The notes under the pieces were generated by a model. That model was not told where the DNA came from. It saw only the letters and a program-made list of their open reading frames with translations, and searched no databases. Below, in pieces: positions 1-47,533 of a DNA stretch of 47,533 nt (positions within the stretch are counted from its first letter, which is position 1; the number at the start of each line of letters is the position of its first letter). The position numbers were made by a program, and so were the translations under genes. The DNA is from Acidocella sp. KAb 2-4 (GTDB lineage Bacteria; Pseudomonadota; Alphaproteobacteria; Acetobacterales; Acetobacteraceae), in contig NZ_JAJDJU010000021.1 of the NCBI RefSeq assembly GCF_020567705.1, positions 1 to 47,533 of the forward strand. Direction: 5' to 3'.

Positions 1-209
1 GCTTGGCCGGCATGTGCGGGAATGGCTTCCGCCTGCAGCCCCTCGGCGCGCAGCTGGGCACAAACGATGTCGCATGCCTCGGCCTTGCGCGAGGAGATGA
101 TGACCCGGGCGCCGGACCGGGCGAGCATAGTTGCCGTCGCCAGCCCAATGCCACGCGTCGATCCGGTAACGATGACGGTTTTGCCAACGAAGGACAGGAA
201 ATCCGCCAT
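1..209 (-). CDS. Short-chain dehydrogenase/reductase, N-terminal part (cut by window edge)
   Basis: About 69 N-terminal residues are present, beginning MADFLSFVGKTVIVTGSTRG. The glycine-rich Rossmann motif TGSTRGIG, which binds NAD(P), is clear, and ISSRKAE follows at the end of the second strand, as expected in classical SDRs of about 250 residues. The catalytic Ser-Tyr-Lys part lies beyond the left edge. The ATG is 14 bases after the E1-beta stop, so it is the last visible gene of the long minus-strand acyl-CoA operon. It would oxidise or reduce a hydroxyl/keto group of a pathway intermediate. The family is certain; the substrate is unknown. Confidence 0.85.
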   Translation of the reverse strand, partial: MADFLSFVGKTVIVTGSTRGIGLATATMLARSGARVIISSRKAEACDIVCAQLRAEGLQAEAIPAHAGQ

Positions 210-223
210 CTGTCCGCTCCGGG

Positions 224-1207
224 TTAGGCCGTTACGGCCTTGCGAACGGCGGCGGCGATATCCGCCGCCGTGGGCGCGAAGGCGGCTTCCAGCGGCCTTG
301 AGAAGGGCACTGGCGCAAAGGCCCCGCCGAGGCGCTGGACGGGCGCCTTGAGCTTACCCCACAGTTCCTCGCCGATCACCGCCGCGATTTCAGCGCCGAT
401 GCCGAATTGCTTCACCGCCTCATGCACCACAACGGCGCGGCCGGTCTTGGCGGCGGAGGCCAGCACGGTGGCGCGGTCCCAGGGGGAGATGGTGCGCAGA
501 TCCACGACTTCGAGCGAGATGCCTTCCGTCGCGAGGGTTTTGGCGGCGGCGAGCGCCTCCACCACCATGCGCGAATGCGCTACCACCGTGGCGTCCGTGC
601 CTTCGAGGGCCACCTTGGCTTGGCCCAGCTTCACTTTCTGGAAGCTCACCGGGCCGGGGGTCCAATAGGTTGGCAGGTTTTCGATGAACAGCACCGGATC
701 ATCATCCTCGATGGCGGCGCGCATCAGGCCGTAGGCATCGTCCGGATTGGACGGGGCGACGACCTTGATGCCGGCGGTGTGCGCGAACCAGGCTTCCAGA
801 TAATCGCTATGCTGGCCGCCGGTGGAAAACCCGACGCCGGTCATCGTGCGGATGACGATCGGCACATTGGTTTGCCCGCCGGACATGAAGCGCAGCTTCG
901 CCGCGTGGTTGGTGATCATGTCCATCGGCACGGCGATGAAGTTCATCAGCATGATCTCCGCCACCGGCCGGTAGCCGCCGAGGGAGGCGCCGATGGCAGC
1001 CCCGATGATCGCCTGCTCGGAGATCGGCGTCGAGCGAACGCGTTCGCCAAAGGCCGTGGACAAGCCCTTTGTCACGCCCATCACGCCGCCTTCCTGCTTG
1101 TCACCCACCTCTTCACCGAGGACCAGGACCTTCGGGTCGGCCGCCATTGCATCGTGCAACGCTTGGTTGATCGCCTGAACCACATTCAGTTGTTTGACTT
1201 CGCTCAT
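224..1207 (-). CDS. 2-oxoacid dehydrogenase E1 component, beta subunit
   Basis: This 327-residue protein matches the transketolase-like pyrimidine-binding plus C-terminal domains of E1-beta subunits (PdhB/AcoB/BkdA2 type). Visible signatures are VLVLGEEVG near residue 28, STPISEQAIIGAAIGASLGG near 60 and the VVDLRTISPWD block of the C-terminal domain. With E1-alpha, whose stop is 11 bases upstream, it would form a thiamine-diphosphate enzyme that decarboxylates a 2-oxoacid and passes the acyl group to a lipoyl E2. No E2 or E3 is in the window. In this operon it may act on a 2-oxo acid released during ring or side-chain breakdown; an acetoin or branched-chain 2-oxoacid role cannot be excluded. 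Confidence 0.9.
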   Translation of the reverse strand: MSEVKQLNVVQAINQALHDAMAADPKVLVLGEEVGDKQEGGVMGVTKGLSTAFGERVRSTPISEQAIIGAAIGASLGGYRPVAEIMLMNFIAVPMDMITNHAAKLRFMSGGQTNVPIVIRTMTGVGFSTGGQHSDYLEAWFAHTAGIKVVAPSNPDDAYGLMRAAIEDDDPVLFIENLPTYWTPGPVSFQKVKLGQAKVALEGTDATVVAHSRMVVEALAAAKTLATEGISLEVVDLRTISPWDRATVLASAAKTGRAVVVHEAVKQFGIGAEIAAVIGEELWGKLKAPVQRLGGAFAPVPFSRPLEAAFAPTAADIAAAVRKAVTA

Positions 1208-1218
1208 TGTTCCGGCCC

Positions 1219-2205
1219 CTATGCGATCTCTTCGGCGAACACGTCGCGCTTCAGTTCAACGATATCGGGGAAGGGCGCCGCCATCGCGGCGTCAACGGCC
1301 TTCTCGATCTCGGCGTCGATGCCAGCCTCTGTCGCCGCAAGATCGGCCTCCGAGGCGATGCCCTCAGCGATGAGCCGGGCGCGCAGCTTTGGCATCGGAT
1401 CCTTCGCTTGGCACGCGGCGTAAAGCTCTTTGTCCATATAGTGTCCGGCTTCGCCCAGCAAATGGCCGTTAAACCGGAAGGTTACGGCCTCGATCAGCGT
1501 CGGCCCCTCGCCGGCGCGCGCGCGGTCAATGGCAATCTTGGCGGCGCCGAACATCGCATCCGGGTCGTTGCCGTCCACCGTCACGCCTGGCATCCCGTAC
1601 CCGGCGGCGCGAGTGGAAAGCTTATCCACCAGGGTAGAATCCGCAAAACGCGTATGTTCGGCATATTGGTTGTTCTGGCAAACGAAGATCACCGGGAGTT
1701 TCCACAGTGCCGCCAGATTCAGTGATTCGTGGAAGGCGCCGATATTCGCGGCACCATCGCCAAAATTAGCGACCGAAACGCGCCCCTTGCCGTCGAGTTT
1801 GGCGGCCCAGCCCAGGCCGGTGGCGATCGGCATGGAGGAACCGACGATACCGGTTGTGACCATCATGCCCTTGGAAGGGCAGGTGAGATGCATCGGGCCA
1901 CCCTTGCCCTTGCACGTGCCACTGACCTTGCCAGCGAGCTCGGCCCACATTTCGCCCAGCGGGAAGCCCTTCGCCAGCATGTCATGAATGCCGCGGTATA
2001 TCGTGCAGATGTAATCATCATCATCCAAGCTGACGGAAATCGCTGAGGGGATGATCTCCTGCCCGCGCGGGGAGTAATAAGGCATGACCAGCTTTCCAGC
2101 TTTCATCATTTTGATGATGCGCTCGTCATTCTGCTTGATCAGCGTCGCCCTTTTATAGATTTCCAGAAGCGTTGCCGCATCTGGTTTCGGATGATTGGAC
2201 GTCAT
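1219..2205 (-). CDS. 2-oxoacid dehydrogenase E1 component, alpha subunit
   Basis: The 328-residue protein carries the thiamine-diphosphate motif of E1-alpha: GDG at 149-151, then a spacer ending in QNN at 177-179. The conserved YRGIHDMLAKG block (70-80) and a KGGPMHL segment (101-107) are also typical of pyruvate/acetoin-type E1-alpha. It is the decarboxylating partner of the E1-beta encoded next. It lies 23 bases after the acyl-CoA dehydrogenase gene in the same operon. The fold and reaction type are secure. The substrate is inferred only from neighbours and could be pyruvate-like, branched-chain or a pathway-specific 2-oxoacid. Confidence 0.92.
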   Translation of the reverse strand: MTSNHPKPDAATLLEIYKRATLIKQNDERIIKMMKAGKLVMPYYSPRGQEIIPSAISVSLDDDDYICTIYRGIHDMLAKGFPLGEMWAELAGKVSGTCKGKGGPMHLTCPSKGMMVTTGIVGSSMPIATGLGWAAKLDGKGRVSVANFGDGAANIGAFHESLNLAALWKLPVIFVCQNNQYAEHTRFADSTLVDKLSTRAAGYGMPGVTVDGNDPDAMFGAAKIAIDRARAGEGPTLIEAVTFRFNGHLLGEAGHYMDKELYAACQAKDPMPKLRARLIAEGIASEADLAATEAGIDAEIEKAVDAAMAAPFPDIVELKRDVFAEEIA

Positions 2206-2228
2206 TATGTCTCTCCCGGATGCAACCC

Positions 2229-3377
2229 TTAATGGCCTTTCGCGAACAAGTCGCGACTGATAATCTGCTTCATAACCTCAGAAGCGCCGCCAGCGATTCG
2301 CGTGATGCGCGCATCGATGAAGGCCCGTGCGATCGGATACTCGCTCATGTATCCGTAGCCGCCGAAGAACTGCAAGCACTCGTTCACGACCTTATTGTGC
2401 AGGTCGGTCACCGTCAGCTTTACCTTCGCGGCCTCTACGTGCGAAAGCTCCCCCTTGAGGTGCTGCGCGATGCAGTGATCGGTGAACACGCGCAGCGCCG
2501 TGGTTTCGGCCGCAAGCTGCGCCAGCACGAATTGTGTATTCTGAAAATCCGCGATTGTGTGGCCGAACATCTTGCGCTCTCTGGTGTAGTCCACGGTCCA
2601 CTGGATGGCGGCCTCGGCAACGCAAATGCTGCGAACGGCCTGCGTCAGGCGCTCTTGCGCCAGCTTGGTCATCAGCATCTTGAAGCCGTCGCCTTCACCG
2701 CCCAGGCGGTTGGCAACCGGTACACGCAAATCCTGGAAGAACAACTCGGAGGTATCCTGAGCTTTCAGACCGATCTTCTCCAAATTGCGTCCGCGTGTAA
2801 AGCCGGGCCGGTCCGCCTCGGTGAGTACGATGCTGACGCCCTTGGCGCCAGCGGCCGGATCGGTCTTGCAGGCGAGCAGGATGAAGTCGCAATTCTGGCC
2901 GTTGGAGATGTAGGTCTTTTGCCCGTTGACGACGTAGTCGTCGCCATCGCGCAGCGCGCGCGTGCGCAACTCCTTGAGGTCGCTGCCGGCCCCCGGCTCG
3001 GTCATCGCCACCGCGCCGATCGCATCGCCGGAGACCATTTTCGGCAGCCATTTATGTTTCAGCTCCTCGGAACCCCAGGCGCGGATATAGGGCGCGACCA
3101 TCTCGGAATGCACCATGAACCCGGGGCCGGTCATACCGGCCTTGGCCAGTTCCTCGATGACCACGACATTGTACAGCCAGTCGGCACCCGCGCCGCCATA
3201 TTCTTCGGGCGTATCGCAGCAGAGCAGCCCGGCCTCGCCGGCCTTGCGCCAGACTTCGCGCGGCACGCGCTTCTCCTGCTCCCATTGCGCGTGATACGGA
3301 ACCAACTCAGTGGTGACGAAAGCTCGTACCGTATCGCGGAAAATCTCGTGGTCGGAAGAGAACAGCGTGCGTTTCAT
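2229..3377 (-). CDS. Acyl-CoA dehydrogenase
   Basis: The 382-residue flavoprotein has all three acyl-CoA dehydrogenase domains: an N-terminal helical domain starting MKRTLFSSDHEIFRDTVRAF, a middle beta domain with AMTEPGAGSDL and YISNGQ, and a C-terminal helical domain with QFFGGYGYMSEYPIAR and IAGGASEVMKQIISRDLF. It would introduce a 2,3-double bond into an acyl-CoA and pass electrons to ETF. The C-terminal layout resembles the long-chain/isovaleryl class, where the catalytic Glu lies in a mid-protein helix. It sits between CitE and E1-alpha with short gaps, so it is co-transcribed. A second, different acyl-CoA dehydrogenase opens the operon. Confidence 0.93.
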   Translation of the reverse strand: MKRTLFSSDHEIFRDTVRAFVTTELVPYHAQWEQEKRVPREVWRKAGEAGLLCCDTPEEYGGAGADWLYNVVVIEELAKAGMTGPGFMVHSEMVAPYIRAWGSEELKHKWLPKMVSGDAIGAVAMTEPGAGSDLKELRTRALRDGDDYVVNGQKTYISNGQNCDFILLACKTDPAAGAKGVSIVLTEADRPGFTRGRNLEKIGLKAQDTSELFFQDLRVPVANRLGGEGDGFKMLMTKLAQERLTQAVRSICVAEAAIQWTVDYTRERKMFGHTIADFQNTQFVLAQLAAETTALRVFTDHCIAQHLKGELSHVEAAKVKLTVTDLHNKVVNECLQFFGGYGYMSEYPIARAFIDARITRIAGGASEVMKQIISRDLFAKGH

Positions 3378-3386
3378 GTGGACAAC

Positions 3387-4280
3387 CTAGCGGTGATAGG
3401 CCTGGGCAAGAGCGAGCACACCCTGCGCCTGCTTCAGGTGGGGAATATCGAGCATCTTGCCGTCGAGGCCGACCGTGCCCGCATCCGGGTTGGCGGCGAA
3501 CGCATCGACGACGCGGCGTGCGAACGCGATTTCCTCTTCGGAGGGCGCGAAGGATTCGTTGATGATGTCGACCTGCGCCGGATGGATGGCCACACGGCCG
3601 GAAAACCCTTCGGCACGCGCAGCCCGGCAGGATGCGCGCAACCCCTCCGGGTCCCGGAAATCGACATAGAGCGTGTCCACAGCCTCAACCCCCGCGGCAT
3701 GGGCGCCGAGCAGCATCCAGGAGCGGACGATTTTGTAGGTCAGCGCCCATTGGCCGGTTGCCGGGTCAAGATTGGTGCTGGCCCTGATCGCGGAACTCAG
3801 ATCCTCAGCCCCCCAGGTCAGGCCATAAAGGCGCTTGAGCCCGGCATCGGCATAGGCGCCGAGCGTGAAGGGGGCGGGCGCCGTCTCGGTCGCAACCGGC
3901 AAAATTTTCGTCGAGCCGAGCGGTAATCCTGCGGCGATTTCGAAAGCATCTAGATAATGGCTGACGATGCGCACACAGTCAGGCCCATTCACTTTCGGCA
4001 GCATCAGCCCATCCGGCCCGCCGGCCATGATGGCGGCCAGGTCCGTCAGCGTCATGTCCGTATCCAACGGGTTCACACGCACCCAGAGTTGAGATTTACG
4101 TGTCCCGCGCGGCCGTTGCTTGAGGAAGGACGGAATCAGCTCGCGCGCCGCTGCTTTTCGAGACGGCGCCACGGAGTCTTCAAGATCAAGGATCAGCGCG
4201 TCGGCGCCGGTGGCGTCTGCCTTGCCCAGCTTCTTCTCGCTATCGCCGGGAATGAAGAGGAAGGAGCGGAGCGCGGTCAT
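3387..4280 (-). CDS. HpcH/HpaI-family CoA-ester lyase (CitE-like)
   Basis: The 297-residue protein has the CitE/malyl-CoA lyase TIM-barrel signatures: RSFLFIPGDSEKKL at the N-terminus, DLEDSVAP (about 33-40), ATETAPAPF, LTWGAEDLS and GFSGRVAIHPAQVDIIN. Such enzymes split or form beta-hydroxyacyl-CoA esters such as malyl-, beta-methylmalyl- or citramalyl-CoA, with Mg2+. Its ATG overlaps the end of the MaoC gene by four bases (ATGA), implying coupled translation and likely consecutive reactions: hydration of an unsaturated dicarboxyl-CoA, then cleavage. The family is clear. The citramalyl/methylmalyl substrate is inference. Confidence 0.9.
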   Translation of the reverse strand: MTALRSFLFIPGDSEKKLGKADATGADALILDLEDSVAPSRKAAARELIPSFLKQRPRGTRKSQLWVRVNPLDTDMTLTDLAAIMAGGPDGLMLPKVNGPDCVRIVSHYLDAFEIAAGLPLGSTKILPVATETAPAPFTLGAYADAGLKRLYGLTWGAEDLSSAIRASTNLDPATGQWALTYKIVRSWMLLGAHAAGVEAVDTLYVDFRDPEGLRASCRAARAEGFSGRVAIHPAQVDIINESFAPSEEEIAFARRVVDAFAANPDAGTVGLDGKMLDIPHLKQAQGVLALAQAYHR

Positions 4281-4732
4281 GCGGCGGGCTTTTTCAGCTG
4301 CAGGCCGGAACGTTTACACGAGGCCACCAACTCATCGCGCTGATTGTAACCACGATGAATGAAGGTGACGATGCCCGCATCCGGACGCGACTTGCTGTCG
4401 CGCAGCTCGAAGACCTCGGTTTCCACGCGGATCGTGTCGCCGTGGAACACTGGCTTGGGGAAGCGCACCTCGTCCCAGCCGAGATTGGCGACGGCGGTGC
4501 CAAGCGTGGTGTCGCCCACCGAGATGCCGACGACAAGGCCTAGAGTGAAGGCGGAGTTGACCAGGCGCTGACCATAGGGCGTGCCCTTCATATACTCCTC
4601 GTCCAGGTGCAGCAGCGCCGGATTATGGGTCATGCAGGTGAACAGGACATTGTCCGCCTCGGTTACCGTGCGGCGGATCGGGTGCTTGAAAATCTGCCCA
4701 ACGTGAAGCTCATCAAACCACAAACCAGCCAT
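4277..4732 (-). CDS. MaoC-like hot-dog hydratase (mesaconyl-CoA hydratase type)
   Basis: This is a single hot-dog-domain protein of 151 residues. It has the MaoC signature TVTEADNVLFTCMTHNPALL followed by H42 and LDEEYMKGTPYGQRLVNSAF, where an acidic/amide residue and His form the hydratase site. It would hydrate a 2-enoyl-CoA. The four-base overlap with the CitE-like lyase recalls mesaconyl-CoA hydratase/citramalyl-CoA lyase pairs, which is why that type is suggested. The gene begins one base after the thiolase stop, so thiolase, MaoC and CitE are tightly coupled. A simple enoyl-CoA hydratase role is the main alternative. Confidence 0.88.
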   Translation of the reverse strand: MAGLWFDELHVGQIFKHPIRRTVTEADNVLFTCMTHNPALLHLDEEYMKGTPYGQRLVNSAFTLGLVVGISVGDTTLGTAVANLGWDEVRFPKPVFHGDTIRVETEVFELRDSKSRPDAGIVTFIHRGYNQRDELVASCKRSGLQLKKPAA

Positions 4733-4733
4733 G

Positions 4734-5930
4734 TTACATCAACCCCAGAATGGAAATTGCCGCGATGCCCTGATACGGCACGCCACCGAGATTATGGGTG
4801 AGGCCGATCGAGGGAGCCTTGAGCTGCCGCGCGCCGGCGCGCCCAAGCAGCTGACTATAGATCTCGTACGCCATGCGCAGGCCGGAGGCGCCGATAGGAT
4901 GGCCGAAGCATTTCAGCCCGCCATCGATCTGGCACGGGACCTTGCCTGTCGCGTCGTACACACCGTCCAGGATGTCTTTCACGGCCTCGCCATCATTGGA
5001 GAGGAAGAGATCTTCCATGGTCACGAGTTCGGTGATCGAGAAGCAGTCATGCACCTCGGTCAGGGAGAGTTGCTCGCGCGGGTTGGTGATGCCGGCTTCC
5101 TTATAGGCTCGGATCGCGGCGTTGCGGGTGTTGCGCACATAAGAGCCGTCCCAGTCGCTCATCGTCGTTTCCTGGCCGGAGCTGATGGAGAGCTGCAGCG
5201 CCTTAATGGAAACGAGCTCCTTCTTGCCGAGCGCTCTCGCGATTTCCGGTGTGGTGACGATCGCGCAGGCGGAACCATCGGACACGCCGGAACAATCGAA
5301 CAGGCCCAACGGATCGGAGATCATCGGCGCGTTCATGATGGTCTCCATCGGCACAGCCTTGCGGAAATGCGCCTTCGGGCTGTTGACGCCGTTCTGGTGG
5401 CTCTTCCATGAGACATGGCTGATCGCGCGTTTCAGATCCTCGCGCGAGGTGCCGTATCTGGCGCGGTAGCCGTCAGCGAGCTGGGCGAAGCCGGCGGGTG
5501 CGGAGCTCATCGGCATCCACAAATCGTTGAACGTGCCTTTGAACGGTGGCGGCAACCCGCCATAGCCGGTGTCCTTTAGTTTCTCGGCGCCGATGGCGAG
5601 CGCGATGTCCACCGCGCCGGAGGCCACGGCATAGGCCGCGCCGCGCAGCGCCTCGGTGCCGGTCGCGCACATATTTTCCACACGCGAGAATGGGATGCCA
5701 TCGAGGCGCAGCGCCGTCGAGGCAGGGATGGCGGAGTTGCCGACATTCACCGAATCGAAGCAGGAGCCAAGCCATGCGGCGTCGATCTGCTTACGCTCGA
5801 TCCCGGCATCCGCCAGCGCCTCTTGGAACGCTTCATTCATCAGATCGCCTTCACCCGCATCCCAGCGCTCGCCAAATTTCGAGCAGCCCATGCCGAGAAT
5901 CGTAACCTTGTCTTTGATACCTGTCGCCAT
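4734..5930 (-). CDS. Thiolase of the SCP-x / lipid-transfer type
   Basis: The 398-residue protein has thiolase landmarks: nucleophile Cys88 in ENMCATGTEA, VHDCFSITE with His294 and Cys296, and GGLKCFGHPIGASG with His344. The VHDCF and FGHPIGASG forms mark the SCP-x/Ltp branch used for branched, sterol-like or cyclic acyl chains. It would cleave a 3-ketoacyl-CoA, although some relatives (Ltp2) act as retro-aldolases with a DUF35 partner. The next upstream gene, 11 bases away, carries a DUF35-type zinc ribbon plus OB domain, so a thiolase-DUF35 complex is plausible. The presence of Cys88 favours true thiolysis. Confidence 0.92.
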   Translation of the reverse strand: MATGIKDKVTILGMGCSKFGERWDAGEGDLMNEAFQEALADAGIERKQIDAAWLGSCFDSVNVGNSAIPASTALRLDGIPFSRVENMCATGTEALRGAAYAVASGAVDIALAIGAEKLKDTGYGGLPPPFKGTFNDLWMPMSSAPAGFAQLADGYRARYGTSREDLKRAISHVSWKSHQNGVNSPKAHFRKAVPMETIMNAPMISDPLGLFDCSGVSDGSACAIVTTPEIARALGKKELVSIKALQLSISSGQETTMSDWDGSYVRNTRNAAIRAYKEAGITNPREQLSLTEVHDCFSITELVTMEDLFLSNDGEAVKDILDGVYDATGKVPCQIDGGLKCFGHPIGASGLRMAYEIYSQLLGRAGARQLKAPSIGLTHNLGGVPYQGIAAISILGLM

Positions 5931-5941
5931 GGTCCTGCTCC

Positions 5942-7381
5942 TTACGCCGTAGTCACGGGAGTGGATTTCCAGAAATAGCGGTTATAGCCGCGGGCACGGT
6001 CGCGTTCCTTGATACGGAACACCATGCGCAGCTTGTCGCCGCGAGAGATGCCGCCAGGGCCGACATCCACCATTTCCATGAGCGTGCGCGCACCGTTTTC
6101 GAACTGTACGAAGCCGCAATAGAGCGGAGGAGCTGGATGGTAGGAGAGCCAGTCGGCGGTGCTGGTGAGGACGTTTGCCGGCGCGTCGCACAGTGGCAAC
6201 TGGGTAAATTGCTGGCGCGGCGCCTGGCATTTCACGCAGGATTGCAACTGCGGAAATTGTACCGTGCCGCAGGCTTGGCATTGCCCAGCCACGAACCCTT
6301 CCATCTGGTCAGAGGAGCGGAACTGCTCGGTCAGCTGCGTCTTCCCGCTCTTTTCCGCGCGCATGCCCCACTCCAGCTCGATGCCATCGTAGAAGGAGAG
6401 CATGCGCAGATAGGAATCCGTCATCAGCCCATCGGCGATACAACCGGAGACGCCGCGGCGCTTGGGCAGCGCGTTGATGGCGTCTGTCACCTCGAAGATC
6501 AGCGCGTCCGCGCCCTGGCCAAAGCCGATGAGAAGAATCTTCTCCTCAGGTTTTGCGGTTTCCAGCACACTTGCCAGCATGAGTGGCGCGTGCGCGGTGC
6601 CGGCATAGCCGACGCCATTCTCCAACCCCGGCACGATGGTCCCGGCGAATTTCACCGCCTTGGCCACCGCATCCGCTGCGCCCTTGAACAAAGACGGCAT
6701 CGCGAAATAGGTGATGTCCTCGATTTCGAGGCCGGCTTTGGCCAGCGCGTACTTAATGGCGCCCGGGGTCTCCTTGGCGTAACCCTCGTCGCGGATCCAG
6801 CGCTCCTCCCAGAAATAGTCGTATTTCTGCCCGGCGGCACGGAAATGGTCGATGAATGTGTCGGTGACGCTGGCGGCGCCCAGCAGCTTGGCGATAACGC
6901 CGGTGCTGCCCAGCGTGAAGGCGGCGGCCCCGGCGCCGTAGCTCAGCTCTTGCGTCGAGGCGGGTTTGGTCACGGGTGCGTCGGAGGCAATCACTAAAGC
7001 CGATTCACCGGCTTTCAGGGCTTGCAGCAGGGTGGACGTGCCAGCGCGCTGGGAATTGCCGCTGTCGCTGCTGGCGAGCCCGGCGGGAGCGCGCAGCGCC
7101 CCGGCGATGATGGCTGAAGCCGGCAGGTCGGCGTAGGGCGAGGTGGTCGAGGCAACGTAGAGCGTGCCAAAGGCATCGATGGAGGTGCCGGTGAGGGCAT
7201 CGCGCGCGGCTTCGACGGCCATGGTCACCGCATCCTCGTCCCAGGAGGTGAAGGCGCGGCTGCCTTTGGCTTGGGCCTTCAGCGAAGGCGCCATCCATTT
7301 ATGCGCCTCTGCGATGGTGTCGCGGTCGATGCGCAGCCTGGGCACATAGGCGCCATAACCGGTGATTCCGAATTCGCTCAT
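5942..7381 (-). CDS. HMG-CoA-synthase-like domain fused to zinc-ribbon/OB-fold (DUF35) domain
   Basis: In this 479-residue protein, residues 1-330 have the thiolase fold of archaeal-type HMG-CoA synthase/KAS III (ITGYGAYVPRLRI at the start, SYGAGAAAFTLG near 147). Residues about 355-479 form a DUF35 domain with a zinc ribbon, Cys368/Cys371/Cys382/Cys385, and an OB fold. By my by-eye alignment the catalytic Cys is replaced by Gln111 (NSQRAGTS) and the active-site His by Ala227 (YFAMPS). If correct, this domain cannot act as a normal condensing enzyme and may serve the adjacent thiolase as scaffold or CoA-binding partner. The fusion is typical of catabolic clusters for cyclic substrates. Function is unproven. 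Confidence 0.85.
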   Translation of the reverse strand: MSEFGITGYGAYVPRLRIDRDTIAEAHKWMAPSLKAQAKGSRAFTSWDEDAVTMAVEAARDALTGTSIDAFGTLYVASTTSPYADLPASAIIAGALRAPAGLASSDSGNSQRAGTSTLLQALKAGESALVIASDAPVTKPASTQELSYGAGAAAFTLGSTGVIAKLLGAASVTDTFIDHFRAAGQKYDYFWEERWIRDEGYAKETPGAIKYALAKAGLEIEDITYFAMPSLFKGAADAVAKAVKFAGTIVPGLENGVGYAGTAHAPLMLASVLETAKPEEKILLIGFGQGADALIFEVTDAINALPKRRGVSGCIADGLMTDSYLRMLSFYDGIELEWGMRAEKSGKTQLTEQFRSSDQMEGFVAGQCQACGTVQFPQLQSCVKCQAPRQQFTQLPLCDAPANVLTSTADWLSYHPAPPLYCGFVQFENGARTLMEMVDVGPGGISRGDKLRMVFRIKERDRARGYNRYFWKSTPVTTA

Positions 7382-7401
7382 ATCGTCTCGTCCTTGCCGT
7401 C

Positions 7402-8568
7402 TCAGTATGACTTCGGAAGGTCGAGGACCTTCTCGGCGATGAAGCTCAGGATCATCTGCTCTGTGATGGGGGCAATGCGCAGCAGGATCGATTCACGGAA
7501 CAGCCGCTCAACCTGGTATTCGGTGGAATAGCCCATACCGCCATGCGTCATTACCGCGCGCGTGCAGGCCTCGAAGGCAGCGCGGCCGCCGAGGAATTTC
7601 CCGGCATTGGCCTCGGCGCCGCAGGGCTGCCCGGCATCATAGAGCCCGGCGGCGCGCATGATCATCCAATAGGCCGATTCCAGATAGGCCCAGTTCTCGG
7701 CCAGCGGATGCTGGATGCCTTGATTCTGGCCGATGAGCCGGCCGAAAACCTTGCGCTCGCGGGCGTAGTTCGAGGCGCGGGCTAGGGCGCCCCGGCCGAG
7801 GCCGACAGCCTCGATGCCGACAAGGATCCGCTCCGGGTTGAGGCTGTGCAGGATGTAGTGGAAGCCCTTGCCTTCCTCACCGATCCGGTCGCGATCGGGG
7901 ATGAAATAATCGTCGATGAAGGTGGCGTTGGAGTCGACCGCGTTGCGGCCCATCTTGGGAATGCGCCGGACCTCGATCTTGGTCTTGTCGAGATCGGTAT
8001 AGAACAACGTCATGCCGTCAGTCGGGCGCTTGCAGTCCTCCTTCGGGGTGGTGCGGGTGAGCAGGATGATCTTATTCGCCACCTGGCCCGAGGAAGTCCA
8101 GATCTTGCGCCCGGTGACGCGGTAGCCGCCCTCCACCTTGCGCGCGAAGGTCGTGATGCTGGTGGTGTCAAGGCCGGCATCCGGTTCGGTCACGCCGAAG
8201 CAGGCGCGGTCCGTGCCTTTGATCAGCGGGGTGAGCATGCGTTCCTTCTGTTCCGGTGTGCCAAACACAACCACGGCATGCGGCCCGAACAGGTTAAGGT
8301 GCAGCGCCGAGGCAGCGGAATAGCCGCCAGCGGAGCAGGCAACCTCATGCATCATGATCGCTGCCTCAGTCACACCGAGATTAGCGCCGCCAAACTCCTC
8401 CGGCATGGTGATGCCGAGCCAGCCATTATCAGCCATCGCGCGGTGGAATTCGAACGGGAAACGCTTCTCCTGGTCGCAATCCGACCAGTACTTGTCGTCA
8501 AACCCGTCGCAAATCTGCTTCACCCCGTCCCGGATTGCGTCTTGTTCCTTCGTGTAACGGATATCCAC
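7402..8568 (-). CDS. Acyl-CoA dehydrogenase (first gene of the long operon)
   Basis: The 388-residue acyl-CoA dehydrogenase starts MDIRYTKEQDAIRDGVKQIC. It has GITMPEEFGGANLG in the N-terminal domain, GVTEPDAGLDTT and IWTSSGQ in the flavin-contacting middle domain, and THGGMGYSTEYQVERLFRES at the C-terminus. It differs clearly from the second acyl-CoA dehydrogenase of the operon, so the two probably act on different intermediates. It transfers electrons to ETF. It opens the operon; a palindromic element shared with another unit lies 46-72 bases upstream of its ATG. Confidence 0.93.
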   Translation of the reverse strand: MDIRYTKEQDAIRDGVKQICDGFDDKYWSDCDQEKRFPFEFHRAMADNGWLGITMPEEFGGANLGVTEAAIMMHEVACSAGGYSAASALHLNLFGPHAVVVFGTPEQKERMLTPLIKGTDRACFGVTEPDAGLDTTSITTFARKVEGGYRVTGRKIWTSSGQVANKIILLTRTTPKEDCKRPTDGMTLFYTDLDKTKIEVRRIPKMGRNAVDSNATFIDDYFIPDRDRIGEEGKGFHYILHSLNPERILVGIEAVGLGRGALARASNYARERKVFGRLIGQNQGIQHPLAENWAYLESAYWMIMRAAGLYDAGQPCGAEANAGKFLGGRAAFEACTRAVMTHGGMGYSTEYQVERLFRESILLRIAPITEQMILSFIAEKVLDLPKSY

Positions 8569-8613
8569 TTGGTCCTCCGAATGCTGAGCCTGCGGGCAGC
8601 GAGTCTAAAAAAG

Positions 8614-8640
8614 ATACATGCACACCGTATGTATGCATAA
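8614..8640. promoter_or_regulatory. Candidate operator upstream of the nine-gene acyl-CoA operon
   Basis: ATACAT (8614-8619) and ATGTAT (8629-8634) form an inverted repeat with a 9-base spacer. GTATGTATGCATA at 8627-8639 occurs again, exactly but in reverse orientation, at 30304-30316 upstream of the FAD dehydrogenase gene. Bases 8625-8640 also align partly with the wider 16-bp element (CGTAT....GCATA). It lies in the 100-base gap before the acyl-CoA dehydrogenase at 8568. Confidence 0.55.
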
Positions 8641-8668
8641 TGTATGGGCTGATCGATATGGCAAGATC

Positions 8669-9484
8669 TCAGCCACCTCTTGCCGATGGGAATTCAGGCG
8701 CGCGTTTCTCCAAGAAGGCGCTCACACCCTCGGCGAAATCCGCATCAGCCACGGAATCGGCGATGGCATCGCGTTCCGCCTGCATTTGTTCCCGCAGCGG
8801 GCGCTGCGTAGCGCCGTGAAGCAAGCGTTTGGCCCGGCGAATCACGTGCTGCGGCGCGGCGGCGAAACGATGCGCGATTTTCAGCGCCTCGTCCTGTAAT
8901 GATTCTGCGGGTACGAGACGGCTCACCAGCCCCAGGCGCAGAGCTTCATCGGCCTTCACGCTGGCGGCGGTGAGCACGAGTTCCACCGCCTTGCGCTCAC
9001 CGACCGCACGCGGGAGCAGCGCGCTCACGCCACCATCCGGCGTTAGCCCCACACGCTGATGGGAGAAAAGGAAATTCACAGTTTCATCGGCTAGAACGAT
9101 ATCCGCACCCAGCGCGTAGGTCATACCGGCACCGGCTACCGCCCCTTGACAGGCCGCGATAATCGGCAAATCGAGCGCGGTGAAGCTTTCGATCAACCCG
9201 ACTACGCGATCCAACCGTGCTCGGTAATCCTCCCGCCTCTGTTCCGGTGGTGCGGCCAGTGTTTCGTGGAAATTGCGGACATCACCGCCGGCCGAGAAAA
9301 TCTTGCCCTCTCCGCGGATGAGCAGCACGCGGACGGCTGGATCCGTGGCGGCGGATTGGAACAACGACGTCAGCACCGGCACGGCGGCAGAGGGTATCGC
9401 ATTGCCGACTGCTGGACGGTTGAAGGTGACGGTGAGAACGCCGTCATTAGTTTCAGCAATGAAGCCGGTTTCCTCGGAGGCCAA
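8669..9484 (-). CDS. Enoyl-CoA hydratase/isomerase family protein (isomerase-like)
   Basis: The 271-residue crotonase-fold protein has the oxyanion-hole segments FSAGGDVRNF and GAVAGAGMTYALG. In the usual PE..LG..PG.GG region it reads SHQRVGLTPDGG, so the first catalytic Glu of hydratases appears replaced by Gln, while the second (AVELVLT) remains. That pattern resembles enoyl-CoA isomerases of the PaaG/ECI type more than hydratases. It is separated from the next gene by 100 bases holding an operator and has its own palindrome upstream, so it may form its own unit. The family is sure; the isomerase role is inference. Confidence 0.88.
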   Translation of the reverse strand: MASEETGFIAETNDGVLTVTFNRPAVGNAIPSAAVPVLTSLFQSAATDPAVRVLLIRGEGKIFSAGGDVRNFHETLAAPPEQRREDYRARLDRVVGLIESFTALDLPIIAACQGAVAGAGMTYALGADIVLADETVNFLFSHQRVGLTPDGGVSALLPRAVGERKAVELVLTAASVKADEALRLGLVSRLVPAESLQDEALKIAHRFAAAPQHVIRRAKRLLHGATQRPLREQMQAERDAIADSVADADFAEGVSAFLEKRAPEFPSARGG

Positions 9485-9522
9485 TTTGGATCTTCCTGCT
9501 GCTGGTGTTATAGACTATGATA

Positions 9523-9541
9523 AGCATGCGCACGACATGCT
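9523..9541. promoter_or_regulatory. 19-bp inverted repeat upstream of the enoyl-CoA isomerase-like gene
   Basis: AGCATG-N7-CATGCT is a perfect inverted repeat with 6-base arms, 39 bases upstream of the ATG at 9484. It matches the common 16-bp element only in AGCAT, so it may bind the same or another regulator. Confidence 0.4.
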
Positions 9542-9653
9542 GTCCAGTACCTAATCGCAGGTTCGCGCCTAAGGCTGCTTGGGGCAGGGGGAATTAATCG
9601 TGCAAAATAAAAGCTCAAGCGGAGGATGGCCTAAACATTTTGCTGGGCAATTA

Positions 9654-9669
9654 TCGTACATTACATTAC
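9654..9669. promoter_or_regulatory. Weak candidate operator upstream of the MarR gene
   Basis: TCGTACATTACATTAC matches the cluster element TCGTATTCTAGCATAC at 10 of 16 positions, keeping both TCGTA and TAC ends. It lies 84 bases before the MarR start, in the 268-base divergent region, and could serve autoregulation. The match is modest. Confidence 0.3.
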
Positions 9670-9752
9670 AGTGTGTGACTGCGCGGCAAAGTTGTCGCGC
9701 TGAGGCCGCAAAAAAAGACTGGGTTACGCGATTGGACAACACGGAAGTAAAA

Positions 9753-10298
9753 ATGTCTTCAACGGAAGCTGACGGCACGAAGCCGCGGCCATCGGCCAAG
9801 CCCTTCCGGTTCGGATATCTCGTTCATGATGTTTCGCGCATCCGCCGCACGGTCATGGACCAAGTGTTTCGTCCGCTGGGGGTGACGAGGTCGCAATGGT
9901 CGATTCTTACGACGCTCTCGCGCGGCGGAAACGACGGAATGACGCAGGTAGATCTGGCAAGGTTGCTTGAGGTGGGCAAGGTGACGGTCGGCGGCCTCGT
10001 GGATCGGCTGGAGGCGACAGGGCATGTTGAGCGCCGGGCTGATGCGTCCGACCGCAGGATCAAGCGGGTTTTTATCACCAAGCAGGGCTATGATGTTCTT
10101 CAGCAAATGATCGACGTCGCCACCAAGCTGAACGAGCGAACTTTAAGTAATGTTTCGCGTGAGGATCGATTAATCTGCGAAGATGTCCTGTTCAAGGTCA
10201 AGCAGAACCTGAAGGAAGTCCTGAAGGAAACCAGCTTGAACTGGCAGGAGGAGTTTGGCAGCCAGCTGGGCGATACGGATTATCGCAACCAACCGTGA
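9753..10298 (+). CDS. MarR-family transcriptional regulator
   Basis: The 181-residue MarR protein has the helix RRTVMDQVFRPLGVTRSQWS, the winged helix MTQVDLARLLEVGKVTVGG with recognition helix LVDRLEATGHVER, and the wing RADASDRRIKRVF, all typical. I chose the ATG at 9753 because GGAAG precedes it at good distance; a reading frame continues upstream to 9579 but adds an unusual basic stretch. MarR proteins often bind 16-20 bp palindromes and release on aromatic or acyl-CoA ligands. It is the only regulator gene inside the catabolic island, hence the best candidate for the shared element. It is convergent with the EthD-like gene. Confidence 0.9.
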   Translation: MSSTEADGTKPRPSAKPFRFGYLVHDVSRIRRTVMDQVFRPLGVTRSQWSILTTLSRGGNDGMTQVDLARLLEVGKVTVGGLVDRLEATGHVERRADASDRRIKRVFITKQGYDVLQQMIDVATKLNERTLSNVSREDRLICEDVLFKVKQNLKEVLKETSLNWQEEFGSQLGDTDYRNQP

Positions 10299-10328
10299 CG
10301 GCGGATCAGATAATCGTTTGGCCGTCAC
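10295..10328. terminator. Stem-loop spanning both stop codons of convergent genes
   Basis: GTGACGGC (10295-10302) pairs perfectly with GCCGTCAC (10321-10328) around an 18-base loop. The stem includes the MarR stop and the stop of the convergent EthD-like gene. No strong U-tract follows, so it may be a weak bidirectional terminator or a structure that limits read-through. Confidence 0.5.
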
Positions 10329-11101
10329 GTCGCTGACATGTTTAACAATCTCAGCAGTTCAGGTGGAAAAGAGGAATAAACCCGATCGCCTAGCTGGTTT
10401 CGGGCGGCATGGACGCGCGACGCCTCGTCGCTGGTCGGATTCCGCGCCGCCTCAGACGTCAGGCGAGGCATGATCGGTGTGTAGCAACCGCATAGTGTTG
10501 GCCAGGGGAGAGGGTTGGCGGCGTCCAACGCCGTCCAGGCTTGCAATGACGCCGGCGGATCGGTCGTCCGATACAGGACCAAGAAATGCGAGTCCGGGTT
10601 GGGCTTAAGCATCTGCTCGGCGGCGATGCGCGAGAATACGCCCTCGGTGACACCCGGCAGGTGCATGATCTGAGTGAACCGCGTCTCAATGTAAAAGCTT
10701 GTAAAATCAGAGGCTTCCGCGTCGAAAGTGATGCGCTCGACAATCACGTCGCTGTTGCCGCTCCGGTCTGTAACCTTGGCCCTGGCGGCCAATGGCTCAT
10801 AATAGGCCTCGCGCATGTCGTCGAAGCGGAAGGAGTCGCTGATCGGCATGGTTGGCGTAAAAACGTCGGCATGACCTTCCGTGAAGCCTTTATGCGCGTC
10901 CGCCTCGTAGATGGCGAGATACTGGTGCGCGGGGGCGGGCCGGCCAGGAAATTGTGCGGCGCTGAGCCTGAAGCGCTGTACGGCGATCGCCCCCGGGCTC
11001 AGCCGCATAACGTCACGTACATGCACATAGCTGTACCAGTCATTGAACTCATCGTCGCGGCCATCATGTGGGTTGGAGAGTACTACCAGCAATTGTTCCA
11101 A
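10325..11101 (-). CDS. EthD-like dimeric alpha/beta-barrel protein
   Basis: The 258-residue protein begins LEQLLVVLSNPHDGRDDEFN (translated from TTG). I place the start at TTG 11101 because GGAGG lies 7 bases before it, whereas the ATG at 11137 lacks a ribosome site. NPHDGRDDEFNDWY..VHVRDVM is the signature of EthD/stress-response barrel proteins with a 'NP..G.e.eFn.WY...H' motif, and a second barrel appears to follow (residues about 120-210). Related proteins are common in clusters for aromatic, terpenoid or steroid breakdown, where their reaction is mostly unknown. It is divergent from the phosphotransferase gene, with an operator between. Confidence 0.75.
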   Translation of the reverse strand: MEQLLVVLSNPHDGRDDEFNDWYSYVHVRDVMRLSPGAIAVQRFRLSAAQFPGRPAPAHQYLAIYEADAHKGFTEGHADVFTPTMPISDSFRFDDMREAYYEPLAARAKVTDRSGNSDVIVERITFDAEASDFTSFYIETRFTQIMHLPGVTEGVFSRIAAEQMLKPNPDSHFLVLYRTTDPPASLQAWTALDAANPLPWPTLCGCYTPIMPRLTSEAARNPTSDEASRVHAARNQLGDRVYSSFPPELLRLLNMSAT

Positions 11102-11176
11102 TGAACGTCCTCCGGTTGTTCGCGTCCGGGCGCTCAAAAATACGCCGGTCGGCTGCGATAAAAATATACAAATAGA

Positions 11177-11192
11177 TGATAATCTAGCATAT
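11177..11192. promoter_or_regulatory. Copy of the 16-bp cluster element (divergent promoter)
   Basis: TGATAATCTAGCATAT matches the copy at 27739 (TGATATGCTAGCATAT) at 14 of 16 positions. TAATC and GATTA (11180-11184, 11193-11197) form an extra inverted repeat around it. It lies between the EthD-like gene (start 11101) and the phosphotransferase gene (start 11229), placed to control both. Confidence 0.6.
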
Positions 11193-11228
11193 GATTAATT
11201 GAGCTGATTTAGGGGAGAAAGAAAAGCC

Positions 11229-12524
11229 GTGAGCACTGAGATCCCCCATGCCGTGACCGGCGACATGCTCGGCATGGCTTTTCCGCCGACGATCGAGCGG
11301 TTGTTGGAGCACGGCCCTGCCTTCCTTACGGCTGCCTTCCGCCGCACTGGGGCGATAGCGCCCGATAACGAGGTGACGGCCGTGACCGGCGCGAGAGAGT
11401 TTTTCGGCGGCGGCATGGGGCGGAAGTTGTTGCTCGACGTCTCGTACCGGCTTCCTGGGCCGCTAACCGAGTTATTCGTTAAATTCCCGCGTGATTTCGG
11501 AGACCCTCTGCGCCCCCTGTTCGGGCCGTTAATGGAGCCGGAGGTGCGTTTTGCCCTGCTTTCCCGCCAGCCGGCGTTCCCCATCCGCGTGCCGGAATGC
11601 TATTTCGCCGACTATAACGCCGACACGACGAGCGGCATATTGATCACCGAGCGGATCGCCTATGGCCGGGGACCGGTTGAACCGGCACATGATAAATGCC
11701 TGGATTACCAGCTTGCCGCGCCCCTCGAACATTACCGTGCGCTCACGGAAACCATGGCGAGGCTCGCCGCCGGGCATAAGGCCGGTCGCTTGGGCGCGGA
11801 TGTTTCGGCGCAATTTCCATTCCACCCCGGCCGGCTCGATATGGGCAGCCGTATCCCTTACACATCCGCGCAGCTTGCCGAGAAGCTGGCCAAATTGCGG
11901 GAGTTCGCCGCGGCTATGCCGCAGCTGTTTCAGGATGGTCTGGGGGATGCGGCGTTCCTGGCGGACGTCGCGGAAGCGGCGCCGCTGGTGCTTGAGCAGG
12001 AGCAAGCCATCCGCGACTATCTGGACGCGGACATGGATTATGTCGCGCTCTGCCACTGGAACATGAACCTGGACAACGCCTGGTTCGAGCGTAATGCGGA
12101 GGGGCTAAGCGCCGGGCTGCTCGATTGGGGCTGTGTCGGCCAGATGAACCTCGCGCAGGCGTTTTACGGAATGACCTGCGCGGCGGAAACTTCTTTCCTT
12201 GCCCAACACCGCGCGGCGTTGCTGGGGAGCTTCGTCGAACGCTACCGTGCCTATGGCGGGCCTGAACTCTCGCTTGAGAAGCTGGCTTTCATGCTCAAGC
12301 TCGCGGTGGCGGTGCTGGGCATCGCGTGGATCCTGGATGTCCCGTCGTTGGTTGAGGCGCATGTGCCCGATCTCGCTTCTGTGAAGGACCGCCACGACCC
12401 GCGTCTGCGGGATGTGTTTCTTGCCCGTGCGCAATTACAGCTGCTCATGGTGTTCCTGCACGAGTGGCGCGCGGGAAACCTGCCGGCGGCGGTGGAAGCG
12501 CTCGCCGCGGGCAGGGCGCCGTAA
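11229..12524 (+). CDS. Phosphotransferase family protein (APH/EcKinase-like fold)
   Basis: This 431-residue protein starts at GTG 11229. Residues 276-283 HWNMNLDN correspond to the Brenner motif HGDxxxxN of aminoglycoside-phosphotransferase-like kinases, and LDWG with Asp299 to the metal-binding DFG-like motif. ELFVKFP with Lys85 would hold ATP. The usual catalytic Asp of the Brenner motif reads Asn278. I have an impression that homologs in sphingomonad and mycobacterial catabolic clusters share this change, but cannot check. Such proteins may phosphorylate a small hydroxylated substrate or be non-kinase relatives. It is in the island regulon by its upstream element. Confidence 0.75.
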   Translation: MSTEIPHAVTGDMLGMAFPPTIERLLEHGPAFLTAAFRRTGAIAPDNEVTAVTGAREFFGGGMGRKLLLDVSYRLPGPLTELFVKFPRDFGDPLRPLFGPLMEPEVRFALLSRQPAFPIRVPECYFADYNADTTSGILITERIAYGRGPVEPAHDKCLDYQLAAPLEHYRALTETMARLAAGHKAGRLGADVSAQFPFHPGRLDMGSRIPYTSAQLAEKLAKLREFAAAMPQLFQDGLGDAAFLADVAEAAPLVLEQEQAIRDYLDADMDYVALCHWNMNLDNAWFERNAEGLSAGLLDWGCVGQMNLAQAFYGMTCAAETSFLAQHRAALLGSFVERYRAYGGPELSLEKLAFMLKLAVAVLGIAWILDVPSLVEAHVPDLASVKDRHDPRLRDVFLARAQLQLLMVFLHEWRAGNLPAAVEALAAGRAP

Positions 12525-12531
12525 ACGCCGC

Positions 12532-13659
12532 TCAGGAGAGCGAGGCGAGCGAAGCCGCGCTGTAGGGCTGCAACTCGGCATAAGCGCCGCGCTGTAGTTT
12601 GCGCACCCATTGCGGATCGACGAGCAATGCGCGTCCCACAGCCACCAGATCGAAATCGCCGCGGCCGAGCATCTCCATCAGCTTATCGAACTTGCCCAGC
12701 GTGGTCGGTACGGGGGAGAACAGCGTCTCCAGCATTTCCTGCTCGATGCCGACCGAGCCGACGGTGATGCTCGGCTTGCCGGTGATCTTTTTCGCCCAGC
12801 CTGCCAAGTTCAGGTCGCTCCCCTCGAATTCCGGCAGCCAGAACCTGCGCTGGGAGGCATGGAAGATATCGACGCCGGCATCCGCCAACGGCTCCAGCAA
12901 GCTTGCCAGCTCCCGCGGCGTTTGTGCCAGCTTGGCGTTGTAGTCCTGCAGCTTCCATTGCGAGAAGCGCAGCACGATGGGGAAATCCGGCCCCACTTTG
13001 GCGCGGCAGGCGCGGATCAGCTCGATACCGAAGCGGGCGCGGTCTGCCAGCTTCGGGCCACCCCAACGATCCGCTCGCTTGTTGGTTTCGTGCCAGAAAA
13101 ACTGATCGACCATGTAGCCATGCGCACCGTGAATCTCGACACCGTCGAAGCCCAGCGCCTTCGCGGTCTCGGCGCCCTTGGCATAGGCGTCGATCAGTTC
13201 CACCACTTGCGCGTCAGTCATCGGCTCTGCCACTTTCTCCCCGGCTGTCACATAGCCAGAGGGGCTGACCTTCGCGGCAAAATCCTCCGGTACGGCTTCG
13301 TACAGGTTTTCCACCACGGGGCGGCGGGTCAGACCGGTGTGCCAGAGCTGTGGCATGATCTTGCCGCCCGCTGCATGCACTTCGGCGACGACACGCCGCC
13401 AGCCGGCCAGCGCGTCCTCGCCATAGAAGCGTGGGGCGTTCTCCTCGTTGGAGGCGGCGGGATGCGGGATCCAGGTGCCCTCGGTCATGATCAGTCCGAC
13501 ACCGCCTTCGGCGCGGCGGCGGTAATAGGCCGCGACGTTTTCACCAGGCACGCCGCCAGGAGAGAAGCAGCGTGTCATCGGCGCCATGACGATGCGACTC
13601 GCCAAATGCAGCGGGCCATGGGTGAAAGGCGTGAACAGCCCTGACAAATCGTATGCCAT
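12532..13659 (-). CDS. NADH:flavin oxidoreductase, Old Yellow Enzyme family
   Basis: The 375-residue FMN TIM-barrel protein has VMAPMTRCFSPGGVPG near the N-terminus, the substrate-binding motif HGAHGYMVDQFFWHETNKR (His-x-x-His type, near residue 175) and RADRWGG. The C-terminal FMN-phosphate segment includes LVAVGRALLVDPQW. It would reduce the C=C bond of an alpha,beta-unsaturated ketone, aldehyde or enoyl compound with NAD(P)H. It is last in a minus-strand trio after a ferredoxin and an enoyl-CoA hydratase, and converges on the phosphotransferase gene with only 7 bases between. Substrate not predictable. Confidence 0.92.
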   Translation of the reverse strand: MAYDLSGLFTPFTHGPLHLASRIVMAPMTRCFSPGGVPGENVAAYYRRRAEGGVGLIMTEGTWIPHPAASNEENAPRFYGEDALAGWRRVVAEVHAAGGKIMPQLWHTGLTRRPVVENLYEAVPEDFAAKVSPSGYVTAGEKVAEPMTDAQVVELIDAYAKGAETAKALGFDGVEIHGAHGYMVDQFFWHETNKRADRWGGPKLADRARFGIELIRACRAKVGPDFPIVLRFSQWKLQDYNAKLAQTPRELASLLEPLADAGVDIFHASQRRFWLPEFEGSDLNLAGWAKKITGKPSITVGSVGIEQEMLETLFSPVPTTLGKFDKLMEMLGRGDFDLVAVGRALLVDPQWVRKLQRGAYAELQPYSAASLASLS

Positions 13660-13694
13660 AACGTTCCCTTGGTTGATGGATTGTATGGGCCGGA

Positions 13695-14012
13695 TCAGTC
13701 CTCCGGCGCGATGGTCACCTTCATCCCGGACATCTCGTCCGTCAGCTTGATCTGGCAGGACAGGCGGGAGGTCTCATTGCGGTGGTCGGATGCGTCCAGC
13801 AACTCGTTTTCATCCGGGCTCGCCGGAAGCATGGTGCCGGCGCAGGCAGGGTCGATATAGACATGGCAGGTGGCACAGGAGCAGCAACCGCCGCACAGGG
13901 CCAGCAATTCATCGAAACCACTATCACGCAACGCCTCCATCAAGGAAATCCCGGTCGGGGCAGTGATGGACGTGGTTGTTCCGGCGCGGTTGGTGACGAT
14001 AATCTCAGGCAT
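13695..14012 (-). CDS. [2Fe-2S] ferredoxin, adrenodoxin/putidaredoxin type
   Basis: This is a 105-residue protein starting [11 protein letters not shown]. The cluster ligands [10 protein letters not shown] (C-x5-C-x2-C) and the distal Cys in LSCQIKL are clear, with CHVYIDP after the third Cys as in putidaredoxin-type proteins. I chose the ATG at 14012 because GAGGAG is at a workable distance; the ATG at 14021 nearly touches it. It probably donates electrons to an oxygenase, the best local partner being the Rieske oxygenase at 17926. No ferredoxin reductase gene is visible in the window. Confidence 0.93.
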
Positions 14013-14050
14013 GAAAGACATTCTCCTCGGGATGCTTATGAAACCAGCGG

Positions 14051-14848
14051 TTAAACGCCCTTGAAGTCGGGGCGGCGCCGTTCCAGAAAGGCGGTGACGC
14101 CCTCGTGGAAATCCGCGGTGTGCTTGCTAAGCCCCTCATAGGCGGCACCGGCTTCGAACAGCGTGGGCAACATCTGCCGCAGGGGGATATTCGCGGTCAT
14201 CTTGGTGTAGCGAATGGCGCTCTGCGCGCCGCGGGACAGACGCTCGGCATATTTATTGACATAGGCGTCGAACTCCGCCGCCGGAATGGCGAAGGTGATC
14301 AGCCCCAGCCGCTCCGCTTCCACGGCGGTCAGCGCCTCGCCCGTCAGCAGGTAGTGCTTGGCCTTGGCGTAGCCGATGAGCTGCGGCCAGATCATCGCGC
14401 CGCCATCACCAGCGCTGAGCCCGATTTTCACATGCGGGTCCGCGAAGCGGGCGGTGTCCACAGCGATAACGATGTCACAGAGCAAGGCGATGGAGGCGCC
14501 GAAGCCCATGGCGTCACCATTCACGCGGGCGATGACCGGCTTCGGGCAATCCAGCAAGGTCTGCACAATCCGCTTCATGATCCGCACCTCGGTGACAAAG
14601 GGCGGCAGGCCTTGGTCGATCTCCTGCCGCAGCCATTTCAGGTCCCCACCGGCGCAGAAGGCTTGGCCGGCGCCGGTCAGTACGATCACGTCGCTATCCT
14701 TGTCATCCGTGGCATCGTCGAAAACGCGGGACATCTCCTCGTGCAATTCGTGGGTGACGGCGTTGAGCTGGTCCGGAAGATTCATGGTAATGGTGAGAAT
14801 GCGCCCCTCACGCGAGAAACGCAGGGTTTTATAGCGGCTTTGGTCCAT
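14051..14848 (-). CDS. Enoyl-CoA hydratase/isomerase family protein
   Basis: The 265-residue crotonase-fold protein has [14 protein letters not shown] and [15 protein letters not shown], the two oxyanion-hole segments. The usual PE region reads [21 protein letters not shown], so neither catalytic Glu is in its standard place. The [11 protein letters not shown] variant is found in crotonases of terpenoid/cyclic-acid clusters, as I recall. Its reaction could be hydration, isomerisation or ring hydrolysis. It opens a minus-strand trio (crotonase, ferredoxin, OYE) and is divergent from the SnoaL-like gene at 14973. Confidence 0.88.
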
Positions 14849-14972
14849 GACTTCTCTCCCTCGGACAGATCTTTGACGTTTGTAGGCTGGGGCGGCTGAT
14901 GCCAGCCAGCCCGGTGGGCTTCCACTTGGTTACTTTACATATCATAATACAGCAAACGGAATAGGAGGGGAA

Positions 14973-15572
14973 ATGCGAGACGACATGGCGCGGCTGCGTG
15001 CGGCGGCTGACCGGCAGGAAATCGAGCAGCAGATCCGGCGCTATTGCCGCGCGATCGACCGGCTGGACGTGGAGTTGCTGCGCAGCCTGTATCATCCGGA
15101 CGGAGTCGATCTGCACGGCAGCTTCGAGGGCAATGCCCATGAATTCGCGGATTTCATCATGGTCCGGCTGAAGCGGCTGACAACCTATGGCTTCCATACC
15201 ATCACCCAGTCGATCATCGACGTGGATGGGGATGCGGCGGCGGCGGAATCCACCTATGTCGCCTATCATCGTATCGCGCCGGGCTGGGAGCCGGTCAGCA
15301 CGTTTTTCGGTGAAGGCTACGCGGCGGCCGCGCGCGCGGCGGGTACGCTGGACCGCGAGCATGAAAATAGTTGCGGCGGACGATATCTCGATCGGTTCGA
15401 GCGCCGGGCGGATGGGGTATGGCGGATCAAGCGGCGCCGCATCACCAATGAGTGGAACCGCAACGGCGTGACCACTCATCTCTATGCCGAGGGAGAACTC
15501 GCGAATTATAATCTGCCCGGCGCGCGTGACCGCAGCGACCCGGTATACGAGATCTTGCTCAACGGACGCTAA
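14973..15572 (+). CDS. SnoaL-like (NTF2-fold) protein, paralog of the one at 21942
   Basis: This 199-residue protein of the SnoaL_4/NTF2-like superfamily has a cone-shaped fold that supports dehydratases, isomerases and small subunits. The N-terminus RQEIEQQIRRYCRAIDRLDV, an acidic/His pair around YHPDGVDLHG and YLDRFERRADGVWRI are typical. It shares the RAIDRLD, YH and DRSDPVY segments with the protein at 21942, so they are paralogs. AGGAGGGG precedes the ATG. The YCII gene follows with 10 bases between. A dehydratase or isomerase on a pathway intermediate is the likeliest role, unproven. Confidence 0.8.
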   Translation: MRDDMARLRAAADRQEIEQQIRRYCRAIDRLDVELLRSLYHPDGVDLHGSFEGNAHEFADFIMVRLKRLTTYGFHTITQSIIDVDGDAAAAESTYVAYHRIAPGWEPVSTFFGEGYAAAARAAGTLDREHENSCGGRYLDRFERRADGVWRIKRRRITNEWNRNGVTTHLYAEGELANYNLPGARDRSDPVYEILLNGR

Positions 15573-15582
15573 GGAGGACCTA

Positions 15583-15885
15583 ATGTTTTTCGTAATTCTC
15601 GCCAGCGACAGGCCTGGTGCGCTGGAACTGCGCCTGAAGCACCGCCAGCGCCATATCGATTATTGGGCGGAGAAACCCGGCGTTGTGAAGCTGGCCGGGG
15701 CGATGCTGACGGACGGCACCGCTGCGGCCACGCCAAAGGGGAGCGCGTTCATCATTGAGGCGGAGAGCCTGGACGCGGCGCGTGCATTGCTGGCGGATGA
15801 TCCTTTCACCATCGAGGGTGTTTTTGGGGATAGGATGCGGATCGAGCCGCTGCGCCCGTCGATTGGCGATTGGTTGCCGTGTTGA
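15583..15885 (+). CDS. YCII-related domain protein
   Basis: The 100-residue protein starts MFFVILASDRPGALELRLKH, with a near-perfect AGGAGG site before the ATG. The ferredoxin-like YCII fold is suggested by RLKHRQRHIDYW, LAGAMLTDG and FIIEAESLDAARALLADDPF, with a conserved His. YCII domains occur as small enzymes or accessory proteins (for example in chlorinated aromatic pathways), but the reaction here is unknown. Co-transcribed with the SnoaL-like gene upstream. Confidence 0.85.
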   Translation: MFFVILASDRPGALELRLKHRQRHIDYWAEKPGVVKLAGAMLTDGTAAATPKGSAFIIEAESLDAARALLADDPFTIEGVFGDRMRIEPLRPSIGDWLPC

Positions 15886-15888
15886 TGC

Positions 15889-16908
15889 TCAGCCGATAAA
15901 GACGAGTTTCTTCCCGGTATTGGCGCCGGTGAACAGCGCGCTGAGTGCGCCGGGCGCGGCGTCGATCCCGGTTTCAATGTCCTCATCATGTTCCAGCCCG
16001 TGCTGGAGCAGCATGTCGGTGAGTTGCTCGATCGTCTCGCTGAACCGCGCATGATGATCGAAGATCATAAAACCCGACCAAGTGAGGGCGCGGGACATGA
16101 TTTCGCGTTCGGGGCGCAGGCCGAGCGGCGGAGGATTCCACGAGGCGGTGGCCGCCGTGCCGCATTGCACTATACGGCCATGCCGGGCCATCGCGCGGAT
16201 GGCGGCATCGAGGATCGGGCCGCCGGTATTGTCGAAAAAAATCTGAAATCCGTCCGGACGCAGCGCGGCCAGCGCCTGCGGTAGATCGGCGGTCTTATAG
16301 TTCAGTACCGCGTTGTAGCCAAAGCGTGTGGTGCATTGCGTCACCTTGTCGTTATTGCCGGTCAGGCCGACAGTATAGGCGCCGCGGTGGCGGGCGATCT
16401 GCCCGACGATGCTGCCTACCGCGCCGGCGGCTGTGGAGACCAGCACGGCATCGCCAGGCCTGGGCGGCGCGAGATCCAGCAACGCCAGCCAGGCGGTGAC
16501 GCCGGGCATGCCAAGCACCCCGGCATAGAGCGAAATGGGCGCGCGCGGTGCCGCGATGTGCGAGAACAGGTCGGCACGCGTGGCCAGGGCATAATCCTGC
16601 CAGCCGAAGAAGCCATACACCACATCACCAGCGGAGATGCCGTATTCCCTGGATTCCACCACCACCGCCACGGCCAGCGCCCGCATCGGCGTGCCGAGGG
16701 GAGTGAGCGCCGGATTGGACGCCCAGCCGCGCTGGGCCGGGTCGGCGGATAGATACAGGTTGCGGACCAGGAACTGGCCGGGCTGAGGGGAGGCGAGCGG
16801 CGCTGTCTGGATTGTGAAATCCGCTGCGGCGGGGGTGCCGGCGGGGCGGCGTGTCAGCAGAACCTGGCGGTTTTCCGCTGGCAGGGTGTGACCGGGAATG
16901 AAAGACAT
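15889..16908 (-). CDS. Zinc-independent MDR oxidoreductase (PTGR/CurA-like, NADP-dependent)
   Basis: This 339-residue medium-chain reductase lacks zinc ligands. It begins MSFIPGHTLPAENRQVLLTR, then NLYLSADPAQRGW, GMPGVTAWLALLDL and the nucleotide-binding STAAGAVGSIVGQIA, followed by FDNTGG. This is the pattern of leukotriene-B4 dehydrogenase/prostaglandin reductase/CurA, which reduce enone double bonds with NADPH. I place the start at 16908; the frame is open up to 16992 but would run over the operator. It is divergent from an SDR gene with a perfect 22-bp inverted repeat between them. Confidence 0.92.
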   Translation of the reverse strand: MSFIPGHTLPAENRQVLLTRRPAGTPAAADFTIQTAPLASPQPGQFLVRNLYLSADPAQRGWASNPALTPLGTPMRALAVAVVVESREYGISAGDVVYGFFGWQDYALATRADLFSHIAAPRAPISLYAGVLGMPGVTAWLALLDLAPPRPGDAVLVSTAAGAVGSIVGQIARHRGAYTVGLTGNNDKVTQCTTRFGYNAVLNYKTADLPQALAALRPDGFQIFFDNTGGPILDAAIRAMARHGRIVQCGTAATASWNPPPLGLRPEREIMSRALTWSGFMIFDHHARFSETIEQLTDMLLQHGLEHDEDIETGIDAAPGALSALFTGANTGKKLVFIG

Positions 16909-16956
16909 GCGGCCGCTTTCCTGGACGGTTTGAGGGGAGGCTGGGACGGATCGATA

Positions 16957-16978
16957 AATCGTATGCTTGACTACGATT
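16957..16978. promoter_or_regulatory. Cluster element as a perfect 22-bp inverted repeat (divergent promoter)
   Basis: AATCGTA-N8-TACGATT has 7-base arms. Bases 16959-16974 (TCGTATGCTTGACTAC) align with the 16-bp element. It lies 48 bases from each of the divergent MDR (16908) and SDR (17026) starts, well placed to repress both. Confidence 0.7.
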
Positions 16979-17025
16979 GTGTAGAGTATCAATCTTTGGA
17001 AATCAAGATAACCGGGGAGAGAGAC

Positions 17026-17808
17026 ATGAACCAGGATTTCAGCGGCCGCGCCGTCATTGTCACGGGCGCGTCCAGTGGCATCGGCCGTTCCATCGCCGTG
17101 GAGTTGGGGCGGGCTGGGGCGGAGGTTTGGCTTGTGGGCCGCTCACTCGGCGAGCTTGCGGCGACTGCGTCCATGATTGCCGATGTCGGAGGGCCGATCG
17201 CCCATACGGTGCCGCTGAACCTGCGCGAGCGCGGCAGGCTCGCTGAGTTGATTGCCGAGGTGGGGCGCGCGCACCCGCATTTCTTCGGTTTGGTGAACAA
17301 TGCCGGGGTCATGCACCCCGAACCGATCTTGAGCGGGACTGTGGACCGCTGGCAGGCGATGCTGGACGTCAATGTCATGGCCATGCTGGAGGGATGCAAG
17401 GCGGCGGTGGAGGTGATGCGCGCCCAGAAAAAACCGGGTCATCTCATCAATATCGGCTCGGTGCAGGGAAGGTTCGAGGTTCCGGGCGTGTATGGCATCT
17501 CCAAGCATGCGGCCGAGTACATCACCGCGACGCTGCGGGCTGAATTGGAGCATGACGATATCCGTGTCTGCACCATTATTCCCGGCGGCTTCGCCACCAA
17601 GCTTGCCCGTGGCTTCGAGCCGGCGCAGCTCGCCACCATCGCGGGCAATTTGAAGGCGCTGGGCATCGATCCGGCGGGTCCTGGCATTGAGCGCGTGGTC
17701 TCCGACCCGCAGCACATCGCCAATATGGTGCGCTATATCTTGTCGCAGCCGATCGATTTGAACATTGAGGAAGTGGTGATTCGCCCGCCGATCAGCACGA
17801 AAGCCTGA
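17026..17808 (+). CDS. Short-chain dehydrogenase/reductase
   Basis: The 260-residue classical SDR has VIVTGASSGIGRSIA (nucleotide site), LVNNAG, NIGSVQGRFEVPG and the catalytic YGISK. GGGGAGAGAG before ATG 17026 sets the start. It would interconvert a hydroxyl and a keto group of an intermediate. It precedes the Rieske operon by 117 bases containing another operator, so the two units are probably co-regulated though separately started. Confidence 0.9.
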   Translation: MNQDFSGRAVIVTGASSGIGRSIAVELGRAGAEVWLVGRSLGELAATASMIADVGGPIAHTVPLNLRERGRLAELIAEVGRAHPHFFGLVNNAGVMHPEPILSGTVDRWQAMLDVNVMAMLEGCKAAVEVMRAQKKPGHLINIGSVQGRFEVPGVYGISKHAAEYITATLRAELEHDDIRVCTIIPGGFATKLARGFEPAQLATIAGNLKALGIDPAGPGIERVVSDPQHIANMVRYILSQPIDLNIEEVVIRPPISTKA

Positions 17809-17855
17809 TCCGCTTATGTGCGCGCATAATATTTTGTGGAGGCGCTGGCGTCAAA

Positions 17856-17871
17856 TCGTATTCTAGAATAC
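17856..17871. promoter_or_regulatory. Cluster element upstream of the Rieske oxygenase operon
   Basis: TCGTATTCTAGAATAC contains the perfect 14-bp palindrome GTATTCTAGAATAC (17858-17871). The flanks (GTCAA before, ATCGA and an A/C-rich run after) repeat almost exactly around the copy at 24280. It lies 54 bases upstream of the Rieske ATG. Confidence 0.72.
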
Positions 17872-17925
17872 TAATCGACAAACAAAACCTCGTGCCGCGC
17901 CACGCTGGCCAAAAGGAGAGGAAAC

Positions 17926-19374
17926 ATGGGTATTCATGAGCGTTTCGCCGCTTTGCGTTTCAACGACAGGCCGATTGCCGCGCCGCTGGCCGATAACGAG
18001 GCGCTGGAGCTGGAACCCGGCGCCGTCACGGCCGCGTACGAGAAGAAGCCGCCGCACCGGCTCGCGGACCTCTACCCCAACATCGCGCAATACCGCACCG
18101 TGCCGACCAGCCGCTATTTCGGCCAGGCGGAAGCGGCACGGGAATGGGAGCGTCTATGGACCAAGACTTGGCTGGTCGCCGGTCGGGCGAGTGACATCCC
18201 CAATGTGGGAGACTGGTTCCGCTTCGATTTGGGGGCGGAATCGTTCATCATCGTGCGTTCGGCGGCGGATAAGGTGCAGGCCTTCTACAACACCTGTAAG
18301 CATCGCGGAAACGAGCTGGTGAATGAGGATTTCGGCCATGGCGCGACCTCCTTCACCTGCATCGTGCATAGTTGGCGATGGGATTTGAAGGGCCGCAACG
18401 TGCGCGTCACCGATCGCGAGACCTTCGCGCCGGAGGCGCTATGCGGTGACCTCAACCTCACCCCGGTGCATGCGCATGAGTGGGGCGGGTTCGTCTTCAT
18501 CAACATGGCGGAGAATCCAGTCTCCTTCGAGGAATTTTACGGGCCGCTGCTGCCGATGCTCGCCTCATACCGCATGGAGGAGATGTATGTGGTGAAGGAT
18601 CTGAGTATTGAGGTGCCGGCGAATTGGAAGACCGTGGTGAACGTGTTTAACGAGGGTTATCACGCACATGCCACGCATCCGCAGATCAAACCCTCTGTCG
18701 ATGACTACTTCATCCAGGCGGATTTCTACCCTAATGGGCATAATCGGAATCTCTTTCCTGTTGGCGTGGTAAGTCCCCGTTGGCCGGATGATGTGAGCGT
18801 GAACGAGGGGCTGGCCTATTTTCTGCAAGAAGCTGGCATCGACCCTGCCAGCTATGCGGGTGATGCGAAAGGCGTGCGGCGGGCCATCCAGAAGGCCAAG
18901 CGGCGCGCCAGCAATCCATTTGGTATCAGCTATGATGGGTTTACGGATAACCAGCTCACTGATGACTGGAATCCGTCGTTGTTTCCGAATGTCACGTTGA
19001 ACATGCATCCCGAGGGGGTGTTGTTCATGCGCATGCGCCCACACCCGACGGACCCGGAACGCGCGTTCTACGACGCGATGGTGCTCTCCCGCCGCTTGGC
19101 TGATGGTGTGCGCCCGCCGGCTTATATGGGCGTCGAGCCCGATGTGGACGTAACCGGCAGCACGCGCCCCGCGCGGCAGCGCACGACCAGCGAAGATCCC
19201 CGTGGTGGCGACGTGATTGACCAGGACGTGGCGAACATGGTCACGCTGCAGAAAGGCATGCATTCACGCGGGTTGGGCGGGGTGATCCGCCTAAGCGAGC
19301 AGGAAAAGCGTATCCAACAATTTTTCGCCGAGATTGATCTCTACCTTAATGGTACGAAGGGTGAACGCGCGTGA
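17926..19374 (+). CDS. Rieske non-heme iron oxygenase, alpha subunit
   Basis: The 482-residue protein has the Rieske [2Fe-2S] ligands Cys124-x-His126 and Cys145-x2-His148 (CKHRGN, CIVHSWRW). The catalytic domain shows the mononuclear iron motif FNEGYHAHATH with His246 and His251. It would hydroxylate or dihydroxylate a cyclic substrate with O2, receiving electrons from a ferredoxin, plausibly the one at 13695. AAGGAGAGG precedes the start. The next gene, a SnoaL-like protein, overlaps by four bases. No standard beta subunit is adjacent, so an alpha-only enzyme is likely. It is only distantly like AntA at 38348. Confidence 0.93.
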   Translation: MGIHERFAALRFNDRPIAAPLADNEALELEPGAVTAAYEKKPPHRLADLYPNIAQYRTVPTSRYFGQAEAAREWERLWTKTWLVAGRASDIPNVGDWFRFDLGAESFIIVRSAADKVQAFYNTCKHRGNELVNEDFGHGATSFTCIVHSWRWDLKGRNVRVTDRETFAPEALCGDLNLTPVHAHEWGGFVFINMAENPVSFEEFYGPLLPMLASYRMEEMYVVKDLSIEVPANWKTVVNVFNEGYHAHATHPQIKPSVDDYFIQADFYPNGHNRNLFPVGVVSPRWPDDVSVNEGLAYFLQEAGIDPASYAGDAKGVRRAIQKAKRRASNPFGISYDGFTDNQLTDDWNPSLFPNVTLNMHPEGVLFMRMRPHPTDPERAFYDAMVLSRRLADGVRPPAYMGVEPDVDVTGSTRPARQRTTSEDPRGGDVIDQDVANMVTLQKGMHSRGLGGVIRLSEQEKRIQQFFAEIDLYLNGTKGERA

Positions 19375-19829
19375 CATCCTTGGAAAAACTGATAGCGGTT
19401 GAGGACATCAAGCAGCTCAAGGCCGCGTATTTCCGTTGCATGGACACCAAGGGCTGGGAAGAATTTCCGGATCTGTTTACGCAGGATGCGGTATTCGACG
19501 TGCGCGGCGCGCTTGAAATGCCGAAACCTGAGGTGGATTATGCGAAGCAGCCGGTGATCGCTGGGCGGGTGGCGATCCTCGATTTCGTGCGCGCGGGAAT
19601 CACGCCTCTCATCAGCATCCATCACGGATATATGCCGGAAATCGAGATCATCTCCCCCATGACCGCGAAGGCGATCTGGGCGATGGATGATACGTTGCTC
19701 CCCCCGCCGGGTGGTCCGTTCAGAAAATTCCAGGGCTACGGGCATTATTTCGAAACCTACGCGTTCAACGGGCGCTGGCGGATCGCGACATTAAGGCTGC
19801 GCCGGCTTCATGTGGAGATCACAAGTTAA
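19371..19829 (+). CDS. SnoaL-like (NTF2-fold) protein coupled to the Rieske gene
   Basis: The 152-residue protein starts at GTG inside the Rieske stop (GTGA overlap), so translation is coupled. It has the signature SIHHGYMPEIEI, then AIWAMDD and a C-terminal GYGHYFETY..NGRWRIATLRL, typical of SnoaL_4 proteins with a His pair. Ring-hydroxylase beta subunits share this fold, but the HHGYMPEIE motif fits stand-alone dehydratase/isomerase-like proteins better. It may act on the oxygenase product. Confidence 0.85.
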   Translation: MTSLEKLIAVEDIKQLKAAYFRCMDTKGWEEFPDLFTQDAVFDVRGALEMPKPEVDYAKQPVIAGRVAILDFVRAGITPLISIHHGYMPEIEIISPMTAKAIWAMDDTLLPPPGGPFRKFQGYGHYFETYAFNGRWRIATLRLRRLHVEITS

Positions 19830-19855
19830 ACACAAGAAATAAGGGAGGTATCGGC

Positions 19856-20644
19856 ATGAACCGGCTTGAAAATAAGGTTGCCATCATTACTGGTGCCGCG
19901 CGCGGGCAAGGCAAGGCGACGGCGCGATTATTTGCGGAGGCTGGCGCATATGTGGTGCTGACCGACAGGCTAGAACAGGAGGGGCGGACCGCGGTGGCGC
20001 GGATTGGGCCGGCAGCGCGTTTCATCATGGCCGATATATCCAGCGAGGACGCATGGGCTGCATTAGTGCGCGAGACCGTGGCCGCGTTCGGCCGCATCGA
20101 CATTCTGGTGAACAATGCAGCGATCGCCGATCATCACGGCATTGCGGACCTAACCAAAGCGCGGCTGGAGACGGTGTTGGCGGTAAACGTCATCGGGCCG
20201 TTTTTGGGAATGCAGGCGGTGTTGCCGCATATGCTGGCGCAGGGTTCCGGGGCCATCGTCAATATCTCGTCCGTGAATGGCCTGCGCGGCACGGCGGGCA
20301 TGGCGGCGTATGATGCCAGCAAATGGGCGCTGCGCGGCATGACCAAATCCGCAGCTCTGGAATATGGCGCGCGCGGCATCAGGGTGAATTCCGTGCATCC
20401 CGGCGCAATTCGCACGCCGATGCTGGATCCTGAAGGCAACATCGACGGCGAAATGCTGTCCCGCCAGTTGCGCATTGCGGCAGGGCGCGTGGGGGATCCG
20501 GAAGAAGTGGCGCGCGCCACGTTGTTCCTGGCCAGCGACGCCGCCTCCTATATCAATGGCGCCGAGTTGGCGGTGGATGGCGGCTGGACCGCTGGACTGG
20601 TCGTGCCGGAAGACGTGGACCCGACGACGCGGGTCTCGAACTAG
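19856..20644 (+). CDS. Short-chain dehydrogenase/reductase (hydroxysteroid-dehydrogenase-like)
   Basis: The 262-residue SDR has VAIITGAARGQGKATA, LVNNAA, NISSVNGLRGTAG, catalytic YDASK and VNSVHPGAIRTPM. This set, especially SSVNGL and the VHPG.I.TPM segment, resembles bacterial 3-alpha/20-beta-hydroxysteroid dehydrogenases, which also oxidise other alicyclic alcohols. GGGAGG precedes the ATG. It is third in the Rieske operon and may oxidise the hydroxyl made by the oxygenase. Confidence 0.9.
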   Translation: MNRLENKVAIITGAARGQGKATARLFAEAGAYVVLTDRLEQEGRTAVARIGPAARFIMADISSEDAWAALVRETVAAFGRIDILVNNAAIADHHGIADLTKARLETVLAVNVIGPFLGMQAVLPHMLAQGSGAIVNISSVNGLRGTAGMAAYDASKWALRGMTKSAALEYGARGIRVNSVHPGAIRTPMLDPEGNIDGEMLSRQLRIAAGRVGDPEEVARATLFLASDAASYINGAELAVDGGWTAGLVVPEDVDPTTRVSN

Positions 20645-20706
20645 CCTACTGGCCTTGATTGGTGAATTCCGGTAACTTTGGCGTAAATTCAAGGGGAAAT
20701 CCGGAT

Positions 20707-20994
20707 ATGCCAGCCTATATGTTTGTCGCGGTCACTTATGACGATATGGTCTGGACGGACGCTTACCGGCGCGACGTTCCGGCCATAATCGCCGCGCATG
20801 GCGGGCGGTATCTTGCCAAATCCCTTAATGCCGAGCGGTTGGAGGGTGATGGTCCGATGCCGGATACGATCGCGGTGTTGGAGTTTCCTTCGATAACTGC
20901 CGCCAAGGGCTTACTCGCCGCTCCGGAATACCAGCCTTATGCTCGCGCCAGGCAGGCTGGTGCGGACACTACAATTTATATCATGGAAGGTTGA
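20707..20994 (+). CDS. DUF1330-family protein
   Basis: The 95-residue protein starts MPAYMFVAVTYDD. The pattern of residues 5-90 (YRRDVPAIIAAHGGRYLAKS, then TIAVLEFPSITAAKGLLAAP and YQPYARARQAGA) is the DUF1330 dimeric alpha/beta barrel. Biochemical function is not established for the family. It is fourth in the Rieske operon; its stop overlaps the next gene's ATG (TGATG). Confidence 0.88.
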   Translation: MPAYMFVAVTYDDMVWTDAYRRDVPAIIAAHGGRYLAKSLNAERLEGDGPMPDTIAVLEFPSITAAKGLLAAPEYQPYARARQAGADTTIYIMEG

Positions 20995-21638
20995 TGTTCC
21001 AATTATCTGTAAGGACTGACGCTGCTCGTAGCCAAGCCGTTAAGTCAATGAACGTATCGGCAGAGCAGTGCAAGGCTGCTTCTCATGGCCATATTCCCGG
21101 TGAGGCCGGGATCTGGCTCTTCATCTTCGGCGATATGATGGTTTTTACGGTATTCTTCCTGATTTTTCTGTATTATCGGGGAGAGGATGCCGCATTGTTT
21201 ATACAGTCACAGCGATATCTCAGCCAACCGCTCGGCGTGCTCAATACGCTGCTCATGCTTACCAGTTCTTGGTTCGTTGCCTCCGGTATTCGAGCGGCTC
21301 GCTTCGACAAGGGCCGGCAAGCGGCAACGGGCTTCATCTTAGCCTTCTTATGCGGATTTGCATTCGGCATCATAAAATTCATCGAATACAGCAGCAAGTT
21401 TCATGCCGGTATTACGCTCAATACCAATAATTTCTTCATGTGCTATTACATGTTTACAGGCATACATTTCGTGCATGTGCTGCTGGGCATGGTGCTGCTC
21501 TCGTTCATGGCGCGCTACAGTTGGGCAAGCAGCAATACGTCGCAGAAGATCAGCTTTCTCGAAATTGGCGCGAGTTTCTGGCATCTGGTTGATCTGCTGT
21601 GGATCGTCTTATTCGCGCTTTTGTATCTGGTGAAATAA
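20994..21638 (+). CDS. norE: Cytochrome c oxidase subunit III-like protein (NorE type)
   Basis: The 214-residue membrane protein has about five transmembrane helices: GIWLFIFGDMMVFTVFFLIF near residue 40, LLMLTSSWFVASGIRAARF, ATGFILAFLCGFAFGIIKFI, MFTGIHFVHVLLGMVLLSFM and a C-terminal FWHLVDLLWIVLFALLYLV. This is the heme-copper oxidase subunit III fold in its short NorE form. The ATG at 20994 overlaps the DUF1330 stop; another ATG at 21049 is possible. NorE is accessory to nitric oxide reductase in denitrifiers, but no norCBQD genes are visible. Its place in a catabolic operon is odd. Confidence 0.82.
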   Translation: MFQLSVRTDAARSQAVKSMNVSAEQCKAASHGHIPGEAGIWLFIFGDMMVFTVFFLIFLYYRGEDAALFIQSQRYLSQPLGVLNTLLMLTSSWFVASGIRAARFDKGRQAATGFILAFLCGFAFGIIKFIEYSSKFHAGITLNTNNFFMCYYMFTGIHFVHVLLGMVLLSFMARYSWASSNTSQKISFLEIGASFWHLVDLLWIVLFALLYLVK

Positions 21639-21640
21639 TT

Positions 21641-21955
21641 ATGGCTGCTTGGTTCAGCGGCCGGATCACCGTGATCTGGCTGTTCCTGGTTTCCGCTACA
21701 TTGCTCTCCTTTGGCATGGGGCACGGATTGGGCATACGGGACCACCGCTATGCCAGCGCCGCCATTCTAATTGTGGCCTTCATCAAGGTCCGGTTTGTCA
21801 TTCTGGATTTTATGGAGCTGCGTCATGCCCCTAGTGTGTTGCGCATTGTGGCGGAGCTGTGGGTCGTGCTTGCCGCGACGGCGCTCGTCACGCTGTTCTG
21901 GTTGGGCACGGATCCCGCGGCCCAAGCCAATTGGCCGCATATCAACGGGCTGTAG
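21641..21955 (+). CDS. norF: Cytochrome c oxidase subunit IV-like protein (NorF type)
   Basis: The 104-residue protein has three hydrophobic helices: VIWLFLVSATLLSFGMGHGLG, ASAAILIVAFIKVRFVILDF and AELWVVLAATALVTLFWLG. KVRFVILDFMELRHAP is the conserved motif of bacterial subunit IV/NorF proteins. It follows norE by two bases. The pair could aid assembly or stability of a heme-copper enzyme encoded elsewhere. Its 3' end overlaps the convergent SnoaL gene by 14 bases. Confidence 0.8.
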   Translation: MAAWFSGRITVIWLFLVSATLLSFGMGHGLGIRDHRYASAAILIVAFIKVRFVILDFMELRHAPSVLRIVAELWVVLAATALVTLFWLGTDPAAQANWPHINGL

Positions 21956-22544
21956 AGTTTACGACGCTGCGGGCCCGGTTGCGGTAGACTGGATCGCTGC
22001 GGTCGCGCGCAGGCGGAGCCATGATCCTCGCAATGCCTGAGCCGGGCGCGCCGTGCGAGGCGGGAGCGAAGTGCTTCCACTCCACCGTGATTTCACGGTC
22101 TGCGATCTTCCAGGCCCCGTCGCGCCTGCTGAAGAGATCGAGGTACCGCCCGGCGCAGATGAAATCATGGCCGTCGTTCAGGGTGCCGGCGCGTTCGCAG
22201 GCAACCGCATAGGCATCGCCAAAGAACCCCGCGATCTTGCCGGCATCCCCCTCCATCCAGTGCCAAGCGTAGTAGTAGGATTCCACAGCGGCTTGATCAC
22301 CAAGCAACTCGATGGTCACATGCGTGATGTGATGCATCGTGGCGCTGAACATGTCACGTAGGAAGGGCAGGGCGTGGTTGGCGAATTCTTCGGCGGTGCC
22401 GTCAAATCCGGCGTGTGAATCACGCGCATTCTCATGGTAGCAGTTCAGTAATAATTCGCGGTCCAAGCGGTCGATCGCGCGGGCATAGAGCGTTAGGACA
22501 TGTTCGATCTCGCGGCGGTCGGCCAAAGATTGGATTTGGTCCAT
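21942..22544 (-). CDS. SnoaL-like (NTF2-fold) protein, paralog of the one at 14973
   Basis: The 200-residue SnoaL_4-type protein has RREIEHVLTLYARAIDRLDR, YHENARDSHAGF and GRYLDLFSRRDGAWKIADRE. It shares the RAIDRLD, YH...D.H..F and DRSDPVY blocks with the 14973 protein, indicating duplication within the island. It is the third gene of the minus-strand crotonase-SDR-SnoaL operon, 9 bases after the SDR stop, and has no strong ribosome site of its own, suggesting coupled translation. Probable dehydratase/isomerase; unproven. Confidence 0.82.
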   Translation of the reverse strand: MDQIQSLADRREIEHVLTLYARAIDRLDRELLLNCYHENARDSHAGFDGTAEEFANHALPFLRDMFSATMHHITHVTIELLGDQAAVESYYYAWHWMEGDAGKIAGFFGDAYAVACERAGTLNDGHDFICAGRYLDLFSRRDGAWKIADREITVEWKHFAPASHGAPGSGIARIMAPPARDRSDPVYRNRARSVVNSTAR

Positions 22545-22553
22545 TGGGTCAGA

Positions 22554-23351
22554 TCATGTCGTCAGATGCGCGGTGGCGGTCGCGAACACGTCTCCCATCT
22601 CCGCCATGGTTGGGTTGCGACGTAGGGTGAGGCCGCCATTCACCTGCAGATTTTGTCCGCTCATGAAACACTCATCCGAGGCGAGCCACAATACCGCGGC
22701 GGCGATATCGTCCTTGGTGCCAACACGCCCCAGCGGATATTCCTTGGCGAATGCGTCGACGAATCCTGGCAGCGCGAAAGATCCGCCGGCCATTGGTGTG
22801 TCGGTGATGCCGGGTGAGATCGAGTTGGCGCGGATACCGCGATGCCCAAACTCATTCGCCACTGTTCGAATGACATGATCGATGCCCGCCTTAGTGCCCA
22901 TATAGGCGGCGTGATTTTCGAGCTGGATGGTTGCGGTTGCGGATGAGATCTGAATGATCGAGCCTCCTCCCGGCATCGCCTCGAGCAAAGCCTGAATAAA
23001 AAAGAACGGCCCCTTGAACTGGACGGCCAGCATCCGCTCCAGATCATCTTCGGTTGTGTCCTCCGTCGGCTTGAGGAGGCCCCAGCCGGTCGCGTTCACG
23101 CCGATATCGAGCTTGCCGAAATCCGCCTTGGCCTTGCGTACCGCGGCAAATACTTCGGCCTTTTTGCTGATGTCGGCGAGCGCGTATGTGCCACCGATTT
23201 CGCTGGCGATTTCCTTCAGCACATCCTCATGCCGGCCGACCACGCAGACCCTCGCGCCTTCCTGCGCGAGGCGGCGCGCGATGGTTTGTCCCATGTTGTT
23301 TCTGCCGGCTGCGCCGATGACAATGGCAGCCTTGTTCTCGACGGTCTTCAT
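22554..23351 (-). CDS. Short-chain dehydrogenase/reductase with an atypical glycine motif
   Basis: The 265-residue SDR has the nucleotide motif AIVIGAAGRNNMGQTIARRL, two residues longer than the usual TGxxxGxG, and VNATG in place of NNAG. The catalytic set is Ser137, Tyr150 and Lys154 (AAYMGTK), so activity is expected. SPGITDTPM fits the substrate-loop region. It sits between a crotonase gene (12 bases upstream) and a SnoaL-like gene, which suggests reduction or oxidation of a CoA-linked intermediate. Confidence 0.88.
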   Translation of the reverse strand: MKTVENKAAIVIGAAGRNNMGQTIARRLAQEGARVCVVGRHEDVLKEIASEIGGTYALADISKKAEVFAAVRKAKADFGKLDIGVNATGWGLLKPTEDTTEDDLERMLAVQFKGPFFFIQALLEAMPGGGSIIQISSATATIQLENHAAYMGTKAGIDHVIRTVANEFGHRGIRANSISPGITDTPMAGGSFALPGFVDAFAKEYPLGRVGTKDDIAAAVLWLASDECFMSGQNLQVNGGLTLRRNPTMAEMGDVFATATAHLTT

Positions 23352-23363
23352 GTTGTGTCCTTC

Positions 23364-24164
23364 TCAGGGCCAATAAATCTGGTCCATGGTTTCACCCGCA
23401 TTAAACCGCGATTGGATCTCCCCCATGCGCCTCATGCTGTCCGCATTGGCGAACAATGTCTGGCTGATTTTCTGATCGTTCTCGATACCTTGACTCTGAT
23501 TGAGATCTTCCGCCTCGGCTAACATCTTCTTCATGCCGGCCACGGATTGCGGCGGCAGGGTGGCGATATGGCGGGCAAGATTCAGCGCCTCTTCCACCGC
23601 TTTGCCCTTAGGGGCCAGGCGGTTTAGTCCGCCCAGTTCGTATAGGCGCCGCGCGGTCAGCGGCAGGCCGGTCAGCACTACTTCGGCCGTTACGGTGCGG
23701 CCGATCAGGCGCATCAGGCGCGATGTGCCACCAATGCCGGTGCCGGCCCCGATGATCACTTCGGGCTGGCTGAAGCGTGCCTGTTCCTCTGCCACGCGCA
23801 GATCGCAAGCCCAGCCGAGTTCACAGCCGCCACCGGAGGTGTCGCCATTTATGGCCGCGATGGTGACGGCGCCGCCGCGGTTGAGCGCCTGCAGCGAGCG
23901 GAACCACCCAGCCGGATCGCCGGTGGCGGCGTTGCCCATGACCAGTTGGCGAATATCTTCCAGATAAGCGTGTTCGAGCCAGTGCCCTTCGACCGATGAG
24001 GCGAGGACGATAACGCGCGCGCCCTCCGCCATTGCTTTCTCCAGCGTGTCGGCCAAATGCGAGACCGTCGCGCAGGTTACGGTGTGTGCCGGCGCGCCGC
24101 CGTCACCGACGGTTACGAGGGCCACGCCTTCATGCGGGTAGGCAAGGGTAACATTGCTGCTCAT
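23364..24164 (-). CDS. Enoyl-CoA hydratase/isomerase family protein
   Basis: The 266-residue crotonase-fold protein starts MSSNVTLAYPHEG, with CGGGGAGAAACC before the ATG. DTSGGGCELGWACDLRVAEE and FSQPEVIIGAGTGIGGTSRL give a standard oxyanion segment and keep the Glu of the PE motif, so hydratase activity is plausible. The first oxyanion segment is unusual (SSVEGHWLEHAYLED). It opens a three-gene minus-strand operon behind the strong element at 24280. Confidence 0.88.
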   Translation of the reverse strand: MSSNVTLAYPHEGVALVTVGDGGAPAHTVTCATVSHLADTLEKAMAEGARVIVLASSVEGHWLEHAYLEDIRQLVMGNAATGDPAGWFRSLQALNRGGAVTIAAINGDTSGGGCELGWACDLRVAEEQARFSQPEVIIGAGTGIGGTSRLMRLIGRTVTAEVVLTGLPLTARRLYELGGLNRLAPKGKAVEEALNLARHIATLPPQSVAGMKKMLAEAEDLNQSQGIENDQKISQTLFANADSMRRMGEIQSRFNAGETMDQIYWP

Positions 24165-24571
24165 GGTTTCTCCCCGATGGCACTCTTGGCGGCGCGCTGT
24201 TGGTGTTTCCGAGCGCATGGTGGTGCCGCGGCTGTGAATTCTGGTTGGAGCTTGCGGTGGGCTGGTCTAACTGTCAAGGTCGTATTCTAGCATACCTATC
24301 GAGCAAAACAAAAAATTAGGACGTAAACGATCCGGCATTTTGAGACGTCAGATGGCGCGATGCGCTGTACGCCAAGCGCCGACATCGCAGTGATGGATAG
24401 GGAGGCGACCGACGCGCATTTTGCCAAGCTGGACGAACCGTTTCCCACCACGGTTTCTGTTTGTGATACGGTCCGCGACACTGCGCGTGGTTCCGATGGG
24501 CGGGGTCTCATGCGGTTCTTTGCACTCCGAACTTTACGGGCCTTGTTGCCGGTTGGCGTTGGCCGCTCGGA
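24165..24571. other. 407-base non-coding stretch with the promoter of the crotonase operon
   Basis: Apart from the operator at 24280-24295 I see no supported gene. Open frames at 24360-24701 (+) and 24296-24511 (-) have no recognisable domain, no convincing ribosome site and, for the first, run into the VOC gene on the other strand. It could contain a decayed gene. Confidence 0.5.
24280..24295. promoter_or_regulatory. Cluster element upstream of the crotonase-SDR-SnoaL operon
   Basis: TCGTATTCTAGCATAC differs from the copy at 17856 by one base, and the flanks match too: GTCAA before, then TATCGA and a run of CAAAA after. The element lies 115 bases from the ATG at 24164, in the same strand orientation as the other copies although the gene it serves is on the minus strand. 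Confidence 0.72.
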
Positions 24572-25087
24572 TCAGAGGGCAAGATATGGCGTCGACCCAT
24601 CCCAGGTGGCGCCGGCTTCACGGATGATGGTGAACAAGCCCCGGGCCGCAGGCATCAGATACGCCACCTCGATGATGACAGGCACTGGGTCGTGCATCTG
24701 AACATAGGCGATACGCGAGCCGTCCGCGACGGTTTGCGACTGGATCACCTCACCGCCACGCGATGTAAGCCGTGCGACGCCAGCCTCGAAATCCTCGGCG
24801 ATCACGCAGTTGTGGTGCACGCCGGTACCGCCAGCGTCGAGAAATTCCTGGAAGATAGAGGGGCCCGCCGGTTCGATCAGCTCGATCATCAGGTCGCCGG
24901 AATAGGCGATGGCGGCCTTGAAGCTGGGGATGCACGGCTGGCCATGTAGCGTGCCCTCTGAAAAGACCAGCGGTGGAAAGCGAAAGAAGGGGCCAACTCC
25001 CAGAGTGCTGGTCCAGTACTCCACGGCGGCGTCGAGATCTGGAACGATAAAGGCGTTTTGGCAGAACGGGCCGGTCACGGCGGGCAT
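24572..25087 (-). CDS. VOC-superfamily (glyoxalase-like) protein
   Basis: The 171-residue protein has CQNAFIVPDLDAAVEYWTST at the start, GVGPFFRFP, then MIELIEPAGPSIFQEFLDAG and GVHHNCVIAEDFEAGVARL, the two beta-alpha-beta-beta-beta halves of a VOC domain. Candidate metal ligands are His114/115 and the Glu residues of the IELIEP and IIEVAYL strands. VOC proteins include isomerases, epimerases (methylmalonyl-CoA epimerase) and ring-cleaving dioxygenases. It is a single gene divergent from the MaoC hydratase gene. Reaction unknown. Confidence 0.85.
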   Translation of the reverse strand: MPAVTGPFCQNAFIVPDLDAAVEYWTSTLGVGPFFRFPPLVFSEGTLHGQPCIPSFKAAIAYSGDLMIELIEPAGPSIFQEFLDAGGTGVHHNCVIAEDFEAGVARLTSRGGEVIQSQTVADGSRIAYVQMHDPVPVIIEVAYLMPAARGLFTIIREAGATWDGSTPYLAL

Positions 25088-25135
25088 TCAGATCCTCCTC
25101 GTCGAATTTCAAGCATGTTGTAGCAGCTTGCGGTG

Positions 25136-25151
25136 TCGTGTGCGAGCATAT
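25136..25151. promoter_or_regulatory. Probable cluster element between VOC and MaoC genes
   Basis: TCGTGTGCGAGCATAT matches TCGTATTCTAGCATAC at 12 of 16 positions. It overlaps the odd palindrome CATAT-A-ATATG at 25147-25157. It lies 49 bases from the VOC start and 69 from the MaoC start. Confidence 0.55.
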
Positions 25152-25219
25152 AATATGGTTGCAAACGACATTAGCAGCTGGCCTCGACCAGGCCGCCGTA
25201 GGAGAGAGGGGCACATTTC

Positions 25220-26074
25220 ATGGACATCGAAAAAATCCGGGCGTTGTCGATCGCACCGATTGAGCAGAGCTACGACAAGCGCGATACGATCCTGTATGCC
25301 CTCGGGCTTGGCTATGGCGCGGACCCGCTGGATGACGCCGAGTTGCCGTTTGTCTACGAGGACCAACTGCGCTGCGTGCCGTCCTTTGCCAATAATCTTT
25401 GCCATCCGGGGTTTTGGGCGCAGCGGCCAGAGTTCGGGATCGACTGGGTGAAGATCCTGCACGCCGAGCAGGATTTTGTGATCCACAAGCCGCTGCCTGG
25501 CACGGGCGCGATCAGCGGCCATTACAAGGTGGCTGGTATCGAGGATAAGGGCGAGGGGCGTGGCGCCTTGTTGCATCAGGAGAAGACCCTGACGGACGCA
25601 CAGACCGGCGAGACCTACGCCACCGTGCGTTCCACGTTGTTCTTGCGTGGCAATGGCGGTGAGGGCGGGTTTGGCGAGAAGATCGTTCCCGCCGCGGCGC
25701 TGCCCGAGAGGGCGGCGGACAAGGTGGTCGAGATCGCCACCCTGCCGCGCCAAGCGCTAATCTACCGTCTGAGTGGCGACTGGAACCCGCTGCATGCCGA
25801 CCCGAAAATTGCCCGCAAGGCTGGCTTCCCGATGCCGATCCTACACGGGTTGTGCACGAATGGCTTGGCCACCCGCGCCATTCTGGCTCATTACTGCGGC
25901 AACGACGTAGCCAAATTCCGAGGCATGTTCGTGCGCTTTTCCAAACCGGTATTGCCGGGTGAAACCATCCGCTTTGAATTCTTCGAGGAAGGCGCAGCCC
26001 AGCTGCGCTTCCGCGCCATTGCCGTGCAACGTAATGAGGTCGTACTGGACCGTTGCGCCGCCACGATAAGCTGA
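25220..26074 (+). CDS. MaoC / 2-enoyl-CoA hydratase 2 family protein
   Basis: The 284-residue double hot-dog protein matches the hydratase-2 domain of peroxisomal multifunctional enzyme. The hydratase-2 motif is YRLSGDWNPLHADP, with Asp187, Asn189 and His192, followed by GFPMPILHGLCTNG. The N-terminal half (about 1-145) is the non-catalytic hot-dog repeat. It would hydrate a trans-2-enoyl-CoA to the (R)-3-hydroxy form; this family often handles bulky or branched acyl chains including steroid side chains. GGAGAGAGG precedes the ATG. The phosphatase gene follows by 37 bases. Confidence 0.92.
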   Translation: MDIEKIRALSIAPIEQSYDKRDTILYALGLGYGADPLDDAELPFVYEDQLRCVPSFANNLCHPGFWAQRPEFGIDWVKILHAEQDFVIHKPLPGTGAISGHYKVAGIEDKGEGRGALLHQEKTLTDAQTGETYATVRSTLFLRGNGGEGGFGEKIVPAAALPERAADKVVEIATLPRQALIYRLSGDWNPLHADPKIARKAGFPMPILHGLCTNGLATRAILAHYCGNDVAKFRGMFVRFSKPVLPGETIRFEFFEEGAAQLRFRAIAVQRNEVVLDRCAATIS

Positions 26075-26111
26075 GCGGCGGTGTGCCGGTGGCGGGGAAG
26101 GGGAGTAGTTA

Positions 26112-26891
26112 ATGACGAGTACCATGCCTGGAACTGAAGCCCGTTTCGTGCGCCTTGCCGGGGCGCATAATGTCCGTGATATTGGCGGTTACGCCACGCG
26201 GGATGGCCGTAAGGTGGCCACCGGCTTGGTTTACCGCGCGGGATCCTTGGCGCGCCTTACCGACGAAGACTTGCGGGTCGTCACGGAGCTTGGCATCCGC
26301 GTTGTATGCGATTTCCGCACCAACGGCGAGCGTGCGCATCGGCCGTCCCGTTTGCCGGCCGAAGTCGAACTTTGGGCCCGGGATCACGACATTGCCCCGG
26401 GTAATCTGCTGCAGGCGATGAGTGGCGCTGAGGCTTCCGCCGAAAAATCGCGCGAGATGATGCTGGATCTCTATCGTGAAATGGCGTTCCAGCATGCTGA
26501 GAGCTTCGCGGAGTTGTTTCGCCGTATTGCCGATGGACTGTTACCTTTGCTGTTTCATTGTACGGCGGGCAAGGACAGAACTGGTACGGCGACGGCGCTG
26601 CTGCTCGACTGGATCGGCGTGACGAGGGCCGAAATCGCGGAGGATTACGCACTGACGGATCTGTTTCTGGAGCAGGGGCTGATGGCGGTAATGCGCGATT
26701 ACGGGACAGACCTGCTACCGCCCGACGAGATCGAGAAATGGAAGCCGCTGATGCGTGCGGACACCGCGTATATCGAGACGATGTTCGCGGCGGTTGAGGC
26801 CGCGCATGGCAGTGTCGGCGGGTATCTTCGCGAAGCGCTGAAGCTCGATGAGCAGACGCTCGCGCGTGTCCGCGAGCGTCTGCTGGCTTAG
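26112..26891 (+). CDS. Tyrosine-protein phosphatase family (Y_phosphatase3) protein
   Basis: The 259-residue protein has NVRDIGGY at 20-27, YRAGSLARLTDEDL, VCDFRTNGER and the phosphatase signature HCTAGKDRTG, with Cys150 nucleophile and Arg156 (C-x5-R). This is the atypical bacterial dual-specificity/phosphoinositide phosphatase group. GGGGAG lies 7 bases before the ATG. Its presence in a CoA-pathway unit is unusual; it might act on a small phosphorylated metabolite, perhaps a product of the phosphotransferase at 11229, but this is speculation. Confidence 0.9.
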   Translation: MTSTMPGTEARFVRLAGAHNVRDIGGYATRDGRKVATGLVYRAGSLARLTDEDLRVVTELGIRVVCDFRTNGERAHRPSRLPAEVELWARDHDIAPGNLLQAMSGAEASAEKSREMMLDLYREMAFQHAESFAELFRRIADGLLPLLFHCTAGKDRTGTATALLLDWIGVTRAEIAEDYALTDLFLEQGLMAVMRDYGTDLLPPDEIEKWKPLMRADTAYIETMFAAVEAAHGSVGGYLREALKLDEQTLARVRERLLA

Positions 26892-26899
26892 TGGGGGCG

Positions 26900-27700
26900 C
26901 TACCCTCGCAAAGCGGGGTCACCGCCAAAAGAAACGACCGTCAGCCCGCCGTCACTAAACAGTTCCGACGTGGTCATGTAGCTTGAGTCATCCGAGGCAA
27001 GAAACGCGACAACCTTGCCCAGTTCGCGCGGCTGGCCCATCCGGCCCATCGGGATTGCATCGATTAATGCCTTCACCTGCGGGATATCGAGCGGCCGCAT
27101 GCCGGTGCCGCCGGTGAGCATTTCCGTCTCATGCGCGCCGGGATGAACGGAATTGACGCGGATGTTATAGCCACGCTGAGCGCAATGCACCGCGGTGGTC
27201 TTGGTCAGGTTGGCCAGCGCGGATTTGGATGCGCCGTAAATCGTCGTCAGCGGCAGCACCATCTGCGTTGAATTAGAGGCAATGTTGATGATCGAGCCGC
27301 CGCCGCTGGAGCGCATTGCCGGGATGACGGCCTTCGTGCCGAGGAACGCGCCGATCAGATTGACCTCCAGCACGTCGCGGAATTGTTGGGCCGTCGCATC
27401 CTCGATGGTGATGGAAATATTGATCCCGGCATTATTCACTAGCACGTCAAGATGGCCATGCGCATGCATCGCGGTATCGACGAGAGCCGCCCAGGCGTCG
27501 GCGTCCCGGACGTCGAGGTGATGATACTCGGCCTTATGCCCTTTAGCGCGCAGCGCGGTGGCCCGGGCTTCCCCCGCTTCGTCGATCACATCGGCGATCA
27601 GAACAGTCGCGCCCTCTTCCGCGAGCACATCCACCGTGGCTCCCCCCAGGCCGCGTGCACCGCCAGTCACAATTGCAACCTTGCCATCAAGACGAGCCAT
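26900..27700 (-). CDS. Short-chain dehydrogenase/reductase
   Basis: The 266-residue classical SDR has VAIVTGGARGLGGATV, LVNNAG, NIASNSTQMVLPL, catalytic YGASK and VNSVHPGAHETEM. GGAGG precedes the ATG. It resembles hydroxysteroid-dehydrogenase-like SDRs (compare the one at 19856). It converges on the phosphatase gene and is divergent from another SDR with an 18-bp palindrome between. Confidence 0.9.
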   Translation of the reverse strand: MARLDGKVAIVTGGARGLGGATVDVLAEEGATVLIADVIDEAGEARATALRAKGHKAEYHHLDVRDADAWAALVDTAMHAHGHLDVLVNNAGINISITIEDATAQQFRDVLEVNLIGAFLGTKAVIPAMRSSGGGSIINIASNSTQMVLPLTTIYGASKSALANLTKTTAVHCAQRGYNIRVNSVHPGAHETEMLTGGTGMRPLDIPQVKALIDAIPMGRMGQPRELGKVVAFLASDDSSYMTTSELFSDGGLTVVSFGGDPALRG

Positions 27701-27738
27701 TTTTCCTCCGAACGATGTTGTTATGGAACAGCTATATG

Positions 27739-27756
27739 TGATATGCTAGCATATCA
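27739..27756. promoter_or_regulatory. Perfect 18-bp palindrome, copy of the cluster element (divergent promoter)
   Basis: TGATATGCTAGCATATCA is fully palindromic. Its first 16 bases align with the cluster element (TCGTATTCTAGCATAC) and with the copy at 11177. It lies 38 bases from the SDR start at 27700 and 58 from the one at 27815. Confidence 0.72.
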
Positions 27757-27814
27757 TATGATCCGCAAGTAATATGGCGCAATAACCATAATCAACATTT
27801 TGGAGGAGAGTGCT

Positions 27815-28573
27815 TTGGATCTCGAATTAAAGGGCAAGAAGCTGATCATCGGTGGTGCCACGCGCGGCATAAGCAGGGCCATTACCGAGTTGTTCGCACG
27901 CGAAGGTGCGGATGTCGGTATGTTTTCGCGTAACGCCGAAGCGCTCAAGGCGCACGCGGCCGCGCTCGCCAGACATGGCAGCAAAGTTGTCGCCGAGCCG
28001 TTTACCTGGGAAAACCGCGACGGCTACAAGGCCATGCTGATGAACATGGCGGAGAAACTCGGCGGCGTGGATATTTTTGTCCACAGTATTAGCTCCTCAG
28101 GCAATGGGGCGACGCAGGATTGGCAGCAGAGCTTCGATCTCGACATGCTGGGCGCGGTGGATGGTTGCGAGACATTGCAGCCATATCTCGCCAAATCCAG
28201 TGCCGGCGCTGTGGTGCTGATGACCAGCACGGCCGCAGTGGAGACATTCCTCATTCCGCAGGCCTTTAACGCCGTCAAGGCGGCCATCATTACTTATGGC
28301 AAGCAACTCTCGCAGGCTTGGGCGCCGCAGGGCGTACGGGTTAATATGGTTTGCCCGGGCCCGATTACTTATCCAGGCGGTAATTGGGACGGCATCAAGG
28401 CAGCAATGCCACAGCTCTACGATGCGCAGCTCGCTCAGGTGCCGATGGGCCGGTTCGGCGCGCCGGAAGACGTGGCCAAGGCGGTGGCGTTCCTGGCCAG
28501 CCCGGCCGCATCATACATCACAGGCACAAATCTTGTGATCGACGGCGGCTACACCAAGCGCGTTCAGTTCTGA
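27815..28573 (+). CDS. SDR-family protein lacking the catalytic tyrosine
   Basis: The 252-residue SDR-fold protein starts at TTG 27815, with GGAGGAG six bases upstream; no suitable ATG exists nearby. The nucleotide motif reads GGATRGIS, with Ser20 where Gly is usual. VHSISSSG replaces NNAG. In the active site Ser138 and Lys155 are kept but position 151, normally Tyr, is Phe (PQAFNAVK). The C-terminal GAPEDVAKAVAFLASPAASYITGTNLVIDGGY is standard. It may therefore be inactive as a dehydrogenase, or use another mechanism. Codons are in frame with no sign of decay. Confidence 0.85.
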   Translation: MDLELKGKKLIIGGATRGISRAITELFAREGADVGMFSRNAEALKAHAAALARHGSKVVAEPFTWENRDGYKAMLMNMAEKLGGVDIFVHSISSSGNGATQDWQQSFDLDMLGAVDGCETLQPYLAKSSAGAVVLMTSTAAVETFLIPQAFNAVKAAIITYGKQLSQAWAPQGVRVNMVCPGPITYPGGNWDGIKAAMPQLYDAQLAQVPMGRFGAPEDVAKAVAFLASPAASYITGTNLVIDGGYTKRVQF

Positions 28574-28700
28574 GAGCGGATATCAGCGGGGTGTCTGGGT
28601 AGCCGGGTGAGACCGCCTTGGCGTGTAAAGCCGGGCGTTGCTAGCATGGGGCGCGCATTTTAATCTCGTCCAACCGCCCCAGAATCAACGGCGCAGAAAA

Positions 28701-28740
28701 TTATTCGCGAATAACGCCGGCAACCAACAGGCTGCCGGCG
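28701..28740. terminator. Tandem palindromes between convergent genes, candidate terminator
   Basis: TTATTCGCGAATAA (28701-28714) is a perfect 14-bp palindrome. Next to it, CGCCGGCA and TGCCGGCG (28715-28722, 28733-28740) form a perfect 8-bp stem with a 10-base loop. They lie between the SDR stop (28573) and the FAD dehydrogenase stop (28761). On the minus strand no U-run follows directly; function as a two-way terminator is inferred. Confidence 0.5.
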
Positions 28741-28760
28741 TATCGCATTTTACATACTCG

Positions 28761-30173
28761 TTAGGAGGCTTTGGAAGCAGCGTATTTCGCGGCTTCCTCG
28801 CCAGCCAAGCGCCCGAAGGTGAGCGCATTGCCAACGCCCATACCACCGCCGGAGTAGCGCTTGCCCTGCACGCAGCCGAGCACCTCGCCAGCCGCGTACA
28901 GACCAGGGAGGGGGCGGCCGTGAATATCGCGCACGCGACCTTGCGTATCGATGTCCAGCCCGGCACTGGTCTGGCCGATGACGGAGGCGCGCACCTCCAC
29001 GGCGTAGAACGGCCCGTTTTCCAGCGGAAAATATTTGGGCGACACTTTCTGCCACTCGCTGTCCTGCCCGGCATGCGCGTCTTCATTGTAGCGGCGCATG
29101 GTCTCGGCCAGGGCGAAGCGGTCGATATTCAGCTGATCGGCCAGCGCCTCCAGCGTTGGCGCGGTCTTAATCTTGCCGGTGGCCGCGTGTTTGCGGATCA
29201 GTGCCTCATCCCAAGTCTGCGATTCCGCGCCGGTATGATACGGGTCGGAAAAGCGCTTGTCCTGGCTGCCTTCGATCATCGTCTTCTCGTCGAAGATCGC
29301 CCAGGCATGTGAGCGCGTCTGCTCATTGATCAGGTAACCGGAGACCGCGTAGGGCGAGTTCTCCGGCATGAAGCGGCGGCCTTCGTCGTTCACGAGCATC
29401 GTCCATGGCGGCAGGAATGCCTCGACGGCATTGGGGATCAGCGCCGCGGAGGGCAGCATCAGCCCGGTGTCATGCCCGGTTACGGCTGCGCCGACGGCTT
29501 CGCCCAGCTTGATGCCATCCCCGAGGATGAAGGGCGCGAAATTATGCACAGCGTAAACGATATCGCCATGTTGGGCGACAGAGGGGAAATATTTCGCGCG
29601 CATGCCGGGGCTATTGCCGAACCCGCCGGTCGTGATGATCACGGCCTTCGAACGCAGCTCAGCCCCGCTCGCCCGTACGCCGACAATGGCGCCATTTTCC
29701 TCGATCAGGCTGTCCACCCGCGTTGCCAGCACGGTCTCGATGCCCTGGCCGCCCACGGCCTCGCTCAGCAGGCGCGCGATCTCGGCGCCTGCGCCCACCG
29801 TGCAATGCCCGCGCGGCACTGTGTCGACGCCGGATTTTACCACCCATTCATATTTCGCGCCCAGGCTGATCAGCCATTCAATGGTCATGGCGCTACGCTC
29901 GGCAAATAACCGGATGATGTCTGGCCGGGTCTGCCAGGCATTCAGCGTCATGATGTAGTCGAACATGGCCTGGGCCGAATCCTCAATGCCCTGAGCGCGT
30001 TGTACGCTGGTTCCTGCGGCATAGACCACGCCTTCAGAATACTGGGTGGCGCCGCCGAGCTTTTTGTCGGCTTCTAAAATCATCACCTTGGCTCCGGCCG
30101 CGTGGGCAAACAACGCCGCCGTCATCCCGCCGCCACCGCCGCCAATGATGATAATGTCGTAGTCGTATTCCAT
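28761..30173 (-). CDS. FAD-dependent dehydrogenase/fumarate-reductase-like flavoprotein
   Basis: The 470-residue flavoprotein has the FAD motif DIIIIGGGGGGMTAALFA (about 6-23), KKLGGATQYSEGVVYAAG, IITTGGFGNSP and a C-terminal LYAAGEVLGCVQGKRYSGGGMGVGNALTFGRLAGEEAA. This is the FAD_binding_2 family that includes fumarate reductases, 3-ketosteroid-delta-1-dehydrogenases and related desaturases. Length and setting suit a ring desaturase or enoate reductase. GGAGG precedes the ATG. It has a 413-base upstream region with an operator identical in 13 bases to the one at 8627. Confidence 0.9.
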   Translation of the reverse strand: MEYDYDIIIIGGGGGGMTAALFAHAAGAKVMILEADKKLGGATQYSEGVVYAAGTSVQRAQGIEDSAQAMFDYIMTLNAWQTRPDIIRLFAERSAMTIEWLISLGAKYEWVVKSGVDTVPRGHCTVGAGAEIARLLSEAVGGQGIETVLATRVDSLIEENGAIVGVRASGAELRSKAVIITTGGFGNSPGMRAKYFPSVAQHGDIVYAVHNFAPFILGDGIKLGEAVGAAVTGHDTGLMLPSAALIPNAVEAFLPPWTMLVNDEGRRFMPENSPYAVSGYLINEQTRSHAWAIFDEKTMIEGSQDKRFSDPYHTGAESQTWDEALIRKHAATGKIKTAPTLEALADQLNIDRFALAETMRRYNEDAHAGQDSEWQKVSPKYFPLENGPFYAVEVRASVIGQTSAGLDIDTQGRVRDIHGRPLPGLYAAGEVLGCVQGKRYSGGGMGVGNALTFGRLAGEEAAKYAASKAS

Positions 30174-30586
30174 GTTTCCTCCAGATTGTTGTCAGCATAT
30201 GGCGCGATGCGCTTGTTTTACCGAAGAACTCAGGCCTCATTCGTTAGCCGGTCGCGGCCGCATTTAGAGGGGGGAGAACTCCTGCCAGATGTATTGCATG
30301 TGATATGCATACATACCGTACACATAAAATCAACTGGACGAAGCAGGCATCGGTCGACAGCATCGACGCAAAGTCTGACCATGCCGGTATTTTCGCTGGA
30401 TGATCAGCCGTGTCGCCATGTTGGGCTACCAAGGTGCCGCTGGTGCGGTTTCCGCATGGATATGGCACGTTTGCCGAAATTACTTGGCGGCCGGCCTGAG
30501 CGCCAAAGATCGCCCGGAACCCGCCTCAGAGGCGGCAAAAGCCGTCAGGCCCATGGCTCTCGGCGGATGGCGCTTTGCGGAGCCCG
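30174..30586. other. 413-base intergenic stretch upstream of the FAD dehydrogenase
   Basis: It contains the operator at 30303-30318. Open frames here (30102-30734 and 30400-30627 on plus, 30244-30468 on minus) show no domain or good ribosome site. It marks the boundary between the catabolic island and the iron-uptake genes. Confidence 0.5.
30303..30318 (-). promoter_or_regulatory. Operator sharing a 13-mer with the site at 8627
   Basis: On the minus strand it reads CGGTATGTATGCATAT. It contains GTATGTATGCATA, present exactly at 8627-8639. Both lie upstream of minus-strand catabolic genes, here 130 bases from the FAD dehydrogenase start. Confidence 0.58.
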
Positions 30587-31123
30587 TCAGCTGCCCAGAT
30601 ACAGGCGCGGGGGTGGTTCGGCGTTGAGGCAGGCGCACAGAATTGCCAGCGCCCATAGCGCCAGCGAGGCCGCGGCGGCTAGTTTCCCGGCGGTGGTGAG
30701 GCCGCTGGTGGATACAAGCTGGGCGGGCAGATAGCGCCAGTTGAACCAGATGGCGTTGACGAAGCCGAGGGCGATGAACAGCAGCTTCGGCGTCAGCCAA
30801 TCATGGCTGCCAACGGCCACGGGGTCATAAAAGAACAGCGCGAAGCCGGTGAGCATGGTCAGGCCCAGCGAGACATAGACGCTGGGCAAGACGAGTTTGA
30901 GCAATGGGCGCAGGGGCAGCTCTGGCGCGAGGCCGAGCAGCCTTAAATCCAGCACCGCGATCGCGCCGAAAAACAGCGATACCATCAGCACATGCGCGGC
31001 ACGGATTAGGAATTGCCAGGGTTGCAGGGCGATCGTGAAATCGCGGTTGTACAGCGCCAGCAGCCAGGAGGACGGCACGCGGTAGGGGTCGAGGGCGTTG
31101 GCGATCTCAAGGCCGAGGGTCAT
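30587..31123 (-). CDS. Integral membrane protein, DUF6644/DUF2214-like
   Basis: The 178-residue protein has about four transmembrane helices: residues 40-66 (AAHVLMVSLFFGAIAVLDLRL), 75-98 (VLPSVYVSLGLTMLTGFALF), 108-125 (LLFIALGFVNAIWF) and 145-165 (AAAASLALWALAILCACL). The His in RAAHVLMVSLFFG and the NA.WFNWRY loop are conserved features in such small membrane proteins. It is divergent from the iron-uptake operon across a Fur-like palindrome, so it may be iron regulated. Function unknown; the family name is from memory. Confidence 0.65.
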   Translation of the reverse strand: MTLGLEIANALDPYRVPSSWLLALYNRDFTIALQPWQFLIRAAHVLMVSLFFGAIAVLDLRLLGLAPELPLRPLLKLVLPSVYVSLGLTMLTGFALFFYDPVAVGSHDWLTPKLLFIALGFVNAIWFNWRYLPAQLVSTSGLTTAGKLAAAASLALWALAILCACLNAEPPPRLYLGS

Positions 31124-31194
31124 GGATGAGTTCCTGTTTTGATGGCAGCGAAAAAAGGCGCTTGCACTTGCGAGTGATTTGCATTAGCGACGCT

Positions 31195-31225
31195 ATTATC
31201 GCAAATGAAAATTATTTGCAATAAT
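31195..31225. promoter_or_regulatory. Fur-box-like 31-bp palindrome controlling the iron operon
   Basis: The core GCAAAT-N7-ATTTGC (31201-31219) is a perfect 19-bp inverted repeat. It extends outward with ATTAT at 31195 and ATAAT at 31221, giving 31 bp with one mismatched pair. A second degenerate copy (TGCGAGTGATTTGCATTAG) begins near 31168. Spacing and AT content fit alphaproteobacterial Fur/Mur-type sites. It lies 20 bases before the cupredoxin ATG and 72 from the divergent membrane gene. Confidence 0.7.
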
Positions 31226-31244
31226 GTGAAGGAGCATCCGCGCC

Positions 31245-31580
31245 ATGGCGCAGCGTATATTTCTCAGACGGGCGGCGCTCGGCCTGTTGGCGGCATTGCC
31301 TGCGCTGCCAGCCCTGGCGGACCCGCAGACCCTCGTGCTCGCCAGTCACCATTTCACACCGGACCATATCGAGGTTCCGGCTGGGCAACGCTTCAAGCTG
31401 CTGGTCACCAGCCATGATGACACACCCGACGAGTTCGAGAGCCCAGACTTGCGGGTGGAGAAGATCGTCATGCCAGGGCAGACGATCTCAGTGATGGCCG
31501 GGCCGCTCAGCCCGGGCACGTATAAATTCTACGACGACTACCACCCCGAAACCGCCAACGGCCTGGTGGAGGCGAAGTAA
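31245..31580 (+). CDS. Periplasmic cupredoxin-domain protein (EfeO-type)
   Basis: The 111-residue protein has an N-terminal signal peptide (RRAALGLLAALPALPALA, cleavage near residue 26). The mature part, LVLASHHFTPDHIEVPAGQR then TPDEFESPDLRVEKIVMPGQ and LSPGTYKFYDDYHPE, is a Cupredoxin_1 domain as in the N-terminus of EfeO. In FTR1-linked systems it is thought to oxidise or bind iron for the permease. Its stop overlaps the FTR1 ATG (TAATG). It is the first gene after the Fur-like site. Confidence 0.88.
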   Translation: MAQRIFLRRAALGLLAALPALPALADPQTLVLASHHFTPDHIEVPAGQRFKLLVTSHDDTPDEFESPDLRVEKIVMPGQTISVMAGPLSPGTYKFYDDYHPETANGLVEAK

Positions 31581-32395
31581 TGCTGGCCAGCTTCATCATC
31601 GTTTTCCGTGAAGTGCTGGAAGCCGGGCTGATCGTCGGCATCGTGCTCGCCGCCACGGCCGAGATCCCGCGCCGCGCGCCATATCTCTGGGGCGGCGTGC
31701 TCGCCGGGCTGGCCGGGGCAGGGCTGGTGGCCGCCGGGCTTGGTGCGCTCTCCACCGCCTTCGCCGGTAACGGGCAGGATGTGTTCAACGCCGCCATCCT
31801 GAGTTTCGCGGTGGTGATGCTGGGCTGGCATTCGGCCTGGATGGCCAGGCATGGCCGCGAGATGGCGGCGCAAATGCGCGATATGGGCGCCGAGGTCGTG
31901 GCCGGTGAGCGCACCATGCTGGCCATGGCCGTGGTCATTGCCATCGCCATTCTGCGCGAAGGCTCCGAGGTCGCGCTGTTTCTCTATGGCATCGCCACAG
32001 CGGCGCGGCTGGGGGCGGCGGCGCTCATCGGCGGCGGGGCACTCGGCGTGGCGGCGGGTGGCGCGGTGTCCTGGACGCTGTATCGCGGCTTGCTGGCGAT
32101 CCCGGTGAAGCGGCTGTTCGGCGTCACCTCGGCACTCATCGCCCTGCTGGCGGCGGGCATGGCCGGGCAGGCCGCCGCGCTGCTGGCCAATGACGATTAC
32201 ATCCCCGCCCTTGGCTATCAGCTTTGGAATACCTCCTGGCTGCTGTCCACCGGCTCCATCGCCGGCAAGGCCGCCGAGGCCCTGCTCGGTTATTCCGATC
32301 GCCCGATGGGTGTCCAGCTTCTCGCCTGGGCGGTCACCCTCGCCACCTTGCTCGCGCTGTCCCACCGGGCCAGCCGCCCCCGCCGCGTTTCATAA
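31580..32395 (+). CDS. FTR1-family high-affinity iron permease
   Basis: The 271-residue membrane protein has seven predicted helices and both iron-binding REXXE motifs: REVLE (10-14) in FIIVFREVLEAGLIVGIV and REGSE (126-130) in AILREGSEVALFLYGI. It would import ferric iron across the inner membrane, fed by the cupredoxin and P19-like proteins. Length and topology match EfeU/FetM-core proteins. It belongs to the operon behind the Fur-like box, with translation coupled to the cupredoxin gene. Confidence 0.95.
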   Translation: MLASFIIVFREVLEAGLIVGIVLAATAEIPRRAPYLWGGVLAGLAGAGLVAAGLGALSTAFAGNGQDVFNAAILSFAVVMLGWHSAWMARHGREMAAQMRDMGAEVVAGERTMLAMAVVIAIAILREGSEVALFLYGIATAARLGAAALIGGGALGVAAGGAVSWTLYRGLLAIPVKRLFGVTSALIALLAAGMAGQAAALLANDDYIPALGYQLWNTSWLLSTGSIAGKAAEALLGYSDRPMGVQLLAWAVTLATLLALSHRASRPRRVS

Positions 32396-32414
32396 CCAGG
32401 AGAGCTCAAGACCC

Positions 32415-32927
32415 ATGCGTAAAATCATCGCCTATTCATCCGCGCTGGCCCTGATCGCCAGCGCCGCCCAGGCCAAGGAATATTATGTCGGCGGGCCGGA
32501 TTATCAGAACGACATGGAGATCGTCTCCTCCTACCTGCTCGGCATCCAGATGGCGCCCATGCCGCCCGACATGCCGATGGGGGCGGACACGATCCACCTG
32601 GAGGTTGACTTGCACGCCACCGCCAATAATCGCTGGGGGTATCCAGATCAGGCCTGGATCCCGTATGTGACGATTGGCTATGTGCTGACCAAGGAGGGCA
32701 CGAACTGGAGCCACAAGGGCGTGCTGCTGCCGATGTCCGCGAATGACGGCCCGCATTATGCCGACAGCCTCGCGATGGACGGTCCGGGCAAATATCATGT
32801 GACCTACACCTTCCAGCCGCCCTCGGTGAACGGCTATTACCGCCATACCGATGCCGCCACGGGTATTCCGCCCTGGTGGGCGCCCTTCACCGAGAGCTTC
32901 ACCTTCACCTACCCCGTGAAGGGCTGA
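32415..32927 (+). CDS. P19/Tp34-type periplasmic iron-transport protein
   Basis: The 170-residue protein has a signal peptide (MRKIIAYSSALALIASAAQA). The mature part begins KEYYVGGPDYQNDMEI and shows SYLLGIQMAPMPPDMP, TIHLEVDLHATANNRWG, DQAWIPYVTIGYVLTK and a C-terminal WWAPFTESFTFTYPVKG. These match the P19/Tp34 family, whose beta-sandwich binds Cu and Fe through Met, His and Glu and works with FTR1-like permeases. It directly follows FTR1 in the operon. Confidence 0.92.
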   Translation: MRKIIAYSSALALIASAAQAKEYYVGGPDYQNDMEIVSSYLLGIQMAPMPPDMPMGADTIHLEVDLHATANNRWGYPDQAWIPYVTIGYVLTKEGTNWSHKGVLLPMSANDGPHYADSLAMDGPGKYHVTYTFQPPSVNGYYRHTDAATGIPPWWAPFTESFTFTYPVKG

Positions 32928-32981
32928 GGCCGAGCCAGACCCGATGCCGGTGGCGCGCCGCGCCACCGGAGGAGATGACGC

Positions 32982-34154
32982 GTGTTTTTGCCGACCCCAA
33001 CTGCTCTGGCGCTGCTGCTTTGCGCCGCTCTGCCCGCTGCCGCCAAGGCTTGGCCTGCCGCGCATGATGGCATCGCGCTGGGCGTGAGCGATACCGAAAC
33101 CCTGCTAGGCGTGGGCTCTGGGGGCGTTAAGCAGGGCGCCACGCTCCAGGGCGTGACCACCACCACGCTCGACGTGGATGCCGCCAAGGCGCTGCATCTG
33201 CCGGGGGGCACGCTGCATATCTCGGCTTTGCAGATCCACGGCCAGCCACTCTCGCCCTCTTATCTCGATAACATTCAGACCGCGAGCGGCACCGAGGCGG
33301 AGGACAGCACGCGGCTGTGGGAGGCCTGGTATGACCAGGCGTTCAGCGCGCTGGACGTGAAGCTTGGCCAGCAGAGCCTCGACAGCGAATTCATGGTCAG
33401 CCAGGGCTCGGGGCTGTTCGTTAATACCATGGCCGGATGGCCGGTGATTCCATCCTATGATCTTTATGGCGGCGGGCCGGTTTATCCGCTCGCCGCGCTG
33501 GGCGTCAGGCTGCGCGCCGCGCTGGGGCACACCACGCTGCTCGGCGGGGTGTTCGACGACGATCCAGGCGGTGGAGCCTTCAAGGGCGATGCCCAGGCGA
33601 TGGATCCGCGTGGCGGGCGCTTCAGCCTGGATAATGGGGCGCTCTTCATTGCCGAAATTCAGCATCAATGTGCGCCGGGCGGTTTGCCCGGCACCTATAA
33701 AATCGGCTTCTGGTACGATTCCGCGTCATTCGCGGACCCGCGCCAGAGCGACGTGACGCATCGCGGCAATGCCAGCCTTTACGCGGTGGCGGACCAGACA
33801 TTGTGGAGCAAAGGCGGGCATAGTCTCGGCGTTTTCATCCGTGTGATGGGGGCGCCGGGGGACCGCAACCCGGTGGATTTCGGCCTGAATGGCGGCATCA
33901 CCCTGGCCGCGCCGTTTGCCGCGCGGCCGAATGACAGCGCGGGGGTTGATGTCGGCATCGCTCATCTCAGCTCTGGCGGCACCGAGACCTTGCTGGAGGC
34001 CTCCTATCAGGCCCAGGCCACGCCCTGGCTGATGTTGCAACCGGATGTGCAATATGTCGTCAATCCGGGCGGCGGCATCCCGGACCCAGCCGCGCCCCGG
34101 CGGCACCTGGCCGACGAATTGGTGGCCGGGCTGCGGGCCACGGTCGCGTTTTGA
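32982..34154 (+). CDS. OprB-family outer-membrane porin
   Basis: The 390-residue protein starts at GTG 32982 behind GGAGGAG. It has a signal peptide (TALALLLCAALPAAAKA) and the OprB pattern: LHISALQIHGQPLSP, RLWEAWYDQAF, KLGQQSLDSEFMVSQ, GLFVNTMAGWP and a C-terminal beta-rich region ending in Phe (LVAGLRATVAF), needed for outer-membrane insertion. OprB members pass sugars or other small solutes; position in this operon suggests iron chelates, unproven. The last residues overlap a TTG candidate start for pabB. Confidence 0.85.
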   Translation: MFLPTPTALALLLCAALPAAAKAWPAAHDGIALGVSDTETLLGVGSGGVKQGATLQGVTTTTLDVDAAKALHLPGGTLHISALQIHGQPLSPSYLDNIQTASGTEAEDSTRLWEAWYDQAFSALDVKLGQQSLDSEFMVSQGSGLFVNTMAGWPVIPSYDLYGGGPVYPLAALGVRLRAALGHTTLLGGVFDDDPGGGAFKGDAQAMDPRGGRFSLDNGALFIAEIQHQCAPGGLPGTYKIGFWYDSASFADPRQSDVTHRGNASLYAVADQTLWSKGGHSLGVFIRVMGAPGDRNPVDFGLNGGITLAAPFAARPNDSAGVDVGIAHLSSGGTETLLEASYQAQATPWLMLQPDVQYVVNPGGGIPDPAAPRRHLADELVAGLRATVAF

Positions 34155-34165
34155 AGAGCCACGTT

Positions 34166-35461
34166 ATGATCGCAGCCCATCTTCCCTTTATTTCCCCCGA
34201 GACGGCGCTCGCCGCCTTTAGCGACACCCCCAACCTCGCGTTTCTCGATAGCGCGGCTGACAACGACCCCAGAGCGCGGGTGAGCTATCTTTGTTTGTCA
34301 CCTCACGCCGAGTTGCGGCTTGAGGCTGACCCCTACGCGAAATTGCGCGACTGGATGGCGGGGTTTGACCACCCGCCGCGCCCGGCGAACTGGCCATTCC
34401 CTTTTGCCGGGGGGGCGGTCGGGTGGATTGGATATGATCTGGCCCGGCAGACAGCCGGAGTGCCAAGCCGCTTCACCCCCATGCCAGGGCTGCCGGGTGG
34501 CTGGTTCGGGCTGTATAAGCAGATCCTCGGCTTTGACCTCGCCCGCCGTGAACTGGTTTACCTTGGCCCGGCCGAGGGCCTTGCCGATGTCTCCGCCCGG
34601 CTGCGCAACGCCCCGGCGCTGCCGCCCTTACCCAAACTGGCGTGGACAGCCGAGATGGACCGCCCCCTCTACCGGCAGCGCCACGAGGCGTTGCGGGCTT
34701 ATATCGCGGCGGGGGATGTGTATCAGGCCAATCTCACGCTGCGCTTTACCGCGCCGCGTCCTCCAGGGTTGCGCTTGGCCGCTTTGCATCAGGCCTTGCG
34801 GCGCCTGAGCCCCGCGCCGTTCGGTGTTTGTCTCGACACCGGCGCGTTCGGTTTGGCTTGCGCCTCGCCCGAGCGCTTTCTGCGCCTGCGGCCTGACGGC
34901 CAGGTGGAGACCCGGCCGATCAAAGGCACTATCGCCCGCCGCGCCGAGCCGCAGGCTGACGCGCAAGCCGCGGCAGCGCTGCGCGCCAACCCGAAGGAGC
35001 GCGCTGAAAACCTGATGATCACCGATTTGCTTCGCAACGATCTTGGCAAGGTCTGCGAGATTGGCTCCGTGCGCGTGCCCGAGTTGTGGAGCGTGGAAAG
35101 CTATGCCCAGGCGCATCATCTGGTGTCGGCCGTGACCGGCCGGCTGCGCCAGGGGCTGGACGCGTTCGATCTGCTCGCGGCGACCCTGCCGGGCGGCTCG
35201 ATCACCGGCGCGCCCAAGCACCGGGCGATGGAAATTATCGATGAGCTGGAGGCCGGGCCGCGCGGCGCCTATTGCGGCGCGCTGGCCTGGATTGGCTTTG
35301 ACGGCGCCATGGACAGCGCCATCATCATCCGCACGCTGACCGCCACCGCGGATTTGCTCTACGCCCAGGCGGGCGGCGGTATCACCTGGGACAGCGCATG
35401 GGAATCCGAGTATGAGGAAGCCATGGTGAAAATCTCTCCCTTGCTGGCATTGGGCCAATGA
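34166..35461 (+). CDS. pabB: Aminodeoxychorismate synthase component I
   Basis: The 431-residue protein is of the anthranilate synthase component I/PabB type. Signatures are ASPERFLRL, PIKGTIARRAEPQAD, ENLMITDLLRNDLGKVCEIG, LPGGSITGAPKHRAME and AYCGALAWIGFDGAMDSAII. PIKGT is the PabB form of the chorismate-binding motif. It makes 4-amino-4-deoxychorismate for folate. I prefer ATG 34166; TTG 34151 overlapping the porin stop is an alternative. pabC follows with an ATGA overlap; pabA is not in the window. Confidence 0.92.
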   Translation: MIAAHLPFISPETALAAFSDTPNLAFLDSAADNDPRARVSYLCLSPHAELRLEADPYAKLRDWMAGFDHPPRPANWPFPFAGGAVGWIGYDLARQTAGVPSRFTPMPGLPGGWFGLYKQILGFDLARRELVYLGPAEGLADVSARLRNAPALPPLPKLAWTAEMDRPLYRQRHEALRAYIAAGDVYQANLTLRFTAPRPPGLRLAALHQALRRLSPAPFGVCLDTGAFGLACASPERFLRLRPDGQVETRPIKGTIARRAEPQADAQAAAALRANPKERAENLMITDLLRNDLGKVCEIGSVRVPELWSVESYAQAHHLVSAVTGRLRQGLDAFDLLAATLPGGSITGAPKHRAMEIIDELEAGPRGAYCGALAWIGFDGAMDSAIIIRTLTATADLLYAQAGGGITWDSAWESEYEEAMVKISPLLALGQ

Positions 35462-36267
35462 AACTCTGGCTGAATGGCGCGTTGCTGAATGAGGAGGAAG
35501 CGCGGATCGCGCCCTCGGATCGCGGGTTTCTGCTTGGCGATGGGCTGTTTGAAACCATGGCGGCGGAGGCGGGCCGGGTGCCTGAGCTGAAGCGGCATTA
35601 TCAGCGCCTCTGCGCGGGAGCGGCCCTGTTGCGCCTGCCCGTGACGCTGAGCCGCGACGCGCTTGCCGAAGCGGTGAGTGAGGTTCTGCGCGCTAATGCT
35701 CTCGCCAGCGCGGCGCTGCGCTTTACTCTGACCCGCGGGGCGGGGCCGCGCGGGCTGCTGCCGCCCGCTGATATTTCGCCCACGCTGCTGCTCACCGCCG
35801 CGCCGTTGCCGCCGCCGGGAGGCGCGGTGCGGCTGCTCACCAGCACCATCCGGCGTGATGAGGATTCGCCGCTCAGCGCCATCAAGAGTCTGAATTATCT
35901 GCCGAACGTGCTGGCACGGATGGAAGCCGCCGAACGCGGTGCCGACGACGCATTGCTGCTCAACCGGGCCGGGCGCGTGGCGGAGACGAGCGCCGCCAGC
36001 CTATTCGTCAGGTTGCGCGGACAATGGCTGACGCCGCCAGTTGCCGACGGCGCGCTGCCCGGCATTCGCCGCGCCATGTTGCTGGAGGCGGGGAAGGTTT
36101 GCGAGGCGCGGGTGACGCTCACGGACCTTAACGACGCCGAGGCGCTTTGTATCGGCAATGTCTTGTCGTTGCGGCCAGTCACGTCTCTCGATGGCAGGGC
36201 ATTCCCGCAGGTGACGAAAGATGAGCTGGATGACGGCGACCTTTCGGCAGAGGCAAAACCGCGCTGA
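35458..36267 (+). CDS. pabC: Aminodeoxychorismate lyase
   Basis: The 269-residue class IV PLP enzyme has the probable PLP lysine Lys143 in [17 protein letters not shown], with [15 protein letters not shown] near the start and [14 protein letters not shown] for cofactor phosphate. It converts aminodeoxychorismate to 4-aminobenzoate plus pyruvate; D-amino-acid or branched-chain aminotransferase relatives are less likely next to pabB. The last residues ([15 protein letters not shown]) look atypical and its stop overlaps a ureG remnant, so its 3' end may have been altered by a deletion. Confidence 0.9.
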
Positions 36268-36416
36268 TGGGCGGGAGCCTGGAAGTGATGGACCGTGACG
36301 CCAAGCGCATGCGCGGTGAGCGGCCGATTGTTTTCGCGCAGGTGAAGGCGGGACTGGGCGTGGCCGAGATCGCCGCGTTCATCGAACGCGCGGGTGGGCT
36401 GGGCCGTGCTGGTTGA
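36267..36416 (+). pseudogene. ureG: C-terminal remnant of urease accessory GTPase gene ureG
   Basis: A 49-residue frame starting at the pabC stop (TGATG) reads [31 protein letters not shown] and [13 protein letters not shown]. These match the last quarter of UreG: in intact proteins, after the NKTDL GTP motif, comes VGA.LEVM..DAK.MRG.RP.VF..VK.G.G...I.AFIER.G. In-frame bases just upstream give KTAL, recalling the G4 motif. The P-loop and most of the about 205-residue protein are absent. No other urease gene is nearby. Either a junk remnant or a short translated tail. Confidence 0.85.
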
Positions 36417-36421
36417 GGCTC

Positions 36422-37339
36422 TCAGCCGGCGTGATGCGCCATGTCTTGCAGCCAATTGAAGAGCAGGTTGATCGGCTCTTGTTCGGCTCCGGCGCGTCGG
36501 ACCACATAATAGTTCAGCTGGTTTTTCGCCACCCGCTCTGACAATTGGACCAGACGCCCGGCCTGCAAATCGTCTCTGATCAGGTCGGGAGGACAGAGGG
36601 CGATGCCCTGGCCCGCGAGCACGGCCACGCGCAGCAGGTTGAAATCCTCAAAGATGATGTCAGCCGCCCCCTCCGCCTGTGGCGGATATTCATCACCTAA
36701 CCAGCTGCGCCAGCCTGAGGTGTCGGTATCGTGCAGCAGGCTGCAAGCCGCGATATCCGCTGCTTCCTTGAGGTGAGGGTGCAACTGCGCAAACGCCTGG
36801 CTGCATACGGGCGCGCTGGCGCCGGAGAGAAAATCGGCTGTCTCGAAGCCTGGAATCTCCGGCTTCCTGCGCGCGCAAATGATGGCGAGGTCAATATCCT
36901 CGTAATTCAGATCCTGGCCGAAGATCGCGTACATAATCTTGAGTTCCACGTTGGGCGCGATGGCACGGAATAAAGGCAGGCGCGGGATCAGCCAGCAGAT
37001 CGCAACCGAGGGAATGACCGCCACAGTTAATTGCGGTTTCGCGGTTTTGCGGCGCAGGGCTTGGCAGGCGGTCTCGATGTCCGCGAAGGCGAGGCGCAAC
37101 GTGCCCGCAAGGGCGGCGCCGCCCGGCGTGAATTTGATCTGCCTGCCGTTGCGCTCGATCAAGTTCGTTCCGAACCACTCTTCGAGATGGCGGATCTGGT
37201 GGCTGATCGCGGACGGGGTGACGTTGAGTTCCGTCGCCGCCGCGTGAAAGGCGCGGTGGCGGAACACGGCATCGAAAGCGCGGAGCGCGGTCAGGGGTAA
37301 CAGTTTCATGCTGGCCAGTATTGCGTGAATTATTTTCAT
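36422..37339 (-). CDS. LysR-family transcriptional regulator (GcvA-like)
   Basis: The 305-residue LysR regulator has a winged helix-turn-helix in LPLTALRAFDAVFRHRAFHA and ATELNVTPSAISHQIRHLEEW, then the linker and two-lobed effector domain (VAVIPSVAICWLIPRLPLF onward). It resembles GcvA-type members. ATG 37309 (MKLLPLTALRAF) gives the usual family start and may be the true one; 37339 is the longest frame. It lies between two gene remnants (ureG and an NCS1 permease), so it may have controlled genes that are now lost. Confidence 0.9.
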   Translation of the reverse strand: MKIIHAILASMKLLPLTALRAFDAVFRHRAFHAAATELNVTPSAISHQIRHLEEWFGTNLIERNGRQIKFTPGGAALAGTLRLAFADIETACQALRRKTAKPQLTVAVIPSVAICWLIPRLPLFRAIAPNVELKIMYAIFGQDLNYEDIDLAIICARRKPEIPGFETADFLSGASAPVCSQAFAQLHPHLKEAADIAACSLLHDTDTSGWRSWLGDEYPPQAEGAADIIFEDFNLLRVAVLAGQGIALCPPDLIRDDLQAGRLVQLSERVAKNQLNYYVVRRAGAEQEPINLLFNWLQDMAHHAG

Positions 37340-37859
37340 CTTAAAAGTGAATTTTTCGAATTTGACAATGGATTATGGATCATTGACGGTGAGACAACTT
37401 GGCGTTGCGGCCGGCCCGGAAAACAGCGACATACCCCGCCGGAGCGCGGCGCCAATGACAATAAAGTCACACGGGCAAAAAACGGGCCGTTATCCTTGCG
37501 ATAACAGCGGGAAAGATTGTCTGGTGACCTTGACCTCTCCCGCCATCATTGTGGCGACCGACAAAATTGGTTCGGTCGAACAGTACGGAATCGAGCCGAT
37601 CCCCATTTCTGAACGTCAGGGTGGAGCATTTGAGCTGTTCAAGCTCTGGATGGGCGCAAACGTGAACTACGTGGTGATCGTCACCGGCACGCTTCCGGGC
37701 GCTGGCACGTCGCTCGGTGGTATCTGAATGCCCCGCTTTCATCACCGGCCACTGCCTGTCTCTGGGGCTTGATAAGGCCGAGGCCGCCTCCGCCCATGTC
37801 TTGGAAGCGCGGATGGAAGCCCTTGAAGGATGGTTGGCGTTTGTTGCGCGCTGGAGGCG
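37340..37859. other. 520-base degraded region between LysR and antB
   Basis: It holds the NCS1 permease fragment at 37524-37727. After it an open plus-strand frame at about 37735-37872 reads AFITGHCLSLGLDKAEAASA and continues ARMEALEGWLAFVARWRR. This looks coding in composition but I do not recognise it; it could be the tail of another broken gene. No antC-like reductase is present. Confidence 0.5.
37524..37727 (+). pseudogene. N-terminal fragment of an NCS1-family permease gene
   Basis: From GTG 37524 (GGGAAAG upstream) 67 residues read TLTSPAIIVATDKIGSVEQY, then GIEPIPISERQGGAFELFKL and WMGANVNYVVIVTG. This matches the start of NCS1 transporters (cytosine, allantoin, hydantoin or uracil permeases), up to the end of the first transmembrane helix. 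It then changes to an unrelated PGAGTSLGGI and a stop. Intact members have about 450-500 residues and 12 helices. It is therefore a truncated relic, possibly from the same nitrogen-scavenging locus as ureG. Confidence 0.8.
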
Positions 37860-38351
37860 TCAGAGATGGTAGAAATCCAACACCGCGTTGATCATATCGT
37901 TCAGCAGCAGCGCATGCTTGCGCAAGATCCGCCAGCCCTGCGGCTGCTTGGCCAAAATATAGGTGGCACGCCCAAACATCTGTTCGGCGGTGGCCAGCCG
38001 GTAATATAATGTGTGCCAATTCACGGCTGCCTCAACACGATCACCGTCCAGCTCCGTCACCCGCAGATTGTTGAGCAAGTGCAGGGTGCGCGGCATCGGC
38101 GTGGAGGCAGCGGATTTGCCAGTGCGGATGCGGAACACACGATCCTCCAATCCGGTGCGGTTCGGATAATAAATGAGCGACATGCCTGTCTTCGGGTCGC
38201 GCGTGTATTCATGCTCCGAATCCCATTGCGGCACATGAAACTCCGCCTCCGGGGAGAAATCCTCGAGATAGCCATCCCAATCTTGCGCATCGCAGCGGGC
38301 GGCATTGGCGAACAGGAATTGCTCGACCTCGTGATGAATTTGCGTGTTCAT
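37860..38351 (-). CDS. antB: Anthranilate 1,2-dioxygenase, small (beta) subunit
   Basis: The 163-residue ring-hydroxylating dioxygenase beta subunit (NTF2-like fold) has EVEQFLFANAARCDAQDWDG, MSLIYYPNRTGLEDRVFRIR, a segment with RTLHLLNNLRV and a C-terminal KHALLLNDMINAVLDFYHL. These match AntB/BenB. It supports the catalytic AntA hexamer. Its ATG overlaps the antA stop (ATGA), so the subunits are translated together. The expected reductase gene antC does not follow; a degraded region does. Confidence 0.9.
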   Translation of the reverse strand: MNTQIHHEVEQFLFANAARCDAQDWDGYLEDFSPEAEFHVPQWDSEHEYTRDPKTGMSLIYYPNRTGLEDRVFRIRTGKSAASTPMPRTLHLLNNLRVTELDGDRVEAAVNWHTLYYRLATAEQMFGRATYILAKQPQGWRILRKHALLLNDMINAVLDFYHL

Positions 38352-39724
38352 GCCATTTGCTCCTGCTTGCCCGCCAGACCGGCGAGCAACTTCTCCCGCC
38401 AGGTCGCGTGCTGGTTGACGTAAAGCCCTTCCTGGGTGAACTCACTGCCGGTCAGCACCGGGGCGATGCCGAGCGTTTCGCTGTTGCGGTTGGCGCCGGT
38501 GATCCAGCGTTCCGCGCCACGGGAGATATCATTCCAGCGCTCCAGCCGCGCCTGAAACCCACGCTGCGCCTCGCGGAATTCGACGAGATCATCCGGTGTG
38601 CCAAGGCCGGATACGTTGAAGAAATCTTCGAACTGGCGGATGCGGCTCTCGCGGTCAGCCGCCGATTCTCCTTTCACGCCGATGCACTGGCTGATGATCT
38701 CGGTTTTGTTCCAGGCAATTGGCCGGACGATGCGGAGCTGTGAGCTGATCTGGTCCATGAAGAACAGGCTCGGGTAGAGGTTGAGGTTGCGCAGCCTGTG
38801 CATTGCCCACTCGGCGCGGGCCTGGCCATGCTCGGCCACAAGGCGCGGCATCACGCTGGCATAGCCCGGCCGCACGGCGGGATTCGGCATCTCCGAAAAC
38901 AGCACGGAATGACCGTTCTTGAAGGAGAACCAGCCATCATCCGTGGCGACATCGCCGGCGCCTAGCTTGCTGTAGTCGAGCGTCTGCGCGCTCACTCCAC
39001 GTTCGATATCCACCTCGCGCCGGCGTTGCACGGTGGCGACATAGTTGAAATGCACAGTGCTGACATGATAGCCGTCCAGCCCGTTTTCGCACTGTAATTT
39101 CCAGTTGCCGTCGAAGGTATATGCCGAGCGCCCAGGCAGCACCTCGAGTTCCCCGGTCGGGGATTGCCATACCATCATGTCGAGGAAAATTTTGGCGTCG
39201 CCAAGGTAGTCCTCGAGGCTTTCAGTGCCGTCCACATCGAGATTGATGAACACGAAGCCGCGATAGCTGGCGATGCGCGCCTTGCGCAGGCCGCGCGCGG
39301 AGAGATCGAACCCCTCGGGATATTCCGAGGGTGCCTTGACCTTCACCAGCCGTCCGTCGGTTTTGTAAGTCCAGGCATGAAACGGGCAGGTGAAGCTGGC
39401 TTGGCGGCCCTTGCAGACGCGGGTGAGTGTGGCGCCGCGATGCTGGCAGGCATTGACGAGCGCGTGCAGTTCGCCGCCCGCGCCGCGGGTAACGATCAGC
39501 GGCTGCCGCCCGGCGCGCATCGTGATAAAGCTGTTAGGGGCGCTGATCTCGCTCTCATGGCAGGCGTAAATCCACGTTTTCTCAAACAGATGCTCCATCT
39601 CGAGCTCAAACAGCTCGGGTTCGGTGAACATCGCCCGCGCCACGCGGTACACGCCGTCCTCCGGCCGGAAATCCACACAGCCGGACACATAATCCTGCCA
39701 CTCGCTAATTGTTCGTGTCGTCAT
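38348..39724 (-). CDS. antA: Anthranilate 1,2-dioxygenase, large (alpha) subunit
   Basis: In this 458-residue Rieske oxygenase, ligands are Cys93-x-His95 and Cys113-x2-His116, and the iron site is ENGLDGYHVSTVH with Asp217, His220 and His225. Recognition as AntA rests on SEWQDYVSGCVDFRPEDGVY, FTEPELFELEME, FEKTWIYACHESEI and DAKIFLDMMVWQSPTGELEV, all close to AntA and unlike BenA at the N-terminus. It converts anthranilate to catechol, CO2 and ammonia. I chose ATG 39724 (GGAG upstream); a GTG/ATG-like frame extends to 39751. Divergent from an AraC regulator. Confidence 0.92.
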   Translation of the reverse strand: MTTRTISEWQDYVSGCVDFRPEDGVYRVARAMFTEPELFELEMEHLFEKTWIYACHESEISAPNSFITMRAGRQPLIVTRGAGGELHALVNACQHRGATLTRVCKGRQASFTCPFHAWTYKTDGRLVKVKAPSEYPEGFDLSARGLRKARIASYRGFVFINLDVDGTESLEDYLGDAKIFLDMMVWQSPTGELEVLPGRSAYTFDGNWKLQCENGLDGYHVSTVHFNYVATVQRRREVDIERGVSAQTLDYSKLGAGDVATDDGWFSFKNGHSVLFSEMPNPAVRPGYASVMPRLVAEHGQARAEWAMHRLRNLNLYPSLFFMDQISSQLRIVRPIAWNKTEIISQCIGVKGESAADRESRIRQFEDFFNVSGLGTPDDLVEFREAQRGFQARLERWNDISRGAERWITGANRNSETLGIAPVLTGSEFTQEGLYVNQHATWREKLLAGLAGKQEQMA

Positions 39725-39781
39725 GGGGGTCAATCTCCGCGCTAAATCCACGCCGATTTGCCCATATCGGTCCCCACATCT

Positions 39782-39810
39782 CTATCCGGATCTTCCGTAA
39801 TCCTATCCGG
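39782..39810. promoter_or_regulatory. Direct-repeat operator for the AraC/XylS regulator
   Basis: CTATCCGG occurs at 39782-39789 and 39803-39810, exactly 21 bases apart, each followed by a similar tail (ATCTTCCG and TTTTTCGG). A third partial copy, TATCCG, is at 39834-39839. Two half-sites two helical turns apart are typical of AraC/XylS activators. It lies 58 bases upstream of antA. Confidence 0.68.
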
Positions 39811-39905
39811 TTTTTCGGTGCCTCTAGGGCTCGTATCCGCCGCCAGATATTCCTGATAGCCAAAGCCTGGGGGAATTCGGTAGAATGGCCCTTGGGGAGC
39901 GACAG

Positions 39906-40895
39906 ATGAGCACTGAGGAATTCGCCATCAGCCATCATCACCTGCAGGCGGCGCATCATTGGATGAACCGCGTCTGCGGGCCGCATGAGCTGTTTCAGCG
40001 TAGCCGGTCGCCGGTCGCCTTCCGGCATGAGGCCGTGCGCTTTCCGGGCTTTGGCACGGTCATCGGGCGCATCGGCTACGGCACCGCCGTCACCATCGGC
40101 GTGCAGCGCGACGCGCCGTTCAAGGTGTTCAGCCTCAGCCTGCCGCAAGCGGGCGAGCAGATCCTGCAATTGCGCGGGGAGCGTCACGTCTCGACGCCGC
40201 AGCGCGGTGTCATCATCTCTCCCTCAGCCGAGCAAGCCCTTGAAATGACGGCTCAGTGTGAAAAGCTGCAGGTCGTCATCCCGCAAGCGGCGGTGGCGCG
40301 CGTGGCTGAGGAATTGCTGGGGCCGGCGCGGGGGAGGGAGGTCGCTTTGGCCCCCGGCATGGACCTGCGCGACCCGGCGGTTTCCGCCTGGTGGCAGATG
40401 ATCAACCAGACATTCACCGGATGGGGCCGGACCAGCCCGCTTTGGCACCTGCCGGGCCTGGCGGCAGATTTCGAGCGGACGTTGATCAAGGGGCTGCTGA
40501 TGGCCCAGCCAGGCAGTTGCGCCGACCGGCTATCCGATACGCTGGGAGGCAGGCTGCCGGCCTCCATGCAGCGGGTTGAGCAATTTCTGGCCCTGCGCCT
40601 GCGCGAGACCATCGACCTCGCCCAGCTTGAGGCGGTGGCCGGCGTCTCGCGCCAGAAACTCTACGACACCTTCCACGCCCTGTATGGTTGCACGCCGCTC
40701 GGCTACGTCAAACGCCGCCGGCTGGAGGGCGTGAGGCGGGCACTGGAAGCCGGGCTGCGCCCTGGCGAAACGGTGAGCACATTGGCCTTGCATTGGGGCT
40801 TCAACCATCTCAGCCGGTTTTCGCGCGATTATGCCGAGGCATTTGGTGAACTGCCCTCGCACACCGCCGCCCGCGCCCGGCATCAGCCAAGTTAG
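39906..40895 (+). CDS. antR: AraC/XylS-family transcriptional activator, probable antAB regulator
   Basis: The 329-residue protein has an N-terminal sensor domain (about 1-215, with GYGTAVTIGVQRDAPFKVFS) and a C-terminal double helix-turn-helix: ETIDLAQLEAVAGVSRQKLY with TFHALYGCTPLGYVKRRRLE, then VSTLALHWGFNHLSRFSRDY. This is the XylS/AntR layout of activators of aromatic dioxygenase operons, responding to substrate such as anthranilate. ATG 39906 has GGGGAG at good distance; ATG 39885 is possible. It is divergent from antA over direct repeats. Confidence 0.88.
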   Translation: MSTEEFAISHHHLQAAHHWMNRVCGPHELFQRSRSPVAFRHEAVRFPGFGTVIGRIGYGTAVTIGVQRDAPFKVFSLSLPQAGEQILQLRGERHVSTPQRGVIISPSAEQALEMTAQCEKLQVVIPQAAVARVAEELLGPARGREVALAPGMDLRDPAVSAWWQMINQTFTGWGRTSPLWHLPGLAADFERTLIKGLLMAQPGSCADRLSDTLGGRLPASMQRVEQFLALRLRETIDLAQLEAVAGVSRQKLYDTFHALYGCTPLGYVKRRRLEGVRRALEAGLRPGETVSTLALHWGFNHLSRFSRDYAEAFGELPSHTAARARHQPS

Positions 40896-40927
40896 CGCCG
40901 GGCGGTGATGCGGCCGCTTGCGTTTAT

Positions 40928-42481
40928 TTAGCCGAAGGCTGGCGCGCGCGGTTTTTGCGCGAAATCCAGCCCATCCAGCATCGCGTAAGCCTTGGCGTCG
41001 CGCGGCCCCAGCGGCTGGAAGCCGAAGCGGGCATTGATGAACGCCAGCACTGATGTGGTGTCGCCGAATTTGTGATCGACATAGCCGCGCCGCGCATAGG
41101 GGCTGATCAGGAATGCCGGGATGCGCGTGCCGCAGCCATATTCATCTGGCTGCGGCGGCGCCACATGGTCCCAGAAGCCGCCGCCCTCGTCATAGGTGAT
41201 GATCACAGCCGTGCGGCTCCAGGCGGGGCTGGCGGCAAGCTGGCGCAAGATGTTCATCACCCAGCTTTCGCCCCATTGCGGCGCGGAATCGGCGGGGTGT
41301 TCGTCGTTGATCCCGGTCGCCTTGATGAAGCTGACTTGCGGCAGCTTGCCGTTCTGCGCATCGGCCGCGAAATCCTCGGCATCGCGCATATGCCCTGCGC
41401 GAACATTGCTGGCCCAGCTTGGGTAATATTGAAACGGATTATGATGTGGCACGTAGAGATTGGCGCTATCGACCACCGCCGAGCCGTCACCCGGCCCGAA
41501 GGCGGTCTTCAGCGCCCAGGGCTTCACGCTGTTCCAATTCTCGTTGTACCAGGCCCAGGAAATGCCAGCCTCATTCAGTCTGTCGCCGATCGAGGGATAG
41601 GTCTGCTCTTCCGGCGGCGGGGCGATCTTCAGGCTGGCATAGGCCGTTTCGGTCGGCCCCTGCAATGGCGGCAGGTCGTTTATCAATATGCCTTTGCCGT
41701 CATAAGGCGGATCGCTCAGCGCCAGGGTCTGCGCGATTTTTAGCTTGTCGGGCGCGGCCTGCCATTGCGCGCTGCGCCCGGCCGCGAGATACAGCGCATT
41801 GCCGGTGGAGCCGCCGGACATCGCCTGAAAGAAATTGTCGAACAGCACGTACTCATCAGCCAGCGCGTGATAATGCGGAATATCGGCGCGTTCGTAATAT
41901 CCCAGCACGGCGCCGGAAGGTTTGGAAAGCTCGAACGCGATCCGCGCCGTATCCGCCGTCAGCAGTTCCGGGGTGGCGGGCGGGGCTTTGGGGTTGTGCA
42001 TGGCCAGCGCCACGAACTGATCCATCCGGCCCTTGTCCACCTGCGCGAACATGCGGTGGAAATTATGCGAGGGGTCCCAGGGCACATTGGCACTGGCGGG
42101 GATATAAGGGTTCAGGGGAAAGGGCTTGTTTTCCAGCGCCGCATTCTGAAAGCCTGGAATGTCGGCGGGCAGGGGCAGGTAATTATAGGCGATGCCTTCC
42201 GGGTTTTTCTGCATGTTGGTGAATTTCGGGTCCACCACCCCCGCCGCGTTGAGCAGATTATTCACCGTCCTGCCGCCACGCGGGTTCCGATAGGTCGCGA
42301 AATAATGATCGAAGCTGCGGTTTTCCTGAAAGATGACGACGATATGGTCGATCTTCTGCCGCAGCCCTTGCACGTCCGGAGTGGCTTCGGCCGCCCAGGC
42401 CGGGGCGCCAAGGCTGAACGCGGCGGCGAGCCCGCCCGTGCTGCGCAGGAAATTCCGGCGGTTTTGTCCGGTCATCGTCAT
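40928..42481 (-). CDS. Tat-exported phosphoesterase (acid phosphatase AcpA / phospholipase C family)
   Basis: The 517-residue protein has a Tat signal (RRNFLRSTGGLAAAFSLGAP, cleaved near 31 after AWA). The mature enzyme shows DHIVVIFQENRSFDHYFATY, MSGGSTGNALYLAAG, VIITYDEGGGFWDHVAPP and CGTRIPAFLISPYARRGYVD, the metal and nucleophile motifs of the pfam04185 phosphoesterases. It would hydrolyse phosphate mono- or diesters in the periplasm. It is last in the tonB-ABC operon, 27 bases after the 55-residue gene, so phosphorus release may be tied to that uptake system. Confidence 0.92.
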   Translation of the reverse strand: MTMTGQNRRNFLRSTGGLAAAFSLGAPAWAAEATPDVQGLRQKIDHIVVIFQENRSFDHYFATYRNPRGGRTVNNLLNAAGVVDPKFTNMQKNPEGIAYNYLPLPADIPGFQNAALENKPFPLNPYIPASANVPWDPSHNFHRMFAQVDKGRMDQFVALAMHNPKAPPATPELLTADTARIAFELSKPSGAVLGYYERADIPHYHALADEYVLFDNFFQAMSGGSTGNALYLAAGRSAQWQAAPDKLKIAQTLALSDPPYDGKGILINDLPPLQGPTETAYASLKIAPPPEEQTYPSIGDRLNEAGISWAWYNENWNSVKPWALKTAFGPGDGSAVVDSANLYVPHHNPFQYYPSWASNVRAGHMRDAEDFAADAQNGKLPQVSFIKATGINDEHPADSAPQWGESWVMNILRQLAASPAWSRTAVIITYDEGGGFWDHVAPPQPDEYGCGTRIPAFLISPYARRGYVDHKFGDTTSVLAFINARFGFQPLGPRDAKAYAMLDGLDFAQKPRAPAFG

Positions 42482-42508
42482 CGCGTTCAGTCTCCTTGGT
42501 TCGGCGCG

Positions 42509-42676
42509 TTAGTGGCGCGCCAGATAAGCGGCGCCGGCGAGCAGGCAGACAGGCAGCGCCAGCCCCGCCAGCATCTGGGCCGGGGAGTGCAACACCGCCA
42601 CCGCCGTGCCAATGGCCAGCCCGGCCGTGGCCAGGGTGCGCTTGTCGCCGAATAATGTTTTGATGAAGCCTTGCAT
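42509..42676 (-). CDS. Small 55-residue membrane protein
   Basis: The frame reads MQGFIKTLFGDKRTLATAG, then LAIGTAVAVLHSPAQMLAG and LALPVCLLAGAAYLARH before a TAA. Two hydrophobic stretches (about 15-29 and 37-52) suggest a hairpin membrane protein with a short basic N-terminus. Its ATG overlaps the stop of the upstream COG4280-like gene (TGATG), strong evidence that it is translated. I do not recognise the family. It may be a small accessory subunit of the neighbouring membrane protein. Confidence 0.75.
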   Translation of the reverse strand: MQGFIKTLFGDKRTLATAGLAIGTAVAVLHSPAQMLAGLALPVCLLAGAAYLARH

Positions 42677-43392
42677 CAGATCACCTTCACTTCACGGGTC
42701 TTGGGAGCATAAAGCCGGACGAGCGCCAGCCCGCCGAGCAGGAAGAACGAGAACAGCGCCAGCAGCGAGGCATCGCCCAGCGGCCAGCGATAGCCGAGCG
42801 ATTCCAGCACCCAGAAGCTGCCAAAGCTCAGCACCGCCGCGCCGACGGTGAATTTGATCGTGTTTTCCGGCACGCGCGCCAGCGGCTTGCGCAGCATCGC
42901 CCCGGCGGCGGCCACCACGGCGAGCGCGGCGAGCGCGGCAATGCTGGCCGCGAGCGTGTGATGCGTCTGCACGCCGAGCGCCACCACGATCAGCCAGACC
43001 TCCAACCCTTCGAGCAGCATGCCGTTGAAGGCGATCAGCCAGGCGGCGCGGGTCTCGTGGATCTCCGAGCGCGCGCGCAGGGCGGCGAACTCGGCGTCTT
43101 CGTCATGCAGCTTCTTCAGCCCGGCGCCGCGCGCCACCGCCTTGCCCAGCCAGCGCACGCCGAACAGTGTGAGGAAGATGCCGACGACGAGCTGCATGAC
43201 GGCAAGATCATGGATGCGGGTGAGGATGAAGCTGCCGAGCCCGGTGAGCGCCGCCAGGGCGAGAAGCGCCGTGCCCGCGGCCTCCAGCGCGCGGCGCCAG
43301 CCGATGGACAGCGCCACCGCCAGGATAATGGTATAGGCTTCCACCCATTCCACTGTGGCGGTGAGAAAGGTGGCGATGAGTATGGCCGTCAT
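42676..43392 (-). CDS. COG4280-like multi-pass membrane protein with two ExxE motifs
   Basis: The 238-residue protein has about seven helices. Two halves each carry a Glu-x-x-Glu in a helix: TATVEWVEAYTIIL (Glu15, Glu18) and GMLLEGLEVWLIVV (Glu128, Glu131), with a cytoplasmic charged linker (about 88-113). This resembles predicted membrane proteins of COG4280 and recalls the paired REXXE motifs of FTR1 iron permeases, though without the Arg. It starts 3 bases after the ABC ATPase gene. A metal transport or resistance role is inferred from motif and operon. Confidence 0.75.
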   Translation of the reverse strand: MTAILIATFLTATVEWVEAYTIILAVALSIGWRRALEAAGTALLALAALTGLGSFILTRIHDLAVMQLVVGIFLTLFGVRWLGKAVARGAGLKKLHDEDAEFAALRARSEIHETRAAWLIAFNGMLLEGLEVWLIVVALGVQTHHTLAASIAALAALAVVAAAGAMLRKPLARVPENTIKFTVGAAVLSFGSFWVLESLGYRWPLGDASLLALFSFFLLGGLALVRLYAPKTREVKVI

Positions 43393-43395
43393 GAA

Positions 43396-44433
43396 TCAAT
43401 TATCTCCACTATCGTCGAACAGAAAAATCCTTGCCGGATCGATGGCAAGGTGGTGCGCCCCGAGGGGCACGGGCGCGGCGGTGTAGCCGCTCAGGGGCTG
43501 TGTCAGCCCTGCAATGCGCCAGCGCACGCAATAGCGCCCCGCCTCGAAGCGCAAATCCATCGCCTCGGCCGGAATGCCTTGCGCCGCCGGGCGGATCGCA
43601 TCATCGCGCCAGAACAGCCGGGCTCGCGGCCCGCGCAGCCTAGCGCCGGGGTGGGGCAGGGGCTGGCCGCCCAGCAGCACCGCGCCATCGGCCACCGGCA
43701 CGCTGACGCCGCCATGCGCCCCGGTGAAGCGCGCAATATAGGGCGAGGCGGGCGCTTCCCACAATGCCTGCGGCGTGCCGGCCTGGCGGATCACGCCTTG
43801 CTCCAGCACCGCCACTTGGTCGGCGAGTTTCCAGCAATCCTCGGGGTCGTGGCTCACCAGCACGGCGCCCACCCCGGCGGCGCGCAGGCTCTCGCGCAGT
43901 TCCTCGCGCAGGCGCTCGCGGGTCTCCAAGTCCAGAGCGGAGAGCGGCTCATCCAGCAGCAGTAGGCTGGGCTTGGCGGCCAAGGCGCGGGCGATGCCAA
44001 CGCGCTGCTGCTGCCCGCCGGAAAGCTCCGCCGGGCGCCGCTGCGCCATCGCCGCCACGCCCATGCGCTCGAGCAGCGCCAGCGCCACTTCTGCCCGCTT
44101 GGGCGTGGCGGCGGGCAGGGCCAGGGCGACGTTCTCCCGGCAGCTCAGATGCGGCCATAGCGCGAAATCCTGGAACACCATGCCAAGGCCCCGGCGCTCG
44201 GCGGGGATGAACACGCGCGCGGCATCGTCCACCACCCGGCCGTTGATCTCGACGGTGCCGGTATTGGCGCGGTCCAGCCCGGCGATCATGCGCAGCATCG
44301 TGGTTTTGCCGGAGCCGGACTCCCCGGCCAGCACCAGGAACGCGCCGGCGGGCAAGGCGAGGTCGATGCCGTGCAGCACGGGGCGCCCGCCCAGGCGGCG
44401 GCTGGCGCCGGTCAAACGCAGGCTATGGCTCAT
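43396..44433 (-). CDS. ABC transporter ATP-binding protein (ferric/polyamine type)
   Basis: The 345-residue ATPase has Walker A GESGSGKTT (37-45), Q-loop Gln88, signature LSGGQQQR (137-144), Walker B LLLLDEP (157-163) and H-loop His195, followed by a C-terminal TOBE-like regulatory domain. This is the FbpC/PotA/CysA class. It powers the permease encoded upstream; the start overlaps the permease stop (ATGA). Substrate is best guessed as ferric iron or a phosphonate such as 2-aminoethylphosphonate. Confidence 0.92.
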   Translation of the reverse strand: MSHSLRLTGASRRLGGRPVLHGIDLALPAGAFLVLAGESGSGKTTMLRMIAGLDRANTGTVEINGRVVDDAARVFIPAERRGLGMVFQDFALWPHLSCRENVALALPAATPKRAEVALALLERMGVAAMAQRRPAELSGGQQQRVGIARALAAKPSLLLLDEPLSALDLETRERLREELRESLRAAGVGAVLVSHDPEDCWKLADQVAVLEQGVIRQAGTPQALWEAPASPYIARFTGAHGGVSVPVADGAVLLGGQPLPHPGARLRGPRARLFWRDDAIRPAAQGIPAEAMDLRFEAGRYCVRWRIAGLTQPLSGYTAAPVPLGAHHLAIDPARIFLFDDSGDN

Positions 44434-45983
44434 GCCACCCTCCGTTCGGCCGTGCGCGGCGCGCTGGCCAGGCGCAGCGCCATGGTCAGCGCCACGGTCA
44501 GACCGGCCATCGCCGCCATGCCCAGCAGCGCGAGCCGCGCCGCCGCGCCATATTGGGCCATCATGTCAGCCGAGACGATGGCGACGCCGAGCGGCATCTC
44601 GCCTGGCACATAGAGTAGTTCCGACACGGGCAGCTCGAACATCACCGCCGCCACCACCAGCAGCCAGGCATACAGGCCGGGGCGGGCGAGCAGCGCGGCC
44701 TCGATGTCGATCAGCCGGGTCGGCAACGGCAGCGCGAAGATCCGTGCCGCCTCGTCGAGCTTGCCGTCGAACTGGGCGAGGGCGGTGCCGAGCAGCCGCA
44801 CCGAGGCCGGCAGCGCCCCGGCGGCGTAGGCGATGATGAGCAGCAGCGCGGTGCCGTAAAGCGGCAGCAGATCATTATTGAAGGCGATGACATAGCCCGC
44901 CCCCAGCACCAGCCCCGGCACGGCCATGTTGGCGGCCAGCAGCCCCTGCATCCCGGCGGTGAACCAGAGCGAGCGCCCTTGTTGCAGCTTCAGCACCACA
45001 ATCCCGGCGCCAAGCGCCAGCGTCGCCGCCACCGCGCCGTAGCCGAGCGAGCGTGTCACCGCATCCAGCCCCGCCATGCCGGCGCCCTGGCTACCCGCCG
45101 CGACCGCCGCCAGCGCCAGCAGCGGGGCGGCCAGCCCCAGCCCCCAGAGCAGGCTGGCGGCGAGCCCCAGCGCCCAGCGCGCCGCCCCGGCGGGGGCGTG
45201 GCGCATGGGCGGACGGGCCTTGCCATGCACCAGCGCCGCTTGGTGGCGCCGTTGCACGGCCATTTGCCCCGCCGCCAGCAGCGCGGCGCTGCCGATCAGC
45301 CACCAGCACAGCATCGCCGCGCCGGTGAAATCGGTGGGCGTGGTGTTTAGGCGCCCATAGATGGCGTAGGTCAGGATGGGAATTTTCGCGGTTACGCCGA
45401 GCGTGGCGGGGATGCCGAATTCCTGCATCGTTTCGATGGCGGCGATGGTGAAGGCGGCGGCCATGGCCGGCAACGCGAGACGCAGATCGAGCAGGCGCCG
45501 CCGCCAGGGGGCGATGCCCAGCACCAGCGCGGCCTCATGCAGGCTGGCGCTGGCGCTGGCGAAGGTGCCGCGCGCCACGAATACCGCGAAGGGCAGGGCC
45601 TTGAGCGTGTAGAGGAACACGAGCCCTCCCGGCCCCAGGAACAGCGTGCCGAACCAGCCATTGCGCACCGCCGGGATGGTGAGAATGACCAGCCAGCCGG
45701 TGGTGAGCACATAGCCGGGAGTGAGGAAAAGCAGCCACAACCCGAGATCCAGCCCCCGCACGAGGCCGCCCGCGCGGGTTTCCAGCGCCTGCGCGAGCCC
45801 CGCGCCGAGCGGCGCCACGATCGCCCCCACCAGCAGCGCGAAACCGGCGGAGTTGATGAAGGCGGGCAGGGCATCCGCCGCGCCGTGGCTGCCGCCCGCG
45901 AGGGGCAGGGCCAGCAGCCGCGCCAGCGGATACGCGAACAGGAACGCCAGCAGCGCCAGCGCGAGAAGGCGCAGACTCCTCAT
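44430..45983 (-). CDS. ABC transporter permease, fused two-domain (FbpB-like)
   Basis: The 517-residue membrane protein has about twelve helices and two permease repeats, each with an EAA-like loop: HEAALVLGIAPWRRRLLDLRLALP near residue 170 and DEAARIFALPLPTRLIDIEAAL near 430. This is the FbpB/SfuB layout used for Fe3+ and some phosphonates. I start at ATG 45983, which overlaps the binding-protein stop (ATGA). Composition is extremely Ala/Leu rich and GC rich like its neighbours. Confidence 0.92.
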   Translation of the reverse strand: MRSLRLLALALLAFLFAYPLARLLALPLAGGSHGAADALPAFINSAGFALLVGAIVAPLGAGLAQALETRAGGLVRGLDLGLWLLFLTPGYVLTTGWLVILTIPAVRNGWFGTLFLGPGGLVFLYTLKALPFAVFVARGTFASASASLHEAALVLGIAPWRRRLLDLRLALPAMAAAFTIAAIETMQEFGIPATLGVTAKIPILTYAIYGRLNTTPTDFTGAAMLCWWLIGSAALLAAGQMAVQRRHQAALVHGKARPPMRHAPAGAARWALGLAASLLWGLGLAAPLLALAAVAAGSQGAGMAGLDAVTRSLGYGAVAATLALGAGIVVLKLQQGRSLWFTAGMQGLLAANMAVPGLVLGAGYVIAFNNDLLPLYGTALLLIIAYAAGALPASVRLLGTALAQFDGKLDEAARIFALPLPTRLIDIEAALLARPGLYAWLLVVAAVMFELPVSELLYVPGEMPLGVAIVSADMMAQYGAAARLALLGMAAMAGLTVALTMALRLASAPRTAERRVA

Positions 45984-46996
45984 GTGCCGGTGATCACCTT
46001 GGCGAACCAGGCGTTGATCGTGCTCTCCAGCCCGCCCCACAGCGCCGGGTCGAGTGTCACCGTCTTGGTTTGCGAGAGATCCGGCAGGCCGGGCAGCGGC
46101 GCCGGGGCATTGGTGGTGATGGGCCAGTATTCGCCGTCGGCCTCGCCCTGGGTCTGGCGCAGGGTCTGGATATCAGGGCGCATCACGAAGGCCATGAACT
46201 TGGCCGCCTCGGCCGCGCGCTTGGCAGGCAGCCCGGTGGCTTCCACCATCACATTCGGCAGCACATAGGCCGGGCTGGGCACGGTGATGCGCAGCCCCGG
46301 ATGCTGCGCGGCGAAGAATACCGCCGCCGAGGATTGCACGATGGCGAGGCTGACCGCCTGCGCCTGCAGGGCGGAGAGGGTGGCGTCGTTCTTGTCGAAC
46401 ATATGCAGCCCATTGGCTTTCAGCGCCTGCACGAAACCCTGACCCTGCGGCCAGCCGCCCGCGTTGTCGAGCATCCCCGCCAGCATCGGGTAGGTGGGAC
46501 CCGAGATTGAGGGGTCGTTCATTCCCACCTGCCCCTTGTAGGCGGGTTGGGTCAGATCATCCCAGTTTGCGGGCGGGGTGGGCAAGCGGGTGGGGTCGGA
46601 GATGAACACGCCCGCCAGGGTGAAGCCGGTGGGGATATAGGCGCCATCGGGGCTAAGCATGGACTGCCCCGTGGGGGTCAGGCCAGCCGGGGCAGGCAGG
46701 TTGCGGGCCAGCAGATGTTGCTGGTCGAGTGCGGCGGCGGCGGTGGCGCCGTCGAACCAGGCGAGGTCCCAATCCGGATGCCCGCCCTGCGCCACGATAC
46801 GTGCCAGCAGGCTGCCCGTGGCCAGCCGCACGACGCTGACCTTGATGCCCGTCTCCTTGGTGAAGGCGGCGGCCACCGCCGGGCCGTAATCCAGACCGGT
46901 ATAGAGCACGAGGCCGCGGTCCGGCGTCGGCCACAGCACGATGGCGGCGATCACGGCGATGACGGCGGCAAGGCCGCCGGCGATAAGCTTGCGCAT
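45980..46996 (-). CDS. ABC transporter periplasmic substrate-binding protein (FbpA-like)
   Basis: The 338-residue family 1 binding protein has an N-terminal signal/anchor (KLIAGGLAAVIAVIAAIVLW). The mature start LVLYTGLDYGPAVAAAFTKE is the FbpA/AfuA/PhnS pattern (VLYTSxx). Later blocks are ATGSLLARIVAQGGHPDWDL, LGWDDL-like NWDDLTQPAYKGQVGMNDPS and AAQHPGLRITVPSPAYVLPN. Fe3+ proteins use Tyr pairs that I cannot place with confidence, so 2-aminoethylphosphonate or thiamine remain possible. First gene of the importer, 40 bases after tonB. Confidence 0.9.
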   Translation of the reverse strand: MRKLIAGGLAAVIAVIAAIVLWPTPDRGLVLYTGLDYGPAVAAAFTKETGIKVSVVRLATGSLLARIVAQGGHPDWDLAWFDGATAAAALDQQHLLARNLPAPAGLTPTGQSMLSPDGAYIPTGFTLAGVFISDPTRLPTPPANWDDLTQPAYKGQVGMNDPSISGPTYPMLAGMLDNAGGWPQGQGFVQALKANGLHMFDKNDATLSALQAQAVSLAIVQSSAAVFFAAQHPGLRITVPSPAYVLPNVMVEATGLPAKRAAEAAKFMAFVMRPDIQTLRQTQGEADGEYWPITTNAPAPLPGLPDLSQTKTVTLDPALWGGLESTINAWFAKVITGT

Positions 46997-47036
46997 GTCA
47001 GTTCACCTTTTCGGGGCGGCCGGGGTTCCCCGGCGC

Positions 47037-47503
47037 TCAATCCTGGTCGATGCTGGCCGCGGCCATCTGGAAGATGACAACGACGGTGACGGTATAGCTG
47101 CGCCCGGCGAAGCCCGGCGGCGGCGGCGGGTAATGGGCGATGCGGGCGGCCTGCATCGCGGCCTCGTCGAGCAGCGGGTAGCCGCTGGAGCGGGCAAGCG
47201 AGATGCCGGTGACGGTGCCGTTGGTATAGATGAAATTCACCTCGGGCTGCCCGGCCTCATGCGCCATTTGCGCGGCCTGCGGATACACCTGGTTGGCGAC
47301 GACCTGCACCGCGTTGCGCATGGCGAGACGGAACTGGTCGACCTCGCCCAGCGAGGGGGCGGGCGGCAGCGGCGGCGCGGGCGGGGTTTGCGGTACTGGC
47401 GGCGTGGCCTTGGGCGGCGGCGGAGCCGGGCGCGGCGGCGGCACGCTATGGTGGATCACATGGTGCGGGGCTGGGCGCGGCGGGGGCGGCACCGGCTTTG
47501 GCG
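47037..47503 (-). CDS. tonB: TonB-family energy-transducing protein (N-terminus missing at contig end)
   Basis: A reading frame of about 155 residues runs into the adapter at 47504. It has a proline-rich periplasmic spacer (PPPPRPAPHHVIHHSVPPPR and similar), then a TonB C-terminal domain: VNFIYTNGTVTGISLARSSG, YPLLDEAAMQAA and YTVTVVVIF. The membrane anchor is lost. A GTG at 47492 is only an internal codon. TonB passes proton-motive energy to outer-membrane receptors, fitting the ABC importer that follows. Confidence 0.85.
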
Positions 47504-47533
47504 CTGTCTCTTATACACATCTGACGCTGCCGA
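47504..47533 (+). other. Sequencing adapter (Nextera transposase end), not genomic
   Basis: Bases 47504-47522 are CTGTCTCTTATACACATCT, the Tn5 mosaic-end part of Illumina Nextera adapters. GACGCTGCCGA follows and continues the known adapter. These 30 bases are an untrimmed library artefact at the contig end and replace the true 5' part of tonB. Confidence 0.97.

Follow-up and report, generated by a model that had tools for sequence, protein, structure and literature searches.

CouR of Rhodococcus jostii is a MarR-type repressor of p-hydroxycinnamate catabolism, and the available part of its description names four promoters (couN, couR, couT and couH), a binding site composed of cATTGA, a 5-bp spacer and TCAATg, and p-coumaroyl-CoA as a demonstrated ligand (PMC4737184). 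The locus analysed here is like the CouR system in its MarR-family protein, in the inverted-repeat operators that several catabolic promoters carry and in CoA-dependent catabolism, but its operator is unlike the CouR box (PMC4737184) and a CoA-thioester ligand is putative. The KstR and KstR2 sterol regulons of actinobacteria are likewise large catabolic regulons, with KstR2 answering to CoA esters; according to the available part of the source (PMC8399759) both proteins belong to the TetR family, whereas the product encoded at 9753 here is a MarR protein. PheR of Sphingobium is described, in the accessible sections of PMC13273656, as an IclR-type regulator with another motif, and the main text, as available, of a study on Sphingobium and tomato glycoalkaloids (PMC10653915) has no occurrence of 'MarR'. 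The original prediction did not recognise the regulon from described systems; no description of the motif or the regulon was found in the accessible portions of the literature, including by searches with three motif strings.

The window, a stretch of 47,533 nucleotides from Acidocella sp. KAb 2-4, carries the 14-bp palindrome RTATGCTAGCATAY and its variants at eight strong places, all in promoter gaps; the original prediction had placed nearly all of its sites in short divergent or promoter gaps. This candidate operator also differs in sequence from the operators of KstR and KstR2. The sites and their weaker companions are as follows.

8612: weak 15-bp partner of the 8627 site
8627..8640: operator variant GTATGTATGCATAA, 66 bp before ACAD2, the first gene of an eight-gene minus-strand run (8568-224)
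9505..9533: weak tandem operator-like pair (9505 and 9520, at a spacing of 15) in the gap preceding MarR/ECH1
11164: weak partner of the 11179 operator
11179..11192: operator ATAATCTAGCATAT, separating the minus-strand EthD-like gene from the plus-strand APH-like gene
14929..14957: weak tandem pair, 14929 and 14944, spacing 15, before ECH2
16957-16978: imperfect 22-bp inverted repeat around the GTATGCTTGACTAC operator
16961..16974: operator GTATGCTTGACTAC, between the MDR oxidoreductase gene (minus) and SDR1 (plus)
17858..17871: operator GTATTCTAGAATAC, perfectly palindromic and 62 bp ahead of the gene for the Rieske oxygenase
24282..24295: operator GTATTCTAGCATAC, ahead of the minus-strand unit ECH3/SDR3/SnoaL2, with TTGACA 4 bp beyond
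25138..25166: double operator, 25138 and 25153 at a spacing of 15, ahead of the gene for the MaoC2 hydratase
27741..27754: operator ATATGCTAGCATAT, part of a perfect palindrome of 18 bp and flanked by SDR4 (minus) and SDR5 (plus)
30303..30316: operator variant ATATGCATACATAC, 136 bp ahead of the minus-strand gene for the FAD-dependent KstD-like protein

All motif strings named in the original prediction are present where it placed them, but the exact 16-mer TCGTATTCTAGCATAC occurs, among the ten places checked, only at 24280, the other nine being variants. The palindromes at 27739 (18 bp) and 17858 (14 bp) are perfect, while the 22-bp repeat at 16957, also put forward, is imperfect with 8 of 11 pairs. 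The places at 8625 and 30303, regarded as related forms, do align in the same register as the main motif and have RTATGTATGCATA in common, a string with exactly two occurrences in the whole genome. Two weaker sites fared differently: 9514 is part of the weak pair 9505/9520, whereas 9654 gave no profile match of at least 7 bits and is not supported. With the consensus GTATGCTAGCATAC at up to 3 mismatches the window contains five matches, none of them genic, against a mean of 0.83 in whole-window shuffles (five reached in 0 of 100). When the 17 promoter-type gaps were shuffled alone (500 shuffles), the five matches compared with a mean of 0.14 and a maximum of 2; at up to 4 mismatches the same gaps held nine matches against a mean of 0.98 and a maximum of 6, and 4 of the 13 matches in the window at that threshold were genic (20705, 21452, 26878 and 40682).

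The genes served by the sites are listed below, with assignments by eye marked as such.

224..8568, minus: E1b, E1a, ACAD1, CitE-like lyase, MaoC1, thiolase, HMGCS-like protein and ACAD2, served by the 8627 site
9753..10298, plus: MarR-family regulator MarR1 (Pfam MarR_2, 5e-15, 55.8 bits against a cut-off of 27)
10325..11092, minus: EthD-like protein (by eye, no Pfam match)
11229..12524, plus: phosphotransferase, APH/EcKL-like (by eye, no Pfam match)
12532..14848, minus: OYE-type flavin oxidoreductase, 2Fe-2S ferredoxin and ECH2
15889..16908, minus: MDR-family oxidoreductase
17026..17808, plus: SDR1
17926..21955, plus: Rieske oxygenase alpha, SnoaL1, SDR2, DUF1330, COX3-like protein and a small membrane ORF
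21942..24164, minus: ECH3, SDR3 and SnoaL2
25220..26891, plus: MaoC2 (MFE-2 hydratase type) and a tyrosine-phosphatase-family protein
26900..27700, minus: SDR4 (by eye from the translation)
27818..28573, plus: SDR5
28761..30173, minus: FAD-dependent dehydrogenase of the flavocytochrome c / ketosteroid dehydrogenase superfamily

The description of these genes as all CoA, redox or SnoaL-like is slightly overstated, the exceptions being the APH-like kinase and the EthD-like, DUF1330, COX3-like and tyrosine-phosphatase-family proteins. We read the HMGCS-like protein as having a DUF35-like C-terminal part. The KstD-superfamily FAD enzyme, a CYP142/CYP125-like P450 and DUF1302/DUF1329 proteins are suggestive of steroid catabolism, and the gene classes (ACADs, thiolase, MaoC, Rieske, KstD-like, P450) presumably resemble those of the KstR/KstR2 regulons. 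Genes for a LysR (36422) and an AraC protein (39885) lie outside the operator-bearing stretch.

Strong sites are rare in the genome. A stringent pattern built from the window sites found seven sites in the 3.1-Mb genome (G000) and none with the reversed-pattern control; all seven lie in gaps before genes, six in the window and one before a Rieske oxygenase gene on contig C56. The refuting case of the original prediction, equal frequency within genes and across the rest of the genome, did not arise. A profile scan of the genome and its relatives, proposed along with the original prediction, yielded new sites before related genes: trained only on the eight window sites, the profile recovered six of these together with C56:28659 (Rieske) and C16:12117 (SDR), and the regulon therefore spans at least three contigs. 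It gave no matches in the congeners G068 and G140. A core profile had 14-15-bit matches also inside genes (C16:16880 and C16:31646).

The sites recur at orthologous promoters in Acidocella and Sphingobium despite diverged flanks. The window-trained profile was run on seven of the ten other MarR1-bearing genomes or records, and four of them had matches: before the HMGCS operon (W01); before an 85% identical ECH3 orthologue and an orthologue, at 79% identity, of the Rieske gene on the unlinked contig C56 (G150); in the MaoC2 gap and before a Rieske gene (G156); and before a 53% identical APH gene (G157). No match at E<=10 was obtained in G152, G154 or G155. In Sphingobium plasmid L015 the HMGCS-to-ACAD1 block is 65-84% identical and has its own site (14470), and further sites precede ECH2 (34325) and an SDR5-like gene (35937; also L045, 1501). 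L018 has a weak site before ECH2 (15122), a tandem pair (11411/11426) in the gap orthologous to that at 11179, and a site at 16555 in the gap orthologous to MDR/SDR1. The scattered but unified regulon of the original prediction is thus supported, and it is larger than was then seen, adding C16 and C56 and being kept upstream of orthologous genes in other genera. A loose pattern matched in 61 of 150 family genomes (six in G000 against 0 in the control, none in congeners), and in 22 places against 12 in the control across the ten MarR1-bearing genomes or records; the family survey by itself is weak evidence, because G116, G054 and G122 reach 9, 8 and 7 matches (controls 3, 2 and 7).

Two features of the promoters, both absent from the original prediction, concern the spacing of the sites. 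A partner exactly 15 bp away was found for 9 of 38 sites, compared with a mean of 0.49 and a maximum of 4 in 200 shuffles; no such tandem phasing was seen for CouR in the available part of its description (PMC4737184). Perfect TTGACA boxes near 80 oriented sites numbered four, all at +4 (4 bp beyond the site), and they represent three independent cases because two are orthologous ECH3 promoters, the layout at 24282 being shared by L047/L083. CouR boxes overlap the -35 element (PMC4737184). Here a box matching TTGACA in five or six letters lies at +4 for six promoters among 40 sites, each pointing at the next gene; most other sites of the 40 have no such box there.

MarR1 probably binds the operator and, judged from its sequence and distribution, is the best candidate regulator. 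Its close homologues co-occur with the motif: among 12 regions upstream of MarR1 and close homologues, the best site was reached by at most 12 of 400 shuffles in five (L018, L020, L021, L023 and L026), compared with one of seven for distant MarR proteins. The five are not independent, as L020, L021 and L026 look alike; the motif was not significant in this test upstream of the homologues in L015, L017, L019, L022, L024 and L025, nor in MarR1's own promoter in the window, where 57 of 400 shuffles reach the best score and the pair 9505/9520 is not significant alone. The recognition-helix segment EVGKVTVGGL is invariant in six close MarR1 proteins aligned. At 1e-40, MarR1 was found in five of 150 family genomes including G000, the other four at 46-50% identity, and a close MarR1 is present in 6 of 37 genomes of the A. 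aquatica genus, a set that does not include G000. The nearest solved chains are SlyA / PA3341-type MarR proteins, relatives of low similarity (E about 1e-15 to 1e-12) that control other regulons.

Our main reading, to which we give a probability of roughly 0.58, is that the palindromes are operators of one catabolic regulon read by a MarR-type homodimer, most likely MarR1. The dimer would bind RTATGCTAGCATAY, joined at several promoters by a further dimer or half-site exactly 15 bp away. Because the site adjoins the -35 box at some promoters, binding should block RNA polymerase and hold the scattered units for oxygenases, dehydrogenases, hydratases and thiolases in the off state. An intermediate of the pathway would release the protein; by analogy with CouR, a CoA thioester is plausible.

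A second protein, MarR2 (C56:17517-17999), could be the main reader, or both MarR proteins could read the operator with MarR1 a parallel sensor for another intermediate. MarR2 or its homologues (45-68% identity) were found in 7 of the 11 genomes or records searched, one inside the cluster on L015; the DNA-binding regions of MarR1 and MarR2 have Q48, QV, GK-T-G and RLE positions in common; and MarR2 itself follows APH2 at a distance of about 60 bp, with site C56:19585 in the APH2 promoter. This is a serious rival, although we consider it the less likely reading: MarR2 was not found at 1e-15 in G152, G153, G154 or G158, and in three of these (G152, G153 and G158; L020, L021 and L026) the motif stands before MarR1, with no TetR homologue found at 1e-30 either. 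Among seven MarR2-type upstream regions scored, G000 and L092 apart, only L097 had the motif (7 of 300 shuffles). On the Sphingobium Tom plasmids the two are not separable, since each of the ten that have a close MarR1 also carries MarR2. The TetR-type protein on C16 (5405-6088), in a KstR-like arrangement, is a poorer candidate still. KstR and KstR2 are TetR-type repressors of sterol genes according to the available text of PMC8399759, site C16:5342 lies in the gap that separates the TetR gene from the gene divergent to it, and a 14.9-bit site in G156 stands about 155 bp before a 39% identical TetR (L068); yet only three of the ten MarR1-bearing genomes or records have homologues at 1e-30, the records that contain the two closest (L066 and L067, 63% and 57%) have no site of at least 8 bits anywhere, and of 150 family genomes only G000 itself has the protein.

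Activation by MarR1 or another factor from just upstream of the -35 box is rather improbable. At six promoters 4 bp separate the end of the site from a TTGACA-like box, and many activators bind close to such a position; against this, the 15-bp partner of site 33404 in L015 covers the -35 box. CouR, a MarR protein of catabolic promoters, has its boxes over -35 and is a repressor (PMC4737184), and we infer repression here. To read the motif as an AT-rich element that arose by chance or is structural, such as a mobile repeat or nucleoid site, can hardly be right. Looser matches are present inside genes and genome-wide, the looser pattern at 2 mismatches is too noisy (95 against 62 in the control), and some family genomes with few bases have 7-9 loose matches; the stringent sites, however, are confined to these catabolic promoters and recur at orthologous ones with diverged flanks, on which grounds a mobile repeat or structural element was rejected.

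Taken together, the palindrome, standing before many scattered catabolic genes here and in distant relatives, identifies a real, uncharacterised gene-control network whose reader is most likely a MarR-type protein such as MarR1. More tentatively, and doubtfully as yet, two MarR paralogues with similar recognition helices may read one composite operator (14-bp palindromes phased 15 bp, beside -35) controlling steroid-/triterpenoid-type degradation in acidophilic Acetobacteraceae-like bacteria and on Sphingobium megaplasmids, a transferable regulatory code. If true, this code would supply the regulator class still missing for proteobacterial pathways of this kind. Should the substrate be steroid- or terpenoid-like, the operator would be a direct handle on the pathway: through their promoters it would list the genes involved on unlinked contigs, those without a known function among them, and it would name two or three candidate regulators, while the operator itself can be traced into Sphingobium megaplasmids.

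Related catabolic units in this genome share an upstream operator that is conserved and, in its strong form, rare. Every sequence string quoted in the original prediction was located in the window, which spans the entire contig C14 in a 3.1-Mb genome, and their core is best written as the 14-bp palindrome RTATGCTAGCATAY.

Main operators in the window (n = 8, every one in a gap): starts 8627, 11179, 16961, 17858, 24282, 25138, 27741 and 30303

The nearest downstream start codon lies at most 124 bp away for seven of the eight, and 136 bp away for the operator at 30303 (the SDR1 start is 17026 as read from its translation, the start used in the distance calculation being 9 bp off). With up to three mismatches allowed, the window contains five matches, against 0.83 expected from whole-window shuffling and 0.14 when shuffling was restricted to gaps.

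Several further features of the contig were recorded. About 0.8 kb between two operators (24300-25130) holds no confident gene and may contain a decayed one. The Rieske/SnoaL/SDR unit includes genes for a COX3/NorE-like membrane protein and a small membrane ORF (21048-21955); a COX3-like gene, 45% identical, also lies near the homologue of the window's MarR regulator in locus L022. The catabolic stretch is flanked by two gene groups of iron-uptake type, named by eye: an FTR1-like permease neighbourhood (31245-32927) and an ABC transporter with binding protein (42676-46996). A separate pair of Rieske oxygenase genes, accompanied by an AraC-type regulator likewise named by eye (37860-40895), has no operator match of at least 7 bits and therefore probably belongs to another regulon.

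A stringent 18-bp pattern built from the window sites and scanned over the genome occurs at seven places, of which only C56:28659 lies outside the window; the reversed control occurs at none. RTATGTATGCATA, the form at 8625 and 30303, is found genome-wide exclusively at those two places. The motif model and genome scan proposed with the original prediction were carried out with a profile built from sequence alone, for which the eight window sites, in both orientations, served as the training set. It gave 14 strand-wise matches in the own genome, corresponding to six window places and, beyond the window, C56:28659 and C16:12117; window sites 8627 and 25138 were absent at E≤10. With E-values of 0.1 to 3, which are weak, so short a profile draws its strength from where the matches lie rather than from individual matches. 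Sites on the two other contigs, C56 and C16, were as follows.

C56:28659, operator upstream of a Rieske oxygenase gene
C56:19585, operator upstream of the gene for an APH-family kinase; a second MarR gene follows the kinase gene at about 60 bp
C16:155, site before an EcKL/APH-like gene
C16:5342, site in the gap between flavoprotein and TetR genes
C16:6100/6115, double site before a Rieske gene
C16:12120/12135, double site before an SDR
C16:13084, site before a DUF1302/DUF1329/BNR block
C16:22195, site before a further SDR
C16:26123, site before a further Rieske gene

Several of the C16 sites are weak when taken singly (6.5 to 12 bits), and C16 also has intragenic matches, of which those at 16880 and 31646 score 14-15 bits, so a lone core match is no proof of an operator. 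The window encodes the alpha and beta subunits of a 2-oxoacid dehydrogenase E1 (224-2205) and no E2 was seen in it; an E2 catalytic-domain gene lies at C16:27988-28743, among genes with the same operator. The best solved relatives of a P450 at C16:33619-34908, which adjoins paired acyl-CoA dehydrogenases, are CYP142/CYP125 steroid C26-monooxygenases.

Two features go beyond the original prediction, a 15-bp phasing and a -35 box at +4. A profile of the 14-bp core alone gave 38 sites of at least 13 bits, some intragenic, and for nine of them a second match scoring 2 bits or more lies at a distance of exactly 15 bp. With the flanks shuffled, the mean at this spacing was 0.49 (maximum 4 in 200) and the maximum at any spacing was 5; observed partners at any other spacing numbered at most three. 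Six of the nine partnered sites lie outside the training set, and two pairs on C16 are also visible by plain pattern scan. Among 40 sites scanned in 80 orientations, a perfect TTGACA occurred within range four times, each starting 4 bp beyond the 14-mer, two of the four being orthologous ECH3 promoters. Six of 29 five- or six-letter matches fall at this offset, each pointing to the next gene. Since the majority of sites carry no such box there, the layout describes a class and not a rule.

Close relatives (65-73% identity) of MarR1, the MarR-family regulator of the window (9753..10298, plus strand), are found on ten Sphingobium 'Tom' plasmids, three of whose regions were fetched, and in nine other genomes, including Acidocella aquatica, Sphingobium vermicomposti and S. 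lactosutens. Twelve loci came from other genomes, three of them (L027-L029) distant. In A. aquatica the relative gene order E1b-E1a-ECH1-MarR-EthD-like-APH-OYE-Fdx-ECH2-MDR-SDR1-SDR4 is preserved, with identities of 54-85%, and both the block from ACAD1 to ACAD2 and the window's stretch from Rieske to MaoC2 are absent from the locus. Sites recur at the orthologous promoters of EthD-like/APH, MDR/SDR1, the HMGCS operon, ECH2, SDR5 and MaoC2. The scan was extended to relatives, as had been proposed, and the window-trained profile matched in four of seven genomes or records examined among the ten others bearing MarR1: upstream of the HMGCS operon (W01), at orthologues of ECH3 (85% identical) and of the unlinked C56 Rieske gene (79%; G150), at the MaoC2 gap and a Rieske gene (G156), and at a homologue of the C56 APH gene (53% identical; G157). 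It gave no matches at E≤10 in G152, G154 and G155, although G152 and G155 carry sites by other scans, and none in the congeners G068 and G140. A looser pattern found 22 places in all ten, against 12 for its reversed control.

The original prediction named a MarR protein as the one regulator inside, and indeed no other regulator gene was seen in the operator-bearing stretch of the window. For five of 12 upstream regions of MarR1 and its close homologues, no more than 12 of 400 shuffles reached the score of the best site; for the other seven, the window included, more did. The motif is present before MarR1 in G152, G153 and G158, whose MarR1 loci resemble each other; in G158 (L042) the gap is divergent, so the motif could instead serve an open reading frame of 379 aa that matches no Pfam family. 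MarR2, the second MarR of C56, is a real rival or partner as reader of the operator: it lies directly behind the APH-family gene with the operator-bearing promoter (C56:17517-19528), is 35% identical to MarR1 and shares its recognition-helix pattern, and it or its homologues (45-68% identity) occur in seven of 11 genomes or records searched. However, only one of seven scored MarR2-type upstream regions has the motif, and MarR2 was not found (1e-15) in the three genomes where the motif stands before MarR1. The TetR of C16, also weighed as a candidate reader, was not found there either (1e-30); it has homologues at that threshold in only three of ten genomes or records, and the stretches holding the two closest contain no site of at least 8 bits, whereas a 14.9-bit site stands about 155 bp upstream of the gene for the third (39% identical, L068).

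MarR-controlled catabolic regulons are already known as a kind; we found no description of this operator, its 15-bp phasing or the regulon in searches confined to open-access literature. MarR dimers bound to the 14-bp palindrome would act as repressors, with a second dimer or half-site 15 bp away, and at some promoters they would sit over or beside the -35 box. A pathway intermediate, plausibly a CoA thioester, would release them, on the model of CouR (PMC4737184). A steroid, terpenoid or other polycyclic isoprenoid is the candidate substrate suggested by the gene set, which comprises a thiolase, HMGCS-like, MaoC and CitE-like enzymes, paired ACADs, Rieske oxygenases, OYE, a KstD-superfamily flavoprotein, a CYP142/CYP125-like P450 and DUF1302/DUF1329.
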